A stretch of 64,000 nt of DNA, from NCBI GenBank assembly GCA_031213475.1, contig JARUPZ010000024.1, positions 8,993,324-9,057,323 on the forward strand, in the 5' to 3' direction. This document shows positions 1 through 64,000 of the stretch, one piece after another. Within the stretch, counting starts at the first letter, position 1. The number at the start of each line of letters is the position of its first letter. Source of the DNA: Nereocystis luetkeana (taxonomy: Eukaryota; Sar; Phaeophyceae; Laminariales; Laminariaceae). A program made the translations under genes and the position numbers. Below the pieces are notes generated by a model. It saw only the letters and a program-made list of their open reading frames with translations. It ran no database searches and was not told where the DNA came from.

Positions 1-501
1 TCTTTTCACTTCCTCCATACCCACATCCATTTTGATTCAACCTGTTTTTTTACAAACATCAAAACCACCCCGAGCATACGACAAAGTTGATTCGGCAGGC
101 GGCGGCTGCGGTGGCGGCAGGGCAGGTGCTGGAATAGACCACACACCCGGCAGTTCCACTGGCATCATACTGGCATCATTGCAACAGGGTACAGAGCCCC
201 CCCCCCCCCCCCTCGCCGTCGGCAACGGCGCCACCGGCGAGGTGCGAGGGGACCCAAATCACGCCCTGCGAAAATATCGACCTCGACACTCCCGCTCTGA
301 CCTCGTTCGCCATCGCACATCCAGCACTGGGGGACGAGCTCTCCCGCGACACGGATACCAACCTCTCTTATCGTTGCCCTCAAAATACATACATAAGTTG
401 GCATTGGCATCAACGACATGAAAGGTGCTAACGTCTACAATACTTCAACGACGTCCTGGGTTTGATCTCCGGCAAGAGATCTATGCGAATGATCTTCTGC
501 C

Positions 502-613
502 GCCCCCGCCCCTACTGTACCAGTAGATCTGAATGGAGTGCATGTAGATGCTTCCCTCCTGCCCCCGCCTGCAGCACGAGTAGACCTCAATGGAGTGCAT
601 GCTGACGATTTTC
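502..613 (+). repeat. Imperfect two-unit tandem duplication, about 57-59 bp
   Basis: Two adjacent units each run from a GCCCCCGCC block to a GTAGA(T/C)CT.AATGGAGTGCATG block. The second blocks are spaced by 57 bases, a multiple of three, so one frame reads VDLNGVHVD then VDLNGVHAD. Substitutions between units include changes that are silent in that frame. This could be a short repeat inside a degraded exon; the surrounding frame is short and no family is recognised. Confidence 0.55.
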
Positions 614-823
614 TCTCGATTCCGCGTACAGTAGAAGTGGATAACGATTTACGACCCAGGAGTGATTCTCCGCTCACGCCCAGGGTAGGACAGCGTGCAG
701 AGCCTACGATATCGGTCTCCCCGTCCGTCCCCCCAGTCCCCCCATGCCCCCCATGCCCCCTGTTGCTGAAACTGAGTTGGGCGGTGCTCGCCTGCTACAC
801 AACTGTATGCTCAGGGTGATGTG

Positions 824-1079
824 TACCTGGTAATTCGCACCTGCTCGAGTTTATGATACCTGGTACGAGATTGTGCGAGCACTGGTACACGGCCGGTAGG
901 TGTATTGCTGGTCGAGGGCTGCCAGTTGGCGATTTGCTCCAGAACCTGTCGTACGAGTAAGATCCTACTTGTACATACCTTGCTTGTACCAGGTTGTACC
1001 AGGTAGGATGTGTATAACGTCACACCGTCACATTTTGATACATGTACGAGTAAACAGCAGTAGTACCTGGTACCTGGTA
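824..1079. repeat. Cluster of five TACC(A/T)GGTA words
   Basis: Exact copies lie at 824-832, 857-865, about 997-1005, 1064-1072 and 1071-1079, the last two sharing a TA. A near copy (TACCAGGTT) lies just upstream of the third. Two TACGAGTA words (about 946 and 1045) are interleaved. This is the first cluster of the window-wide word described in the findings. Confidence 0.85.
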
Positions 1080-2138
1080 CTGTACTATTTACCTATCTGG
1101 TGCTCTGCAACCTGCAACCCTATCCTCTCATCTTCAAACCCTGGCTCGATCATACGCCTCCAGAAATCCGTACCATGTGTCGACTTGAAGGTGTCTGCTC
1201 CTCTTCTCCTCTTGGCTTAGTAGTTGTGCTCATGCAGCACTCTTGCAGCACAGTTCACAGCCCTGCTGGAGTTGGCTTTCCCGCCATTATCTACATCGAC
1301 ATCGTACTGCTGTCTACTTGACTGCTGTAAATTGCACAGGATCGCAGGTCCTCCTTCGTAGATTCGGTCGCACGTACACTCCTTTACTACCCCCATGGTT
1401 GGGTTCGGTCTCGTAGGAGAACCGCAAGGTCAAGTTAAACCTTGGCCACCAAGCTCTGACCCATCGTGTGCAGACAATCTCGTAAGTCCCGAGCGTGGTG
1501 ATATCTACGTTGCCGTCATATTCCTGAGGGGCAAGCTGGGAGGTTTAAACGAGCGTTGCCGCCAAAAAAACGCAGCATCGCAGACCTTGTGTGATTCGTA
1601 CCACATGCCAAGACCAGCAGAACTCACCTAGGGGGTGAAGACATACTATTAGGTACGGATTCCAGACCGAAGATTCACCAAGACGAAATTCGTTGACTCC
1701 AGCGGCTGCAGCTAATATCGAATTGGCTCCCACGTCCGTGCTTGCGTCCATGCGCCCGCACCGCACCCTTTTGAGTTTAAATTTGGCCGTAGTGGGGTTT
1801 CCATACTCGGCAACGTGGCATAATTATCGGGAAATGGTTGCAAAGTTATTGGGCCGCATCGTCCGATCCTGGGCCACTGCAGCAGTGCTGATGATGTGTG
1901 TGTTTTGTGGCATGTCATGATGTTGTCGGTTGTCGCACTTGCATTGCGGCATTGCGATATTAAGCACACAAACGGCCGCACACTTGTGGTGGCAGCCTGT
2001 GCCCGCAAGTCGACCCCTTCGCGATAAGCCGATGCGGGGACAATATTGTGGGGATGACGAAGCAATGCCGAATACATTCAAAATGGGTACTCACTTACGT
2101 TCTGGGCACCGGCATCCACGATGCTCGCGGTCTGTCGA

Positions 2139-4860
2139 CTACCAGGTACTACAGAGGACAGAGCAGTGCATCCCTCGTGCCCACTGTTTCTTTTTTTGCG
2201 AGCTGTCTGTGCCGCCGGCACCGTTTGGAAGCACCGACTAATCAACACGCATGACGATCGCGCCCGGGTCACCGCCCAGTACCTTACAATGCGCACGGGT
2301 CTCTACGGGCGAAGCCATCTTCCCTACACAGCATAAAGTACAGAGCAAAGGAGGCTGCGGGAGATCGCCTATCTGTTCGTTTACGAGCTGCGACGTGCGA
2401 GGGCGCGACAGCGTTAAAGATCAGGATGGCTATGAGGACCACGGTGGCAGCCAAGGCAACGAAGGTGGAGATAGCCAGACAGACGGACAAATCTTTGGGA
2501 GACGAACACTTCACAGGGAAGGATGGATGGATGCGTGCAACAACGGAGAACTTCGTCGTCGTCATGTACATGTATGTATGTGGTTGACGCAACACCCACT
2601 GCAAATTGATACCCGGTACCTGTGGTACAGCAGTATTAATAGTTACCTGGTACAAAGATGTGATCAATGCGGAGATTATCCACGGCTGTGATGCGAAGCA
2701 CAAGGGGGATATCGCACCGAAAGACAGCGACTGAATCTCCTTATAACACAAGAGGGCAAACCTCCTCTGCCACCGGCACGGCAAGGAAACATAACAGCAA
2801 CAACGGCATGTGGCCCTGGGCAAAGATGACAGGAGATATGTCAAGCAAGGGAAAACATACGCTGTCAAGGGTGCAAGGCCAAAATGTTCCCCAACAAAAC
2901 CTACTTTTGTACTTTGGCGTCAGTCAAGGCAAATCAAGCTGCCAAGGGCTGAAAGTGCTGGCCTGGATGAGCCGGGATCCTTTTATCGTCGTCCTGTTGG
3001 TTGTGGTACGAATCAAATTGTGTCATGCCAGCCATGCGGTAAATTCGATTTTTCGCTTGTTTGTGCGCTCACTGAGACTTCGATGTGGCTCTACGAGTAC
3101 GAGTGAAGACAACCAGCACTGCGCTTGTTGTAGACATGTTACAGTTTGTCCGGTTGTCTATGCTGTGCTTATTTACACTGACACCGCCATACTCTACGCG
3201 TAGACCGGTACTTGTAGCACAGTGGTACTACAACGACAGTATGAATAGTACTTAGATTAATAGTAGTCCTACAGTTAGTACATACTTGCTGTAGGTGGTG
3301 TCTTGTACTTGTTGGTACGACCTACCCCCAGTAAGCGCAACGAGTTGACCCGCGATTGTCGCCGTTCACCCGCCGTGGAGATTTTCTTGGTTAAAAACGT
3401 GCTTCCGTTGCCAATGGGGTATATCTGTTTGGCCGCAGATCGACCACATCCCATGCCCGAATCTCGTGGGAAACCGACAAGACAGGTGGAATCCTGCTCA
3501 GCCATGCTGAGTCTTGTTGAGGGAAAATGTTGGGTTGTGTACATGATCGGATGCAGGTACAAAATTGTTTCCTTGCGCACGAGCTAGCTCATCCATTTGT
3601 TTGTGTGACTGATCCCCACCACGATTCCGTACATCCATGGTACAACCTAATATCAGACAGTGGTGTTCTCGAACACTCACAGATCTCGAAATGCGGTACG
3701 AGTGCTGCCTTTCGTGTTTCGTGTTGTGATATAGGTTCGACTTTGTGCAACCGGTAGGTATGTGTGCAGACATGGCAAGATAACCAACGATGCCCAGTAC
3801 ATGGAAGCCCGAGCTAATGTAGAACTATTTCGTCGATGAAGATGCTGGCTTCGCCAATACGGACGCTTTAGTTGCTGACGAAGTGGTTCCCGTACGTCGT
3901 GGGGCGTTTCTGATGGTAATCCTGTTGATGACGCACTCCCTGATATGCTGCGAGAGGAATGAATGGTGAAGAATCATGCCTCCTTTCCAAGACTTGCACA
4001 CATAACGAAACAGCTTGCGCGGAGTATGAATGTCGGCATGCCTGAGACCCCAATCGACGCCGGAGGCTGAGCATGCGGATACCGCCTATATTAGAAACAT
4101 TTACAAGCGCCAGATGACTACTTTATTTCGGCTCATCCCAGGAGACCAATTCGGCCCATCCCTTCAGTCATTGACTCTATTAATAATATCTACTCACGTT
4201 TCGTAGTCAGGATAACTCTACTGTATGTACCTGGTATTGTTTTCGTTCGCGTTCTCTCACTCCGATCAAGCGCCATGGTTCTCCTTTAATTTTTCAAGTC
4301 TTGTCCGACCATTTACCTTGCATTATCATTTAGCGACTTGGAAGTATCGTGCCCCTACACATCGCCCCTTAGCCCTTTTGCAACTCTTATTTTTTCTCAT
4401 GGTAGTCTAGTTTCAAGTGTTTTGCCCCAAAAACACGGGTGCGGGGGTAAAAAGCGTTGGTGGATTCCAACGTTTTTTGTGTCATTTTAGACCTACGCAC
4501 TTCTTTGTACAGCGCTGTATTGGTGCATATCGTTTTCAGGTAGTTGGATATAGGGCAAAACGATTTAGTGCGAATCGAAAAGGGCATGCACATATTATAT
4601 CGCATGCCTCGTGCCTCTTTGTGTCCGTTATTTTGTACTGTTGCAACGATGGTATCAACAGTAGTGGTTCTAGACTAATGGGCCAGGACAAAAACGCAGT
4701 GATGATGCATACACTTAACAGCGTGACACGCTGAAGATCACAACGTTTGACCCCCCTGTCGTTACCTGAATACCGTCTGCTCCCACACGCTGCATGATGC
4801 ATGCAGCACTCCGGGCCGAGCGCACTCGAAGAGCCGAAAGACGGCAACAGTCAGAAACGC
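2139..4860. other. No recognisable gene or repeat family
   Basis: The stretch is mixed in composition. It holds scattered TACC(A/T)GGTA words (2139-2147, 2644-2652, 4228-4236) and, near 2625-2652, TACAGCAGTA, TATTAATA and TACCTGGTA close together. Open frames of up to 194 codons (minus, 2284-2868) and 178 codons (plus, 2667-3203) overlap on opposite strands and have no recognisable domain. Introns could hide exons here, but I cannot support any. Confidence 0.4.
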
Positions 4861-5100
4861 AGACAAGAACAGAATATGGTATCGAAAGGAGAAAAACGGG
4901 AAGGAGGTGAGTCGGGAATCGAAGGCAAAAAGGGCAGGAAAGGGACGCTACCAAGACAATATAGGTAAGGAAAAGAGGAAGGAGGGACGTATTTATTATG
5001 GAAAGGGCATGCACAACAAGTCAAAAGAGGGATAAGAGAACGGGAGACAGGAGGTGCGTGCAATATTGATGAAGAAGGGATATAAAAATGGTGGACGGGG
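4860..5100 (+). other. Purine-rich strand segment
   Basis: The plus strand is strongly A/G-rich over about 240 bases, with many GAAAAG, GGAAGG and GAGGAAG words. The complementary strand gives serine/proline/leucine-rich frames that I treat as composition effects. No gene is proposed. Confidence 0.5.
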
Positions 5101-5149
5101 TGAGGACCAAACAATGAATGGCGTGGCTGTATGCCGCAGTTCCGGCAGT

Positions 5150-8100
5150 AGCGTACAACGCAAGTGCCGTCGCCGAGACCATCGGGGGCACGGGTGTATG
5201 TTATTGGGCTCTTTAAGCTACATCAACGCACTCAGCCGCTCGAGCATTCGCCGTCGCCCCAGCCGCTGCGGCCATTGTGGCAACAGGCTGCGAAGAAGCA
5301 GCTGCAGCCCCGCGGTTGCTTTAGCCGCAGCATGGGAGCAGCGGGGTGTCGAGATGAAAGATCGGGAACAGGTCGCAATACACTCAACTGCTCCAGAATC
5401 TCCGTTGCTGCAATGACCCGAGAAGAAGCAGGAGAATTCTGACGCTGTAACACCACATGCGAGAGCCTTCGTCGCGGCCGGGGGAGGGCTATCGGGTAGG
5501 TTGTCCCTAAGCTTCAAGCAGCGCGCTCAGTTACCACAATATTCTCCGTCGGCTAGACAGTCATCACCGTTGCTGCACAACCTGAGTAGCGACAGAGAAA
5601 CTGCAGTCCTCGTGGCCACAGCCTGAGGACCAGTGGTCGCCACTGCCACAGTCGCAAGAGTAGGAGCAGCAGTGGTCGCCATCGCCGCCTCGGGGGGGGG
5701 CGGTCGAGCCGTAGGCCACAGCAACGCGCTAAATCGCCCCACCACTTCGTCATCGCCCGGGCCATCGACGCTGACGGCTACATCGCAAGTATTTACGACC
5801 CCTTGTAGCAGCGACACTCGCGCCCTCAGCCGTGTCCACGACCATTGTATCCATACGAGGCAGTTCCGGGACGGAGACAACATACGCGGCCGCGACTGAG
5901 TCCATGGTGATAGCGTCAAAATACGTGGGCCGACCTTCGGTGATAGCCACAACGGCGCATCCGTTGCAGTCGCGGCAACCGCAGTGAGAGGGAGCACCAC
6001 CATCGTGCTATGAACCCAGTCCCAGCCGCGACCGGAGACCCAAGGACGTGACCGTAGACCCGAGAACTGGCCGTGAGCCGTCGAGGAAACAACGCACGCG
6101 AGCGTCATCACGGTCACGGTCCCAGGGGGGGAGGGGGGGGGGGTGGTTGAGGGAATGGATTCGTGTTTCACAACAAAACGCTCAGTTGTTCCAGGTTTCG
6201 TTGACGTCTCAGTCACCGCCTTTGTTATACCTGGAAATATATTCACCACCACCAGCAGTGGCCACCGCTGGTGCCGAATCCGACATCTGCATTGTCGCCG
6301 AAGCAACAGAAGGAGTAGTGGTAACCGCCACCGCCGCCGGTACCAACGTCACAGCATTGCCAACAGCAGCGGCACTTGGCATCACAGCCACCGCCTTCGA
6401 CACCGCAGCATCGGCAGATAGATGCTGTGTCACTCAACACACCGACACACAGGCCAAAATGTGGCGGAGTTCAACCTCTGTATCTATTGTATCTATTAGG
6501 GGGCAAGGGTAGCGCAAGGCGGAGGAGGGGGGGGTAGCTGCACACAGGTGCTGAACGTGCAGCTGTACTTGTCCCGTCGCCACAGGCTTTAGGGCTCTGC
6601 AGGGGAGACCCACGGCCTCAGCCCAATCGTTACGCCTTGCTATGACGTACAGACCGGCAAAAGATCCCGCCAGCCACGGTGGAGTCGCTCTGTGCACTGT
6701 TTTCCGCTAGCAGGGGTGGTGGGGTACAACAACTCGAACGAAACCGGAAATAGCGATGTGGCGAGTTGTTAAGTGCAAGAAGGATTTATGAAGATTTTGC
6801 GGGGATCCCGGAGGCGATATTTTGTGGACGAGCAACACAGCGACACAGTGGTGCTCTTGACAAGTTTCCGAGTACTGTGAGATCGAGTAAAGGCGAGATA
6901 CGAGCCATACCCATATACCAGCTGTCGAGGGTCGGGGTCAACCCGCTTCGTCCACCAGCTAACGGCCTAACGGCGTGAAGAGTGGGATGATCCAAAAAAC
7001 ATTTTGCGCATACCTTGGCGACTCGCGACATGAGTCACGCTCTTTCTGTGGAAGTGATACTCACCCGAATGGGTGGACATTCGCTACCCGGCACACCCGT
7101 CTGGGGGGGCATGGTGACGGAATGGTACCGGATCTTCCTGAACAATAGGCAGTTAGAAATATTGGAGCAAACCCAACAGGGGGGCATGTTGGTCCTTGAA
7201 GGACTAGACCTCATTCTTTAGAGAGAGCCGCCAACGAACGTTGATCGCATCTGCGCATGAGCGCAGTTACGTCATGTAGGCGAGCAAGACCGCAAGGCCT
7301 CGAAACGGCGTACATTTAAGGGGGTACCTCGCCGCAAAACACGTACAGAGCTCTTCAACCAACACTGCAGGGATAGAAGGGGGGGCGATAGGGTTGTCAC
7401 AGGGCCAGCGACTGCTTCTGAGACAGAGAAAGATGGAGAAGGTTCCACCAAGGGATGGACGGCACGAAGGAGGTAGGCCACCACGCTGGCCACAACCCCA
7501 GGAGTGCAGGAACAACAGGAAGATCTGCGATAGTGCCCGTGTGGCGTTAGTGTCTGTGGATTATGACGCGGGGCTATTCCGAGGATGAGGAGATTGCACT
7601 CGATGACCACGGACCTATCGTCGCTGCCGCGACGCATTGCCCATTCTAGGCGCGCTCGAAATCCCCTCGGTCGCACGAAAGGGTGGAGCCGAGGCGACTG
7701 TTACAGGAAGAGAGGCCAGGATGACACCGACATCTATCACAGGAGAGAGGTTTCTGAGACAGGGCATCGACGGCAGAGGAATACGTAACATCCGCCGCCG
7801 AAGCATGACCCTGTCTTTTCCATGCGCGCGGCTCCAAACACCCTCTCGAAAACAGCACCTGAAGCCGTGGTGTCATACGGCTATTCCCAGAAGACACTCC
7901 CCGGGAAAATTGATATCGCAGGGCTGACGCCTAAACAGCGTAGAACCCGATATGCTGAACGCTGTTACCAAAGGCGACGACATGTTTCTAGCGAAAGTCG
8001 ATGATACGTCTTTGGGGTCTTCCCTTGGGCAATACTAGTCATCGCGCGCATTGTAGGTTGGGATGGGTACAAGAAAAAGTAGGAAGAAGGACCTTCCATG

Positions 8101-8950
8101 TCGCAACCGTCAAAAGTGGGCAGGTGGAGAGCACTCCAGTGTTCGTCGTCGAGCGCCGATCGGGGCCCGCTTTTGCCACCATAGACGTACACAGTCCAGA
8201 GCTGCTGCAACCGGCATCGCAGACTTATGAACAAAACTCAAGCGGGAGTACTCGGGGTGGACGTACGGGAATCATCAACAGAGGAAAGCGCGGTGATCGT
8301 GACAAGCGTAGTATTACCACGGGTAAGACTGGCGCCGCTGTCGTCACCGCTGATCGCCACCGTTGATCTATGCTACCGCCTAATAGATGTGAAGCTCATG
8401 CCGTCCAACGCTATCGGTGCCGCTTACTCAACCAGTGCAGCTGCTGCCACCCATTCCATCAGCCTCGTGTGAGACCACTGCGACCGCCTTTCCCGAGGGT
8501 GTCGGCAGAATGGGAAATGCCCATTTTGCGACTACGGCCGCTACCGCCGTCCCCGCTGCGAGGACTATCGCTGAAGATCGTCCGGTGTCCGTGGTGCTCT
8601 GCTATGGGGCATCACCATGTCTGCGCTTGGCAACGAAAATGGGGCATCCTGGTAAAACGTGGGCATATATGTTGACCGCGCGCTTCAGCGAGACTGCATG
8701 ATAGGTCAAGTTGTAGTTGCTGCTTCGGTATACTGTCTCTGCCTCTATTAACCTGTCCCACGGAAGCATTGCCTTCTCCTACTGATGGACTGCTCGGTGC
8801 GTGGTCTGGCTTACGTCTCCTTGGGTGTATTTTTCGCCCCGACAGTGGTATGCTTGATGCAGAGTCTCGAGGAGTTACCCAGACCCGCAGTCTTCCACAA
8901 ATATACCGGCACAAGTGGCGGAAGTGACGCGCGTCCTATCACCTTCTAAA
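5150..8950. other. GC-rich, ORF-dense block of uncertain coding status
   Basis: This 3.8-kb block is more GC-rich than its flanks, has overlapping open frames on both strands (the longest is minus 5527-6306, 259 codons, rich in A, T, V, S and P) and has no copy of TACC(A/T)GGTA, the window's commonest word. Several short plus-strand frames have varied, protein-like composition, for instance 6766-6978, 7015-7221, 7822-8004, 8001-8366 and 8227-8472. None matches a family I know. Either a diverged intron-containing gene, a decayed coding remnant, or simply GC-rich sequence would fit. Confidence 0.3.
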
Positions 8951-11553
8951 AACAAACAGCACTTCCTCTTGCTGCGGGCTGTTCTTGCTATTTTCCAGCA
9001 CACGCAGCGGTTGTGGTGACGATCTCGGCGATCATTGATTCATACATCTCCAGAGTTCTAAATGAGTACGTGATTCGAGACCGTATTGTTTAGCTTCATC
9101 TGCTTTCTTTGGCGGTTTTCATGCAGAGTGCTCTGGGACCGACTACCCTCCCTCTTGTAGTTGTGTGCAGGTGGTGTCAAAAACTATGTTTTCCTTTCAT
9201 GGTGTCGGCGCTGACCGCGTCAAATCTTTGTGGCCGAAGCGTCGTTCTTTGCCTTCTTCAGTCTTATTGATCTACAGCAGGAGTACTGACGCAATGTATA
9301 CACACATCACACCATCTTACAACAGTAGGTGTATATATACGGTGTCGATGGCCGCACCATTTCATCGCGTCCAGCGCTTAACTGCAGACGAGTGGCACCA
9401 ACCTGCACGCATAATCTATATACGCCACAACATGCCAGGCGTTTCTCACACTTCGTATTAAACGTATCGGCATGGGTTTACTCCCAGTTGCTGGCAGTGC
9501 TGCCGGTGCTCTCCATCTCCAACATTACTTTAATGGTTCGAATGATATTGTCCTGGAATACCATTATGTCACCAGAGGCTGCACTACTTGCAAACCGACG
9601 GTGTATAGACGGACGGTTCAGTACTCTGTGTGCCCATTCGCCGCACACACTAAAAATACCACGTGAGGCGGGAGCGCTGTTTCGGTCAAGCAAATTGTAC
9701 GCCTGTACCCATGACTTGCTTCATCCATTGTCTGTGTTGTGACAGGTTACTTTTTGTTTTTTATTGGCAGGTCGTATCGTATTGTACTGAACCCGACATG
9801 CGTTACAAATTTGGGAGCCGAGAACTTCAGGCTGAGTTGAAAAAAAAACAAAAACAGCTAAGCACATTTGCTCAGTGGGAGACGCCACTCTAAATCCTAT
9901 ATAATACCAGGTATCAGGTAGTATTCAAGAGCCTATCTATGCTCAACGTTCGCATGGCAGTTCAAGCCTCTGCCGAAATAGGAGTTTCTTAGCTGCTGTC
10001 GCGGAATGTATGATACTTCGAAATGTATACCAGGAAATGTTTTACAAAGTTCAATAATACCAGGTACGCCGTGAATGTGTGAATGTTTTGCCCTCGCCTC
10101 GACAAGAACAAACCATATGCGTGGTGACTACATGTGAATGTGCACTCGACGGGGGGCTGCAAGCGTGGCTGCGCACAACAATGGTCGAGCTCTGTATCAG
10201 TGACTTTCGTAGCTTACGCGTTTACCGTAAACCCATTATAATTCAAGATGCCCCTATTATGTGGAGAGACGCTTGCCACGCCGTGATCATAATGCCCAGT
10301 CCCCCAGTGACGAATCGTCAATGTAGTATGCCGTACGCAGTAGCCTACCCGCGACTTTGTTGTATTAGTAGTAGTGTATGTAGTGTCCTCACGACAAACC
10401 ACGAAGCACATATTTTGTCACTGCGCACTCATGTACTACAAGCATTACTGCTTCCGTTGTGGACTTCACACGTACATACTGCATATAGATAGGTACCTGG
10501 TGGGGCGTATGCTCAACGTATACGGACATTTGTCGTGTTTTCGAATTGTATGATTGTACTGAACAGTATCTGTAAGTCGGTACCAAACCGACCACGGGTA
10601 CATACGCTCACGAGCGCGGGGGCACGGGCACGGGGCACCAAGGTTCCTAGTCTCGTACTTTCATGTTATTGTATTTCGATACTGCACGACACTCGTCGTG
10701 GGTTATAGCAAGCAATCGATTACGTTTGATCAGCACTCAAGGTTCGATATTGCTCATCATCACTAAGAGCGGCGGGTTCCTCCTCTCCTGACTTCGTACT
10801 TAGCAACGGGGGCTGTACGCTGCAACACCAGTGAGTGAACTGCAGTATAAACAAAAGCACCCATCCACCCACTCACCCACCCACCCGTCAACCCACTAAC
10901 TCGCCCTTTACAACTACAGTAGTACTCGTACGCTTTTTAGTGTGCAAACGAATCGTATGGGTTTTAGTATCGGTACGCTGCACCACCGAAAAAACGTGTT
11001 ACCCACCCACGCACCCACACATGTACCGGTACTTACTCTAGTCATGTAGAAATGTAGTTGTTTCGGTGCGCAAACAAATCTTACGGGTATTAACCATTCT
11101 AAAATGTCATGCAAAAAAACGAGAAAAGGTCATACTACCCTTGTACTACAAGCTGTTTCCAGCGACAGCCAAAACTTTGCACGTTTGCAACCTAATATGT
11201 ACTCGGTATTTGAGAGTTGGAAAACGAACATTATTGGTAGGGTTGTGCGCCATGACAATACGAAAACAAAAATGTGACTGGGCTTAAAAAAAATGTACTT
11301 ACTTGTTCGTTTTTTTTGTACACCCTTCCAATTTTTCTTAATTTTTGGCAACTTTGATCCTCCCTGATCGGCGGCTTTCCCCCCCCCATAAAGTCCACTC
11401 GTGAGTCGTGAGTTTTTTTTCACATTGTTATTGGGGACAACCCTGCCAAATTTGATTTTCCAATTCTCAAAAACTCAATTGCAAAAATGAATCCCGTGAG
11501 AGAGCCAATTATTCGTTACGTACGTGGGGTTTCCGAAGAGTTCAAAAATATAA
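8951..11553. other. No recognisable gene; simple-sequence patches
   Basis: TACCAGGTA words occur near 9904 and 10052. A CCCA/CACC-rich patch lies at 10856-10905, with a shorter echo near 11003-11021 (CCCACCCACGCACCCAC). A GGGGGCACGGGCACGGGGCAC patch sits near 10618. The longest frames (about 137 codons near 9329 and 10079) have no recognisable domain. Confidence 0.4.
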
Positions 11554-11576
11554 TATTAATACAGCAGTACCTGGTA
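11554..11576 (+). repeat. Chain of three TA-bounded words
   Basis: TATTAATA (11554-11561), TACAGCAGTA (11560-11569) and TACCTGGTA (11568-11576) follow one another directly, each sharing its TA with the next. This is the clearest example of the words chaining. Confidence 0.85.
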
Positions 11577-11744
11577 TTCTTTTACGCTGCCGCTGATCAT
11601 TCAATGCAAGTATTGGATTGGATGAGGCATCCTGCCCCGGTCGGTGGTTCTACCCAAACTTCCTTGTATTCGTTGGTTTTTAATTGATCACCTACCAAGC
11701 GCTGTGTTGTCTCACCCAAACTTGTGTTGCTACGTACTGGTGTA

Positions 11745-11855
11745 CTATTACGGGGGACCATAGTTAATAGGACCAAATATTGTTTGTAAAGATAGGTGAA
11801 TATATATGTTTTTATGTATACCATACGTCCTATTAACTGTGGTCCCCCGTAATAG
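11745..11855. mobile_element. MITE family 1 (TA target, TTACGGGGG ends), copy 1
   Basis: A 111-bp element with near-perfect terminal inverted repeats of about 30 bp. The ends read TTACGGGGGACCATAGTTAA and its complement, bounded by TA. The interior is AT-rich and carries a conserved GGTTTTTATGTATACC-like stretch. There is no coding capacity, so a transposase in trans would be needed. A TA target duplication suggests Tc1/mariner-type mobilisation, which is inference. Eight more full or partial copies lie in the window. Confidence 0.88.
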
Positions 11856-13380
11856 GGGTCGGGTGTACTTCTGCGCGAAAAGTAATACCTTGTTATATTG
11901 TAGCACTTTGGCAGGCGTTTGTTACAACAAGACAGCCTTGTACGGCCACCAGAACAAAACAAGTTTCATGGACGCCTTCCCCTTGATGAGGAGGACGCCT
12001 TCCCCTTCCTTGCTGAGGTGATCATTTCATCACGTCTACAAACACTAGTAGTGTCGAACTATTGATTTGTTCGGCGTTTGATTGAGTATATACATGGCCT
12101 GAGTACGAGTGATGTACCTGGTGGACTTTAATGTTGAAAACCAATACCTATAAAATAACGCCTCCCGAGGAAGTACGAATTATCCCCATATCTAACGAAA
12201 TACAACTCGCACGCTAAAAACTCGTCACCGACGTGTTCCCCTTGCTCATGCTGTCATGCGGATACCTTTAGTGTTGAAAATAACAATGTGCTCTATTTTT
12301 GATTGCCCGAAGGTGGGATCTTACGCATTTTTCTGGAAATAGCTCGAAACACCCATCAAATTACCGCGAGAAAAGACATGAAAGGCAAAACAACAAAATT
12401 GCTTAAAAAGGGGGGGCTCGAACCATGGACCTGGGCGTACAGAGTTGGGCGCTCCACCGATGACCCAAAGCAAGGGTACTTAATACGGCGCGGGCAGGAG
12501 GTGTAGTGCTCGATTCCCCGCAAAACAATACGTTTCCCATACAATTGGGAACTCTAAACAGGGGACAAAAAACACATCACCGGGAGGGAAACGCCTGCAA
12601 AAAGTTGGAACCCCCCTCATCCTGGGTATCATCCCCCATCCCGGGATCCATGTAACCCGTCGCTGAGAGGGCATCTTCCGGCACCCCCGGCTCAGCGAGT
12701 TGGGCAGCGACGCCTGTTCTTCGGGGACACGAAGGGCTGCTCTGTGGGTGGGCTTGGCACGGTCGGGCAGCCGCGGGGGGTCCGGTGGCGCTCGCGAAAG
12801 CCAGTCCTCCGCTGGGCATACAAAAAAAGTGAATAAGTAGTGTGAACATATATCCGAATGACAACTACAATAACAAGTGCTACGCAAGCGCATTGCACAT
12901 TAAATGATAGTGGGGCTTCTCATTTACGACAGAAACGCAGACGCCTCGATGAAAGAGAGCGGCGCGGCGCCTTTTAGCAAGCAACCCTGATAACTATCCG
13001 GGGCGTTTCAAATTGCGGAGGCGTACGTAGTCAACCCTGTTCCCCGGATTTTTTCAAAGTTTGCATCACACACACGGAAGGCTGTTCGTATTTCACCTGG
13101 TATTGGTACGTATTTATATCTGTAAAACATACCCTGGTACGCAAATATCAGGTGTGTAAACACCTCAGCCTCGATAGCGATGAAGCCCAACCGCGCTGCT
13201 ATCGCAAGTCGGTCTGAGCTGTTCGTTTCTATCATATTCAGTCCTAGTACCTAATGATAATATATCACCCCACGTATTAATGGTCGAGAGCTTCGAGTAC
13301 TGCAGCAGTATTGTTGTAGCATATCATCATTTCACTTCCGCTTTATCATCAGCATAGTATACTTAGAACTACATCAGTTG
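11856..13380. other. No recognisable gene
   Basis: Apart from a tRNA-like pseudogene near 12411-12475 I see nothing assignable. A minus frame of 137 codons (12480-12893) overlaps the tRNA-like sequence and two other minus frames and has no domain. A GC-rich patch lies around 12600-12800. Confidence 0.4.
12411..12475 (-). pseudogene. tRNA-like sequence (pseudogene or SINE head)
   Basis: On the minus strand an A-box-like TCATCGGTGGAGCG is followed after about 26 bases by a B-box GGTTCGAGCCC and then a T-run (continuing below 12411). The spacing suits a tRNA internal promoter. The anticodon arm does not pair well and the acceptor stem is not convincing, so I do not call a functional tRNA. A tRNA-derived SINE head with a lost body is an alternative. 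Confidence 0.4.
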
Positions 13381-13428
13381 GAGTGTTTGTTCTTTCTACC
13401 CGTCGACGTCCAGCACAACCAGTGTCTG

Positions 13429-13778
13429 TTTTTTTTTTTTTTTTTTTTTTCTCATCCCATTTATTATCTTCGCACATCTTCTTCTCTCTCTCCTTCCAGC
13501 TCGTAACTCAGATCCGGGGTCACATAGCAGGCTCTTCTACCCCCTTCCCGCTACGGTACGTGCCTTCATTTTTATCGCGAGAAGAGCTCAGCCTTTTCTT
13601 CCCTCGTCCACTCGCATCGAATTGTGCCTACCCACGCTGCAAGGCGCTCTCAACAATTGAATCCTTTTTATTTTTATTTTTGCAAATAAAGTCAAATGTC
13701 CGACCCACCTGGGGCTCGAACCCAGGACTCAAACACAAGTAGAATTCGAGGTTAACTACTTGAACCACCGGGGCGACC
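13429..13778 (-). mobile_element. SINE family A, full-length, inserted in R1
   Basis: Read on the minus strand it starts with a tRNA-like head: CCCCGGTGGTTCAAGTGG (A-box region), an anticodon-like arm, then GGGTTCGAGCCCC (B box). The body carries CAATTCGATGCGAGT..ACGAG, then GAAGAGC..CGCGATAAAAATGAAGGCACG and GGGTAGAAGAGCCTGCTATGTGACCCCGGATC. It ends in a long A-tail (T-run on the plus strand, 13429-13450). Flanks CCAGTGTC and CCACTGTG may be an eroded target duplication. SINEs depend on LINE enzymes; none is visible in the window. Confidence 0.87.
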
Positions 13779-13796
13779 GGCCACTGTGCCGATTCT

Positions 13797-13893
13797 TATC
13801 CCCTTGAGAACCGCAGTGCCGTTTTGGGGATAAACTACTCGAAACTTTAGTGGTTTGCCCCCAAAACGGAACTGCGGTTCTAAAAGGGTTAAA
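13797..13893. mobile_element. MITE family 2 (piggyBac-type, TTAA target), copy 1
   Basis: About 95 bp with inverted repeats around CCCTTTTAGAACCGCAGTCC and its complement. The right end abuts GGGTTAA; the left flank reads TTAT rather than TTAA, so one target copy has drifted. It sits inside R1 between the GATTCTT and ATCCTAG blocks. Non-coding and therefore non-autonomous. TTAA targets with CCC-starting ends are the hallmark of the piggyBac superfamily. Confidence 0.82.
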
Positions 13894-14559
13894 TCCTAGC
13901 GAGATCCCTGGTACAAGTTATGTGGTAACAAAACTCCGCCACAGATATAGTACATTGTTATGCAGTAAGCAGAGTAGACATATATATGCAACAGTGCCAT
14001 GTCATCGTACTGGGTACTACAGGCACGACATACAGATTCTATGAACAAGAGAAAACAACGGAAACAAAATGATCAAAATTTAACACAAATCAAAAGAGAA
14101 AAACTATGTCGTGCCCCCTAGCGGGGGGTGTGGCAGACACTACAGAATGAGCTGAAGAAACGACACCGCCAATAGAAACAGCGACAGGGTAAGATCGAGA
14201 ATCAAGGGGAAATTAACAGGCGAACTGAGGCACAACCAAAAAATAAACTTCCGTCACTACTGTGTACCCTACGGCAACAGCACTAGACTAGCAGAGTGGC
14301 AACGAGGCAATAGTGCCTCGTGATTGCAATGCTGTAAGCCGTCTGCGCTCTAAGAGTGGCCTCACGCTTCGCGCTCGACCTTGCCTCCTTATAACACCCG
14401 CACGAGAAAGCCTCGCGTCCAGTTCATCGGATCAACGCTGGCTTATTGCTGTAGCTTGGAAATGAACGTTCTGTCGTGTGTAAGTCGTACAGAAGAGCCA
14501 ACACGCGTCGTGCGTCGTGTGCAACTGAATGGAGGGGTAGAAGGGTCACCATGGAAACT

Positions 14560-15513
14560 GCTTTGTGCGTCTGCTCTTCACATTAAACCGTCCTTTCTAC
14601 CTGTCGACATCCGGCATAACCAGTGTCCTTGCCGACCCTGTGATCCTATTAATAGATAAATAAAGCTCTGTGGTCACAAAACTACGATACAGAGATATGA
14701 ATAGTATCATGTAAATAGAGTAGACGAGGCAATCATTGCAATGACATGTCATTGTACTGGGTACGACAGGCACGACATTCACATTACTATATTTGAAAGA
14801 GAGGAAAATCGAAAGAAGAAAAAAAGGTGTCCCCCCCCGTGGCAGACAGTACAGGACACAACCTACAGCTATTGATAGCTGCAAAAGAATAATACCACTA
14901 TATTCTATATTCGTACTTACAAACAGAGTAAGACTGAGGACAAAGACAACTATTAATATTAATATCAGGCAAACCGAAGCACAACGAAAAAACCACCCTC
15001 CAAGCGGCCGCCGCAGTTTGTGGTACGAATAGCATAGCCATAGCCAGGCTCTACCTACTATTAATAGCCGGTGTGGTACCTTGCTACCGTGCTGTTTGCA
15101 GTTTCCTTTCTGCTTTCGTCAAACATGCCCCACCCCCGGGGAGGATGCGTACAAAACAAACAAACCAGGTTCGCCATCCACCCACGAAACAAGACTTGTC
15201 TCAAGAAGGAAGAAATGTAAAAAGAAAATAAAGGGAATAAGAAATTCACGGAGGATCAAAGCTCAAAAAAAGAAAAATACAAAAGGAGGAAGTTCACGTT
15301 CGAACCAGCTGCAGCAGCTGGCGTTACGGGTAGGGTAGACATGTTCCACTTACTACTGCTGTAGACGGCCTGTTGCCTTGCTACTCTGTGTTCCGTCTCC
15401 TTCCTAATTTCGTCCACCGTGTCCCTTCAACTCCTCCTGTTACCCCCCCCTGCCCCCATTCCCTTCTAGTCCTCCCGTTGCCCCCCCCCCCCCCCATTCC
15501 CTCGGGCACCACC
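14560..15513 (+). repeat. R1 interspersed repeat, near-complete copy
   Basis: The copy runs from a CTTCACATTAAACCG lead, through all the blocks seen in other copies, to a C-rich end where MITE family 1 copy 2 begins. R1 contains an internal repetition: a block ending GTGGTACCTTGCTACC..GTCTGCCGTTTCCTTCC occurs near 15073 and again near 15375, as it does near 30330 and 30645. Two TA-bounded words in this copy (TATTAATA 15059-15066; TACTGCTGTA 15354-15363) are absent from the matching places of other copies. A TTCGAACC box near 15299-15306 resembles a minus-strand B box. Confidence 0.8.
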
Positions 15514-15622
15514 CTATTTACGGGGGACCATAGTAAATAGAACCAAATATTGTGAGTAAAAATCGGTTAATATATAGGTTTTTGAGTGTATCGTAGGTCC
15601 TACTTGCTATGGTCCCCCGTAT
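15514..15622. mobile_element. MITE family 1, copy 2
   Basis: The left end is CTATTTACGGGGGACCATAG and the right end is CTATGGTCCCCCGTAT. The interior has AATATTGTGAGTAAAAATCGG and GGTTTTTGAGTGTATCGTAGGTCC, matching copy 1 with scattered differences. It lies immediately after the C-rich end of an R1 copy. The right TAA of the consensus end has drifted. Confidence 0.85.
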
Positions 15623-17190
15623 CAACTACCACCGATGAAACTCCTGTCTCGAGTTCTGACGTCCGGCTTCCATACATCGTTCATACAACGACGGATGGCC
15701 TTCGCTTCCACTGTATTGTCAAACAGCGGCTTATGAGCCTCGATACGTGAGCTATATTGTCAACCATTTGAACGGCTGTGTGTAGCGGGTACTTACAGCA
15801 GCAGTAGCGGTCCATGTATGCCTCCCGACGACGGCGTGTCGTAGGTCGAGAGTGAGATGCTCTTGCCGACGACTCGTACAAGCATTGACGTGCGTGTGTG
15901 TGGACCATATCGCTAGCTGCAGCATGGAGAGGCTAGAGGGCACTGACAGCTGCCTGTTTTCAGGCTGTGAAGTGAAACAGCATTTTGTTGCAGGCACACT
16001 ATAAAGCTACAGCAACCGGGAGTCTGAATCTGGATCGGGAGTGCTCACCTCCGAGCCAGGTGCACGTCGGGAGAGAGGGTCTCTTGCCTAAGACTATCCT
16101 CAGACCTCAAACAGCCGATTTTCCTAACTGAGAATTGCCTTTCTATTGGGAGCGAAAATCGGGAGTCTTTTTGTGTTTCGTTTTCGTAGATGAATATCCC
16201 CCACAATATAAACCTATATATAGGAGGCAATCATTTATATTTATGCCACATGTATCAATTGCATTGGACAAAAATCAAGAGCAGCCTGAACAGGCTAGTA
16301 AAACAGAATTAATCAGGAAATTGATTTTTAAGAGATGCGCCCCCCTCATAAAAATACCTATTTTATTGGATAATCGATATCTCTGAGCTGCCATTGTGCC
16401 ACTGTATTGCTGATTTTTTGTTCTAGTTGTTGTGTGATCTACAGCTGCCATCTACGGCTGCCACGAATGACTACCGTATATCGTACAGAGTGTAGCATTT
16501 GAATGTGAGGAAATTGCACACAAATCAAATAAAAGAATTTCAGTCTCACCGGAAAGGCAATTCTCAATTATAAATAATAAAATCACCCATGTTTGTTGGA
16601 AAATGACTGCGGATACAGCGGGACATATATTAATAGTTGGAAAGTTGCTGCAGATAGAGAGGGACACAGCAGCAGTAGTGTGGCATCCCTACGACAGGCA
16701 AATTACATTTTCGCAGCCGTTCAAGCTTGTCGAACAAGTGGCCATGATGGAGATGTGAGTGAGGTCTCTCGCCGATGTGTGCACTCTCTCCTGCCTCACC
16801 CGCTACGAGTACAACCAGAACGGCCGATGTGGCGTACACTAATCCTGTGTGTATGTAGGGCCCCGGAGCTCGCCCCAGTACTAACAAGCGATTTTAACGG
16901 GAGCAAAATAAATGTTCATGGATCAAGTGGCCGGAATTCGACGGCAAACCTGAGTTGAGAGAAGGGTGGGTCAACGACGCTTGTAATGCAACCGAGTAGT
17001 TGCACTATCGTATGTGAACCAGACATGGCAGAGTATATAACAGCAGCCAGTTACACAACAACAGGATCATCAATAATCATGTTTGATGCGACATCAACTA
17101 GAGAGAGGGTATTATAGCTGTACGTATTATTTGATGATACCGCATGGCGAACCAGGCACAACAGAGCGCAATGTAGACTCAATGGAAGTT
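15623..17190. other. No recognisable gene or repeat
   Basis: Unique-looking sequence. Frames of up to 121 codons (plus, 16593-16958) show no recognisable domain and are overlapped on the other strand by a similar-length frame. Two TAGAGAGGGA-type words occur near 16655 and 17101. No promoter or RNA gene can be supported. Confidence 0.4.
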
Positions 17191-17194
17191 TGTG

Positions 17195-17290
17195 CGTGTG
17201 TGTTCTTCACAATATACCGTTGTTTCTACCCGTCGACATCCAGCACAACCAGTGTCCGTGCGGATTCTTCAATCCTCGATGAGAGATCTT
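17195..17290 (+). repeat. R1 fragment, left block only
   Basis: It begins GTGTGTGTTCTTCACAAT, holds CGTCGACATCCAGCACAACC and GATTCTTCAATCCT, and loses similarity at about 17290. It is followed 190 bases later by another left-block fragment in the same orientation. Confidence 0.75.
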
Positions 17291-17477
17291 AGTCAGGGAC
17301 AGAGAGTTGTGCGGGAGGAGACCCTTTTCTCTCCGCATCGAGCAGCGATAAGGACACGCCTACCGACAGCAGTAGTGTCACTGATGTATGTACGCAACCC
17401 CATCTCTTTCCAGTTGAGCTCACCACCAGGTACCATTTACGAGGTATTTGATGAATTATTGGCACGCACTCTATTGT

Positions 17478-17650
17478 TAGTTGTGTGTTCCCGTCACATA
17501 AAACCATTTTTTCTACTGGTCGACCTCCAGCACAACCAGTGTCCGTGACGATTCTTCAATCCTAGAGAGATACAAGCTTTTGTGGTCACAAACCTACGAC
17601 ACAGAGAAGCTGAAGTACATCTTGCTACATTGTTGTGCATGTGTACCAGG
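17478..17650 (+). repeat. R1 fragment, left blocks
   Basis: It contains a variant CGACCTCCAGCACAACC block, CTTCAATCCTAGAGAGATAC, GTGGTCACAAACCTACGACA and a trailing ATTGTTGTGCATG. At 17563-17564 it has a plain TA (CCTAGAGAGA) where other copies have TATTAATA. A TACCAGGTA starts at about 17644. Confidence 0.75.
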
Positions 17651-18040
17651 TACGAGACGAAGGGAATAAGGCCAACCAATGGTTGATTGAGCCTGATTCG
17701 CTGAGGGTGGGTAAGGATTGGGGCATTTTTTTTGTAGTTTTATTCGTCTTTCCCATCGCCCTTCTAAACCAACAGGGAGTAGTGGAAGACAACAACATCA
17801 GTGAAGGACGAAACCCAGTGAACTATTAATAGCACACTTAATTTCGAAACCACCCAAGAACATTTTTTTTATTTGTGTCTGGTGCTGAACGGATAAGTTA
17901 GACCCTACAACACAGATGGTACTCCCAATAAACGTGATATACGAGTATGGTAATACACCTTACAACTGACCATACTGATTCCAAATAGTTATTTCCCTAG
18001 GCACGTCGGTTTACCTGGTCTCATCTCCAAAAAACTCTCC

Positions 18041-18133
18041 AACAGGATTTAGGACTGTCGTCCAGTCTTGGGAACAAACCACTCATATTCTAAGTAGTTT
18101 GCCCCCAAGACGGGACTGCAGTACTAAAGGGTA
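18041..18133. mobile_element. MITE family 2, diverged copy
   Basis: The left arm GGATTTAGGACTGTCGTCC..CTTGGG and right arm CCCAAGACGGGACTGCAGTAC match the family 2 inverted repeats with many substitutions. The TTAA targets are no longer visible. It is probably an old copy. Confidence 0.65.
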
Positions 18134-18194
18134 TCCCACCTGTATATAGAAACGGGTTATGTACATACTTAGCAAGTAATTCCGTTTTTTGCTG

Positions 18195-18765
18195 AGATCC
18201 CGTGGGAATTCCCAGGAGGTCCCGCGGGTTCCCGCGTGGGTGTCATGGGATGCCAGCATCCCGCGGCATACCCCGCGGGACTTTCTATGGGACTCCATGT
18301 GATCCCACGTGTCCCGGCATGTTCCTACGGGATCCCACGGGGTCCCACCATGGCTTCTCTCGTGTTCTCAGCTGGCATCCCGCAGGACCCCGCGGGATTT
18401 CCCTCCATGGAGTTGCCCACGAAAATTAACACAGGACTACAAGGCAGTTCCTACGGAGTTCCCGTAGAGGATGCCACGACCGTAGAGGATACCACGACAT
18501 CTATCGAGATCCCTTGAGAATCCTCTACGGGGGTTTAAAGAGCGTACAACATGTCATTCCATTGAATCACTTTTCTTAATGCACCACGGGCTCCCATGAT
18601 ACATACGCGTTGTCCCACGTGATACCACAAGATTGCTTGGATGTCCGGGGGTTTCCGCGTGGGTGGATGGGTTTACGTGTATTCCCGTGTGATCATGCGA
18701 GTTTCTTTCTTCACTCCCCACGAATTCCCGCGGATTTCGGTGTGATACGGCGATGCTCCCGACCC
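18195..18765. repeat. Degenerate CCCGCGGG / GATCCC word field, left part
   Basis: The segment is packed with short GC-rich self-complementary words: ATCCCGTGGG, CCCGCGGG, ATCCCGCGG, CCACGTG, CCCATGG and GGATCCC. They recur every 10-25 bases without a fixed period. From about 18450 the words thin and change to CCGTAGAGGAT-type repeats, then resume at 18596-18765 (CCCACGTGAT, CCCGCGG). No reading frame is convincing. Confidence 0.7.
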
Positions 18766-18953
18766 GTTCTACGATAGAGGTAGCACGTTTCCGCTATTTT
18801 GTTTCTTGAAAACGGGGTTCCTTGATCCCATATCGTCGGAATGTCAATCTAGATTTCGAAAAAAATGTTTTGTAGACTCCGGCCATGGGATTATTCGCCG
18901 CCACGCGTTTTTTATTTTTGCTGGAGTCAGGTTCGGAAGAGGTATGGATCTCC

Positions 18954-19050
18954 TTAACCCCTTTAGAACCGCAGTCCCGTTTTGGGGACAAACTACTTGG
19001 AATTTGACTCGTTTGTCCCCAGACCGGGACTGCGGTTCTAAACGGGTTAA
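18954..19050. mobile_element. MITE family 2 with intact TTAA target duplication
   Basis: TTAA at 18954-18957 and TTAA at 19047-19050 bracket arms CCCTTTAGAACCGCAGTCC and its complement GGACTGCGGTTCTAAACGGG. The loop is AAACTACTTGGAATTTGAC. This is one of the two best-preserved copies, with both TTAA targets intact, and it interrupts the CCCGCGGG word field. Confidence 0.9.
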
Positions 19051-19084
19051 GTGAGGAGCCTCAGAAAAATTAGGGTGAACCTCT

Positions 19085-19535
19085 ATCGTAGAACGCCTCT
19101 CCCGCGGCACCCAACATGTCTCGATTTGATGTTCGAGTTCTCACGAATTCCCACGAATCCCTGCGATAACCCTAACCCTAGCCCTAACCCCATGCCATCC
19201 CACGGGATCTCATGGGTTCGCACGGAGGGTTCCCGCGGTAATTGCACTCGACTTCCCATGGGATCCCACAATACCCCCCAACATCTCATTTCGCGCGACA
19301 TCCCGCGACATCTTATGGTGGTCCCATGTCATATCGCAGTATCCCACGGCGTTCCCCGAGATCCCACCTGGGATATAGTGGGAAACCACGGGATACCACT
19401 AGAAAGTCGCGGGATCCCGCAGCATCTCATATGTGATCCCGCGGCACCCCGCGGCATCCCATGGGACCTCCGACGACAATAATCCGCCCAAAAAACAATA
19501 CAGTACAGGGTAGGCACCCCGCGGCATCCCATGAT
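19085..19535. repeat. Degenerate CCCGCGGG / GATCCC word field, right part
   Basis: The same word types as at 18195-18765: CCCACGGGATC, TCCCGCGG, CATCCCATGGGA, GATCCCGCGGCACCCCGCGG and CATCTCAT repeated. The block GGCACCCCGCGGCATCCCATG occurs near 19443 and again near 19513. The word field ends at about 19535. Confidence 0.7.
19168..19191 (-). repeat. Interstitial telomere-like TTAGGG-type repeat
   Basis: Three imperfect CCCTAA units with one CCCTAG variant on the plus strand. The run is too short to be a chromosome end, since other sequence continues on both sides. It could be a short inserted telomere-type repeat or chance within a CCC-rich field. Confidence 0.4.
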
Positions 19536-19545
19536 GGAATTTCTG

Positions 19546-20517
19546 ACGATGTCCGCCGAAGAATGTCATTGGGCAGGACGTGCTTTGAGTTTTCTGCTTT
19601 GTACCCAATAGGTTGTGATTTGGGTAAGAAACGTCTTCTGAACTGCCTGTGGGTGCACTCCCGGGTATTTGAGTACCACAGAAAAGCGCAATAATTTTGG
19701 CCTGCAGCAGTAGATTCACGCACCAAGGGTAAGTTTCAACCAAAATACAAACGTCTTCAATTTATACAAATTAAAAACGACTGGTATACGAACAATGTAT
19801 ACTGCTGTAATTCTCTACCCTGGACTCTCAACAGATGATTGTGACACCAAAGTATGTGGTTTAGTCGCCATATTACCTGACGGAGATGCAAGCGAAGCAG
19901 CGAGCTCTCATCGCCACGCTACGTATTTACGGGTCTTCAACAGCACTTCAACGGCAGCAGTGCCGTAAATGATTTCCAGAAGAAACAAGGGTGCACGCGG
20001 ATCTGAATTCCAGACGCCACACTACCCCCCCCCCCCATAAATTGCAGTGGAGGGCCGAAAAATAAAATAAACATAGAGATATTGGTGTGTTTCTTGTTAG
20101 TCTCATACTCTCACACGCCTGCAGAGGCTGCTTGCTATATGTACTACAGCAGTAGCACGTGTCTCTGGTGGCTATTTATGCTAGTGATCGGCTTCGGACT
20201 CTCTTGCTGTGTTTTTCTCATGTATGCACGTCCGCCAAGGAAATTTTTCGAACGCCCAGTGAAAAATCGGAGCTAAAACGCTTGAAATACACTCAACGGC
20301 ACTGACTACACTGACTACACGCACACACGTTTCTAGGGAAAAACTACTTGGATATAGTGTGGGATATATTCTCCAGTACAGCAGTATAGCTAAAGTAATA
20401 CTGGCAAGCCATGTTAAAGCTGAACATTGGAAGGGAAATAAATTGATAGGAACCCAGTAGCTTTTCCCTGGTATTTTTTTTTTTTTACTCATCGCTTTTA
20501 CTTTCTAGCTTAAGGGT
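19546..20517. other. No recognisable gene or repeat
   Basis: Unique-looking sequence with TACTGCTGTA at about 19798 and two TACAGCAGTA words (about 20141 and 20378). A plus frame at 20082-20276 (64 codons) holds two hydrophobic stretches but no family is recognised. Confidence 0.4.
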
Positions 20518-20737
20518 CATTCTTATCGGAGAGCTTTTTTTCCCAAATTTTCGACATTTTGTTCGCGCAATTTTTCAATCTTCCATATTTTCTTTTTTTT
20601 TCCAAATATTGGAATGTTAACGAACTTGATATTTTTGCTTCTGGAGAATTTCACGAATAGTGACAGAACGCCTCCGTATATCGATACATATCTCCAAACT
20701 TGGGAAAATTTGGAAAAAAAGCTCTCCGATAAGAATG
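20518..20737. mobile_element. MITE family 3, left unit of a dimer
   Basis: 220 bp with long inverted repeats beginning CATTCTTATCGGAGAGCTTT at the left and ending with its complement, ..GCTCTCCGATAAGAATG. The interior is AT-rich with a conserved TTCGACATTTT and a CCTCCGTATATCGATACATATCTCC. A second unit follows after 5 bases in the same orientation. No coding capacity. The superfamily is not obvious from the ends, and the target duplication is ambiguous because both flanks are short G-rich words. Confidence 0.85.
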
Positions 20738-20742
20738 GGTCC

Positions 20743-20974
20743 CATTCTTATCGGGGAGCTTTTTCCCCAATTTTTCGACATTTTTTTCGCGCAATTTTTC
20801 AATCTTCCATATTTTCCTGTTTTTTCTTCCAAATATTCGAATGTTAACGAACTTGATATTTTTGCTACTGGAGAATTTCACGAATAGTGACAGAACGCCT
20901 CCGTATATCGATACATATCTCCAATTATTTCCAAACTTGTGAAATTTTGGAAAAAAAGCTCTCCGATAAGAATG
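20743..20974. mobile_element. MITE family 3, right unit of a dimer
   Basis: 232 bp, closely similar to the preceding unit, with an extra TTATTTCC-like insertion before its right arm. Its right end is joined directly to the 3' end of a minus-strand family B SINE at AGCCTAACT. The junction of the two units makes a near-perfect palindrome of about 45 bp that could extrude a hairpin. Confidence 0.85.
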
Positions 20975-20976
20975 AG

Positions 20977-21263
20977 CCTAACTAATAGTAGGAGGTTTTA
21001 CCCTCAGCGATCTTCTGGACAAGCCGTGGTCACAGGTGTCGTCCCTTCTCCCCCCCGGTACGTGCCTTTATTTTTTGTCGCGCATAGGGTTCAGCTACTC
21101 GTCGATTTTCATCGAATGTAGCTAATTCGCGCTCTCGCGCTTTCCGCTAATCATTTTTTTATGGAAGAAAAAGTCCCTACGAGCGTGCACTCGGTGAGAC
21201 TTGAACCCACGAAATTGATCTTGATACGCACGCGGACCGCCTACCAAGCCACCGGGGACGCCG
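20977..21263 (-). mobile_element. SINE family B, copy with head
   Basis: On the minus strand it starts GGCGTCCCCGGTGGCTTGG with an A-box-like TGGCTTGGTAGGCGG, then GTGGGTTCAAGTCTCACC (B box), then GAGTGCACGCTCGTAGGGAC. The body has GCGGAAAGCGCGAGAGCGCG and ACATTCGATGAAAATCGACG, then GCGACAAAAAATAAAGGCACG, GGGGGAGAAGGGACGACACC and GTGACCACGG, ending AAAACCTCCTAC. The body block from CATTCGATG to TGTGACC is shared with SINE family A. Confidence 0.87.
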
Positions 21264-21424
21264 GCTTCGCAGGAGTATAGTATTAAATAGTACATGGACG
21301 AAGTACGTACGCGTAGCTCGCCCCAGATCAAGGTTTAGAGATTGATTCCGCAGAGTGGAGCGTCTATGCTTTAGTAAAGTATTAACGTTTATAGTAGTGC
21401 TGGACCTCAGCAAAATGATCATGT

Positions 21425-21615
21425 GTGGAGCATGTGTGGAGGTGTGACCTGCTGAGCTGTACGTAAGGGTGAAGGATCGGCCGGTTACCCAGCCCAGGGT
21501 AGCCTGCTGTAATAGCATTTGCCCCCCCCTCTGGACGCCGGGATCTTGAGGACGTGACGGTGCCGTATACGACTACTTTGGGGCTAGGGATCGGTCGACT
21601 ACCCAGCCCAGGGCA
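21425..21615 (-). mobile_element. SINE family D fragment
   Basis: A tRNA-like head remnant (plus-strand CCTGCTGAGCTGTA, the complement of an A box) lies at about 21447-21461. One tail unit follows at 21484-21598, with CCCAGCCCAGGGTAGCC, GACGTGACGGTGCCGTATAC and ATCGGTCGACTACCC. A second unit begins at about 21600 and breaks off. The order implies that the 3' end of one element abuts the head of another. Confidence 0.65.
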
Positions 21616-22709
21616 GAGATGTCAGGAGATACCTCAAGCAAGGCAAAACGTGCGCTGTCAAGGATGTAGGGCCGAGTGCAGTAGAGTTGGGTCGTACGTG
21701 GTGCGTCAGGCACGGAGACCTACGATTCGCGCGTCTTTTGTTAGGCAGCTGCGGCAGAGCAGCAATGCTCAATCGGGGTGTCCGTGCGCGGAGGCAGGCG
21801 CCACCACAGGCCACACTACAGCACATTATATTGCGCCGGTAGGAGGCTGGATTCGACGACGGGGGAGGAGGGAGACTGAGCGTCGACGCGCGGGGAAGAG
21901 ACGGATTGACCTCCCCCTGCGCGAGAATTTTTATTTTTCAGACCAGAACCGCAAGTGCGAGGAGCATTTTGTTTTTCAGGATGGCGGAGAAAGGGAACCG
22001 ACTGGAAGGGAGTGGCAACGAGAGCACGTGCAAAGGAGCGGGCGGATCGGGCCAAGGAGATGAGGCGGCCATGAAGAGCGGCAGGAAGACGGTGCACGGA
22101 GACTCATGACCTGCGCGCACACTATCATCACGAGAGAAGCAGTCATAGTTTGTTTTTTGCTGGTATTGTTTGTCACGAGGCAGAATAGTATCTAGTTGTT
22201 ATTAACGTCACTGGTCTTTGTGTAGTTTAACGAGTTGTATACCCTTCATGGGGAATAACCCACGCAATTATCAGGGACGTGGTATCATAGCTGCTGTGCT
22301 GCACCTTTTTTGTGTCAGACAGCCCAGGAAGAGATGGCGATCGTTGATATTCGTGTGGTAGTAAGGTTCGATTGCTCAGCTCCTTTTTCACTGCATATCC
22401 GCGAGTCTTCACTCTGACAGCACTCCAGATAGGAGGCAGGTGTGTTCCTCTTTCGTGTTCACGACTACCGTGCGTTTCGTACGGTGCAGGCAGCATCCCA
22501 GACAGCAGCCGCTGTAGTCAGCAGCCACAACTTGGTTAGTGGTGGGACGGGGGTACTCTATGTTATAGTTGAGAGGATATACCCGCGGCATGTTAGTTCA
22601 GTTTGCACATTGGTTTTAGCTCGTATGCGCTTTCTTCGTCTCGTGTATTTTGAGGAAGCCGAATTTCGATTTTTGTGGGTTTTCGGATCTTCCTAGGGCT
22701 CCAGCACCT
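21616..22709. other. No recognisable gene; GC-rich left half
   Basis: The plus frame at 21554-22063 (169 codons) begins inside a SINE D unit and is arginine-rich, so I do not call it a gene. Three minus frames overlap it. The rest is mixed, with no repeat family recognised. Confidence 0.35.
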
Positions 22710-22765
22710 TTGTGTGACCACGGACTCCTTCGTCAGAGAGTTAATGTGAGAACAACAACAACAAC
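22710..22765 (+). mobile_element. Retroposon 3' end with (AAC)n tail, copy 1
   Basis: A short GTGTGACCACGGACTCCTTC block followed by GTCAGAGAGTTAATGTGAG and an (AAC)n tail of about five units. Two other copies (53406-53467 and 53801-53859) share this end and differ upstream, the pattern left by 5'-truncated LINE or SINE copies with a microsatellite tail. The parent element is not in the window. Confidence 0.65.
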
Positions 22766-22856
22766 TAAAACCTTGTAGTTTGGTGTCACTCGAGGTATGT
22801 CAACGCAAATTTGCTATCTGTCAGGGGACGAAAGAGCTTTCTCCCGACATATTTTG

Positions 22857-23310
22857 GCCCAGGGCCCAGGGTAGCCTTGTAACATTATTCCCTGTTCTGA
22901 ACGACGGACGTGACGGTGCCGTATACGACTACGTAGGGGTAAAGGGTCCGTCGATTACCCAGCCCAGGGTAAGCTTACAACATTATTTCCGCTGTCTGAT
23001 TGGCGGGGTCTTGAGGACGTGAATGGCGCCGTATACGGCTACTTAGTAGGGTCGATTATCCAGCAGCCCAGGGTAAGCCTTGTAACATTCTCCCCCGCTC
23101 TGAACGGCTGGATCTTGAGGATGTAACGGTGCCGAATATGGCCGTACGTAAAACTACGCCGCTTTGTTTCAATACCTGGGGAACCACATGTTTTCTTTTG
23201 ACGGACGCACGCGCAGGATTTTCTGTGAAATGGACATTAGAAGTGAGATTCGAACCTATGTCCTCGACGAAGTCACGTGTGATGGGGCTGCCTGCTACCT
23301 ACTGAGCCCA
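22857..23310 (-). mobile_element. SINE family D with three tandem tail units
   Basis: The tRNA-like head lies at 23241-23310 (minus strand GGGCTCAGTAGGTAGC as A box, AGGTTCGAATCTCAC as B box). The body at 23161-23240 has a GCGTGCGTCC block also found near 62300. The tail holds three units of about 103 bp at 22857-22960, 22961-23063 and 23064-23160, each with AGCCCAGGGTA, ACATT, GAGGA(C/T)GT and a GCCGTATACG-like block (variant in the last unit). The tail is therefore a minisatellite within a SINE. Confidence 0.75.
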
Positions 23311-23461
23311 TGGATAAGGATTACAAATGCCCTTCATTGCTCATTATTTGGATTGATTTTTTGTAAGCAAAATCAAAGTATGTGGGCCTTGCATACGAGT
23401 AGTTGCTTGCCAGGTATTTACAGTAGTAGCTGTATACCTGGTACATTTTACAGTAGGAGGT

Positions 23462-23590
23462 ATATTATTATTATTATTATTATTTCTCTTGCCATCCGAC
23501 AATGTGCAGCATGATCTTCAACATGGATCACTCATAACTTTCCCGAAAGAAGAAAACCTCGGAAACAAAAGGAAGCCCATGCACCAAGTA
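23462..23590 (-). mobile_element. Retroposon 3' end with (AAT)n tail, copy 1
   Basis: Plus-strand (ATT)n is followed by CTTGCCATCCGACAATGTGC and about 90 bases also found next to a second (ATT)n tract at 25050-25275. On the minus strand this is a short body followed by an (AAT)n tail, which is typical of a truncated non-LTR retroposon. Confidence 0.65.
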
Positions 23591-23925
23591 GGAGGTATAT
23601 TGTATATTAAACGTCATACAAGTTAGGTGTATGTTTTTAGGATGTCCATTGTAAATTATTTACAAACAAAATATGTACCAGGTATGGTTTTATGTGTACA
23701 CATATATATATAGTACCCGGTACCACGTACCAGATGCGCCTGCCAGGTATGATGAGGGGACAATTGCTACAAACCATAATGCCGCAACAGGGGATAGTAG
23801 ATACCATAACATTCGTTTTCTCGAGGGTAACTTACAAACGGTTTCACCGAAATCCACCCAAAGGTAGGGTTGGATACTGGCTGCCGTCAGCAGCCAGTAC
23901 ACTGGGTCCAAACAGTACACTGGTG

Positions 23926-24050
23926 CCGCGGCGAAGCCGCGTGGTCGCGGCTGCGCCGCGACCCCCCCCCCCCCCCAGCCGCGACCACCACCCCCCCCCC
24001 CCCGGCTGTTGAAGGGCCCCGCCGGAGGCGCCCTGCCGGAGGCGTGTTTT
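23926..24050. repeat. GC cluster with self-pairing arms
   Basis: Two compact hairpin-forming words, GCCGCGGCGAAGCCGCG and GTCGCGGCTGCGCCGCGAC, lead into long C-runs split by CAGCCGCGACCACCA. The segment ends with a GCCGGAGGCGCCCTGCCGGAGGCG repeat-like block. A related cluster lies at 47645-47700. It resembles the GC clusters of some organelle genomes in form only; nothing here shows organelle origin. Confidence 0.65.
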
Positions 24051-24827
24051 TACGCGATTTGGCTTCACTATACATACCTGGTATTTTTTTGTTGATTTTG
24101 GGCCACTTCGATGCTGCCGGACTGGGGTATGAATAATAAATATTATTAGTACGTAAACGCAAAATATTGTGGGCAACAGTCAAATATGTTGACTAATTTT
24201 CTTGACATCGGTGGGTGACATAGCTAATCACTAATCACATAATAACTGTGTACCAGGTATTCAACATTTTCATCAACAAGCTGCTCCCGAAACGTCTTGA
24301 AACAAGTTGAAAGCCATGGTGGTGGTCATACTTCATCAACACATCCTCACTCGAAGCCATGAATAAAATACTTCAAAGTTTCAAAGTTTGTACTGGTATG
24401 TATTTTAATATTTTAATTGAAATGTTCGTCTCCAATATTAGCGCATGTACGCACTAGCCGGCTTTGACTTACGAAGCTCGTGGTTCACCCGTTGCAGCTT
24501 TTCCGCAAGCTGTTGGTTCTGCAGCGACTGCTGATGGCCAGCAGCAGCAGCAGTAGGTGGCGCGACCGCCACTACTTCAAAATTCTGCTCAACCGGGTTC
24601 GCTCGAGGCCGCGGCGGCTTCGATATTTTGAGACCCGCCGTTCGGGTCTGCAGAGGGCGTGTTGCTGCTACTGATGTTAGATTGTTCCATCGTGTGTACC
24701 CAACTCCCTCTAGTGTGTGCGTGCCGTTGTCTCACAGAGCCTCTCCCCTTCGATGCGGCGCAATTCGGTGGGTTCCCATTTGGTTTAGGAGGCATAGTTT
24801 AGGACGTACGTAAGTGGGCCAAGTACT

Positions 24828-24960
24828 GGCTGTACTGGCAGCCTCTAATCCACATCCAGTACAAGGAGTACTGCCAGTACAGGAGTACTGCCGGTAGATA
24901 CTGACCCAGGACCCAACCCTACTGTCCCAAAAGGTATACTGGTGTATGAGAAATGTGTCC
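24828..24960. repeat. CCAGTACTG / CAGTACTGCC word cluster
   Basis: At least six CAGTACTG or TACTGGC words occur within 130 bases, followed by TACTGACCCAGGACCC and ACCCTACTGTCCCAAAAGG. The minus strand has an AGGGTTGGG block near one TACTGG word, like the plus strand at 23866-23885. The two patches may be copies of one element in opposite orientation. Confidence 0.45.
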
Positions 24961-25049
24961 AAACAGGACGTAAAACGTATGGATCGATCATAGAAAGGAC
25001 GAAGGACAATAAGCCCCTATAATTACTCGTCTCATTACAATTACAATGA

Positions 25050-25059
25050 TTGTTATTAA

Positions 25060-25102
<43 letters not shown>

Positions 25103-25106
25103 GTTA

Positions 25107-25147
<41 letters not shown>

Positions 25148-25275
25148 TTTATTTTTAGTATAATAATTATTAGGCTTGCCATCCGACAATGTGCAGCATG
25201 AGCTTTCACGTTGATCAATCAAAACATTCTTGAAAGAAGAAATCTCCGTATACGAAGGAAACCTATACACCAAAT
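25050..25275 (-). mobile_element. Retroposon 3' end with long (AAT)n tail, copy 2
   Basis: A plus-strand (ATT)n tract with two GTT interruptions (25050-25147) and an AT-rich bridge lead into CTTGCCATCCGACAATGTGC and the same 90-base body as at 23490-23590. Read on the minus strand, a short body ends in an (AAT)n tail of about 30 units. The asparagine-run and isoleucine-run frames across it are artefacts of this tract. Confidence 0.7.
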
Positions 25276-26695
25276 AAGTCTATCTACCTTATGTCTACTT
25301 GTTTTATGTTTATCTACGATACTCTCATGTGTTGCTTTCGCTCCCTTCTACATCTGAATATGTGTTCGTTGCTTCTGCTCTTGAATCCTAACCCGCATCC
25401 GAGCTCCATCCCCACGCCATCGGTGTGGGTCTGCCATCCCCTCCCCCCCTGCTCCTCATTAAAAAAGTTCCAAAAACAAAACTTCGCATCCGCCGAACCG
25501 AAAACAGGGCCCAAAAATAAAATACTTGCCTGCAGCGAAGGCAAAACAGCCCCCCCCCCCCCAAAAAAAAAACCCTTCGGCGAATTAGACGCCGCAACAA
25601 TGACGATTTTGCGGCGCCTAAGAGCCGTGTTGCAGCAAGCCGCACATCGCCTTCGGCGAGTGTTGCGGGAAACAACCATTTCAACCAAGATGTTGCGTCA
25701 GCGCAACCGTGGCGCAACAGCTAATTAATGCCCCTGGTATGCATGTATGTATACTTCGAAGTATGTACTTACGCGATTACTGCTGTAGTCAGGAGAGTAT
25801 TCTATGTGTGGCGGTGGCACGCGCTTTTTCCTCGGGGTGCTCCCTGCTTTGCATTTCCCATCCTTTACTTTACGATACCACCCACCCATGATGATGTGGT
25901 AGGCCTACTCGTATTACATATTTTCAGGTATGCTTTTATTTGTACATACCAGGTATGTATTTGCATATACACATACATACCTTCCGAGACTTTGCACCTA
26001 CAGTAACTGCTATTTGGTACCTGGTATATCTTTGTGTCTAAGGACTGGATGGAGTATCCTAGTGAGATACCGCGGCTTAGTCAGCTTCCATCAATCTATT
26101 AATCATGTCGGTTCTGGAACAGACCTTCTTCTACCGGGTATTAGATCGCTGAGCAAGGTGTCAACCGACCGGTTTATGACGTACATAAAAACGGTATACC
26201 AGGTATGGAATAGTATACCTGGTAAATATACGAGTATACGAAGATAGAGCATATTTATACATACGAGGACATGTTGATGTATGCACGAAACATGTAATTA
26301 CCATGTGTAGTTTTGACCCGGGGATCTTAAAGCAGCCCCCCCCCCCCCTTCTTCCCGCTGCGCATACGCGCGCCCTCCACCGCTGTGGTTGTTAGAGTGT
26401 ACCGCAGGTTTCTTTCTTACGAGACACCACTGCTGACCGATGTTGTGTGGTTGTGTGGTAGGATAGCAACATACATGATTGATGATTGATGATGGTGCGT
26501 TGACCCTTTTAGCAGCGCACTGAGTGCAGAAACCTGTATCTGCCTCTTACTTACTCCAAGTGTTTTGTCCCCGCAACAGAGGTGTGTACAGTCTTCGACG
26601 GGTTACGCCTGAAGTAAGTATGCCAGGGAGTAGTAGTAGTAGTAGTAAATAGTAGTAGCAGTAGTAGTAGCATTAGTACTAGCAGTAGTAGTATA

Positions 26696-26728
<33 letters not shown>

Positions 26729-27935
26729 GGGGGGGGGGGGGTAGATGTGGTGCATAGATACAACAGCAGCAGGTTTCCTTTTCTGGCGGCGCTTGGTTTC
26801 GTTCTTTTCGTGGGAATGTTTTTTCACAAAATGCCCGACACACTCTCTTCACAAACTGCAATCCGTCCTTTAGTGTGCCCCCCCCCCCCTATTATACATA
26901 GGTTGGGTTGGCGACGGTAGGCAACGGCACTGTAAAACATGCCGCTCACTACTTGAGCTAGACAACCAGGGTACCGCTTCTCTTCTTTTGGCGGTCGGTC
27001 ACAGCTGGTGGTCGAGTTACATCATTTGTGCGAGGTGAAGAACCTCTGCTCCGCACAAGAGGAATGAGCTTATCAAGTACCAGGTAGTGTTCAATGTAAG
27101 GCATCCAGGAGGCAGTTACATAATACTCCCCATTGCTGTCTCTGGAAGTGACTACACCGGAAAATACATGAATTCATAGAAGCTGTCATCCATGTGCGAG
27201 TCCGCCTTTCAAGCGGGTTTTAGTTTTTAGTAGGATGCAACTCACCCTTCATGCGACTCGTCGGACACCTTACGGCGCTTCGCGCTTGGTGCAAGCAGTG
27301 TCTGCCTGGTCGGTGAAAACCCGGCATGCTCCGTCCCGGCATTGTAGGGATGCGAGAGTCGATGGTCATACGACTACGGTCATGCATGATATCGAGTATG
27401 TCTCCTATCGAGTACACCCCCCCCGCGCGCCGTGGGGGCCGGGGGGGCGCATGCTCCCTATGGTACTCAAGATGGAAGTCACGAATAACGGGTACGCTCG
27501 TCGTTTGGAGTTAAAACAAGTACAGGTACGTACAGCAGTACAAAATGCCGGGTTGGTATAATGTGTATCAGGTAGAGGTGTAGACGCGTAGACGCACGTG
27601 TCCAGGGGCGCATAGTGGTTGGACCAAGTGAAATGATAGCGAAAGGTGAAAGACTTGGAAGAAAACGTGATGAGTGATGAGAGCTGCCGCAGCAGCAGTG
27701 AGACGCCACACACTTTGAGGCAAGCGGTCAAGACAAACAAAAAAACAGGTGGAAACCCAGACATGACATAACAGCCAGTACAGCAGCTTTCAGTTGTACC
27801 TGTGTCACTTACTCCTCGCAAAAGGTACGATGCCCGTTCGGCCAATCGCGCGACTCGTGTGGTGTTTTATTAATAGTACTCGATTTGAGTGTTGTTACCT
27901 CTTTTACAGTCAGTCTAAAACGACCAGATGTGTAC
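25276..27935. other. No recognisable gene; short-word clusters
   Basis: A patch at 25600-25730 is rich in GTTGC words. TACC(A/T)GGTA words cluster at 25930-26230 (four exact copies), and another lies near 27077. C-runs lie near 25550, 26337 and 26879, and a GC-rich CCCCGCGCGCCGTGGGGGCC patch near 27420. Frames of up to 146 codons exist on both strands around 27400-27840 without a recognisable domain. Confidence 0.4.
26628..26742 (+). repeat. (GTA)n microsatellite followed by a G-run
   Basis: Imperfect (AGT)n with TAAATAG, AGCAGTAG and TATATAG interruptions, ending in a G-run of about 14. Many interruptions themselves contain TA-bounded words. The proline- and tyrosine-run frames across it on the minus strand are artefacts. 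Confidence 0.9.
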
Positions 27936-28112
27936 GTTCTTTATTTACATCAAGCCGTTCTTTCTACCTGTCGACATCCAGCACAACCAGTGTCCGTGCC
28001 GATTCTTCAATCCTATTAAATAGAGAGATACAAGTATATGTGGTCACGATAATACGCGACAGAGATTCGAGTACATTGTTATATTGTTATGCATCAAGCG
28101 GAGTAGACATCC
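27936..28112 (+). repeat. R1 fragment, left blocks
   Basis: It includes CTGTCGACATCCAGCACAACC-like, GATTCTTCAATCCTATTAAATAG, a GTGGTCACGATAATACGCGA variant, ATTGTTATGCATCAAGCGGA and then unrelated sequence. The TTAA module here reads TTAAA, one base longer than the commonest form. Confidence 0.75.
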
Positions 28113-28799
28113 CAACTTAAGGTTAGGTATAACTGTTTTTGGTATAGGCCTTCTTTTTTTTCAGCGCAGAAGTCACCACGCCGCTTTGGAGAGATATTAT
28201 ATACCCTGGATTGTTGCATACACATATATATATGCACGCACGTGTTCTATGAGCCCCTGTCGATCCGTTAACGATTTTATGTCTTGTTTGATTCGCCGGG
28301 ACGTCGGTAAAAAAAACAAAAGCGGCCAAATTTCTGGCGAAAGAACAAACCCGAAACAAAAAAACGCTAGTTCGTCAGCGACGGGTCAACAAGCAGGAGC
28401 AGAGTGGGAGAGGCTCACAGAAAACGGGAAATACGGGTGAAAAAGTTAAGGGTGTATGAGTACCTGCACAGCAGCGGTAACAACACCTAATCATAGTAAT
28501 ATATCTAAAAAACGGCGGGGAATATCCACGCTGAATCAGTTTACTTCGGCTTGGACCACCTCCTACTCATAAGAAATGGCATTGTATATCTGGTGTATCA
28601 TATTGATCACGACCCGGAAAATGATACTCCTCTCCTCCTGACAGGCTGAACACCTCCTCTCGCACACCTTGTTGTTATCTTCTGCGTCGTGCCTGCTCGT
28701 GTGCGAAGCCCGCAACTAACTATAATATTAATAACTGCTTTGCAGGCTACCACCTGGTAAACTTTGGATTGGGTGGAGTGTGGTGGGCGAATTGTGGTG

Positions 28800-29625
28800 C
28801 TGTCGTGTGTGGGTTCTTCCGCTCTTTCTACCCGTCGACATCCAGCATCCAGCACAACCAGTGTCAGTGCCGATTCTTCAATCCTATTAATAATAAAGAG
28901 ATTCAAGCTTTGTGGCCCCAATACAACGCCACAGAGATACTTGAGTTCATTGCCGGCGTCCCCGGTGGCTTGGTAGGTGGTCCGCGTGCCTATCAAGATC
29001 AATTTCGTGGGTTCAAGTCCCACCGAGTGCATGCTCGTAAGGGCTTTTTCTTGCATGAAAGGAATTGACTACGTATTAATAGCGGAAAGCGCGAGAGCGT
29101 GAGTTAGCTACATTCGATGAAAATCGACGAGCAGCGGGAATGCTGAACCCTATGCGCGACAAAAAAATAAAGGCACGTACCGGGAGGGAGAAGGGTAGAC
29201 ACCTGTGACCACGGCTTGTCCAGAAGGTCGCCGAGGGTAAAACCTCCTACCAGGTACGAGTTAGGCTAGAAAGTGGAAGTGATTATTAAAAAAAAAAAAT
29301 GTTATGTAGTAGACAGAGCAGACAATGCAATGCCATGTCTTCGTACTGGATACGACCAGACGACAGGAACGATATAAACATTACGGTATATTTTAAGAGA
29401 AGAAAGAAAAAATTGAATCGAAACGGAAAATGAAAAAGAAAGGGAAAAAGTGTCGTCCCACCCCGTAGTAGGGGATTTCCGATGTGGCAGACAACACAAA
29501 GAAACAACACCACTGTTAATATATACCAGGTACCTAGTATAAACAGGGCAGACTACAAGCCATCAAGGGGAATAAGAAATAATAGGCAAACCCAAGCGCA
29601 ACAAAAAAAAACTCCGGTAGAGCTA
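28800..29625 (+). repeat. R1 copy split by a SINE B insertion
   Basis: The left blocks (28800-28953) include a tandem ATCCAGC duplication and end in TTGAGTTCATTG. R1 resumes after the SINE at 29300 with ATGTAGTAGACAGAGCAGAC, followed by the A-rich stretch, the GTGTCGTCCCACCCC block and the GTGGCAGACA block, and fades at about 29625. The SINE is therefore younger than this R1 copy. Confidence 0.8.
28953..29299 (+). mobile_element. SINE family B, full-length, inserted in R1
   Basis: The head GGCGTCCCCGGTGGCTTGG and B box GTGGGTTCAAGTCCCACC are followed by GAGTGCATGCTCGTAAGGGC, GCGGAAAGCGCGAGAGCGTG, the CATTCGATGAAAATCGACGA core, AATAAAGGCACGTACCGGG, GTGACCACGG and AAAACCTCCTAC, ending in an A-run. 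At 29248-29256 it carries TACCAGGTA where the copy at 56944 has a plain TA. Near 29072 it carries TATTAATA before GCGGAAAGC where two other copies have only TTA. Confidence 0.9.
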
Positions 29626-29734
29626 AGAACCAATGCGAGAAAATGGTTGGCAGAGGCTGTATACCAGACAGAGGCGCTATTTATAACTACTGGATTGGGC
29701 CTGATTGTCTCCGCCATAAGGGTTAGCGTTACGT

Positions 29735-30815
29735 GTGTGTGTTCTTCACATTAAACCGTTATTTCTACCCGTCGACACCCAGCACAACCAGTGTCCGTGT
29801 CGATTCTTCAATCCTAGATGAGATACAAGTTCTGTGGTCACAAAGCTACGCCACAGAGATACTACGTTGCCACGTACCAGGTACCAGGTATGCAGTAAGC
29901 ATAGCAGTGGGCAATGAAATGTCATACCTGGTATCATCATACTAGATTCGACAGGCACGACATACACATTCTATGGAATAGATAAACGGAAGGAAACAAT
30001 CGGAGAGAAAACAAAAACAAAGAGGACAAACCAAAAGAGAAAAACAAAAAAAAAGAAAGAAGAAAAGAAAAGGAAAAAATAGAAGAAACAAACTATCGTG
30101 CCCCCCCCCCGCAGGCGAGGTGGCAGACACTTGAAAAAGAACGAGCTGGGAAAAAAAAGAAAAAATAACAAAAGTACCACTACTTGTAAACAGAATAAGA
30201 CAAAGAAGCAAGGGAAAAATGACAGGGGAAAATAACAGGCAGACCAAAGCCCGAAGCACCCTCCAGGTGGCGGCAGCAGTTAGTTGGTGGTACGCGTAGT
30301 ATAGCCAGGTTCTCCCTGCTAGTCCGCCTGGTACCTTGCTACCCAGACTGCCGTATCCGCCCTGCGTGCGTCAACTATGCCCAGCCCCTTGGCGTCAGAA
30401 AATACGAAACACGCAGAGCAGGTTCGTCATCAACCCACACCACACGACTCCTTCCATACGGCTTACCAGGTATCAATCGAAAAAAGGAAGAAAAATAAAT
30501 AAGATAAAAATCCCGGAGAATCAACGCAAGACACTGAAGAAGAAAAAAACAAAACAAAAAGAGAAGACAAGGGAAGACCACGTTCGAACCAGCTGCACCA
30601 GATGGTGGCACTAGGAGTATGGTCATGCCCTATTTCCAGGTCGGCCTGGTGCCTTGCTACCCTGTCTGCCATATCCTTCCTACTTTCGTCCACCGCAGTT
30701 TCCCTTCTACTCCTTCCTCCTGTTTCCCCCCCTATCCGCATTCCCTTGGTCGGGTTTTCTGCCACTTCTCCTGTTGCACCCCCCCCCTCATTCCCGTTAA
30801 CACCATCCACGGCGA
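29735..30815 (+). repeat. R1 interspersed repeat, near-complete copy
   Basis: The copy runs from GTGTGTGTTCTTCACATTAA to a C-rich end followed by CCCGTTAACACC. It includes both versions of the internal CTTGCTACCC..CTTCCTACTTTCGTC block (30340 and 30650) and the GTTCGAACCAGCTGCACCAG box near 30580. A double TACCAGGTA (29875-29890) sits before TGCAGTAAGC, where the copy at 13381-14290 has a simple TTA. The long frame 30602-31264 starts here and I treat it as spurious. Confidence 0.82.
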
Positions 30816-31011
30816 ATGCGCGGCGCTGTGCCTCACAGCCTCGTGCCACCTCACCATGTGAACCGTACGTAATTCTTGCTCGTGCATGTGTCTCTCGAAG
30901 CGGTAAGCTCCCCTCTTTCGATGACTGCTCCATCTATCTATCTATCTATTGTCTAATTGGCCAATTTCTTCCGTACCAACAAAACTCGTATTTCCATCAG
31001 CGCAGTGTTGT

Positions 31012-31155
31012 GAACCGAAAACCGAACCTCGGTTTTTGCGGTCGGTTTTCAGTCGATTTTTCAACCGAAGACCGACTTTTATTTGTCGGTTTTTCGGTTG
31101 GAAAAATAAACCGAAACCGGAAAACCGACTCGATTTTTCTCGGTTGGTTTTTCCC
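31012..31155. repeat. CGGTTT / AACCGA word cluster, left
   Basis: Many overlapping AACCGA, CGGTTT and GTCGG words occur on both strands within 145 bases, for example AACCGAAAACCGAACC and GTCGGTTTTTCGGTTGG. The segment can pair with itself in several registers. A matching cluster lies at 31730-31866. Confidence 0.75.
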
Positions 31156-31729
31156 CCTGTCCCCTACCCCAATAAAGCCTTCATATCTGTATGGAAACCC
31201 CTTTATAATTTTCGGATACATGATGCATGCGCCACACGCGACACAGCTAGCAAACAACCCATAGCCAGCACGCAGCCCACATCTCGCAACAGCATAGCAG
31301 TACGTGTAGCAGCACGGCACACAGCAGCACAGCATGCCGAATACGGACGGCAGTGTTGGCTTCTTCGTTTGCTGCGCTGCTGTCGCACGGCGACAGTCGC
31401 CCTCTGCCTACGATAATGCTTCTTCGTCTTCACAGCCCCCCCTTGAGCAACGTAGATTTCCTGTATACTGCAAGTTGTGTCTTCACAATCCCACAAAAAG
31501 TTTTTTTTATTGCTGCAACTAAAACTGCTGTATCTGAAATTATTATTTGCTGAAAAATATTAGCACGTCAGACGAGGCTGACGTACCACCAGTATGATAG
31601 CTGATGTCGGCCTGTACTGTCTGGCGCAGCAGCCGCAGGTACTGCAGGAGGGTCATTTGACACCATACGATCATATGTCACATTATGCCACACATGCACG
31701 TCGAACCCTTCGAAACACTGACGTTTGAC

Positions 31730-31866
31730 GAGACACCGACCGAGAAACCGACCGAGAAATCTTCGGTTTCGGTTTCGGTTTTGTTCGGTTTAAACCGACC
31801 GAAATCGACCGACGTTTTGGGGAAAACCCGAAACACCGACCGAGCCACTTTTCACTCTCGGTTCAC
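31730..31866. repeat. CGGTTT / AACCGA word cluster, right
   Basis: ACCGACCGAGAAACCGACCG and TCGGTTTCGGTTTCGG lead to TTTAAACCGACCGAAATCGA and ACCGACCGAGCC. It uses the same words as the cluster about 600 bases upstream. The sequence between the clusters holds a 62-66 codon frame and a CAGCAC-rich patch but nothing I recognise. Confidence 0.75.
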
Positions 31867-32184
31867 AAGACTGATTTCCATGTTTCCGTTTCCCCCGCTA
31901 CCCCGGAGCTCTTCACGCCCCCGTAGACAAAGTAGTAAGTTTTTTATTCGGACTTTTGGACATATTGTATGATAGTTGGGGACGGCATTCTCTAGGAATA
32001 TTCTAGTGATATTATTACATGTCGCAAACGCTAGCTACACCCTTGATTGGCCAATACGTAATACGCACCCTGACATCCTCGACCCTCGCAGACAGACCCT
32101 CGAGCGCTATGCGACCAAGACAAGAAACACGCTCTTTCTCTGGGTTGTTTGTTTCTACAACAACAGCAGTATTAATCGTAATAG

Positions 32185-32291
32185 TATTACGGGGGGCCAA
32201 CATAGTTAATAGAACCTACGGTAGACACAAAAACCTACATATTTACCTATTTTTACCAACAATATTTGGTGCTGTTTACTATAGACCCCCG
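32185..32291. mobile_element. MITE family 1, copy 3, in tandem duplication
   Basis: The left end is TATTACGGGGGGCCAACATAG. The interior has CCTACGGTAGACACAAAAACC and ACCAACAATATTTGGTGC, in the opposite internal orientation to copy 1. The right end is altered to CTATAGACCCCCGAG, so it no longer mirrors the left end. Confidence 0.8.
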
Positions 32292-32373
32292 AGCGCTATG
32301 CGACCAAGACAAGAAACACGCTCTTTCTCTGGGTTGTTCGTTTCTACAACAACAGCAGTATTAATCGTAATAG

Positions 32374-32470
32374 TATTACGGGGGGCCAGCATAGTTAATA
32401 GAACCTACGGTACACACAAAAACCTACATATTTACCTATTTTTACGAACAATATTTGGTCCTGTTTACTA
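32374..32470. mobile_element. MITE family 1, copy 4, right end lost
   Basis: Nearly identical to copy 3 up to TGTTTACTA. It then continues as TACCAGGTATACAATAG rather than the expected right arm. The TACCAGGTA starts exactly at the TA where the right arm would continue. Confidence 0.8.
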
Positions 32471-32654
32471 CCAGGTATACAATAGTAGGGGCCTCTCTAT
32501 AGTGCCAGTTAGGTAGTGCGGGCTCCCCGCTGTAGTGCTAATCGAGCCGTTTCGCACAGATGGGATTAACTCGTAGCGCGGCAATATCCTGCGTAGTACC
32601 TGTTGCCGCTACTCTATACGTACTGCCGGTACTGTTCGCTGGCGCACAGCATTA

Positions 32655-33075
32655 TACTCAAGTTACGTACTTTTCATGATCGGTATTTTTTTCCAGCTCG
32701 TTCTTTTCACGTGTCAGCCACATCCCGTGCGTGGGGGGCACGACAGAGTTTGTTTCTTCTATTCTTTCTTTTTCTCTTTCGATTTGTCTTCTTTGTTCAA
32801 GTTTTTTTTTGTTTCCTTTCGTCTCTCTATTTCATAGAATGTGTATGTATTGCCTGACGTATCCAGTATGATGACATGGCGTTGCATTGCCCACTAACTG
32901 TGATTACTGCATACCAGGTACGAGGTACGTGGCAGCGTAGTATCTCTGTGGCGTAGCTTTGTTACCACATACCTGGTACCTGGTAACTTGTATCGCTTCT
33001 ATTAAAATAGGATTGAAGAATCGGCACGGACACTGGTTATGCTGAATGTCGACGGGTAGGAAGAACGAACAACAC
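32655..33075 (-). repeat. R1 fragment, left two-fifths
   Basis: On the minus strand it runs from CTACCCGTCGACATTCAGC through the usual blocks to GTGGCTGACACGTGAAAAGA and then into unrelated sequence. At 32970-32985 (plus coordinates) it has two overlapping TACCTGGTA words, where the copy at 13919-13920 has a plain TA between otherwise matching sequence. A further TACCAGGTA lies near 32913. Confidence 0.8.
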
Positions 33076-33199
33076 ACACGCACACACCACACACTTGTTC
33101 CGCCTTTTCTTTCCTACGAGGACCTGTCTGTGACATTTATTTGTGTTCGGCACGAACATGAGGCGACAATGAGTAGGAAGCGCCACACGTCCGATATTA

Positions 33200-33625
33200 T
33201 GGATGGTTCAAGAAGTTGGGGAGGGGGGCGACAACGTTCGCAGGGAAATCGCGGTTGACGAAGGCAGGAAAGATACAGCAGTCAGTAGGGTAGCAAGGTA
33301 CCAGACCAACTAGTGGGCAGGAACTGCTGTGTATGCTACTCGTACCACAAACTGCTGCGGCTGTCTGGAGGGGGGTTTTGTTGCGAATCGGCATGCCTGT
33401 CCTTCCCTTTCGTCTGTCTCTTAGTCTTACTCTACTGCATTGTCTACTCTGCTTACTGCACAAAAAGTGTAATATGTACCTGGTATGTACAGTATCTCTG
33501 CGGCGTAGTTTTGTGATTAAATAAGTTGTATCTCTCGACTGGCTCGGATTGAAAAATCGGCACGGACACTGGTTGTGCGGGATGTCGACGGGTAGAACGA
33601 GAAAGAACGGTTTGATGTAAAGAAC
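33200..33625 (-). repeat. R1 copy with internal deletion
   Basis: The minus strand carries the left blocks, then joins near the GACAATGCAGTAGAGTAAGAC position to the later CAGCCGCAGCAGTTTGTGG and CTGGTACCTTGCTACCC blocks. The A-rich middle of the repeat is mostly missing. A TACCAGGTA interrupts the GATACTG..TGCAGTAAGC region. Confidence 0.75.
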
Positions 33626-33654
33626 GGACGCACTGACTGTTTCGTAATTTTAAA

Positions 33655-34230
33655 TGTGTTGTGTGACACTCCTGTAGTATTGTTTACCAGATATTTTTTA
33701 TTTGGTATTGTTGTCTCCCACATCTCCTTCGGGGGGGGGGGGGCGACGCTTTCTTTTTTTTCGTCGATTCGATTTGTTTTTCTTTGTTTCTTTCAATTTT
33801 TATGTTCTTTGTTATTTCAACGCATGCTAGAATGCGTATGTCGTGCCTGTCGTATTGAGTACGATGGCATGCCATTGCATTGCCTGCTCCTTGCTTACTC
33901 AGTACCCGGTACTGCATAGCATGGCAATGGAGTATCTCTCGTAGTTTCGTGCCGACAGATGTTTTTTTTTTCTTTTCCTATGTTTTTCTTTCGCCCTTCG
34001 TTTCTCTCTCCAATGAACAAATCCGGAGTCACATAGCATTCCCCCCTTCCCAACCTCCCCAACCTTCCCAACACGGTTCGTGTCTGTATTCTTAGTTTTT
34101 ATCGCGAGAAGACTTCAGCCATTTCTTCCCTCGACGACTTGCGTCGAATTTCTTGAATCTCCATTATTATAATGGGATAGGATAGAAAAATCAGCGCGGA
34201 CACTGGGTGTACTCGATGTCGACATGTGTG
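33655..34230 (-). repeat. R1 copy split by a SINE A fragment
   Basis: On the minus strand the left block (34230-34155) is separated from the GAGATACTCC..GGCACGACAT part (33955-33655) by a SINE A fragment at 33962-34150. Its left end is joined head to head with the plus-strand R1 copy that starts at 34205. Confidence 0.72.
33962..34150 (-). mobile_element. SINE family A fragment lacking the head
   Basis: A T-run (A-tail on the minus strand), then blocks equivalent to AACAAATCCGGAGTCACATA, GGTTCGTG, TTTATCGCGAGAAGACTTC and CGACGACTTGCGTCGAATT. It retains the tail half of family A including the shared core, with more substitutions than other copies. Confidence 0.72.
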
Positions 34231-34796
34231 TTCTTCGCATTAACGTTCTTTCTACCCGTCGACATCCAGCACAACCAATGTCCGTGCTGATTCTTCTGAT
34301 ATTGATGAGGCTTTGTGGTTAAACAAAACTACGTTACCGCGATACTATTGTTATGCGGTGAGCAGAGTAGACAACAAAATGTCATGTAACATGGTAATCA
34401 TACTGGATACGACAAGCACGACACTGTCGTAGCTCAGACAGAAAACGAGCAAAAACAAGAAAAAATAATAATAACAAAAAATAAAATAAAAGTGTCGTTT
34501 TCCCCCCCCTAGGGGATGTGTCAGACAGACATTACATACAGAACGACCTAAGGTAATTACCCCTCGACATTTCAAATTTCAACATACCTGGTATAGCACA
34601 AAGGGAAATAACAGACGAGCCGATGCACAACCAAAAACACTCTACACAAAAAAACACCCTCGAGGCAGCCACAGCAGTTTGTGGTACGAGGTGCTACCCA
34701 CTAGTCGGTCGGGTACCTCTTGCTACCCTGTCTGCCGTTTCCGTCCTATGGGGCTCAGGTTGAGTTCTTTTACCACAACAAACAGTATAGTATACC

Positions 34797-34999
34797 GGGT
34801 AGGCACAATTCGATGCGAGTCGACGAGGGAAGAAAAGGCTGAAATCTTCTCGCGATAAAAATGAAGGCACGTACCGTAGCGGGAAGGGGGGAGAAGAGCC
34901 TGCTATGTGACCCTGGATCTGAGTTACGAGTAGGAAGGAGAGAGAGAAAAATATGTGCGAAGATAATGAATGGGATGAGAAAAAAAAATTAAAAAAAAT
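34797..34999 (+). mobile_element. SINE family A fragment, tail half
   Basis: It begins at GGGTAGGCACAATTCGATGC, has TCTTCTCGCGATAAAAATGA and GGGAGAAGAGCCTGCTATG, and ends in an A-run near 34981-34999. The tRNA-like head is absent. The next element's tRNA-like head starts directly after the A-run. Confidence 0.82.
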
Positions 35000-35373
35000 G
35001 CCATGACGGACTACGTGGTAGTAGTAGCCCTTTACCGAATGGCGCCATCGGCAGCACATGGGTCGCTGGGCGTGGGTTTGAATCTCACGTCCACCATCAA
35101 AAATGAAAGTGACTTTCCTCTGAAAAATACTGGTAGATCCCCAGATATTGGAACCGCGTGTTGTTGGCAAGCGTCTACCCGTGTGTCCGATCCATTCCAG
35201 CTGGTGAAGAGTGAAGAGTGTTATAAGGCGCCGCTTGGGTAGACGATTGGTTAACCTTGTACTATTTACCGTAGCGGGAAGGGGGGAGAAGAGCCTGCTA
35301 TGTGACCCCGGATCTGAGTTACGAGTTGGAAGGAGAGAGAGAAGAAGATGTGCGAAGATAATAAATGGGATGG

Positions 35374-35405
<32 letters not shown>
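35000..35405 (+). mobile_element. SINE family C: new tRNA-like head on a family A tail
   Basis: The head at about 35005-35095 has a possible A-box region (CTACGTGGTAGTAGTAGCCC) and a B box GTGGGTTTGAATCTCACG. A unique body (ACCATCAAAAATGAAAGTGA to about 35265) follows. From 35267 the sequence is the family A tail (CCGTAGCGGGAAGGGGGGAG, GTGACCCCGGATCTGAG, AATGGGATGG) ending in a pure A-run of about 32. The arrangement implies a third SINE head sharing one tail. A family A remnant at this site by chance is the alternative. Confidence 0.68.
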
Positions 35406-35407
<2 letters not shown>

Positions 35408-35660
35408 ACAGTACCGTATTATTAATATTAGAGTAGCCCAAGGAACCATGCCCAGCACCCCCGGAGAGGATGCGTCAGCCAATATGAAACAAGCAAATCA
35501 GGCTCGTCATCCACGCACGCCACAAGACTCCTGTCATAAAGACAAGGAAGAAATTCGTACGAATAAAAAAAAGCGAAAAAGAAAATCGCGGAGGATCAAA
35601 ACGCCAACAGAAAATAAAAGAAAGGGAGAGCGATTTATTTAATCGAAGAACACACACCCC

Positions 35661-37343
35661 AAGCCCTACCTGTCCCGTGTTGTATAGGGATCATTACTGC
35701 TGCTGTATCGCGAAAAAAGAAAAAGAAAAAAAAGCATCCCGTTTGGGCATCATCAGATATCAGATCATCGTCAGTTGTGACACAAAATGTAAATGGATCG
35801 TGGTGACCTGCAAACTCTGTACGGCCATGCGGTCCATGTCACACCCATCATTCAATGCGGGCACCTAATTGGCTCTTTGGTCTCATATTTGTGCGAAGAA
35901 TGAATCAAATCTTTAGGGGGGCGTCAGGTTAAAGTGCAGGCCCGGTCTTGTCCCCACTAGTTCTCGTCTCAACTACCCCCCCACTCGACTTTTGCCCCAA
36001 CACTCCTTCCACAAGGTATACACGACGACCCTTCCTACCTACACAGGAAGCAAACGTCGCGACGAGGACGGCTGCTCTCCTCGTCATCAAGCGTAGGCAG
36101 GTATTATGACCACCACAAGTAGTTGTAGTATGCCTGGGGGTCTACTGCTACTGGTTACCAGGTATATTTTTTGTTTTCGCGAGTGGTGTTTCCCACCTCG
36201 TACCTGGTAGTAATTACGCTGGCGATGTGGGCGGGACGAAAACTCTCAGCGCGAACTTCGTGGCTTGGTTTTTGGGAGAACAGACGCAGCGAAGCAAAGC
36301 AGTAGCACAGCCAGCAGCAGCTAATAAAGGTATTCTACAGGAGTGACCCCGTAGTGGAAATAGTACCAGGTAGTAGTGTGTTGAGAGAGTTGGCCCGAAT
36401 AGTCGCCACGCTCCCGGGATATGCATCGATTGACATCGATACATCGCGGAGGGTGCTGCTGCACCACCACCACCGCCGCCTCTTTTTTCTTTCGTGTTCA
36501 GCAGCGCCCACGTACGAAAGGAGGATATACTGCCGGAAGTGTTATCATTAAAAATAAATGTACGCAAGCAAGCTTGTTTTGATTCTATGTGTCATAGTAT
36601 ATACCTGGTGTCAACGATGATCGTAGAGATTGGCTTGCAAGCACTAGGTGGGAAGAAGTGAAAACAGCAGCAACACAGTGAAAGCTACTCGTACGTTCAC
36701 TCGCAGTGCTCACGCCTCTCTGTACCTGGTGATATGTTGGTGTTGAATCAGGTATGTCTGATACATAGGTATGTTTATACACAAACAATTACAATGATAT
36801 ATCATATCCAGAAAACGTGCGAGGGGGAGAGGAGAGAAAGGGGGAGTATATATACACGAGCAGAGAGCAATCAGTCTCTCCGTCTGTCGGAAGGAGGAAA
36901 GAGAAACTTTGGTTTAGTTTGTGTTGTTTTTTTGTTGGGCGCGTACGAAGAGCCCATAACCAAATTTGATGAAAAATGCAGTGGTCAGTGGTACAGCTAC
37001 CGCAGCTGCAGTAGCAATACAGAGAGAAAGAGCAGCAGCCAGCAGCAGCTGTAGAAACTGGCCAATGCCGAACTTCGTAGTACGTGAACCGAACAACGCC
37101 GAAGGCCAAACTTTCCGACGCTGCAGGCTAAAAGTCACGCGGTATATCTTTGTTTGCTTCCCTGACTCCGCAGCGCACGGCCAGCGGGCGGCGCGCTCGT
37201 GCCTCGTGCGTCATTTAGCCGACAGCCGTAAAAGCCGAAATCCGGCGTTGTTTTACTTACATAATTGACCTCCCAACCAACCGGGTTTGATTCCCAACGA
37301 TTCCCGACGGCCACAGCATCGCCCTTCCCTGCCAGGGAGCTCT

Positions 37344-37347
<4 letters not shown>
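35661..37347. other. No recognisable gene
   Basis: TACC(A/T)GGTA words occur near 36152, 36200 and 36365. A CAGCAG-rich patch lies at 36970-37050. Frames of about 100-120 codons on both strands around 36214-37138 overlap one another and show no domain. Three TACGAGTA/TACTCGTA-type or GTACG words are scattered through the stretch. Confidence 0.4.
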
Positions 37348-37383
<36 letters not shown>

Positions 37384-37704
37384 CATCCCATTCATTATCT
37401 TCGCACATCTTCTTCTCTCTCTCCTTCCAACTCGTAACTCAGATCCGGGGTCACATAGCAGGCTTTTCTCCCCCCTTCCCGCTACGGTACGTGCCTTCAT
37501 TTTTTATCGCGAGAAGATTTCAGCATTTTCTTCCCTCGTCGACTCGCATCGAATTGTGCCTACCCACGCTGCAAGGCGCTCTCAACAATTGAATCCCTTT
37601 TTTTTATTTTTGCAAATAAAGTCAAAGTCCGACCCTCCTGGGGCTCGAACCCAGGACTCAAACAAGTAGAATTCGAGGTTAACCACTTGAACCACCGGGG
37701 CGAC
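37348..37704 (-). mobile_element. SINE family A, full-length with target duplication
   Basis: A T-run of about 36 on the plus strand, then the complete family A body, ending at the head GTCGCCCCGGTGGTTCAAGT (minus strand). The flanks CTCTGGAC and CTCCGGAC form an 8-base target duplication with one difference. It shares nearly all positions with the copy at 39283. The 118-134 codon frames across it are artefacts. Confidence 0.92.
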
Positions 37705-38284
37705 TCCGGACTGATGACTCCCCTGTTTTTCTTTCGATTTTTCTATTTTGAGCCAGTGCACCAATGGAGACAAAAACCTACTCATATTTTACTAAAACTG
37801 CATATTATCTGGTACATAATCTGACTCGTACATATGATATGATATGGTGGTGTAGTATGATGGATACGGACAACCATATCCGGCGAGTAAGCTGCTCAGT
37901 CCGCAGGTTGGGATGATGGGATTGCCTTGCCTGTCCATTGGTTGGTCTCCTGACTCACGGTTCACCACACTTGCCTCACCACGTGTCTTTTGGAGCAGCT
38001 ACGATGGTGATGATAATATCAACCACGAAACTGCAAAGTACCAGTGAACGTGCATTGTGTTGTTGTAGGTCGGTTCTGGAGGTGATGAGCGTCCGACTGC
38101 TGTTACTATGCTCCACTTACGGGCTCACGCGCTCAGCTCCACTCGCCGCGAAAAAGCTGTACTCGGTGTTTCCACGTACAGCAAGCAGTATATACTCGTT
38201 CGCGCAATACACACATGGTTTTGTATTTTGTACTGATATGCACACGAATTTACTACCAGTATTTTTGTAACACTCCTGATATAC
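37705..38284. other. No recognisable gene
   Basis: Unique-looking sequence. The frame at 37938-38270 (110 codons) has no recognisable domain. No repeat family is seen. Confidence 0.4.
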
Positions 38285-38470
38285 CAGGTATGATATATAT
38301 ACCCTTATATACCAGGTATTCATATTGATAGTATAATACCTGGTACCTTGGTATGTACCAGTATGTATATATTATTTTCAATAACAGCGTATACAACAGC
38401 AGTACACGGAGTATATTTTATCATACCGATATCATCTACCCTGGTACGTATATACCAGGTATAGCCCACA
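38285..38470. repeat. Dense cluster of TACC(A/T)GGTA words
   Basis: Four exact words lie within 185 bases (near 38282, 38310, 38337 and 38454), with near copies such as TACCAGTA. The words are set in TATATA-rich sequence. Confidence 0.8.
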
Positions 38471-38624
38471 GTATGTAACATATTTTGCATTTCATATTTC
38501 ATGGTGGGGGCGAGAGACGTCCCACCGACGAAAGAAGCGACCCCCTGGTGAAAGCAGCCGCACCAAAAGTTCCCGGCGTCGCTATCCATCTACGATATCA
38601 CATATGTTGTACGTACTTTTTCAA

Positions 38625-38860
38625 GTTTTGTTTTTATTATTTTCTTCCCATTTATTTTCTCCGCCCTTTTTTAGTTTTTTTTTTTCTCTCCTATTATCAA
38701 TGTAACAAAGTCGTAACGCGGTTTTAATAGGTCCGGGGTCACATCTCGGGCTCTCCTCCCCCCTCCCCACCACGTACGGCACGTGCCTTTGCCCGTGTCG
38801 GCTCGCGTCGAATTGCGCGTACCCACGCTACGCGCTCATGGTAGTTGCTTTTTTTATTTT
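38625..38860 (-). mobile_element. SINE family A-like, diverged, head lost
   Basis: Plus-strand T-rich blocks, then AGGTCCGGGGTCACATC, CCACGTACGGCACGTGCC, GGCTCGCGTCGAATTGCGC and GTACCCACGCTACGCGCTC. These follow the family A order with many differences and a shortened middle. This copy is much older than those at 37348 and 39283, or belongs to a subfamily. Confidence 0.65.
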
Positions 38861-39282
38861 GCTAAGAATGAAATTGTCGCTGTATGATCTCGAATTTGCT
38901 CGACACATATCTGGTACCTGGTATTATTAACAAAAAAAAGTAAAAAACGGATTTGGTCGAAACCCGTATGCACATTTGCTAGCTGTGCGATACGTCGATC
39001 GCGCGTACTACGCAGTACGGGTTTTACATGGCCTCATCTCATGCAGGAAGTACCAGGTACATGTTTTTCAACGGGAATACATAAATGGCCGTGTGGTCGA
39101 GCTACGATGAAACGCCAGGAATCGGGGAGGTTCCGTAGACCAACAGCAGTACGTATAATCAGCAAGCAACACCTCTCTGCATGTTCTTCCAATTTGTTGC
39201 ATTCATTTAGGAAATAAAAAAACTGATACCAGGTATGTGGTACTCGTCGGCGTATGTACAGCAGTAGCATACTTGTGAACAC

Positions 39283-39612
39283 GGTCGCCCCGGTGGTTCA
39301 AGTGGTTAACCTCGAATTCTACTTGTTTGAGTCCTGGGTTCGACCCCTAGGAGGGTCGGACTTTGACTTTATTTGCAAAAATAAAAAAAAGGGATTCAAT
39401 TGTTGAGAGCGCCTTGCAGCGTGGGTAGGCACAATTCGATGCGAGTCGACGAGGGAAGAAAAGGCTGAAATCTTCTCGCGATAAAAATGAAGGCACGTAC
39501 CGTAGCGGGAAGGGGGGAGAAGAGCCTGCTATGTGACCCCGGATCTGAGTTACGAGTTGGAAGGAGAGAGAGAAGAAGATGTGCGAAGATAATGAATGGG
39601 ATGGAAACAAAC
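39283..39612 (+). mobile_element. SINE family A, full-length
   Basis: The head GGTCGCCCCGGTGGTTCAAG, anticodon-like arm with TTCTACTTG, and B box GGGTTCGACCCC are followed by GGAGGGTCGGACTTTGACTT. The body includes CACAATTCGATGCGAGTCGA and TCTCGCGATAAAAATGAAGG, and ends AATGGGATGGAAACAAAC. The tail is short. It is followed 30 bases later by a family 1 MITE. Confidence 0.92.
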
Positions 39613-39642
39613 AACATACATGGGGTGCTTGTATGTATACCG

Positions 39643-39752
39643 TGTTACGGGGGACCATAGTTAATAGGACCTATGGTGTACATAAAAACCCTACATATTC
39701 AACGATTTTTAGCAACATTGTTTGGTCCTATTAACTATGGTCCCCTGTAATA
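39643..39752. mobile_element. MITE family 1, copy 5
   Basis: The left end is TTACGGGGGACCATAGTTAA. The interior contains CATAAAAACCCTACATATTC and AGCAACATTGTTTGGTCC, and the right end is CTATGGTCCCCTGTAATA. The left flank reads TG rather than TA. The arms are near-perfect over about 28 bases. Confidence 0.87.
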
Positions 39753-41662
39753 GTACATACCTGGTACCTGGTACTATTTTGAATATACACATACGTACGT
39801 ACGTGCTTTGTACCTGGTATACAATATTTGATATTTCTGTTATTACTGCGTCTACGATAGATTAGCAGTGTTGCGTCTCAACTATAACAGTATAAAGTCA
39901 GTTGCTTATATTTTGAATCAATAGATTTTTTTCAAATCAATCTCAGTTCAACTTTCATTAGATTTGTTGATTTTGATCAGCCTCGGTCGACATCTCGATC
40001 ACTAATACTATTATTTCTTATTTCGTCTAATTTCTCGGCTGTTTTTTCTTCATTATTGTATTTGCTCTGAGCCGTCCGCGTGGCACTCTCCCCGCCATGC
40101 TGTCCCTCCACACGACCATACGAAGTCTCGGACTCGTCGTTTGACGTTTCCTGCGCGTGTTACGCAGCGATCTGGTGCTGCTAAGCTACTACTATGTACC
40201 AGGTTTATGTTTTTTCATAACACCTCTGTCTTCTCGTGTCGGCCATCCTGCAAAACCCTGTGTTCGCCACTATTCATACACACAAACACTATATATAATG
40301 GGTGCTAGACTTCCAGTGGTGTTCGTAAGGCAGAGTAGGACAACCCACGAGCACCATCACCACGCTACCACAGACCCCGAGCACGGGCTACCACGCTACG
40401 ACAGCTTGTTCTTCAGATCATCGTGCGGGAAAATGATATCGGCGGCCATCTCTCTCTACTCAAGCGATTGCGCGTCTTCGCGATCGTGTTTCCTCCTACT
40501 GAGAACAGACGTTCCGATGCGGCGAACGATGTTTTTCACTGATCGCTGTGAGATACTTGCGGGCCAACTTGCGACGGTAAGAAACGTGCTTTACTTTCCT
40601 GCCCACCACTTGGGGGGGGCGCGGAGGATTTTCACACGGTTGAAACAGACTTGCTTCTGGTTCCGGCAAAGGAGCCTTTCGTTCATGATGTCTATCACCG
40701 AAAGAGCGCCCATGGTCTTACGTGCAAGGGGGGGGGGGGGGGGGGTCTGCGCCTTCGCTTACTTCTGCATCAAGCTGTCTGGCTTGTTTCCCATTTTTCC
40801 AACAGCTGCATGAGAGGCTTTTCATCTGACCCCCCCCCCCCCCCCCCCCCCTCATCCTGTACCAGATCATAAAAATGTGGGCGTCCTCCTGTCCTCCTCC
40901 CGTTATAGGTTGATCGGGCTACTCATTCGCAGCGTTGTTGGTTCCGCGTGGAAGCGAACGCGTGTTTTACATAGCAGGCCCTGCAGCTACTGATACGTTT
41001 GTGGGCACACGGCTAGATGCTACTACAGTAGATACCCTTTTCAGCCCTCTGCACAAGAAGAAGCAAGAACGTACAAATCTCGGTGATTTGAATCACTCGA
41101 CCGAGAAGCTGATTTTTTAGTCACAGCTATCTCGAGATCTCGATTAGCTTCTGGCCCGAAATCAAGCCTCGGAGCAACTTGGTGTTCAGAATTGAGACGC
41201 ATTGCTAATTGCGTCCCTCTCTTGGGTAATTTCGCAACCGGTCCACAGCAAAAAACCTTGTACTTAGTATCAGCAAATTGGGCATTATCATCATGCCGGC
41301 GCTACAGCCTTGTTGCAGAAGGATTCATACATGCCTGGTACCTCCGCAGTACCATCATGTATCAATGTATACCCGACAGACGGTAGATATACCGAAAATG
41401 TCATACAAACGATGACTATTAATAAAAACAAAACAATGATAATAATCTGCTGTAATAATATCACTACAGTAATAATAATGTAACAAAATAAAAAAAACGT
41501 ATCAAGAATAATGGGAATAAATATTACAATAATAACAGATGTAGTACCCGTAACGATGATGAATGACAATATATACTGGTGCCTGGTATAATAATGTATG
41601 ATATTGTATAAGGCTATGAATCGGCTGTGTTTGTGTACCCTTCCTTCTCGTTTTCTCCGCAC

Positions 41663-41720
41663 GAAGACTGGTTGTGCTGGATGCCGACGGGTAGAAAGAA
41701 AGGTAAAATGTGAAAAACAT
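41663..41720 (-). repeat. R1 fragment, extreme left block
   Basis: The minus strand has TTTCTTTCTACCCGTCGGCA and CCAGCACAACCAGTCTTCGT. Only about 55 bases of R1 are retained. Confidence 0.65.
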
Positions 41721-42094
41721 ACTCACGTGTGGGCGCGTAAAGCGATTATTATTAGTAGTACAAATCATCACGTACAGCAGTATCTATACCTCGTGCGTAC
41801 TGCTGCTGCTACAGGATGTGTACCAGGTACTGGTACGGCGGTATTACAGAAGGAAGCACACCCACAGCCACCTATTATAATAACAAGATGACACCCCCCC
41901 CACACATGAGTACAACCGGAGATATATATTTTCGGCCCGTTTTTCGATTTTCAATTTTCATCACCGGAGGTACGTTGAGTACATTTAACACCACATCCCC
42001 GACGGCGGTGAGTCTGAAAACAGCGTCAAACTCTGAATTTTGCACACCACCTGGTGGATACGACTACTCCCATTAATACTATATATGCTGTGTG

Positions 42095-42138
42095 CTAAGC
42101 CCAACCACCGGCGCCAAGCCCCAACCACCGGCGCCGGT
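42095..42138 (+). repeat. Two-unit CCCAACCACCGGCGCC duplication
   Basis: CCAACCACCGGCGCC occurs twice, about 20 bases apart, and the second copy runs on into GGTAG. Each unit contains the palindrome GGCGCC. Confidence 0.8.
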
Positions 42139-44592
42139 AGTAGGTTTGTTTGAGGCTAATCACGGAGCTTGTTGCGTCTATTGTATCTCGAAAACAACCA
42201 GTGTACAACGCTACGATGTGTCGTCGTTCGGGGCGTCGGCTATTAATAGAAACAAAGGTTTTATATGTATGACTATGGCAGCGGTTACGGTAATGTTTCA
42301 GCGAGACAGGGCCCCCCAAGGCGCAATACTGGTACATAATTGAATTACGGTATATTGAATTCTTATGGTGGCACCGGTAGCTAGGGCACACGGGGTATTT
42401 GGGTCTCCGACACGTGTTCTATGAAGCGCAAATAAGCGAACCTCTGGAAAGCGTGTTGCGCTCACGCGCCGCCCGAAAAAACAGTTGATAAAGCGTGTTG
42501 AAACATCTAGAACATTTTTCCGGACCTCAGCCAAAGCAGAAAATGTGCCTCAATTGTCTGTCCCGCCGCCGGCGGGAAACACGCCCAACAAGACCCCCTG
42601 TAGGGCTGCGCGCAACACGCCTTCCAACGCCTGTTGCGCTAAACAGCAATGAATTTCGACCCGGAAATTGCGCCAGGGCAACAGCCACGTCAAGACTTAC
42701 TGGTAACCGTTCTGCGGCAGTGCAGCTAGGCGGAGATCTTAGGTTTCATCTTCGTTTTCAGGTGTGGGCCTTACCATCACCGGCAGTAATGCGTGGGAAT
42801 GGAAAAGCAGGCTGATTTCAGACCAAAACCTCTCGCATGTGCGCACACCCGTTGTTATCTCCCCCCTTTGTTATCGGTATCACTTCCTTCGTTGTCGGCC
42901 CCCTTGCTATAACATCCTCTCGTTATAACGTCATCTGCAGGCTGGCCGAGATCTATTGACGCTCCTTACGAAGCATTACTACCGTAAGCACACACCCTCG
43001 TTACCATACCCCCTAGCTGCGTGCCGCTCCTGTGCATATTGCTTTTCATCGCGGAGATATCAGATAGCATACACCCCCGTAATGGCATACCCGGTGTTGA
43101 TGTTTTTATAGTTGAGCATGTTATCACCGGTGTGTGTTTTCTTCCGCGTTATGCGGTAGTTGCACGCGTTCGTATCGTCGGTTTGCAGGTTCACCTGCGG
43201 CGATGTCTCCCAATAAATAGTTTCGACGCCGCACCACCACTCTGCGTGTCCGTGTGTCTGTGTCCCTTCTGTTGGTGAGAAGTCAATTATTTTACGTATT
43301 TTGTTGATTGTATTGCGCATGTACTCGTATAGCAGCACCAGCAGCAGCAGTGCCGCCCGATAAACCCTTCGTCGTTCATACCATACGTTGGACTCACAAC
43401 AAGCCGTCATTACGTGCGCGCCTCCGACTCACAGTACCTGACGAACTTGGCCACTTTAGCGGGCACTTGCGATCAGACATTGACTGTTTACCTGGTATAT
43501 CGCATATATATATGTAAGTATATATATTATACGCGTGTGTTTGAGCTCCAGGCTGCAATACTAACACTGCAAGTTGTAGTCGACGATTGATTGTAGGCTG
43601 GCTACCAGCGGCAGGGAGAGAAAGACATTGCTGACCCTGTTCGTACATATTAATAGTCCTTAATAGTGCCGCATGTGTTACCAACTTGCGTTTTTTTGTG
43701 TTCATAGAATTTCCAGCTAAGCGTTCGTGCCCAGCAAGGAACGCCGCTCGATTCCCTATATAATGGTCTCCAAGGAGCCTACGCTCAACTTTGCCATTAC
43801 AAAAAGCCGCGAACATCAACCAAAAATAGGGATTAATTAACTGCCGTCCCGTACGTACTCTGATAATACGAATTTCTTTTCATGGTTTCCTTGCTATAAG
43901 TTCGGTTTTGGCAGTGTTAGGGATTTCGCTCCAAGCAATAAGCTGTGGTAGCCCACCGTGCCGCTGGTTGGTAACGTTTTCGACGTGGTCAGTGGTCAGT
44001 AGAATGTAGTGCTACTTAGGGATATATGCTTGAGGCGTACGGCGGTGTGCTGGCGCACTGTTTTTTTGCGATAATTCTGCTTAGCACACCATGTGCTAGA
44101 GTCAAAAGTGCGGCCCGCGCGCTTTTTTTTTTTGGGGGGGGGGGTAATTTTCGTTGTACCAGGTATAGTGTTTTTCGTCTGATTTCCGGTAATTTTGCCG
44201 TAGCCGATTATTTTCTGGGTCCGTCCCTGATCCTGACGGCGAGACTCTGTCCCAACGTGCTCTACTGTAGTAGTACAACTGTATTTTTCTCATGGGAGTG
44301 TTGAGTGGATGACGAAGCTTAGGTGTTGAACGATGTTCGCCCTGAGCTAAGTGTTCTTCCACGACCTTTTGACCGTAGGTCATGTTTTTGCTTCGTTTTT
44401 ATTCTCGTTTTTTTCTGCACCACGTGAGGGTTAGAGGTGCGTGTAAGACGTACGTTTTGAGTAGAGCCACGCGTTCATTGCGCTTAAAATGCCCATTTTT
44501 TTGCTCCGGGGATTCTCCGGCGGGGCTCCGGCGGCAAGGCTTCACGCGCCACGTGCCGCGAGCCCAAGCATAACCCTAGCGGCTACTGAAGT

Positions 44593-44805
44593 ATGAACAT
44601 GGAACACAGGATTATGCGAATACGTCGTATAAATTGTACAGAAAAGCGGCGTTCGTCGGTTGTCGCAGAAATGGCTTTTACGAAACGTTCACGAGAAAAC
44701 ATCGAGGAGCGGTCACGAGCTAGCATCGAGGAACAGCAGCAATCGCAAGCAAGCATCCTAGGAACGTTGCCGTCGGGGGGGCAGTTCAATGGCCCGGCCC
44801 TTTAG
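44593..44805 (+). other. Possible short coding frame, 70 codons, unrecognised
   Basis: The translation is basic at the start and then has a charged, glutamine-rich stretch in which an internal duplication reads SREN-IEER then SRAS-IEEQ. An amphipathic helix is plausible. I know no family. The duplication is visible in DNA as TCACGAG..ATCGAGGA twice, so a simple DNA repeat may explain the pattern. No splice sites or promoter can be supported. Confidence 0.15.
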
Positions 44806-44884
44806 ACAGCCGTAGAGCGTGCTTCTTGCTGAGAGATTAATCATGCTGCCCCCTCCCATCCTCGCACTCTCTTTTCTTTCACCC

Positions 44885-45475
44885 TCAATCGGCCTGAGAG
44901 CGCCATTTCAACACCCATAGAAACTTATTATGGATGCTATGCGTTCTGTTATGCGCGAGGCAAAGGACAAGCGCAAAGCACGAGGAAGCTACTTTTTGCC
45001 TTTTGAATGAGGTAAAGTCAAGTGCGAAGCTCAAGGCCGTTTTTTGCCTTGCTTTAAAAACGGTCTTCGCAGCGGGGTGTGTAATGCGTACTGGGTGCCA
45101 GTATTGATAAGTGTCGGATATCGGAGGAAACACCGAGTTGGTGCCGATCCGATGCGGGCCTTCAAAGATCCAGTATCCGATATACAACCCGATAGATATC
45201 TTCCTCATATACGGACTACTGTTGAAGCCATTTGTAACCCGTAGTGCGCGCGATGTAAGTATCACGCGCAGCTTGCAAAAATGAGTTTCGATCAAATCCT
45301 CGATCTCACAGCTGTTGTTTTTTATTTGGTAGATATATCGAACCGAATGGGACCGAATCGCTAAAACATCGGATGCTGCTACGAAAAACGATATACTAGG
45401 CGGAACGACGGAAATACAGGTCCCCCTGGTACTGCCGAGGACTACACACGTATGTACCCATTTTGCTTCTGCCAC
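44885..45475 (-). other. Open frame of 196 codons holding conserved-motif copy 1
   Basis: This is one of the longer frames that does not cross a recognised repeat or microsatellite. It has mixed composition and a hydrophobic patch near residues 15-35. Around residues 55-85 it contains CEIEDLIETHFCKLRVILTS, which recurs in related form at three other places in the window. The plus strand of the same block gives a short frame starting MSFDQILDLT. No known family is recognised. The segment 45100-45190 is also rich in GGATATCGG-type words, which argues for caution. Confidence 0.25.
45240..45320 (-). repeat. Conserved-motif family, copy 1
   Basis: The core on the minus strand is GAGATCGAGGATTTGATCGA and continues to AACTCATTTTTGCAAGCTGC. 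It reads E-I-E-D-L-I-E-T-H on the minus strand and M-S-F-D-Q-I-L-D-L-T on the plus strand. It matches copy 3 over about 60 bases. Confidence 0.6.
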
Positions 45476-46089
45476 AACAGGTCCAAATATCCACCTTGGA
45501 CGCTCCCAACGGAAGGAAGGGAAGGGGACAGCAGTAGAGCGATATCTCCTCCGGGCTGCGTGAAATGATTTAGTTTTATCGGATATCGAGACGCGTTATT
45601 ATCCGTTTATTGACAGCGGGCACTATTTCCGATGTATCGGAAATTCCGATACGATGTCCACCTCTATATTTAGTAACAGCAGTGCAATTAACTCCCTTCG
45701 ATAGTCTGTATCTGTGTCCTGTGATTCCGCCTTCTCATCGTTTATTGCGAGACCTGCACCCTTTACATGACCCGACATCGACTACAGCAGTTCAACCCGA
45801 TGCTGGCAGATCCGGGCGAACTTTCGGGAGCTTGTTTCATCGCCAGTCGTCTCGAGTCTCGAGTTGGCCGCGATGACCGCTGTGCAGTTTGAAGCTTCGT
45901 ATGATGTATCTTCGCCCCTGGGAATTGCTGTGTGTGGTATACACATTGATCAATACCGTGTGCCCCCCCCCTCGTCTCTCTTTTGTGTCTTTCTCGGCGG
46001 AAAACATTGATGCACATTTATTCTTTAAATAGTCTCAAAGTAGTCCAATACCTGGTACAGTTTATCCACCTGTCTAGTTAGTAAAAACC

Positions 46090-46165
46090 ACACTACGCAC
46101 GATCCCATTGCCACAGACGGCTTGGAAATATGAGCTTCGACGAAATCATTGACTTCACAGTCCTG
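46090..46165 (-). repeat. Conserved-motif family, copy 2
   Basis: The minus strand reads C-E-V-N-D-F-V-E-A-H and the plus strand reads M-S-F-D-E-I-I-D-F-T. The plus frame continues from 46130 to a stop at 46307-46309 (59 codons, hydrophobic then basic). In the plus frame, differences from copy 1 fall at first and third codon positions and give conservative or silent changes. Confidence 0.55.
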
Positions 46166-46594
46166 TTGTTTATCAAGATCGTGCCCGCTTGTTGCCGAAA
46201 AAAAACATGCACATTTATTCAAAAACTAGTTCTTAAAATAATATTAGTAGTAATGGTATGTCTCCACGTGCCTCGTCAGTGGAATGTGGTCCTCGCACGC
46301 CTCAGATAGTTATCTTCTCTCTAAAATGTAGACACATATCCTGAGTATTGAGTGCTGCTCGGTAGTAGCAGTAGTAGTATTAATAGTAGTAGTAGTAGTA
46401 GTGATGATGTTGCCTTCCAAATAAATGCCATCTAATACCAGGTGTTACATACACACGGGAAAAATTACGCACTTGTGACAAGCTACGCGCAACCTCAATA
46501 CAGACACACCCACTCCTTGAATTCTGCAGCATCATATTTTGTCTTCCTCATCTGTATATGGACTGTATTTCCTGAATGAGGCCATATAAAATCC

Positions 46595-46690
46595 GTAGTA
46601 TGCGCGATGGAAGCATCACACACAGCTTTCAAACATGAGTTTCGACCAAATCATCGATCTCACCTGTTGCGTTGTATTTTTTTAATTCAT
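46595..46690 (-). repeat. Conserved-motif family, copy 3
   Basis: The minus strand reads G-E-I-D-D-L-V-E-T-H, and the similarity to copy 1 continues into CTTCCATCGCGCATACTACG. The plus strand reads M-S-F-D-Q-I-I-D-L-T from 46635, with a stop at 46683. Neither frame is long here, so this copy at least is unlikely to be a working gene on its own. Confidence 0.55.
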
Positions 46691-47644
46691 AATACCTGGT
46701 ACTTTTTATTTAATTCTTCTTGCTTTTTTCTATGAACATTTTAGTAACAGCGTATTCTTACTTCTAACGCACACGTCCTGTTTGCGAGTCATAAGTCATA
46801 GGTTTTGTGCGCCCATACACGCAGCAGGGTTCCCACGGGAAAATCGCAGCCGAATCCACTCTAATAGGTAATCGATAAAATTTGGGGATCACAAAGGACA
46901 ACTAAAGAACAAAGAAAGGAGAAATTCGAGATACAGGTACTACGGCATTGACAGTTGAGAGAAGGACAAAGATATGTGAAATCATATGGGCGAGATCTTA
47001 TGCCGCAGCAGAGAGGCGTCGTTGATCCAAAAAAAAAATGCGAATCAAATCGCCGACTAAAGGCTGCTATGAAAAACTACAGGAATATCCTTGGAAGCAT
47101 AAACAACGCAAGAAGTGCGTCCCCGGGGTGCGAGAAAGCCTGCTGACTGTACAGAAAACGCAAAACGATGCAACCCCCTCGGCCACACAGCAGCACGAGA
47201 GAGTAGGAAGCGGTTTGGAAAAAAAGGCCATGCTGCCCCTCTGTCGCCGTGCGTGAGACACGCCGACAACACTAATTTCGTGTTTTTTTTTCCCCGGACC
47301 AAACAGTGTCTCCGGCGAAAAGGTGCGTTGATTTACATCGAACCAAGACGGAGGTAGTGGCCCTGGGTGAGTGTCTCCGGCTGATCGCAGCCGAGAGGCC
47401 TCATCGATCCCAAACTATATATACACTTGAAGTGCGAGGTAAAGCGACGACGAAATGTTTCAACATTTTACTCCGCTACTGTACGATCACACAGATACCT
47501 GGTTGTCATATATAAAACGGATAAATATTTGCGCTAGACAAGTCGGGGGTACTAAAAAATGCTACCTTGCACCTGGTGTTCATTTTTTTTAAAGATATTT
47601 AAAAGTACCTGGTACGAGATACGGAGTAGGTTAAAGTTATACAG
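46691..47644. other. No recognisable gene
   Basis: Two plus frames, 46955-47146 and 47038-47256, are lysine/arginine-rich and short, with no recognisable domain. TACC(A/T)GGTA words lie near 46692 and 47606. Confidence 0.35.
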
Positions 47645-47700
47645 CAGGGGGGCTTCGCCGCGGCGGGCTGACGCCCGCCTGCGACCCCGCGCATGCCCGT
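47645..47700. repeat. GC cluster with self-pairing arms
   Basis: GGGGCTTCGCCGCGGCGGGC followed by TGACGCCCGCCTGCGACCCC forms a GC-rich foldback in otherwise AT-rich sequence. It shares GCTTCGCCGCGGC-type words with the cluster at 23926-24050. Confidence 0.65.
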
Positions 47701-47770
47701 AATGGCCATGATATATACAACAAGTAGGTAAGCCGAGGCCGCACAAAGACGACTGCTGTACTGGCGAGGG

Positions 47771-47807
<37 letters not shown>

Positions 47808-47808
47808 G
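47771..47808. repeat. (AT)n microsatellite
   Basis: About 38 bases of TA repeats with one TTA interruption. Nothing coding spans it. Confidence 0.95.
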
Positions 47809-47877
47809 CTCAAGTATTTTCGTCCGTGAAAAAACTTCGATATTACGTACAATAAATGATAATGCTACTATATTACA

Positions 47878-47990
47878 GCTAGTACCACTATTGATACCAC
47901 GACTGCTACTGCTACTGCTGCTACGACCACTGCTACTACTACTACTGCTACTGCTGCTACTACTATAATACCACTGCTACTACTACTGTT
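47878..47990 (+). repeat. (CTA/CTG)n imperfect trinucleotide tract
   Basis: CTACTGCTACTGCTGCTACG-type trinucleotides mix with CCACTGCTACTACT. It looks like a degenerating (CTA)n tract with interspersed CTGCTG. Confidence 0.88.
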
Positions 47991-47999
47991 TGTGTGAAG

Positions 48000-49077
48000 A
48001 ACAAGCTTGGGTGGCAGGGGCTTGAGAACGAACAGCAGCAGTAGATCAACACACGCAGCAGCATCAGCAGCAGTATACGCACATGCCTATTCATAGTCCC
48101 CAGATAACCATTATTGTAGCACACTACCAGGTACCTGGTATTATATAATACCAGGAAATAAATTGTGCCGATACTAATTGCACTGGTATGTTCCGAACAA
48201 CGTATCGCGTTTTATTTCGTTTGCTTTTGCTGTGATATCCTTGGTATTTTCAGCCGTCTCAAGAACTGCCCGTTGTGATCGCCACCATACAGTAGCATCT
48301 TACTCAAGGAAACTATTATAGACCTGGTAGGTCCGAGCGCTACTCGGTTCTGGAACCACATAAATATACGGTGCCAAACGAAAAAAAAAATGTGAAAAAA
48401 AAGGGCACACGAACAAAAAGCACGAGAGATTTCCGGTATCTGGTTCGTCGACCTGAAATGCTGAGGGATAGAGAGCGCTACCTGCTGCACCACGCAATTT
48501 CAGGGGTTAGACTCAGTATTCAGACTGATGCTCCTTCGGTACACACGTGGCCAATCGACTACCCTCAAACACGCTCTGAAGGGCTATATATCTTTCCCTC
48601 GGGAGGGTGCCCAAAAGTGGGCGATAATATTGTGTGGTAATTTTCAGACCCACCACATCGACGTACGGAGTGTTCCGGTGCGCACCCTGCGGAGGCTGAC
48701 ACCCCCCAAAATCCTCTGGCGGGTATGCGGCCGTATACAAAGTATCCGAGTAGACACTTGATTGACTCTCTGAACGATTGTTTTCTAAAACGACGAACAC
48801 AGCACGCCCTGTCGAGACACGACGTGAGCACTGCCGCGCTCGGCGGAGTCGGGAAAGATACATTTCAAATATCAGTGCATACCGATTATGTTGTTTCGTG
48901 AAACGTTTTTTCTATGATTTACATCTGAGTACATGGGCTAGGCGGTATCAAAACGTCCTACAGGTACGTGCGGGCGTAAAATACAAAGTTAAAGTTGAGG
49001 TGTCCCACCCTTTTTTTGCGTATGTCTTGGACAATCGACCTATCAATAGACTATTGCCCCTGCAGCAGAGTCTCGAA
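48000..49077. other. No recognisable gene
   Basis: A (CAGCAG)-rich patch lies at 48030-48070, and a TACCAGGTA joined to TACCTGGTA lies near 48126-48141. Frames of 77-116 codons occur on both strands across 48371-49089 and overlap. No domain is seen. Confidence 0.35.
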
Positions 49078-49425
49078 GTTGTCTATTAATAAGAATTGTT
49101 CGGGCAAGTGATGTCAAAGACTGTCTAGCAATTGAAATTGTTTAGACAAATTGATCTTGGATACTGTCTATTAATTGGATTTATTCGGACAATATATCGG
49201 GTACTGTCTGGCAATTGGAAATGTCCTGGCAAATTTTGGAGACTCTTCTATCAATCAAAATTCCCCTGACAATTGATTTTAGAGCCTGTCCATTAATTCG
49301 GATTGTCTGAACAATTGATGTTTGGCGCTTTTAAGTATCTGGATTTGTCTAGACAAATGAGCTCGGAGACTGCATATTGATTGAAATTGTGCTGGCACCT
49401 GATTTTACAGGCTGTCTATACGAGA
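49078..49425 (+). repeat. ~50-bp degenerate array, left block
   Basis: About seven units follow the scheme GACTGTCTATTAATTGGAAT then TGTC.GGACAATTGATTT. The AATTGTCCGGACAATT part is an inverted repeat within each unit. Units differ considerably. No reading frame persists across units. Confidence 0.72.
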
Positions 49426-50311
49426 GAACCGATCATGGTTGGGTCGCGAACCACAGGCTACTCACCAAACCAAAACATTATCTGGTTTGAAACTGCTTGC
49501 GAGAACCCAAAACGATCATTTCGGTTTTGAACTGGAAATAAAATTCTAGGAATGACAAATAACGGAATAAGAGTACGAAAAATGGAACACCAACGACTTC
49601 GCACGAGATGCTGCTCCCTGCTGCTCCTGCTGCGTGGCTCGCTGCGTTTGTGTGTGCTCTGTGTGCTCTGTGGCAGTCATACGAAGAGTGTCAATCGATG
49701 CGACCGGGGCCTGTTGTGCGGTGCGTGCGTAGGCGTGCTGTGGGTGTGCCTGTGGTGCGGTAATACGCCCCAGAGCCCAGAGTACCGCTACTTTGTTGCC
49801 GCAGCAACAAGCAGCACAGCAGAGCAACAGCTTTCAGCAGCAGTCCACAACGCACACGACGCCGCCATCGATGTTGAAGCTGCACCCTGCCAGCCCTCCG
49901 CCGCATATGGTCGTATTCCTTTGCCGGCCATAACGAGGGCTTCGCGTTGACACGGACTCGCTGAATGGGCCGTGCGCTTGGTTCGATAGCTTGGTGGTGA
50001 GAGGCAACCCATGTATCATGCCTCACTCCTTCTGGCTGCTGCTGTACGCTGTGCGATGAGAACCTGACGTAGACGGTTATGATTTCTTGCCAAATACGAT
50101 GTTTTCATTCGTCCGGGGCGATCCGAGTTGTCCTGGCCAATAACTTGACGATCCTAATCGAAACCCAAAAAGCCAAACCCAACCCGAAAAAAATGTGGAG
50201 ATACGGGCCATATGAGCCGATTTTGAGTCCTGATTTGGGAAGTGATTATTTTCGGGGATCGGGAGAATAGAAATAGGCCAAACCAAACCATAATCTGAAC
50301 TTCGCAAGCAC
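49426..50311. other. Non-array insert between array blocks
   Basis: GC-rich sequence with CTGCTC-rich and CAGCAG-rich parts. It has a 132-codon plus frame (49552-49950) and overlapping minus frames, cysteine/leucine-rich by composition. No domain is seen. It may be sequence inserted into the array. Confidence 0.4.
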
Positions 50312-50465
50312 CACTATTATTAATAATTGGAATTGCTTTAACAATTGATTTTGGCTGATTTACATGAGTAGAACTTGTCGGGGCAACTGCTTTTAGAGAC
50401 CGTCCATTAATTGGAATTGTCCGAGACAATTGGTTCCGGAAGCGATCTACTAATTGGAATTGTCA
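50312..50465 (+). repeat. ~50-bp degenerate array, middle block
   Basis: Three units in the same orientation as the left block: ATTGGAATTGCTTTAACAAT, CCGTCCATTAATTGGAATTG and ACTAATTGGAATTGTCA. Confidence 0.68.
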
Positions 50466-50707
50466 TTACTATCGAGTTTAAGAGGGCTCTGTTATTTGAA
50501 AGCCGGCAGCTGCTTGTAGAACTACAGTTGATTTGGTTAGTACATGACAATACCATGCTAGTATTGCCTTTACAACTGGATCGGGAATTTTCCTGTATGC
50601 GCAATCATTTGCAAAGCCCTTTACTGTGTCATATTACGAGTAGTTTCAATTCAATGGGGAGTGTCTATCATAATACAATAAATAGGTACGGCCATGACAT
50701 TTATCGA

Positions 50708-51345
50708 GCAATTGATTCCTTGCTCGGCATTTGAAATGAATTGTGCGGACAATTCCAACTACTTTCCAATCGCCGAAGTCCGTTTGGACAATTCCATGTA
50801 ATTCACAGCACCCGAAATTAATGGTTTGAACAATTCCATTTAATAAGCAGCATCCGAAATCAATTGTTCAGACAAATCCAATTAATAGATAGCTCACGAA
50901 ATCATTGTCAGGACAATTTAGTGGACTACACCCGAAATCAATTGCCTGGACAATTAGTGGACTACACCCGAAATCAATTGCCTGGACAAATACAAAAAAT
51001 TGGGCCAGCACCGGAATCAATTTGCTGGATAATTCCAATTGATTTCCAGTCTCTGCAATCAATTGTTTAGACGATCCCAATTCATAGACAACACTCGAAC
51101 CTATAGCTCACACAATCCCAATTGTTAGATGGTCTTCGAAACTATTGCCTGGACAAATCCAGTTCATAGACAATCGCCAAAAACAGTTGTCTGGCCATTT
51201 CAATTAGTGGGCAATCGCCGAATTCAATTGTATGGGCAATTTCAATTAATAGACAGTCGTCAAAACCAATTGTCAAGACAAATCCTATTATCACACAGCC
51301 TCCTGAATGGATTGTAGACACAATGACTATTGAAATAGGAATTGT
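50708..51345 (-). repeat. ~50-bp degenerate array, right block, reversed
   Basis: About twelve units in the opposite orientation (CGAAATCAATTG, GGACAATTCCAATTAATAGA). Two neighbouring units near 50919-50990 are almost exact duplicates of a TAGTGGACTACACCCGAAAT stretch, so part of the array has expanded recently. Together with the left blocks it forms a large, imperfect inverted arrangement centred near 50.5-50.7 kb. Confidence 0.72.
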
Positions 51346-53405
51346 CCAGGGTGTGATTTTACATAACATGTGTCTTCTCGACAAATCAGGTATGCGTTGG
51401 GCGTCGTCTCTAATTTTTCTTTCGATTCGGCTCATTTTTTTTTCTCAACATGTAGAGGTTATTTCGGGGTAATTTTTCCCTTTTTTTTTCGAAAAATGGC
51501 CGTGGTTCATGTTTCTTTTTTTGAAGACCGGTTTGGATTCCTCTAGGCCGCGCGATTTTGGAGCACTTTGTTTCACGCGTCAATCCTCAACATGACGGAG
51601 ACAAAAAACCGGTACCCCCCTTGGAATAATTGTTCTGTCTGGACCATACAATTTATGTGAACGTGTTTTATGTTCACATGAATGAAACCGTTAATTATAT
51701 CCATACTCATCATATATACCTGGTACGTATTTTATCCTTGCTAATCACATCTTGATACGAGTACAGCAGTAGCGCATCTGTTGTGTTCGCGCCGATTCTT
51801 CATCCTAGAGAGATAAAATACATGGCAGATGTGCGAAGGAATTTAAACGACGCAAACCCAACGCACCGAGCACAAAAAACATGACGTGATACACACGAGC
51901 CAGCGAACCAGATACATCGCAGGAGATAAACCTGAGATTGCACAATTTATATTAACAACTACACGTGGAATAATACGACCAACATTGCTATTAATACTAC
52001 TGCTGTACGAAGTGCTATGCTGTTGTGAGTGAAGATGCACTGGGTCTGAGCAACGACCCTTTATAGAGAGGGAAGACACCAAATGAGACCAAGAGAGGAA
52101 GAAAAGGGAGAAGATTTACAAGAGATCGGGAACCGTTTTGAGGGAATCTGTTGTTCGTTGTTCAAGTGAATTCTGCACGGAACGGTGCTACCAAACTGTT
52201 GAAACACGCAAACGGAGAGGGCCTGCGGCCTCTAGCTGGCCAGAGATTGCTGGGCCGGATATTTCGTGATTCCCCAAGGAGTTCGGAGTATCAAGCTCGG
52301 AAAAGAGTGCGTGCGGCATATTGAGTCAGGCACGGTGCGAGCAGAGTGTGGAGTTTGTACAAACGTCAACACTATGCGGCATCTCCAAAGACACACTCAA
52401 ACATCGAAGCAGCTACGTATGTACGAGCTGGTTCTAGCACGTACAGTAGTTCACCTTCGGGTAATCAAATCAAGAATACGCCGAAGTTTTCGACGCTGAA
52501 GATATATAATCTACCTGGTATACGCGTATATCTATACATAATATATCTGCGATATCTACATGATCGCATGGGCAAGGGGGATATCTCGGTGAAGAGATTT
52601 TTAGCGTGTGAGATGTAGTTCGATTGAGAGATGTTGACCTTTTTGTGGTTCTTGGGGAAGCCCTATTTTATACCTGGTGAGGATGGCCGTCACATGATCT
52701 CAACCGCATGGGGAAGGCGTCCATATCACTTACCGTTTTTTTGTGAGGCTGTTCCTCCCAAGGTAGTACTCGTGGAACAATATTTTGAGCAAATTTGGAA
52801 CCTTGCAGGATAAGGTACCCTTCCGGGAAAATATGTTTGCACGATGGTATTAAGAGGTCGAAAATGAAATTTGGCATGGTTGTTTTTCATAAAAAAAATG
52901 GAAAAAGGAAGAAAAACTCAGGGCTGGCCTTTTTGTTTCTTTAGTTCGTGGGCCAGTTGAGGTCAATGTTGTAGAAAACTTGAAACTCGCCAAAGCCCGC
53001 CTGAAAAGAAAACCCAATAACTAGAGGCCAGTCCTGTGTTTTTTTCCGTATGATCGTGAAGAACACTCTTGACAAAATTCGCTTGCATTCTCTTGTCTTG
53101 CGAAAAATTGAAGACGAAATATTCCGCCTCTCGCTGAAACCAGTTCGTACATGAAAAAAGAACCCACGATGAACCCGAACAAAGAAGTCCATACGTACGT
53201 ATAGCTACCAGGGAATATGTTTTAGTTTTGTTTTTGTTTTTTTTGCTTAGCTTCATCTTCTTTTTTTTAGGTTTTTGTCTGCTATTAATAGTCTCCTTTT
53301 TGCTTCCCTGGTGTCCGCAGTGGTGGAGTGCGTATGCTTGTTTTTTGTTTTGTGCCTCTGTTTTTACTTGAGGTATTTCTTCCACTCCAGAGTTATTGGA
53401 GCCTG
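51346..53405. other. No recognisable gene
   Basis: A small R1-like remnant (GCGCCGATTCTTCATCCTAG) lies near 51788-51808. TACC(A/T)GGTA words occur near 51720 and 52513. A minus frame at 52963-53385 (140 codons) is lysine-rich and driven by A/T composition. No gene can be supported. Confidence 0.4.
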
Positions 53406-53467
53406 TCCTGCGACCACGGACTGCATTGAATTGTGAGTTAATGTGAGAACAACAACAACAACAACAA
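53406..53467 (+). mobile_element. Retroposon 3' end with (AAC)n tail, copy 2
   Basis: GCGACCACGGACTGCATTG and a diverged bridge lead to GAGTTAATGTGAGAAC and about six AAC units. The middle differs from the other two copies. The upstream sequence is unrelated. Confidence 0.6.
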
Positions 53468-53614
53468 TGTTCGATATACGTCGATCATTCTGTCATCATG
53501 TACCAGGTGTTACGAACGGCTGCTACCGGTTGCAAAACCTTCACTATTCAGCTACTATTAGTATTAATAGTACCACTATACAGGTCCAGGTACAACATAC
53601 ATTAGTATTAATAG

Positions 53615-53724
53615 TATTACGGGGAACCATAGTAAATAAGACCTACGATGCATACAAGAACCTATATATTCCCCTATTTTTACGAACAACGCTGGGTCCT
53701 ATTCACTATGGTCACCCGTAATAG
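53615..53724. mobile_element. MITE family 1, copy 6
   Basis: The left end is TATTACGGGGAACCATAG. The interior has CCTACGATGCATACAAGAAC and ACGAACAACGCTGGGTCC, and the right end is CACTATGGTCACCCGTAATA. Just outside the left end is TATTAATAG, a possible footprint word, so two events may have hit neighbouring TAs. Confidence 0.85.
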
Positions 53725-53800
53725 CGTAGTAGCTTACATTCATACAGCAGCAGGGTATATTTTATTCATATTAATAGTAGTCATGGTCTCATACTCAGGT

Positions 53801-53859
53801 CTTTTGTGTGACCACGGACTCCTTCGTCAGAGAGTTAATGTGAGATCAACAACAACAAC
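53801..53859 (+). mobile_element. Retroposon 3' end with (AAC)n tail, copy 3
   Basis: Nearly identical to the copy at 22710 from TTTGTGTGACCACGGACTCC through GAGAGTTAATGTGAGA, with TCAACAACAACAAC as tail. The upstream sequence differs from both other copies. Confidence 0.65.
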
Positions 53860-54138
53860 TCAGGTATACTACTATAAGTACTATGTTATTAATAGTCGTT
53901 TTTTACGTGGACCCGACTGATCTCCCAAAACGGTTAGTTGGTTATTTGCCGCTGGGACAAGATTGTGAAGCCTTCCCCAAATTTTTTATATTGTTTGATA
54001 GATACCTGGTAGCATGACTTCAAATAAATATACGAGTACGTATATATACGACATTTTACGGGAGTTGCAATACATTTTTTTTGTGGCCTACCAGTGTCGC
54101 TCTACTCTTTCAACCTCCAGAGAGAAAAGGGTAGTGTA

Positions 54139-54255
54139 CTATTACGGGGGACCATAGTTAATAGGACCAAATATTGTTAGTAAAATGGTTAAATATACAG
54201 GTTTTTATGCATACCATACCAGGTAGGTCCTATTAACTATGGTCCCCCGTAATAG
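54139..54255. mobile_element. MITE family 1, copy 7, with inserted CCAGGTA
   Basis: The arms are near-perfect. At 54217-54225 the right half reads ACCATACCAGGTAGGTCC where the copy at 56831 reads ACCATAGGTCC. The difference is exactly seven bases, CCAGGTA, after a TA. This is one of the cleanest insertion comparisons in the window. Confidence 0.9.
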
Positions 54256-55110
54256 CTAGGGCAATAGGGTGCCTAGTGGGTCCTTCTGTCGGTTTGATAG
54301 AAAGCCCTGGTTGGCTGTTTGGAGGGAACATGTCCAGTTGGAATGAGGTCGGTGCAGGACCAGGGGGCAAGCAGGAGCATAGATAGAGTAGAGCCAGCTT
54401 AGGGGAAGAGGTTGCAGAATCTTGCCCCCGGAGGCAAGTCAATCACGCGTCGGGTGGGCTAACGTTGTGTTTTCTCGAGTACTTACACGTTTGATGCCTC
54501 GAAAACAAGCCTGCAAACCCCCAATGAAACCCTTCCACATATCGGACAGATAATCTATTCTAACATTTCATTGTCAAGGCATTTCAGCGCAGATGGATTC
54601 CCGATCTGTATGATCTACAGTGATCTGGATGATTTACAGTAGCTCATGTTGCCGCGTTGGAGCTGTACGATTTACATACTGTAGTAGGAGGACGCGTTTC
54701 CTGGCTTGTCCTGTACTGTACAGATCCTGCACAGCATCTGATAACGGCAGCTTAGTATGTAGACGATCTTGATCGTTCTGTGCGACTTGTGAACCTCTGG
54801 TAACCCTCGCCGTAGCTATTATTAACAACATGAAGATTAATACCTGGTAGTGGATAATAGTGGCTATTGATACTCGTACTACTACTATGTAGTCCAGGAA
54901 GCAAAAAAGGTTGGTAAAAATGTTGGGTTCGGACACGGGTTTTCGTTTTGTAGCTTTTGTTTATTTGTTTGAACCATTTATTCGATTAACCCATCTCCTT
55001 ACAACAATGCTGGAACCACACGGGAGTGCACACGGCACTCCGCTTTTATGTATATGATTCTACTTGCACTTAATCGAGTATGTTGATTGAAGAACCCTTG
55101 ATCCTGAAGG
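54256..55110. other. No recognisable gene
   Basis: Unique-looking sequence with a GATCTACAGTGATCTGGATG patch near 54610 and a TACCTGGTA near 54840. Frames are short. Confidence 0.4.
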
Positions 55111-55195
55111 TTGGCCCTTTTAAGACTGCAGTCCCGTTTTGGGGCCAAACTACTTGAATGTTGACTGCTTCGTCCCTGCACTTCTAAAAGGATAC
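55111..55195. mobile_element. MITE family 2, shortened copy
   Basis: The left arm CCCTTTTAAGACTGCAGTCC is well kept. The right arm is reduced to GTCCCTGCACTTCTAAAAGG. The TTAA targets are not visible. Confidence 0.7.
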
Positions 55196-55916
55196 CCATA
55201 CGACAGCAATCGAGCAGACAGAAGAGCATGGGATTATATGGTATAATAACCTGGTGCGCCCATTACACGCACTCCAATGCTACATACAACTTGCCAGTTG
55301 CTGAAGCACCGTTGTTGTGCCATGCTGTTCGGCATGGATGGATCCACGCGCCTGAATCCAGGCAGGAGCCACTGCCAGCGAAAAGCCACTGGATAACCAC
55401 TGGCGGTCTGGTTGACGAGGGTATAGAAATATATTCCGAATACCAGTACATGATTCATCATGTTATTATAGCCCTATTGCCCTCCACTGCCTAACCTTGA
55501 CCCCAATCCATACCCTGCCAAAACAGGAAGGTATATTCGGGGGGGGGGGGGAAAGAGACGGCAGATTTGTTTTTCGAGTCCAAAACAAAATTCTAGACAA
55601 GAAAATTGCCATCCTGTCTCATTTGTCCCAATTTTTCACCCGTTCTGGTCTGCGTCTCATTCTCACCTTTCGAAGTAGTGCAGGTCATTTTTTTTCATGT
55701 GTTATTATTGGTGTACTCTCGACCCTGCCCTTGTGAGGAGGTTTGCCAGACTGAAAAACAAACTAGTAAGAACTAAAAACGTATTAATAACTAAAAACGT
55801 ATACCTATACCTGTTCCATACACTAATTTTTCACTCTGAAACCTCGGCGTTTACGGTATTGATAGACCCACAAAGCCTACAACGTCCTGCTGTTCTTGTG
55901 CGTTTCATCCTGTTAA
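55196..55916. other. No recognisable gene
   Basis: A G-run lies at 55540-55552. The short frames on both strands have no recognisable domain. A tandem AACTAAAAACGTAT word occurs near 55775-55801. Confidence 0.4.
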
Positions 55917-56028
55917 TATTACGGGGAACCATAGTTAATAGGACCTATGGTATACATAAAAACTATATATTTAAACCATTTTTACTAACAATATTTGGTC
56001 CTATTAACTATGCTCCCCCGTAATAGTT
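55917..56028. mobile_element. MITE family 1, copy 8
   Basis: The left end is TATTACGGGGAACCATAGTT. The interior has CCTATGGTATACATAAAAAC and ACTAACAATATTTGGTCC, and the right end is CTATGCTCCCCCGTAATAG. The arms are about 30 bases long. Confidence 0.87.
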
Positions 56029-56830
56029 GTATTGTCAGTAACAACGATGCTGTAAACAGAATGCTACGCCAAGAACGCACACAATGCCGTAGTATACTAC
56101 TCTGTAATATGTAGATCAATATGTACCTTAGTTGACTTTTTTCCGGAATACTTTTGCTTTTCTCCGCCGGCCGCGGGTCTTCTCCCGCACCCTCGACTGC
56201 GTGGCACTCAGAGAGCCCGCGTGTACATCTCGGCGCAAATGCGGAATCCGGCCGAGGTCCGTGGCGCGTGCTACGGGCCCTCAAATTCGCGAATTCTGGC
56301 AAGTAACTACGGGGAGCCATTCCGACCTGCTAAGAGTTTAGCAGGAAAGTGGAAACCCCAAAGAACTGAAGATTTTACTCTGCTGCTGGCTGTTGGCTGC
56401 AGCTGCTGCTACTGCTGTATGTCTGCTCACGCCGTTCCTCGAGCATCACACCACCCCTCGAGCTCTCTACAACGAGGCAGCCATGGAACGGCAGTAGTCG
56501 CTCATCATCCTTTTGGGATGACCACGGACGGCGCATTTTGTGTGTGCGTGTGAGGGCCTTGATTCCAGTTAACCTAGGAACTAGGAACGAACACACGCAC
56601 AATCTGAAGACAGTCGGGATTGGATGCTGCGCAGGGGGAAGGACGACGACAACGCGTATAAGCTCACACTTTCTAGGTGTTTAAAAAGCAACCGCGCAGC
56701 CACGACACGCACTACAGCAGCAGTGTATCCGCACACATGTGTGTGCTGTGTTCACCAGGAGATACCGGACAATTTGAGAATCCAGCACACACGTCGTCAA
56801 ACCTCGTCCTGTCACAGCAGCAGTATACAG
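56029..56830. other. No recognisable gene
   Basis: GC-rich in the left half, with a CTGCTG-rich patch near 56381-56420. Frames of about 110 codons on both strands have no domain. Confidence 0.4.
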
Positions 56831-56940
56831 TATTACGGGGGTCCATAGTTAATAGGACCAAATATTGTTGGTAAAAATGGTCAAATACATGGGTTTTTAT
56901 GTACACCATAGGTCCTGTTAACTATGGTCCCCCGTAATAG
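56831..56940. mobile_element. MITE family 1, copy 9
   Basis: TATTACGGGGGTCCATAGTT at the left and CTATGGTCCCCCGTAATA at the right. It has the uninterrupted ACCATAGGTCC used for comparison with copy 7. Its right end touches the truncated head of a SINE B copy, so it may have inserted into that head. Confidence 0.9.
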
Positions 56941-56943
56941 CAC

Positions 56944-57270
56944 TCGGATGGCTTGGTAGGTGGTCGGCGTGCCTTTCAAGATCAATTTCGTGGGTTCAAG
57001 TCCCACCGAGTGCATGCTCGTAGGGACTTTTTCTTGCATTCAAAATTGATTAGCGGAAAGCGCGAGAGCGTGAGTTAACTACATTCGATGAAAGTCAATG
57101 AGTAGTGGGAATACTGAACCCTATGCGCCACAAAAAAAGGCACGTGCCGGGGGGGAGAAGGGACGACACCTGTGAACACGGCTTGTCCAGAAGATCGCTG
57201 AGGGTAAAACCTCCTACGAATTAGGCTGGAAAGTAAAAGTGATCACTAGAACAAAAATTAAAATAAAAAA
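56944..57270 (+). mobile_element. SINE family B, 5' end trimmed
   Basis: It starts at GGATGGCTTGGTAGGTGGTC and has the B box GTGGGTTCAAGTCCCACC, the CATTCGATGAAAGTCAATGA core and CAAAAAAAGGCACGTGCCGG. It ends CCTCCTACGAATTAGGCTGG followed by an A-rich tail. The plain CTCCTACGA is the uninterrupted state compared with the copy at 28953. Confidence 0.87.
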
Positions 57271-57465
57271 GTAGGAATACCTCATGATTCTGTTTCCCCC
57301 TTTTCAACTTGCAACACCCCCCCCCCGAGATTTCAAGTCAACTACATCCCGAAGGAGAACCTTGCAATATGTTAGAATATGAATACCGTACGATTCAACT
57401 CGCTAGCCATAACGCACCGCCTCAGACGATTTTCAAAGCTGGGTTTCTCGACAACGGGGAGGAAG

Positions 57466-57564
57466 TTATAACCCTTTGAGAACCGCAGTCCCGTTTTGGG
57501 GACAAAGCACTCAAATTTCAAGTATTTTGTCCCCAGAACGGGACTGCGTTCCTAAAAGGGTTGA
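57466..57564. mobile_element. MITE family 2, copy
   Basis: The left arm is CCCTTTGAGAACCGCAGTCC and the right arm is GGACTGCGTTCCTAAAAGGG. Flanks read TATAA and TTGA, so the TTAA targets have drifted. It lies only 94 bases from the next copy. Confidence 0.85.
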
Positions 57565-57657
57565 AAGTTCTGCACTTTTTTTTTTCTTCGTGGTTTCCCC
57601 CGTGGTTTTCGTTGTCCTGGGAGTGTTTATGAGTGATGAACGTTGAAGCCCATACTA

Positions 57658-57754
57658 TTAACCCTTTTAGAACCGCAGTCCCGTTTTGGGGACAGACCTG
57701 TCAAATTTCAAGTGGTTTGTCCCCAAAACGGGACTGCGGTTCTAAAGGGGTTAA
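57658..57754. mobile_element. MITE family 2 with intact TTAA target duplication
   Basis: TTAA at 57658-57661 and TTAA at 57751-57754 bracket CCCTTTTAGAACCGCAGTCC and a near-perfect complement. The loop is ACCTGTCAAATTTCAAGTGG. It is probably the youngest family 2 copy here. Confidence 0.92.
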
Positions 57755-60700
57755 AGCAGCAGCAGGAGTGCCAAGTACCTATCTACCAAAATACATAATG
57801 AAAATACAAATAATGTTGTGCTTCGTACTCGTATTAGTAGCCGTACCCGGTACATAACCATTTACACGAGAAGTAGTGGGGGCAGGATAAAAGCGGTGTA
57901 CTGCGCCAACGTTTTTAGCCGCCTTTTTTTTCGAGTGGCCGCCGCAACCATTACAGGGCGGTTGAGTTGACCGCCCTATTGGGTTTTTGTTCGTTACCAA
58001 GGGTGCAGAAACCGCCCTCCTACTGGAGCAAACACAGCATTGCAGTAGACAAAACAGTGTGGTCCTGACCCAACAGGTGACCTAGGGTGCCACACGGAGG
58101 GAGATTGTGCTCGAAGAAGGAAGGCGCGCCAATTCGGCAGTGCTGCTGCAGTCATGCCAGCACTGAATCCGGTGAACATGTGTCATGTGAAACGCTTACA
58201 AAACACCGCAGCAAGGTAGACGTGTGCACAACACACGCACACTTTACACGTGACGAAGAGTACGTGGTACAAAACTAGGTGAGCTGCGTGCGACCGTACG
58301 CGCTGAAGGCACACACGGTCACGCTCTTGTGCCGATAGGACTCTTCGCACAGCTATACATTCAGAGCAGAAGTTCAACCTGTACTACGGTACCGTACTAC
58401 TGACTGATATATAAAATGTACTACTGTAATCGACAACAGCACTCCGCTGTGCAACCCCCCATCTATGTCTGCCTGTCGCACTGTCTTAGAGACGTGCTTT
58501 GACGAACGCCATCCTGGCCTTCTGCAGATAAGAAGCAGCATCGCCATTGCCGCACGCCGCCGCCGCGCTCTCTAGTGCAACGGAATTGCGACGATAGCTC
58601 TACTTGGGAGGGGCACCGGCCCCGTGCCCTGTGGCGTCGTGATCGGCATCCTCAGTCTGGACAACGCTTATCCCCTCGATCATCGTGGTTCCAAGACAAT
58701 TATGGGAAGAGGCGCTTGCGTCGGGTCGCAGTATGGGCCGTCTTCACCGCAGATTCCTTGGGGCCGACCCCCGCGCTTTCCGCGTCATTCGTTGACGTCA
58801 GCGCGCTCTGGGGTGTGTCCTGAAACCAAACACAGTTCGCCTGCCGCGCAGGGCGTCGTGCTTATCCCCATGGCCCGTGGTGCTCCAGGGGTGCGTTTGT
58901 ACTTGCAGCAACAGCAGCAAGAGGAGGAGCAGCAGGGGGGTGTCACGTATATCAACCACGAGGAGCAGAGCGGAGCGAGGTTTTGTACTGAGTGGGCAGT
59001 TGAGTAGGGCTGGGCCACCGCTCCATATACTCCCCGGGGGCCTATTACAGGGCGTTAGCCGCCCTTTTAGGGTTTCTGTCGAGGCAGCCGATTTCCGCCG
59101 CCTTACCTCGAGCGGCCGCCATATTCTCACCGCCTTATGTAGGCCCCACTCCTGTGTATCGATGATGGATTTGAGCAGCAGGTTGCGTTGCCGAAAGCAC
59201 CGACCAAAACCACGTTTGTCGGTGGCTGCGCCGAATGCTTGGTCTATCGGATCTAGTGGCATATTTCTCGTGTTGGTGATGGGCTGCAGAGATATCCGGC
59301 TATCGCTTTGCTAGGGATTAGGAAGGGTCTCTCCGACTCAATAATGGCGGACCGGCCATGATTGCGATTATGCAGCTCGCCCGAACGAAGTGAGAGATGG
59401 CACGAGGTTGAAACGTACGAAGCAATGGGGCTGTGTGATGACTGCCAGTACCACAGCAGGACGGCAGCGCGAAACCGACGACACGAAATACGTGTTTTGA
59501 GACCTACGCACAATATGCGACAGCATCACGAGAATAGCCATGCTAATATTTGGCGCGTGTGCTACATGCCTTTCCATCTTCATTTGGGCGCCTGGCGTAT
59601 CACAGCGACCAGGGTTTTCAGATTTGAACGTTGCGGAAATTGCCACATTCGAGGGACATGAATCTCTGCCCTATTAAGGCAGTAAATATTTTCTCTTTTT
59701 CGCTCTCTCTGTTATTAATAGGTGTTGAGGTTCGTGCAAAATCACCAAGAAAATAATGTTGGGACCATTAAAATCGTTACGTCAACACATCTGAAATTAG
59801 CATGTTCGGTGTGTGTACAGCAGCAAAACGAGCAGAAAAACGACAAAGCAAACAACACGAACAAACGCGGTAACGAAAAAATATATTGTGGGACATTTCA
59901 CATCAACGTTGGTGCGCCTTCTGCAGAAACCAAGCACATCAGGCACCTTTCATCTCTCTTGAGGACCCTGTTGTTTATGGCATGCGTACGGAGTTCCGGC
60001 GCAACCAAAAACGACCAAATTTGTGCCGAAATGACTATTCGACAGCCAAATTGGGTCTACTACGGGCAACGCCTCTCAATCATTGAGATGTACTTGATAT
60101 CTTACCTCGTGTTCTACAACAAAACATCAATCGGATCGAAAGCACCACTTGATCGGGGGAGCGCCGTCAACTCATAAGCTATTCGGCACATACATACCCC
60201 GAGGTGTGCCCCAAACATGAGGACCAGCAGTGGCGAGTACGCCGGTCGCAGGCGATCGACGGAAACACCGAGACCTTCGGTTTGTTGGCTTGATGTACGG
60301 ACGGTTGTCGTTATGCCTGTTTCATGAGAACGCTGGTGACGTTGTCCCCCCCACCTGCCGGTGCTATTGCGCCCTTTTCAGAAAGAAGAACGGCACCCAT
60401 ACTCCGAGCGTCGGACATTTACGCGTGTCGCAGAAAAAAACGAAATCGCTGTTGCCCATTACGTACAAGAGGAGCTGGCCAACGTTCGCTCACTCTACCG
60501 ATACTGCTGTAGTTGCATTTACGTTGTCGGCTGGTGCTGTCCTTCTTTCGAAGCTGGTGAACATTTAGTCTACATTAAAAACAAGAGCAACTATGTACGA
60601 GGTATTCATGGCAAGATCTAAATATGAACATGGTACAGTGTATATGATACATTAGCGTCGGCGTATTCGTATACGAAAGACGCGAAACACTTGAGAAATA

Positions 60701-61350
60701 AAAGGGAAAACAACAAGCAGAAGATGCGGAGTTTTATACCCCCCCCCCCAAAAAAAAAAAGCTGACGGAAAAGTAAGGGCACTGGGGGAGGCATATTACG
60801 TACCCGCACAGTATGTAGAAGTGGGGAGAAGTCCGAGGGCGGCCCTCGATGTCACAGCTACGTTACGGTCACGGGAAGGCACACAGCATGATCATGATTC
60901 GCGCTCCCCGTGTTTTCATGTTGGCCGTCACCAAGCGAAGGTCGTAGATGGTGATCCATGTCGATGTACGACCACTGCTTCACACATTTATAATGTTCAA
61001 TATTTGGTCCCTAATAGGTCATGGTTGATGAACTTGCTCAACCTTCTTGTATACCGGTATAATATGCTACGGCAGTGCATTAGCATACGAGTACCCCCCG
61101 TGTACCGACTCGTAGGGCGCATGAGAGGTTTTTATTTAAAAAAAAAACACACACACACACATACACACACTTCGCTATATATACATGGTGTCGGTTTTTA
61201 GGCGAATTGGATTCATCCACGCTACAGCAGGATAGCTAAAAAAGCTCAATTGATTGATGGGATTAATTAAACCCACCCCTCTCAGCTTACAGTACAGCCA
61301 GTCGTAGTGTGTACTACGTGCCCCTCTTATACTCGTGAGACGAAATTATT
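57755..61350. other. No confirmed gene; GC foldbacks and possible decayed coding
   Basis: Two GC-rich patches (57905-57985 and 59038-59130) share ACAGGGCG, CGCCCT and GCCGCC words. A purine-rich CAGCAG/GAGGAG patch lies at 58905-58940. In 59722-60621 several short plus frames have varied, protein-like composition (59722-60177, 151 codons; 60230-60568; 60361-60621), overlapping in different frames. None is recognised. This could be a decayed coding region or chance. Confidence 0.3.
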
Positions 61351-61632
61351 ATGATTCGCACCACGTATTATAGGTCAAGTTATATGAGATCGAACATTTC
61401 GTCGAAGCTCATCTTCGCATCTTGCGTGTTACTTGCAGCAGTATTGATAGCGTGTTATATATACCTCGATCGCGAGTGCTATGAACGAGTTGCGCATGAC
61501 CTCATCGTCAAGGATGTAGTCCGGCGGCCCCGCTGGGGCGCTAGTGCCAGGGTTGACAAGAACGGCCAGCCTGTAATCATTCTGCGCCCTTTTTTTCTGT
61601 TTGGAGCCCTCCTCTCATTTGAGCGGGACTAA
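61351..61632 (+). other. Possible small membrane protein frame, 93 codons
   Basis: The frame has a basic start, one strong hydrophobic helix at about residues 20-43 (LIFASCVLLAAVLIACYIYL), then a charged segment and a hydrophobic end. It looks like a single-pass topology. The DNA at 61378-61440 also resembles the conserved-motif family of 45-47 kb but in a different frame, so the resemblance does not support this translation. No family is recognised. Confidence 0.2.
61378..61440 (+). repeat. Conserved-motif family, copy 4 (tentative)
   Basis: GAGATCGAACATTTCGTCGA and AGCTCATCTTCGCATCTTGC match copy 1 and copy 2 at most positions. In the matching frame it reads E-I-E-H-F-V-E-A-H. The extension is weaker than between copies 1 and 3. 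Confidence 0.4.
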
Positions 61633-61774
61633 ATCTGACAGCTGGCTGCGAACGATTCGTTGTGTATCCATGGTTCCGAACATATATTAATATGTTCCGG
61701 CTTATGTATCGTATGTACTGGTGCTGCTGCTTCAGCTGTCAAGATGTACCCGGTATATTTCAAGAGGTGCCCAT

Positions 61775-61870
61775 TTAACCCTTTTAGGGCCGCAGTCCCG
61801 TTTTGGGGACGAACCACTCACATTCCAAGTAGTTTGTCTCCCTAAAGGGACTGCACTCCTAAAAGGGTTA
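61775..61870. mobile_element. MITE family 2, copy
   Basis: TTAA at 61775-61778 precedes CCCTTTTAGGGCCGCAGTCC. The right arm reads GGGACTGCACTCCTAAAAGG, then GTTAC, so the right target has changed by one base. Confidence 0.86.
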
Positions 61871-62073
61871 CGAGTAGTGAAGCAGAATGGAGCCGAATGC
61901 GGCCGTTCGTTTGCATATCGATCGTTCGTATGTCACATTTCGTCACGTACGTGTGTGTACATGTCGTACGTAGGTCGGCATTCTGGTTACACCCGTTGAT
62001 TTTACCGCGCTTCGGCTTCGAAGAACGTTCATCTCACGCTTATTATAGCTCTTTTTTTTGCAGCTCAGCGAGA

Positions 62074-62445
62074 GCGTGACGAAGGGCTCGAACACCATCT
62101 ATGTGGAGGTAGCACCTGCTGAGCTATGGGGATAAAAATATCCATCGATCGCCCAGGCCAGGGTACTCTTTATAGCACCCCCCCCCCCCCCCCCCCCTCT
62201 GCACGGCGGGATATTTGGGGCGTCGGTACCGTATACGGCCGTACGCTGACCTACCCGCTTCGTTTCAATACCTGAGGTACCAGAGAGGTATCTATTCAGG
62301 GACGCACGCGCAAGCGCTTCTATAAAAGAATGCTTAAAGTGAGATTCGAACCCGTGTCCTCGACTACGTGAAATGCGAAGATGTTACCTACCGAGGTATA
62401 GGGGGACAAGGCTGATCGATTACCAAGCCCAGGGTATCACTTATG
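62074..62445 (-). mobile_element. SINE family D, two heads in tandem
   Basis: Two tRNA-like heads in the same minus orientation lie at 62338-62404 (A-box CCTCGGTAGG; B box GGGTTCGAATCTC) and 62074-62131 (A-box TAGCTCAGCAGG; B box GTGTTCGAGCCC). Between them are the body (CGCGTGCGTCC..TTGAAACGAAGC) and one tail unit with a long C-run. A further unit start lies at 62418-62445. The layout is a tandem of element 3' end followed by the next head, about 270-285 bp apart. Confidence 0.72.
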
Positions 62446-62888
62446 ACGTCTACTGCTGTGTGTTTACTCTACAGGTCACGTTAACATATACCTGGTACCT
62501 GGTATTTTATCGCTCTCCCAGTGACCCAGTAACGAAAAAAAAGCTCACAGGCACCCAAACTCCTAAAACTGTGGGGACGAATGTAGAAACAAACCGGTGG
62601 GCGGGGGTTTCTGGACGATTATACGCACGATAAAGTGTTCTATTTTTTTCAAACTTGATTTTAGTACACCCCCCCCCCCCCCCCCCCCCCCCACCGCCCA
62701 TGTCTTGGTCTCCAAAATGGATAGTGCGCGGTGTCGCTTTTTTTTTTAGTGCCCCCCCCTGGCTCACTGGAGTGATTGCTAAATTGAGGGCAGCCTGAAA
62801 AAAACCAAGATGGCTCTTATTTGCTAGATTTTTAGCTTGGTGAAGGCGGAGATCCTACAGAAACTGTGAAGCCGCGTCCGGCCGAAAA

Positions 62889-63140
62889 ATGTCGCCGACA
62901 AATGTGAAGAGCCGAAAAAAAGAGGTGCTGGGTTCGAGATCGGGACCCAAGAATGCAGGCGACAATGCCAAAAAGAAAGTGGTTCCAAGAGTTGGAACCC
63001 AAATATCAGGTGGGAAACGACGTGCGACCTCGATTGTAGTGGCAGGCGACCCCGGTTACTGTAAGGTTAAGTACTACAGTAAGTATTGGCTACGAAACCA
63101 ACACAAAGCCAGATGGCAGGGATTGTGGGAGAACTACTAG
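62889..63140 (+). other. Possible short lysine-rich coding frame, 83 codons
   Basis: The translation is basic and has mixed composition without runs (for example residues near RVGTQISGGKRRATSIVVAG). A GTAAGG near 63061 could act as a splice donor, so the frame might be a first exon. I know no matching family. A GGGTTCGAGATCGGGACCC word within it resembles a B box and is also self-complementary, so an RNA-derived repeat is an alternative. Confidence 0.2.
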
Positions 63141-63427
63141 CCATCCCACCCACCCAACCAGCTTCTGCAGGCGGTAGTATCGCACCTGGTACTGTTTTTT
63201 TTTGTCTTGCAGCATCGCACAGTTAGTTGGCGTCAGTTGCAATATCTATCCGGGCAAGTTATTGGCGAGGGCTATAGCCCATCTTCAACGTTGTTTTGAT
63301 CCTCCAACCCATAAACTGACACAACGTACAGCACTTTATTGAGGTATCCCCCCCCCATCATCCAATCAAGACTCAAGGAACCAGGGAGTGGTTGGTCTTG
63401 ACCTTAATTCGGGAGATGCGGTGTATA

Positions 63428-63476
63428 TGATACCAGGTATCAGGTACATACCTGGTCCAGGTGTACACCTGGTACC
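63428..63476. repeat. Cluster of TACCAGGTA-type words
   Basis: One exact TACCAGGTA and four one-base variants (TATCAGGTA, TACCTGGTC, CACCTGGTA and similar) occur within 50 bases. Confidence 0.75.
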
Positions 63477-63697
63477 ATGGTGTGTAGCACGAACGAACCT
63501 GACATCGTTTACACCTGTTTCAACCGCTCGCTGTGCATGTCAGCTGTTAGCCGTGCATCTACATACGCCACGCCGCAACTAATGCCACTATTGTTTATGT
63601 TAAATACTACAACCCAGAATTTTACAAACCTGTTTCGAGCGCGCGATGTGTGTGTAAGTAAGCTGTAAGCCGCTCATCTCCTCACGCCACTACTCAC

Positions 63698-63720
63698 TAC
63701 TGCTACTACTACTACTACTG

Positions 63721-63775
<55 letters not shown>

Positions 63776-63855
63776 CACTACTACTACTACTACCACTACT
63801 ACTACTACTACTACCACTACTACCACTACTACTACCAATACTACTACTACTACTA
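63698..63855 (+). repeat. (CTA)n microsatellite
   Basis: About 50 units of ACT/CTA with CCA and CTG interruptions, running directly into a family 1 MITE. The serine-run frame on the minus strand is an artefact. Confidence 0.95.
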
Positions 63856-63972
63856 CTATTACGGAGGACCATAATAAATAGGACCTACGGTAAGCACAAA
63901 AACCTATATAAATATATATTTACCTATTTTTACTAACAGCATTTAGTCCTATTTCTTATGGTCCTCTGTAAT
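63856..63972. mobile_element. MITE family 1, copy 10, within (CTA)n
   Basis: The left end is CTATTACGGAGGACCATAAT and the right end is TTATGGTCCTCTGTAATAC. The (CTA)n tract resumes after it, so the element inserted into the microsatellite. The arms show paired changes (GGAGG / CCTCT). Confidence 0.87.
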
Positions 63973-64000
63973 ACTACTACTATTAATACTACTATTACGA

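Follow-up and report, generated by a model that had tools for sequence, protein, structure and literature searches.

Ciliate internal eliminated sequences are TA-bounded stretches of DNA that a transposase relative removes precisely, leaving one TA. The short words described here are likewise bounded by TA, but with them extra bases stay. In the Tc1/mariner superfamily, according to the passages cited, excision cuts fall 2-3 nt inside the 5′ ends of the transposon, so that 2-3 nt stay on each side; the footprints of Tc1, Mos1 and ISY100 (Tc1/mariner/IS630) resemble the present case in their TA target, its duplication and the 2-3 nt left per side, although the TATATA junctions of ISY100 are unlike the words found here (PMC2170065). 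What sets the present case apart from these footprints is that one identical putative scar, TACCWGGTA, recurs at ~0.39 per kb genome-wide, and that no transposase was found to go with it.

Triticeae Stowaway MITEs, in the sections cited, left several TA-bounded footprints of 1-4 nt terminal fragments with unequal sides and re-inserted at the same TA next to an old footprint, and in both respects resemble what is seen here; however, they made five footprints at one intron site, whereas here one dominant word occupies 182,395 places (PMC1925063). Brown-algal elements of TA type, as here, are described in Ectocarpus, where Mariner-Tc1 elements and MITEs are mostly non-autonomous and one Mariner-Tc1 transposase carries an EsV-1-7 domain; in the main text of that source on these elements 'footprint' and 'excision' have 0 occurrences (PMC12477816). 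Among the literature matches listed, no title concerned these words as genome-wide scars; the nine letters as such occur in 217 papers.

Insertions of short words at TA

The window, that is, the whole 64,000-nucleotide stretch of Nereocystis luetkeana DNA analysed here (Table 1), holds 62 TACCWGGTA words versus 0.5 expected from dinucleotides, and a further 60 lie in 20 additional 10-kb stretches. The 465-Mb genome has 182,395, versus 1,744 for a reversed control word. An earlier note on this DNA had claimed both an over-abundance of short TA-bounded words and an unusual density of insertions, and these counts bear it out. After the sequence was filtered for repeats and microsatellites, the words still exceeded both a first expectation and a stricter one assuming flank independence: TA-CCWGG-TA (99 versus 3.0; 96 versus 40.4), TA-TTAA-TA (43 versus 8.3; 41 versus 13.5), TA-CGAG/CTCG-TA (38 versus 5.3; 38 versus 7.9) and TA-CAGCAG/CTGCTG-TA (23 versus 1.0; 24 versus 11.3). 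On viral contigs, the word pair was present in 9 stretches.

Table 1. Words and MITE1 copies in the window
Feature	Position	Strand	Counterpart or evidence
TACCWGGTA (n=62: 29 TACCAGGTA, 33 TACCTGGTA)	scattered, 824..63988	.	word count
TATTAATA words (n=31)	scattered, 824..63988	.	word count
TACAGCAGTA/TACTGCTGTA words (n=14)	scattered, 824..63988	.	word count
TACGAGTA/TACTCGTA words (n=20)	scattered, 824..63988	.	word count
CCAGG word in SINE B	29248..29256	+	empty TA 57215-57216; SINE alignment, word-free copy search
CCAGG word in MITE1 copy	54217..54225	+	empty TA 56909-56910
2 tandem CCAGG units in R1	32970..32985	-	empty 13919-13920
2 tandem CCAGG units in R1	29875..29890	+	empty 13959-13960
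TTAA word in R1	14647..14654	+	empty 17563-17564
TTAA word in R1	15059..15066	+	empty 30320-30321
CTGCTG word in R1	15354..15363	+	empty 34702-34703
Tandem pair CCTGG-CCTGG	1064..1079	.	
Tandem pair CCTGG-CCTGG, adjoins MITE1 end	39758..39773	.	
Tandem pair CCAGG-CCTGG, opposite orientation	48125..48140	.	
Tandem pair CCTGG-CCTGG	62489..62504	.	
TTAA, CAGCAG, CCTGG chain, TAs in common	11554..11576	.	
CAGCAG, TTAA, CCTGG cluster	2626..2652	.	
MITE1 copy, TA target duplication, terminal repeat TTACGGGGGACCATAG	54140..54254	.	boundary: L013:6044-6150 vs L019 near 5818
MITE1 copy	11746..11854	.	
MITE1 copy	15518..15621	.	
MITE1 copy	55917..56025	.	
MITE1 copy, empty at place filled in 54217	56831..56939	.	
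MITE1 copy within tandem duplication	32182..32291	.	
MITE1 copy within tandem duplication	32371..32470	.	
MITE1 copy	39642..39758	.	
MITE1 copy	53612..53725	.	
MITE1 copy	63852..63977	.	

All seven pairs of filled and empty repeat copies reported earlier were found in the window where they had been placed or a few bases off. The claim drawn from them, that each word is an insertion adding a core plus TA at an existing TA, was confirmed directly for CCWGG and TTAA. In an all-against-all comparison, 7-bp indels were seen at 41 distinct places, of which 15 duplicated TA, and 13 of those 15 were CCWGG; of 77 6-bp indels, 14 were of TA type, including four TTAA and no CGAG; and of 27 8-bp indels, four were of TA type, none of them CAGCAG. 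This comparison thus demonstrates insertion for CCWGG and TTAA.

At one tested TA of MITE family 1 (MITE1), GGGGACCATA/GTTAATAGGACC, TACCWGGTA was present in 29 of the 100 insertions listed out of 149, alongside CG (six), CWG (four), CGAG (two) and TTAA (two). When the gap was moved three bases upstream, TACCWGGTA appeared in 0 of 91 insertions (48 distinct strings), as did CAGCAG, CGAG and CG between TAs, with CWG found once and TATTAATA four times. The two CGAG cases at this TA are the only ones in which CGAG was seen as an insertion; for CAGCAG, the only pointers to insertion are its over-abundance and the R1 pair with the CTGCTG word.

Two MITE families and their target signatures

MITE1 has the ends TA-TTACGGGG...CCCCGTAA-TA, its boundary and TA duplication being established by comparison of copies. 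TTAA words share its target context, TAC/TA, and MITE1 is apparently their source. A second element, MITE2, is an 83-bp TA-flanked MITE with the ends TA-CCACTCTG...CAGAGTGG-TA. Of its 39 further places, 20 of which were read, 29 start at query positions 76-79 and 34 end at 157-161, matching the TAs of the query at 77-78 and 158-159. The conserved Stowaway terminal repeat, CTCCCTCC, is absent from the ends of both families. MITE2 is rare, with 162 first-look candidates, 40 of them scored, versus 182,395 TACCWGGTA words. Counting it by the exact 14-base end TACCACTCTGTYCC (1,288 genome-wide; control, 5) failed because another repeat carries the same end: the first 20 listed were that repeat in 20 of 20 cases. 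Their flanks, which are its own conserved flank and do not fit the signature described below (1996/10000), were left out of it.

In CCWGG words, as in MITE2, WA stands at -7/-6 and a purine adjoins the TA. When flanks were scored against 5000 background draws, those of MITE2 (42 half-sites) fitted the profile of CCWGG flanks, no draw being as good (0/5000), and did not fit that of TTAA (4906/5000); those of MITE1 (32) fitted TTAA (0/5000) and not CCWGG (4225/5000). An initial test with an unmasked background, in which pooled other 5-mers reached z 10.8 and GGWCC z 6.0, was distorted by CTA microsatellites and by words internal to MITE1, and was replaced by one on masked sequence with profiles derived from the elements and pooled controls. 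There, CCWGG fitted MITE2 and TTAA fitted MITE1 (0/4000 each), while pooled other 4-, 5- and 6-mers matched neither. WA at -7 had a frequency of 0.43 in MITE2, 0.47 in CCWGG and 0.14 in background; C at -1 was at 0.62 in MITE1, 0.51 in TTAA and 0.20 in background. These results show that CCWGG and MITE2 share one target signature, and TTAA and MITE1 another. Neither signature is confined to one word: CAGCAG (2/4000) and CWG (3/4000) likewise fit MITE1, and TSA words fit the MITE2 profile (0/4000), but without WA at -7. Among the minor footprints predicted from MITE2 ends, the MITE2 signature was weak in CCAG (149/4000) and absent in CG (820/4000) and CSG (3456/4000).

A probable origin in transposon excision

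We consider it probable, at roughly three chances in four, that cut-and-paste transposons of Tc1/mariner type, which target TA, and their MITEs left the commonest words behind as excision footprints. Such an element would insert at a TA, duplicating it, and on departure would be cut 2-3 nt inside each end, so that the rejoined site would retain, between two TAs, 2-3 nt from both ends of the element. Exit of MITE1 would give TA-TT/AA-TA, and exit of an element with MITE2-type ends TA-CCA/GG-TA or TA-CC/TGG-TA, that is, CCWGG, in which W is expected if 3 nt of one end and 2 of the other stay behind. The observed cores match the 2-3 nt from each end of MITE1 (TT/AA) and MITE2 (CCA/GG, CC/TGG), and TA duplication was found for the words and both MITEs. 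We infer the excision event and the cut positions, and also that MITE2 shares one transposase with the element behind the CCWGG scars.

The putative transposase would prefer TAs preceded by WA, in many cases TA itself, at -7/-6. CCWGG plus TA amounts to 7 bases, so each scar would create a TA at the preferred distance and improve its own flanks as targets, and tandem scars would accumulate in either orientation. This may partly explain the 15,917 tandem pairs genome-wide (control, 2), of which 9,539 have the same and 6,378 the opposite orientation.

The earlier note had suspected footprints of TA-target transposons, less readily for CAGCAG, and knew of no described system working at such a density. 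Target signatures and terminal-repeat letters support footprints for TTAA (MITE1) and CCWGG (MITE2), and the reserve about CAGCAG was justified: a cut at 2-3 nt would not yield this word, which is still unexplained. To speak of a single family is too simple, since two or more elements that differ in target preference are involved. The CGAG, CWG, CG and CAGCAG words are presumably scars of other families; no parent element could be confirmed for CAGCAG or CGAG. As a CAGCAG parent we rejected the outer palindrome at L019:7397-7531, whose outer arms, in a whole-genome search, were covered by that locus alone and so are single-copy (the 39 other places all fell within query 70-167 of 51-185). The CGAG candidate L017:7538-7623 (ends CGAGYATTGT), likewise rejected, is single-copy in the sample. 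A long-end CCWGG candidate at 10028-13139 (3,112 bp, ends TACCAGGRWATGTTTTACA) was one of 71 end pairs with a null of 20/20,000 per pair, or ~7% by chance overall, and was superseded by the MITE2 match.

Profile searches for transposases gave 0 matches to PF13358, whose controls were detected in 3 of 14 genomes, and 0 to PF01359, whose controls were detected nowhere; introns may hide a transposase gene from such searches. Among 28 open frames compared with Pfam, a reverse transcriptase and no DNA-transposon domain was found.

Alternative origins and implications

A transposase or domesticated relative might instead insert the 7 bp directly, perhaps when integration of cleaved ends aborts and the ends are trimmed and joined, most sites never having been occupied. 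We regard this as unlikely: to our knowledge there is no such reaction, insertion plus excision already accounts for the letters and the target signature, and TTAA words (63 in 264 kb) are about as numerous as MITE1 copies (36 merged places in 288 kb), as expected of ordinary footprints. What speaks for it is the excess of words over the ~162 candidate MITE2 places and the state of 20 filled MITE1 sites that were read, none of which held a resident element while six had tandem units, in mixed orientation in four.

Replication slippage or tandem duplication, with words spreading like a microsatellite, would account for the plain tandem duplications that make up 22 of the 100 insertions listed for the tested MITE1 TA, and for the majority of same-orientation pairs. 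However, single CCWGG insertions there had no template alongside, the target signature is palindromic, and 40% of tandem pairs have opposite orientation, so slippage alone is insufficient; for CCWGG it is contradicted, and overall it is very improbable.

That the shorter copies arose by deletion from ancestral, word-bearing ones, the outcome named beforehand as fatal to the insertion claim, is more improbable still. Filled MITE1 copies are rare: only 4 of 34 near-full ones carry CCWGG, at three positions; and whereas the whole genome has 238 GGGGACCATACCWGG places, a sample of just 290 kb already contains 13 exact empty sites. The picture in SINE B is more complicated. Eleven of 12 aligned copies carry a word (9 CCAGG, 1 CCTGG, 1 CGAGG), which would favour ancestry, but they were selected by likeness to the filled query; of six copies that extend to the site and were retrieved independently of the word, three are empty, one (the query) is filled and two are altered. 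It seems that the word entered one SINE lineage, which later multiplied. Retention of CCWGG by selection as protein-binding or methylation sites, suggested by the extreme over-abundance of one near-palindromic word, is scarcely credible for words that lie inside MITE copies, duplicate TA and have a target signature in common with a MITE.

It is possible, and we propose it only tentatively, that a near-invisible low-copy transposon system wrote ~182,000 identical 7-bp scars, whether by ceaseless hopping with no gain in copies or by direct insertion of the 7 bp, and that these scars, by restoring the TA-N5-TA spacing which the transposase favours, breed scar arrays. Were this true, they would form a mutational mark that primes itself and far outnumbers the element making it. 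Footprints elsewhere are usually few and varied; a single scar that can be counted, with possibly one made at each hop, would allow the rate of transposition, the choice of targets and the fidelity of end joining to be estimated over long times from a single genome and between strains. The scars would also be ready presence/absence markers in a brown alga. The results suggest that even at very low copy number a transposon family can leave heavy traces in a genome, so that its activity would go unnoticed in annotation based on element copies.

Insertions at TA

TACCWGGTA, the commonest of the short TA-bounded insertions (words), was observed 62 times in the window, where chance would give 0.5, with its two orientations near equal (29 and 33). 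Its density there is 0.97 per kb, compared with 0.39 per kb in the whole genome (182,395 in the 465,085,209 bases of the 465-Mb assembly; reversed control, 1,744); 20 other 10-kb stretches held 60 (0.30 per kb) and 12,027 TAs, or 0.5 per 100 TA. Between TAs, the cores CAGCAG, CGAG, CWG, CG and TSA are all over-abundant as well.

An earlier note had quoted seven pairs of repeat copies with and without a word (filled and empty sites), all of which are indeed present in the sequence. Pairwise comparison of repeats in our sample gave 1,033 distinct indel places, 41 of them of 7 bp; TA was duplicated in 15 of these 41, and 13 of the 15 carried CCWGG. In MITE1, a TA-flanked MITE family, the TA between GGGGACCATA and GTTAATAGGACC has 3–24 extra bases in 149 genome copies. 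Among the 100 listed, 88 insertions finish in TA. A lone CCWGG makes up 24, and TACCWGGTA is part of 29, alongside CG (6), CWG (4), CGAG (2), TTAA (2) and plain tandem duplications (22). With the gap moved 3 bases upstream (GGGGACC/ATAGTTAATAGGACC), the 91 matches, listed in full, comprised 48 distinct strings; among them neither TACCWGGTA nor CAGCAG, CGAG or CG between TAs occurred, CWG occurred once and TATTAATA four times.

The filled MITE1 site GGGGACCATACCWGG has 238 places in the genome (control, 1). We inspected 20, the first 21 among the matches listed minus one already known: 19 run directly into TA, and MITE1 sequence resumes after 18, loosely in sampled stretches L048 and L049, but fails to do so in L055 and L062. 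No resident element is present in any of the 20; six have two or three tandem units, in mixed orientation in four.

Two further MITE1 insertions recur. CATA is common to five small contigs (C1229, C1234, C1367, C1411 and C1414), perhaps a single sequence, young and either repeated or satellite-like. The 15-bp TTACGGGGGACCATA, the MITE1 end duplicated inside MITE1, lies at the TA after GGGGACCA (six identical among 100 listed; contigs C4, C5, C13, C15 and C18).

Genome-wide, 15,917 pairs of words have a common TA (8.7 per 100 words), 9,539 of them with both words pointing the same way and 6,378 with the words opposed. A TA beside a word has by construction another TA at −7, and half-sites with TA at −7 are used at about 3.5 times the background rate (0.28–0.29 versus 0.08). 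Given 0.5 words per 100 TA, about 3.5 pairs per 100 words would follow from this preference, which so covers part of the excess; the rest, we infer, must come from regional clustering and duplication.

Target sites of words and elements

Among 112 CCWGG words without an adjoining CCWGG unit, TA stands exactly at −7/−6 in 29 left and 35 right flanks, against 8.2 expected per side. The pentamers between TA and word in these 64 half-sites are of 58 kinds; a few, such as CCTGA (three times), may be decayed units, most not. The CCWGG half-site reads W(−7) A(−6) ... R(−1) TA, whereas at −3 to −1 TTAA words carry T A C, a different signature. The share of WA at −7 in masked sequence reaches 0.47 for CCWGG (156 half-sites) and 0.36 for CCAG (28), versus a background of 0.14; TTAA, CAGCAG, CGAG, CG, CSG, CWG, TSA and TGAA give 0.09–0.18, and TCAA 0.23 (35). 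Such TA-context statistics are skewed by long arrays of (ATT)n, (AGT)n and (ACT)n, which lie in the window at 25049–25172, 26629–26728, 47902–47987 and 63689–63862; poly-C runs are also many.

The flanks of MITE2, an 83-bp TA-flanked MITE, match the CCWGG but not the TTAA profile, and those of MITE1 match TTAA but not CCWGG. Element-derived profiles in masked sequence returned the same pairing (0 of 4000 draws each), and for the other words pooled the excess under the MITE2 profile was −0.07 (5-mers), −0.13 (4-mers) and 0.02 (6-mers) bits. The pairing is not strict: MITE1 is also matched by CAGCAG (2/4000) and CWG (3/4000), and MITE2 by TSA (0/4000), though TSA lacks WA at −7. In 2 of 42 MITE2 half-sites (L078, L080) a CCWGG word directly adjoins the element, as would be expected of a shared target.

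Other repeats and domains

A second abundant MITE-like repeat with an apparent TTAA target duplication would, by its target only, be piggyBac-like; a 93-bp filled/empty comparison was made at 18957–19047. A 189-bp tandem duplication (32094–32470; 96% matches) contains two MITE1 copies.

Copies in the window of the MITE-like repeat with a TTAA target
Feature	Window position
Ends CCCKTTTAGAACCGCAGTCCCG	13795–13893
Ends CCCKTTTAGAACCGCAGTCCCG	18952–19053
Ends CCCKTTTAGAACCGCAGTCCCG	57469–57565
Ends CCCKTTTAGAACCGCAGTCCCG	57657–57755
Ends CCCKTTTAGAACCGCAGTCCCG	61772–61870

Elsewhere, TIG-repeat frames with Ephrin_rec_like domains were seen at L020. PF19114 (EsV-1-7) gave 1,719 candidates in the genome, and all 150 scored exceeded the cut-off, as against 0 of 14 control genomes; PMC12477816 describes this domain as proliferated in brown algae and elsewhere known mostly from giant viruses, and on this basis we take the genome to be brown-algal.

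Candidate parents and proposed excision

Filled/empty comparison set the boundary of MITE1, the candidate parent of TTAA words: TA is duplicated, the ends are TTACGGGG and the flanks TAC/TA. MITE2, the candidate for CCWGG, was met during the search for CAGCAG parents and has ends TA/CCACTCTGTYCC; at 39 further places it starts at TA in 29 and ends at TA in 34, and in some of 20 near-complete copies inspected the flanking TA has decayed. A larger palindrome (L019:7397–7531; ends TACTGCTGTYKTGGCGCC), possibly another TA element, has the 83-bp MITE2 at its centre. Another repeat has the conserved flank GCTGTACTGGCA, a MITE2-like end and then GAGGCGCGCGAGCGCGAAGCGCGAGCC (L088–L107; L010:8924, L015:8903); the first 20 exact MITE2-type ends among the matches listed all belong to it.

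No parent element was confirmed for CAGCAG, CGAG, CWG, CG or TSA words. C at −1, common to CAGCAG (0.40) and CWG (0.44), hints at one source for both. For CGAG, ends CTC or CGA that leave 3+1 nt would fit.

We favour, at roughly three in four, the reading of the commonest words as excision footprints. Tc1/mariner transposase is reported to make its cuts 2–3 nt within the 5′ ends (PMC2170065). For an element bounded by CCA...TGG, the two remnants, CCA or CC from one end and GG or TGG from the other, would join to give CCAGG and CCTGG; departure of MITE1 would leave TT/AA. That excision took place we infer, the products alone being observed. CCATGG (3+3) was absent from the sample, and this reading leaves the prevalence of 3+2 unaccounted for. 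No transposase was found with PF13358, with PF01359 (its controls silent) or among 28 open frames compared with Pfam.

TTAA words and MITE1 are similar in number (63 words in 264 kb; 36 merged places in 288 kb). CCWGG words, by contrast, outnumber MITE2, perhaps as much as a thousandfold, although MITE2 counts are rough: 162 first-look candidates genome-wide (40 scored), and a single full-length copy that a profile search recovered from the 288-kb sample. This would mean either a low-copy element that hops very often without copying itself or direct insertion by a transposase, the latter of which we consider unlikely.
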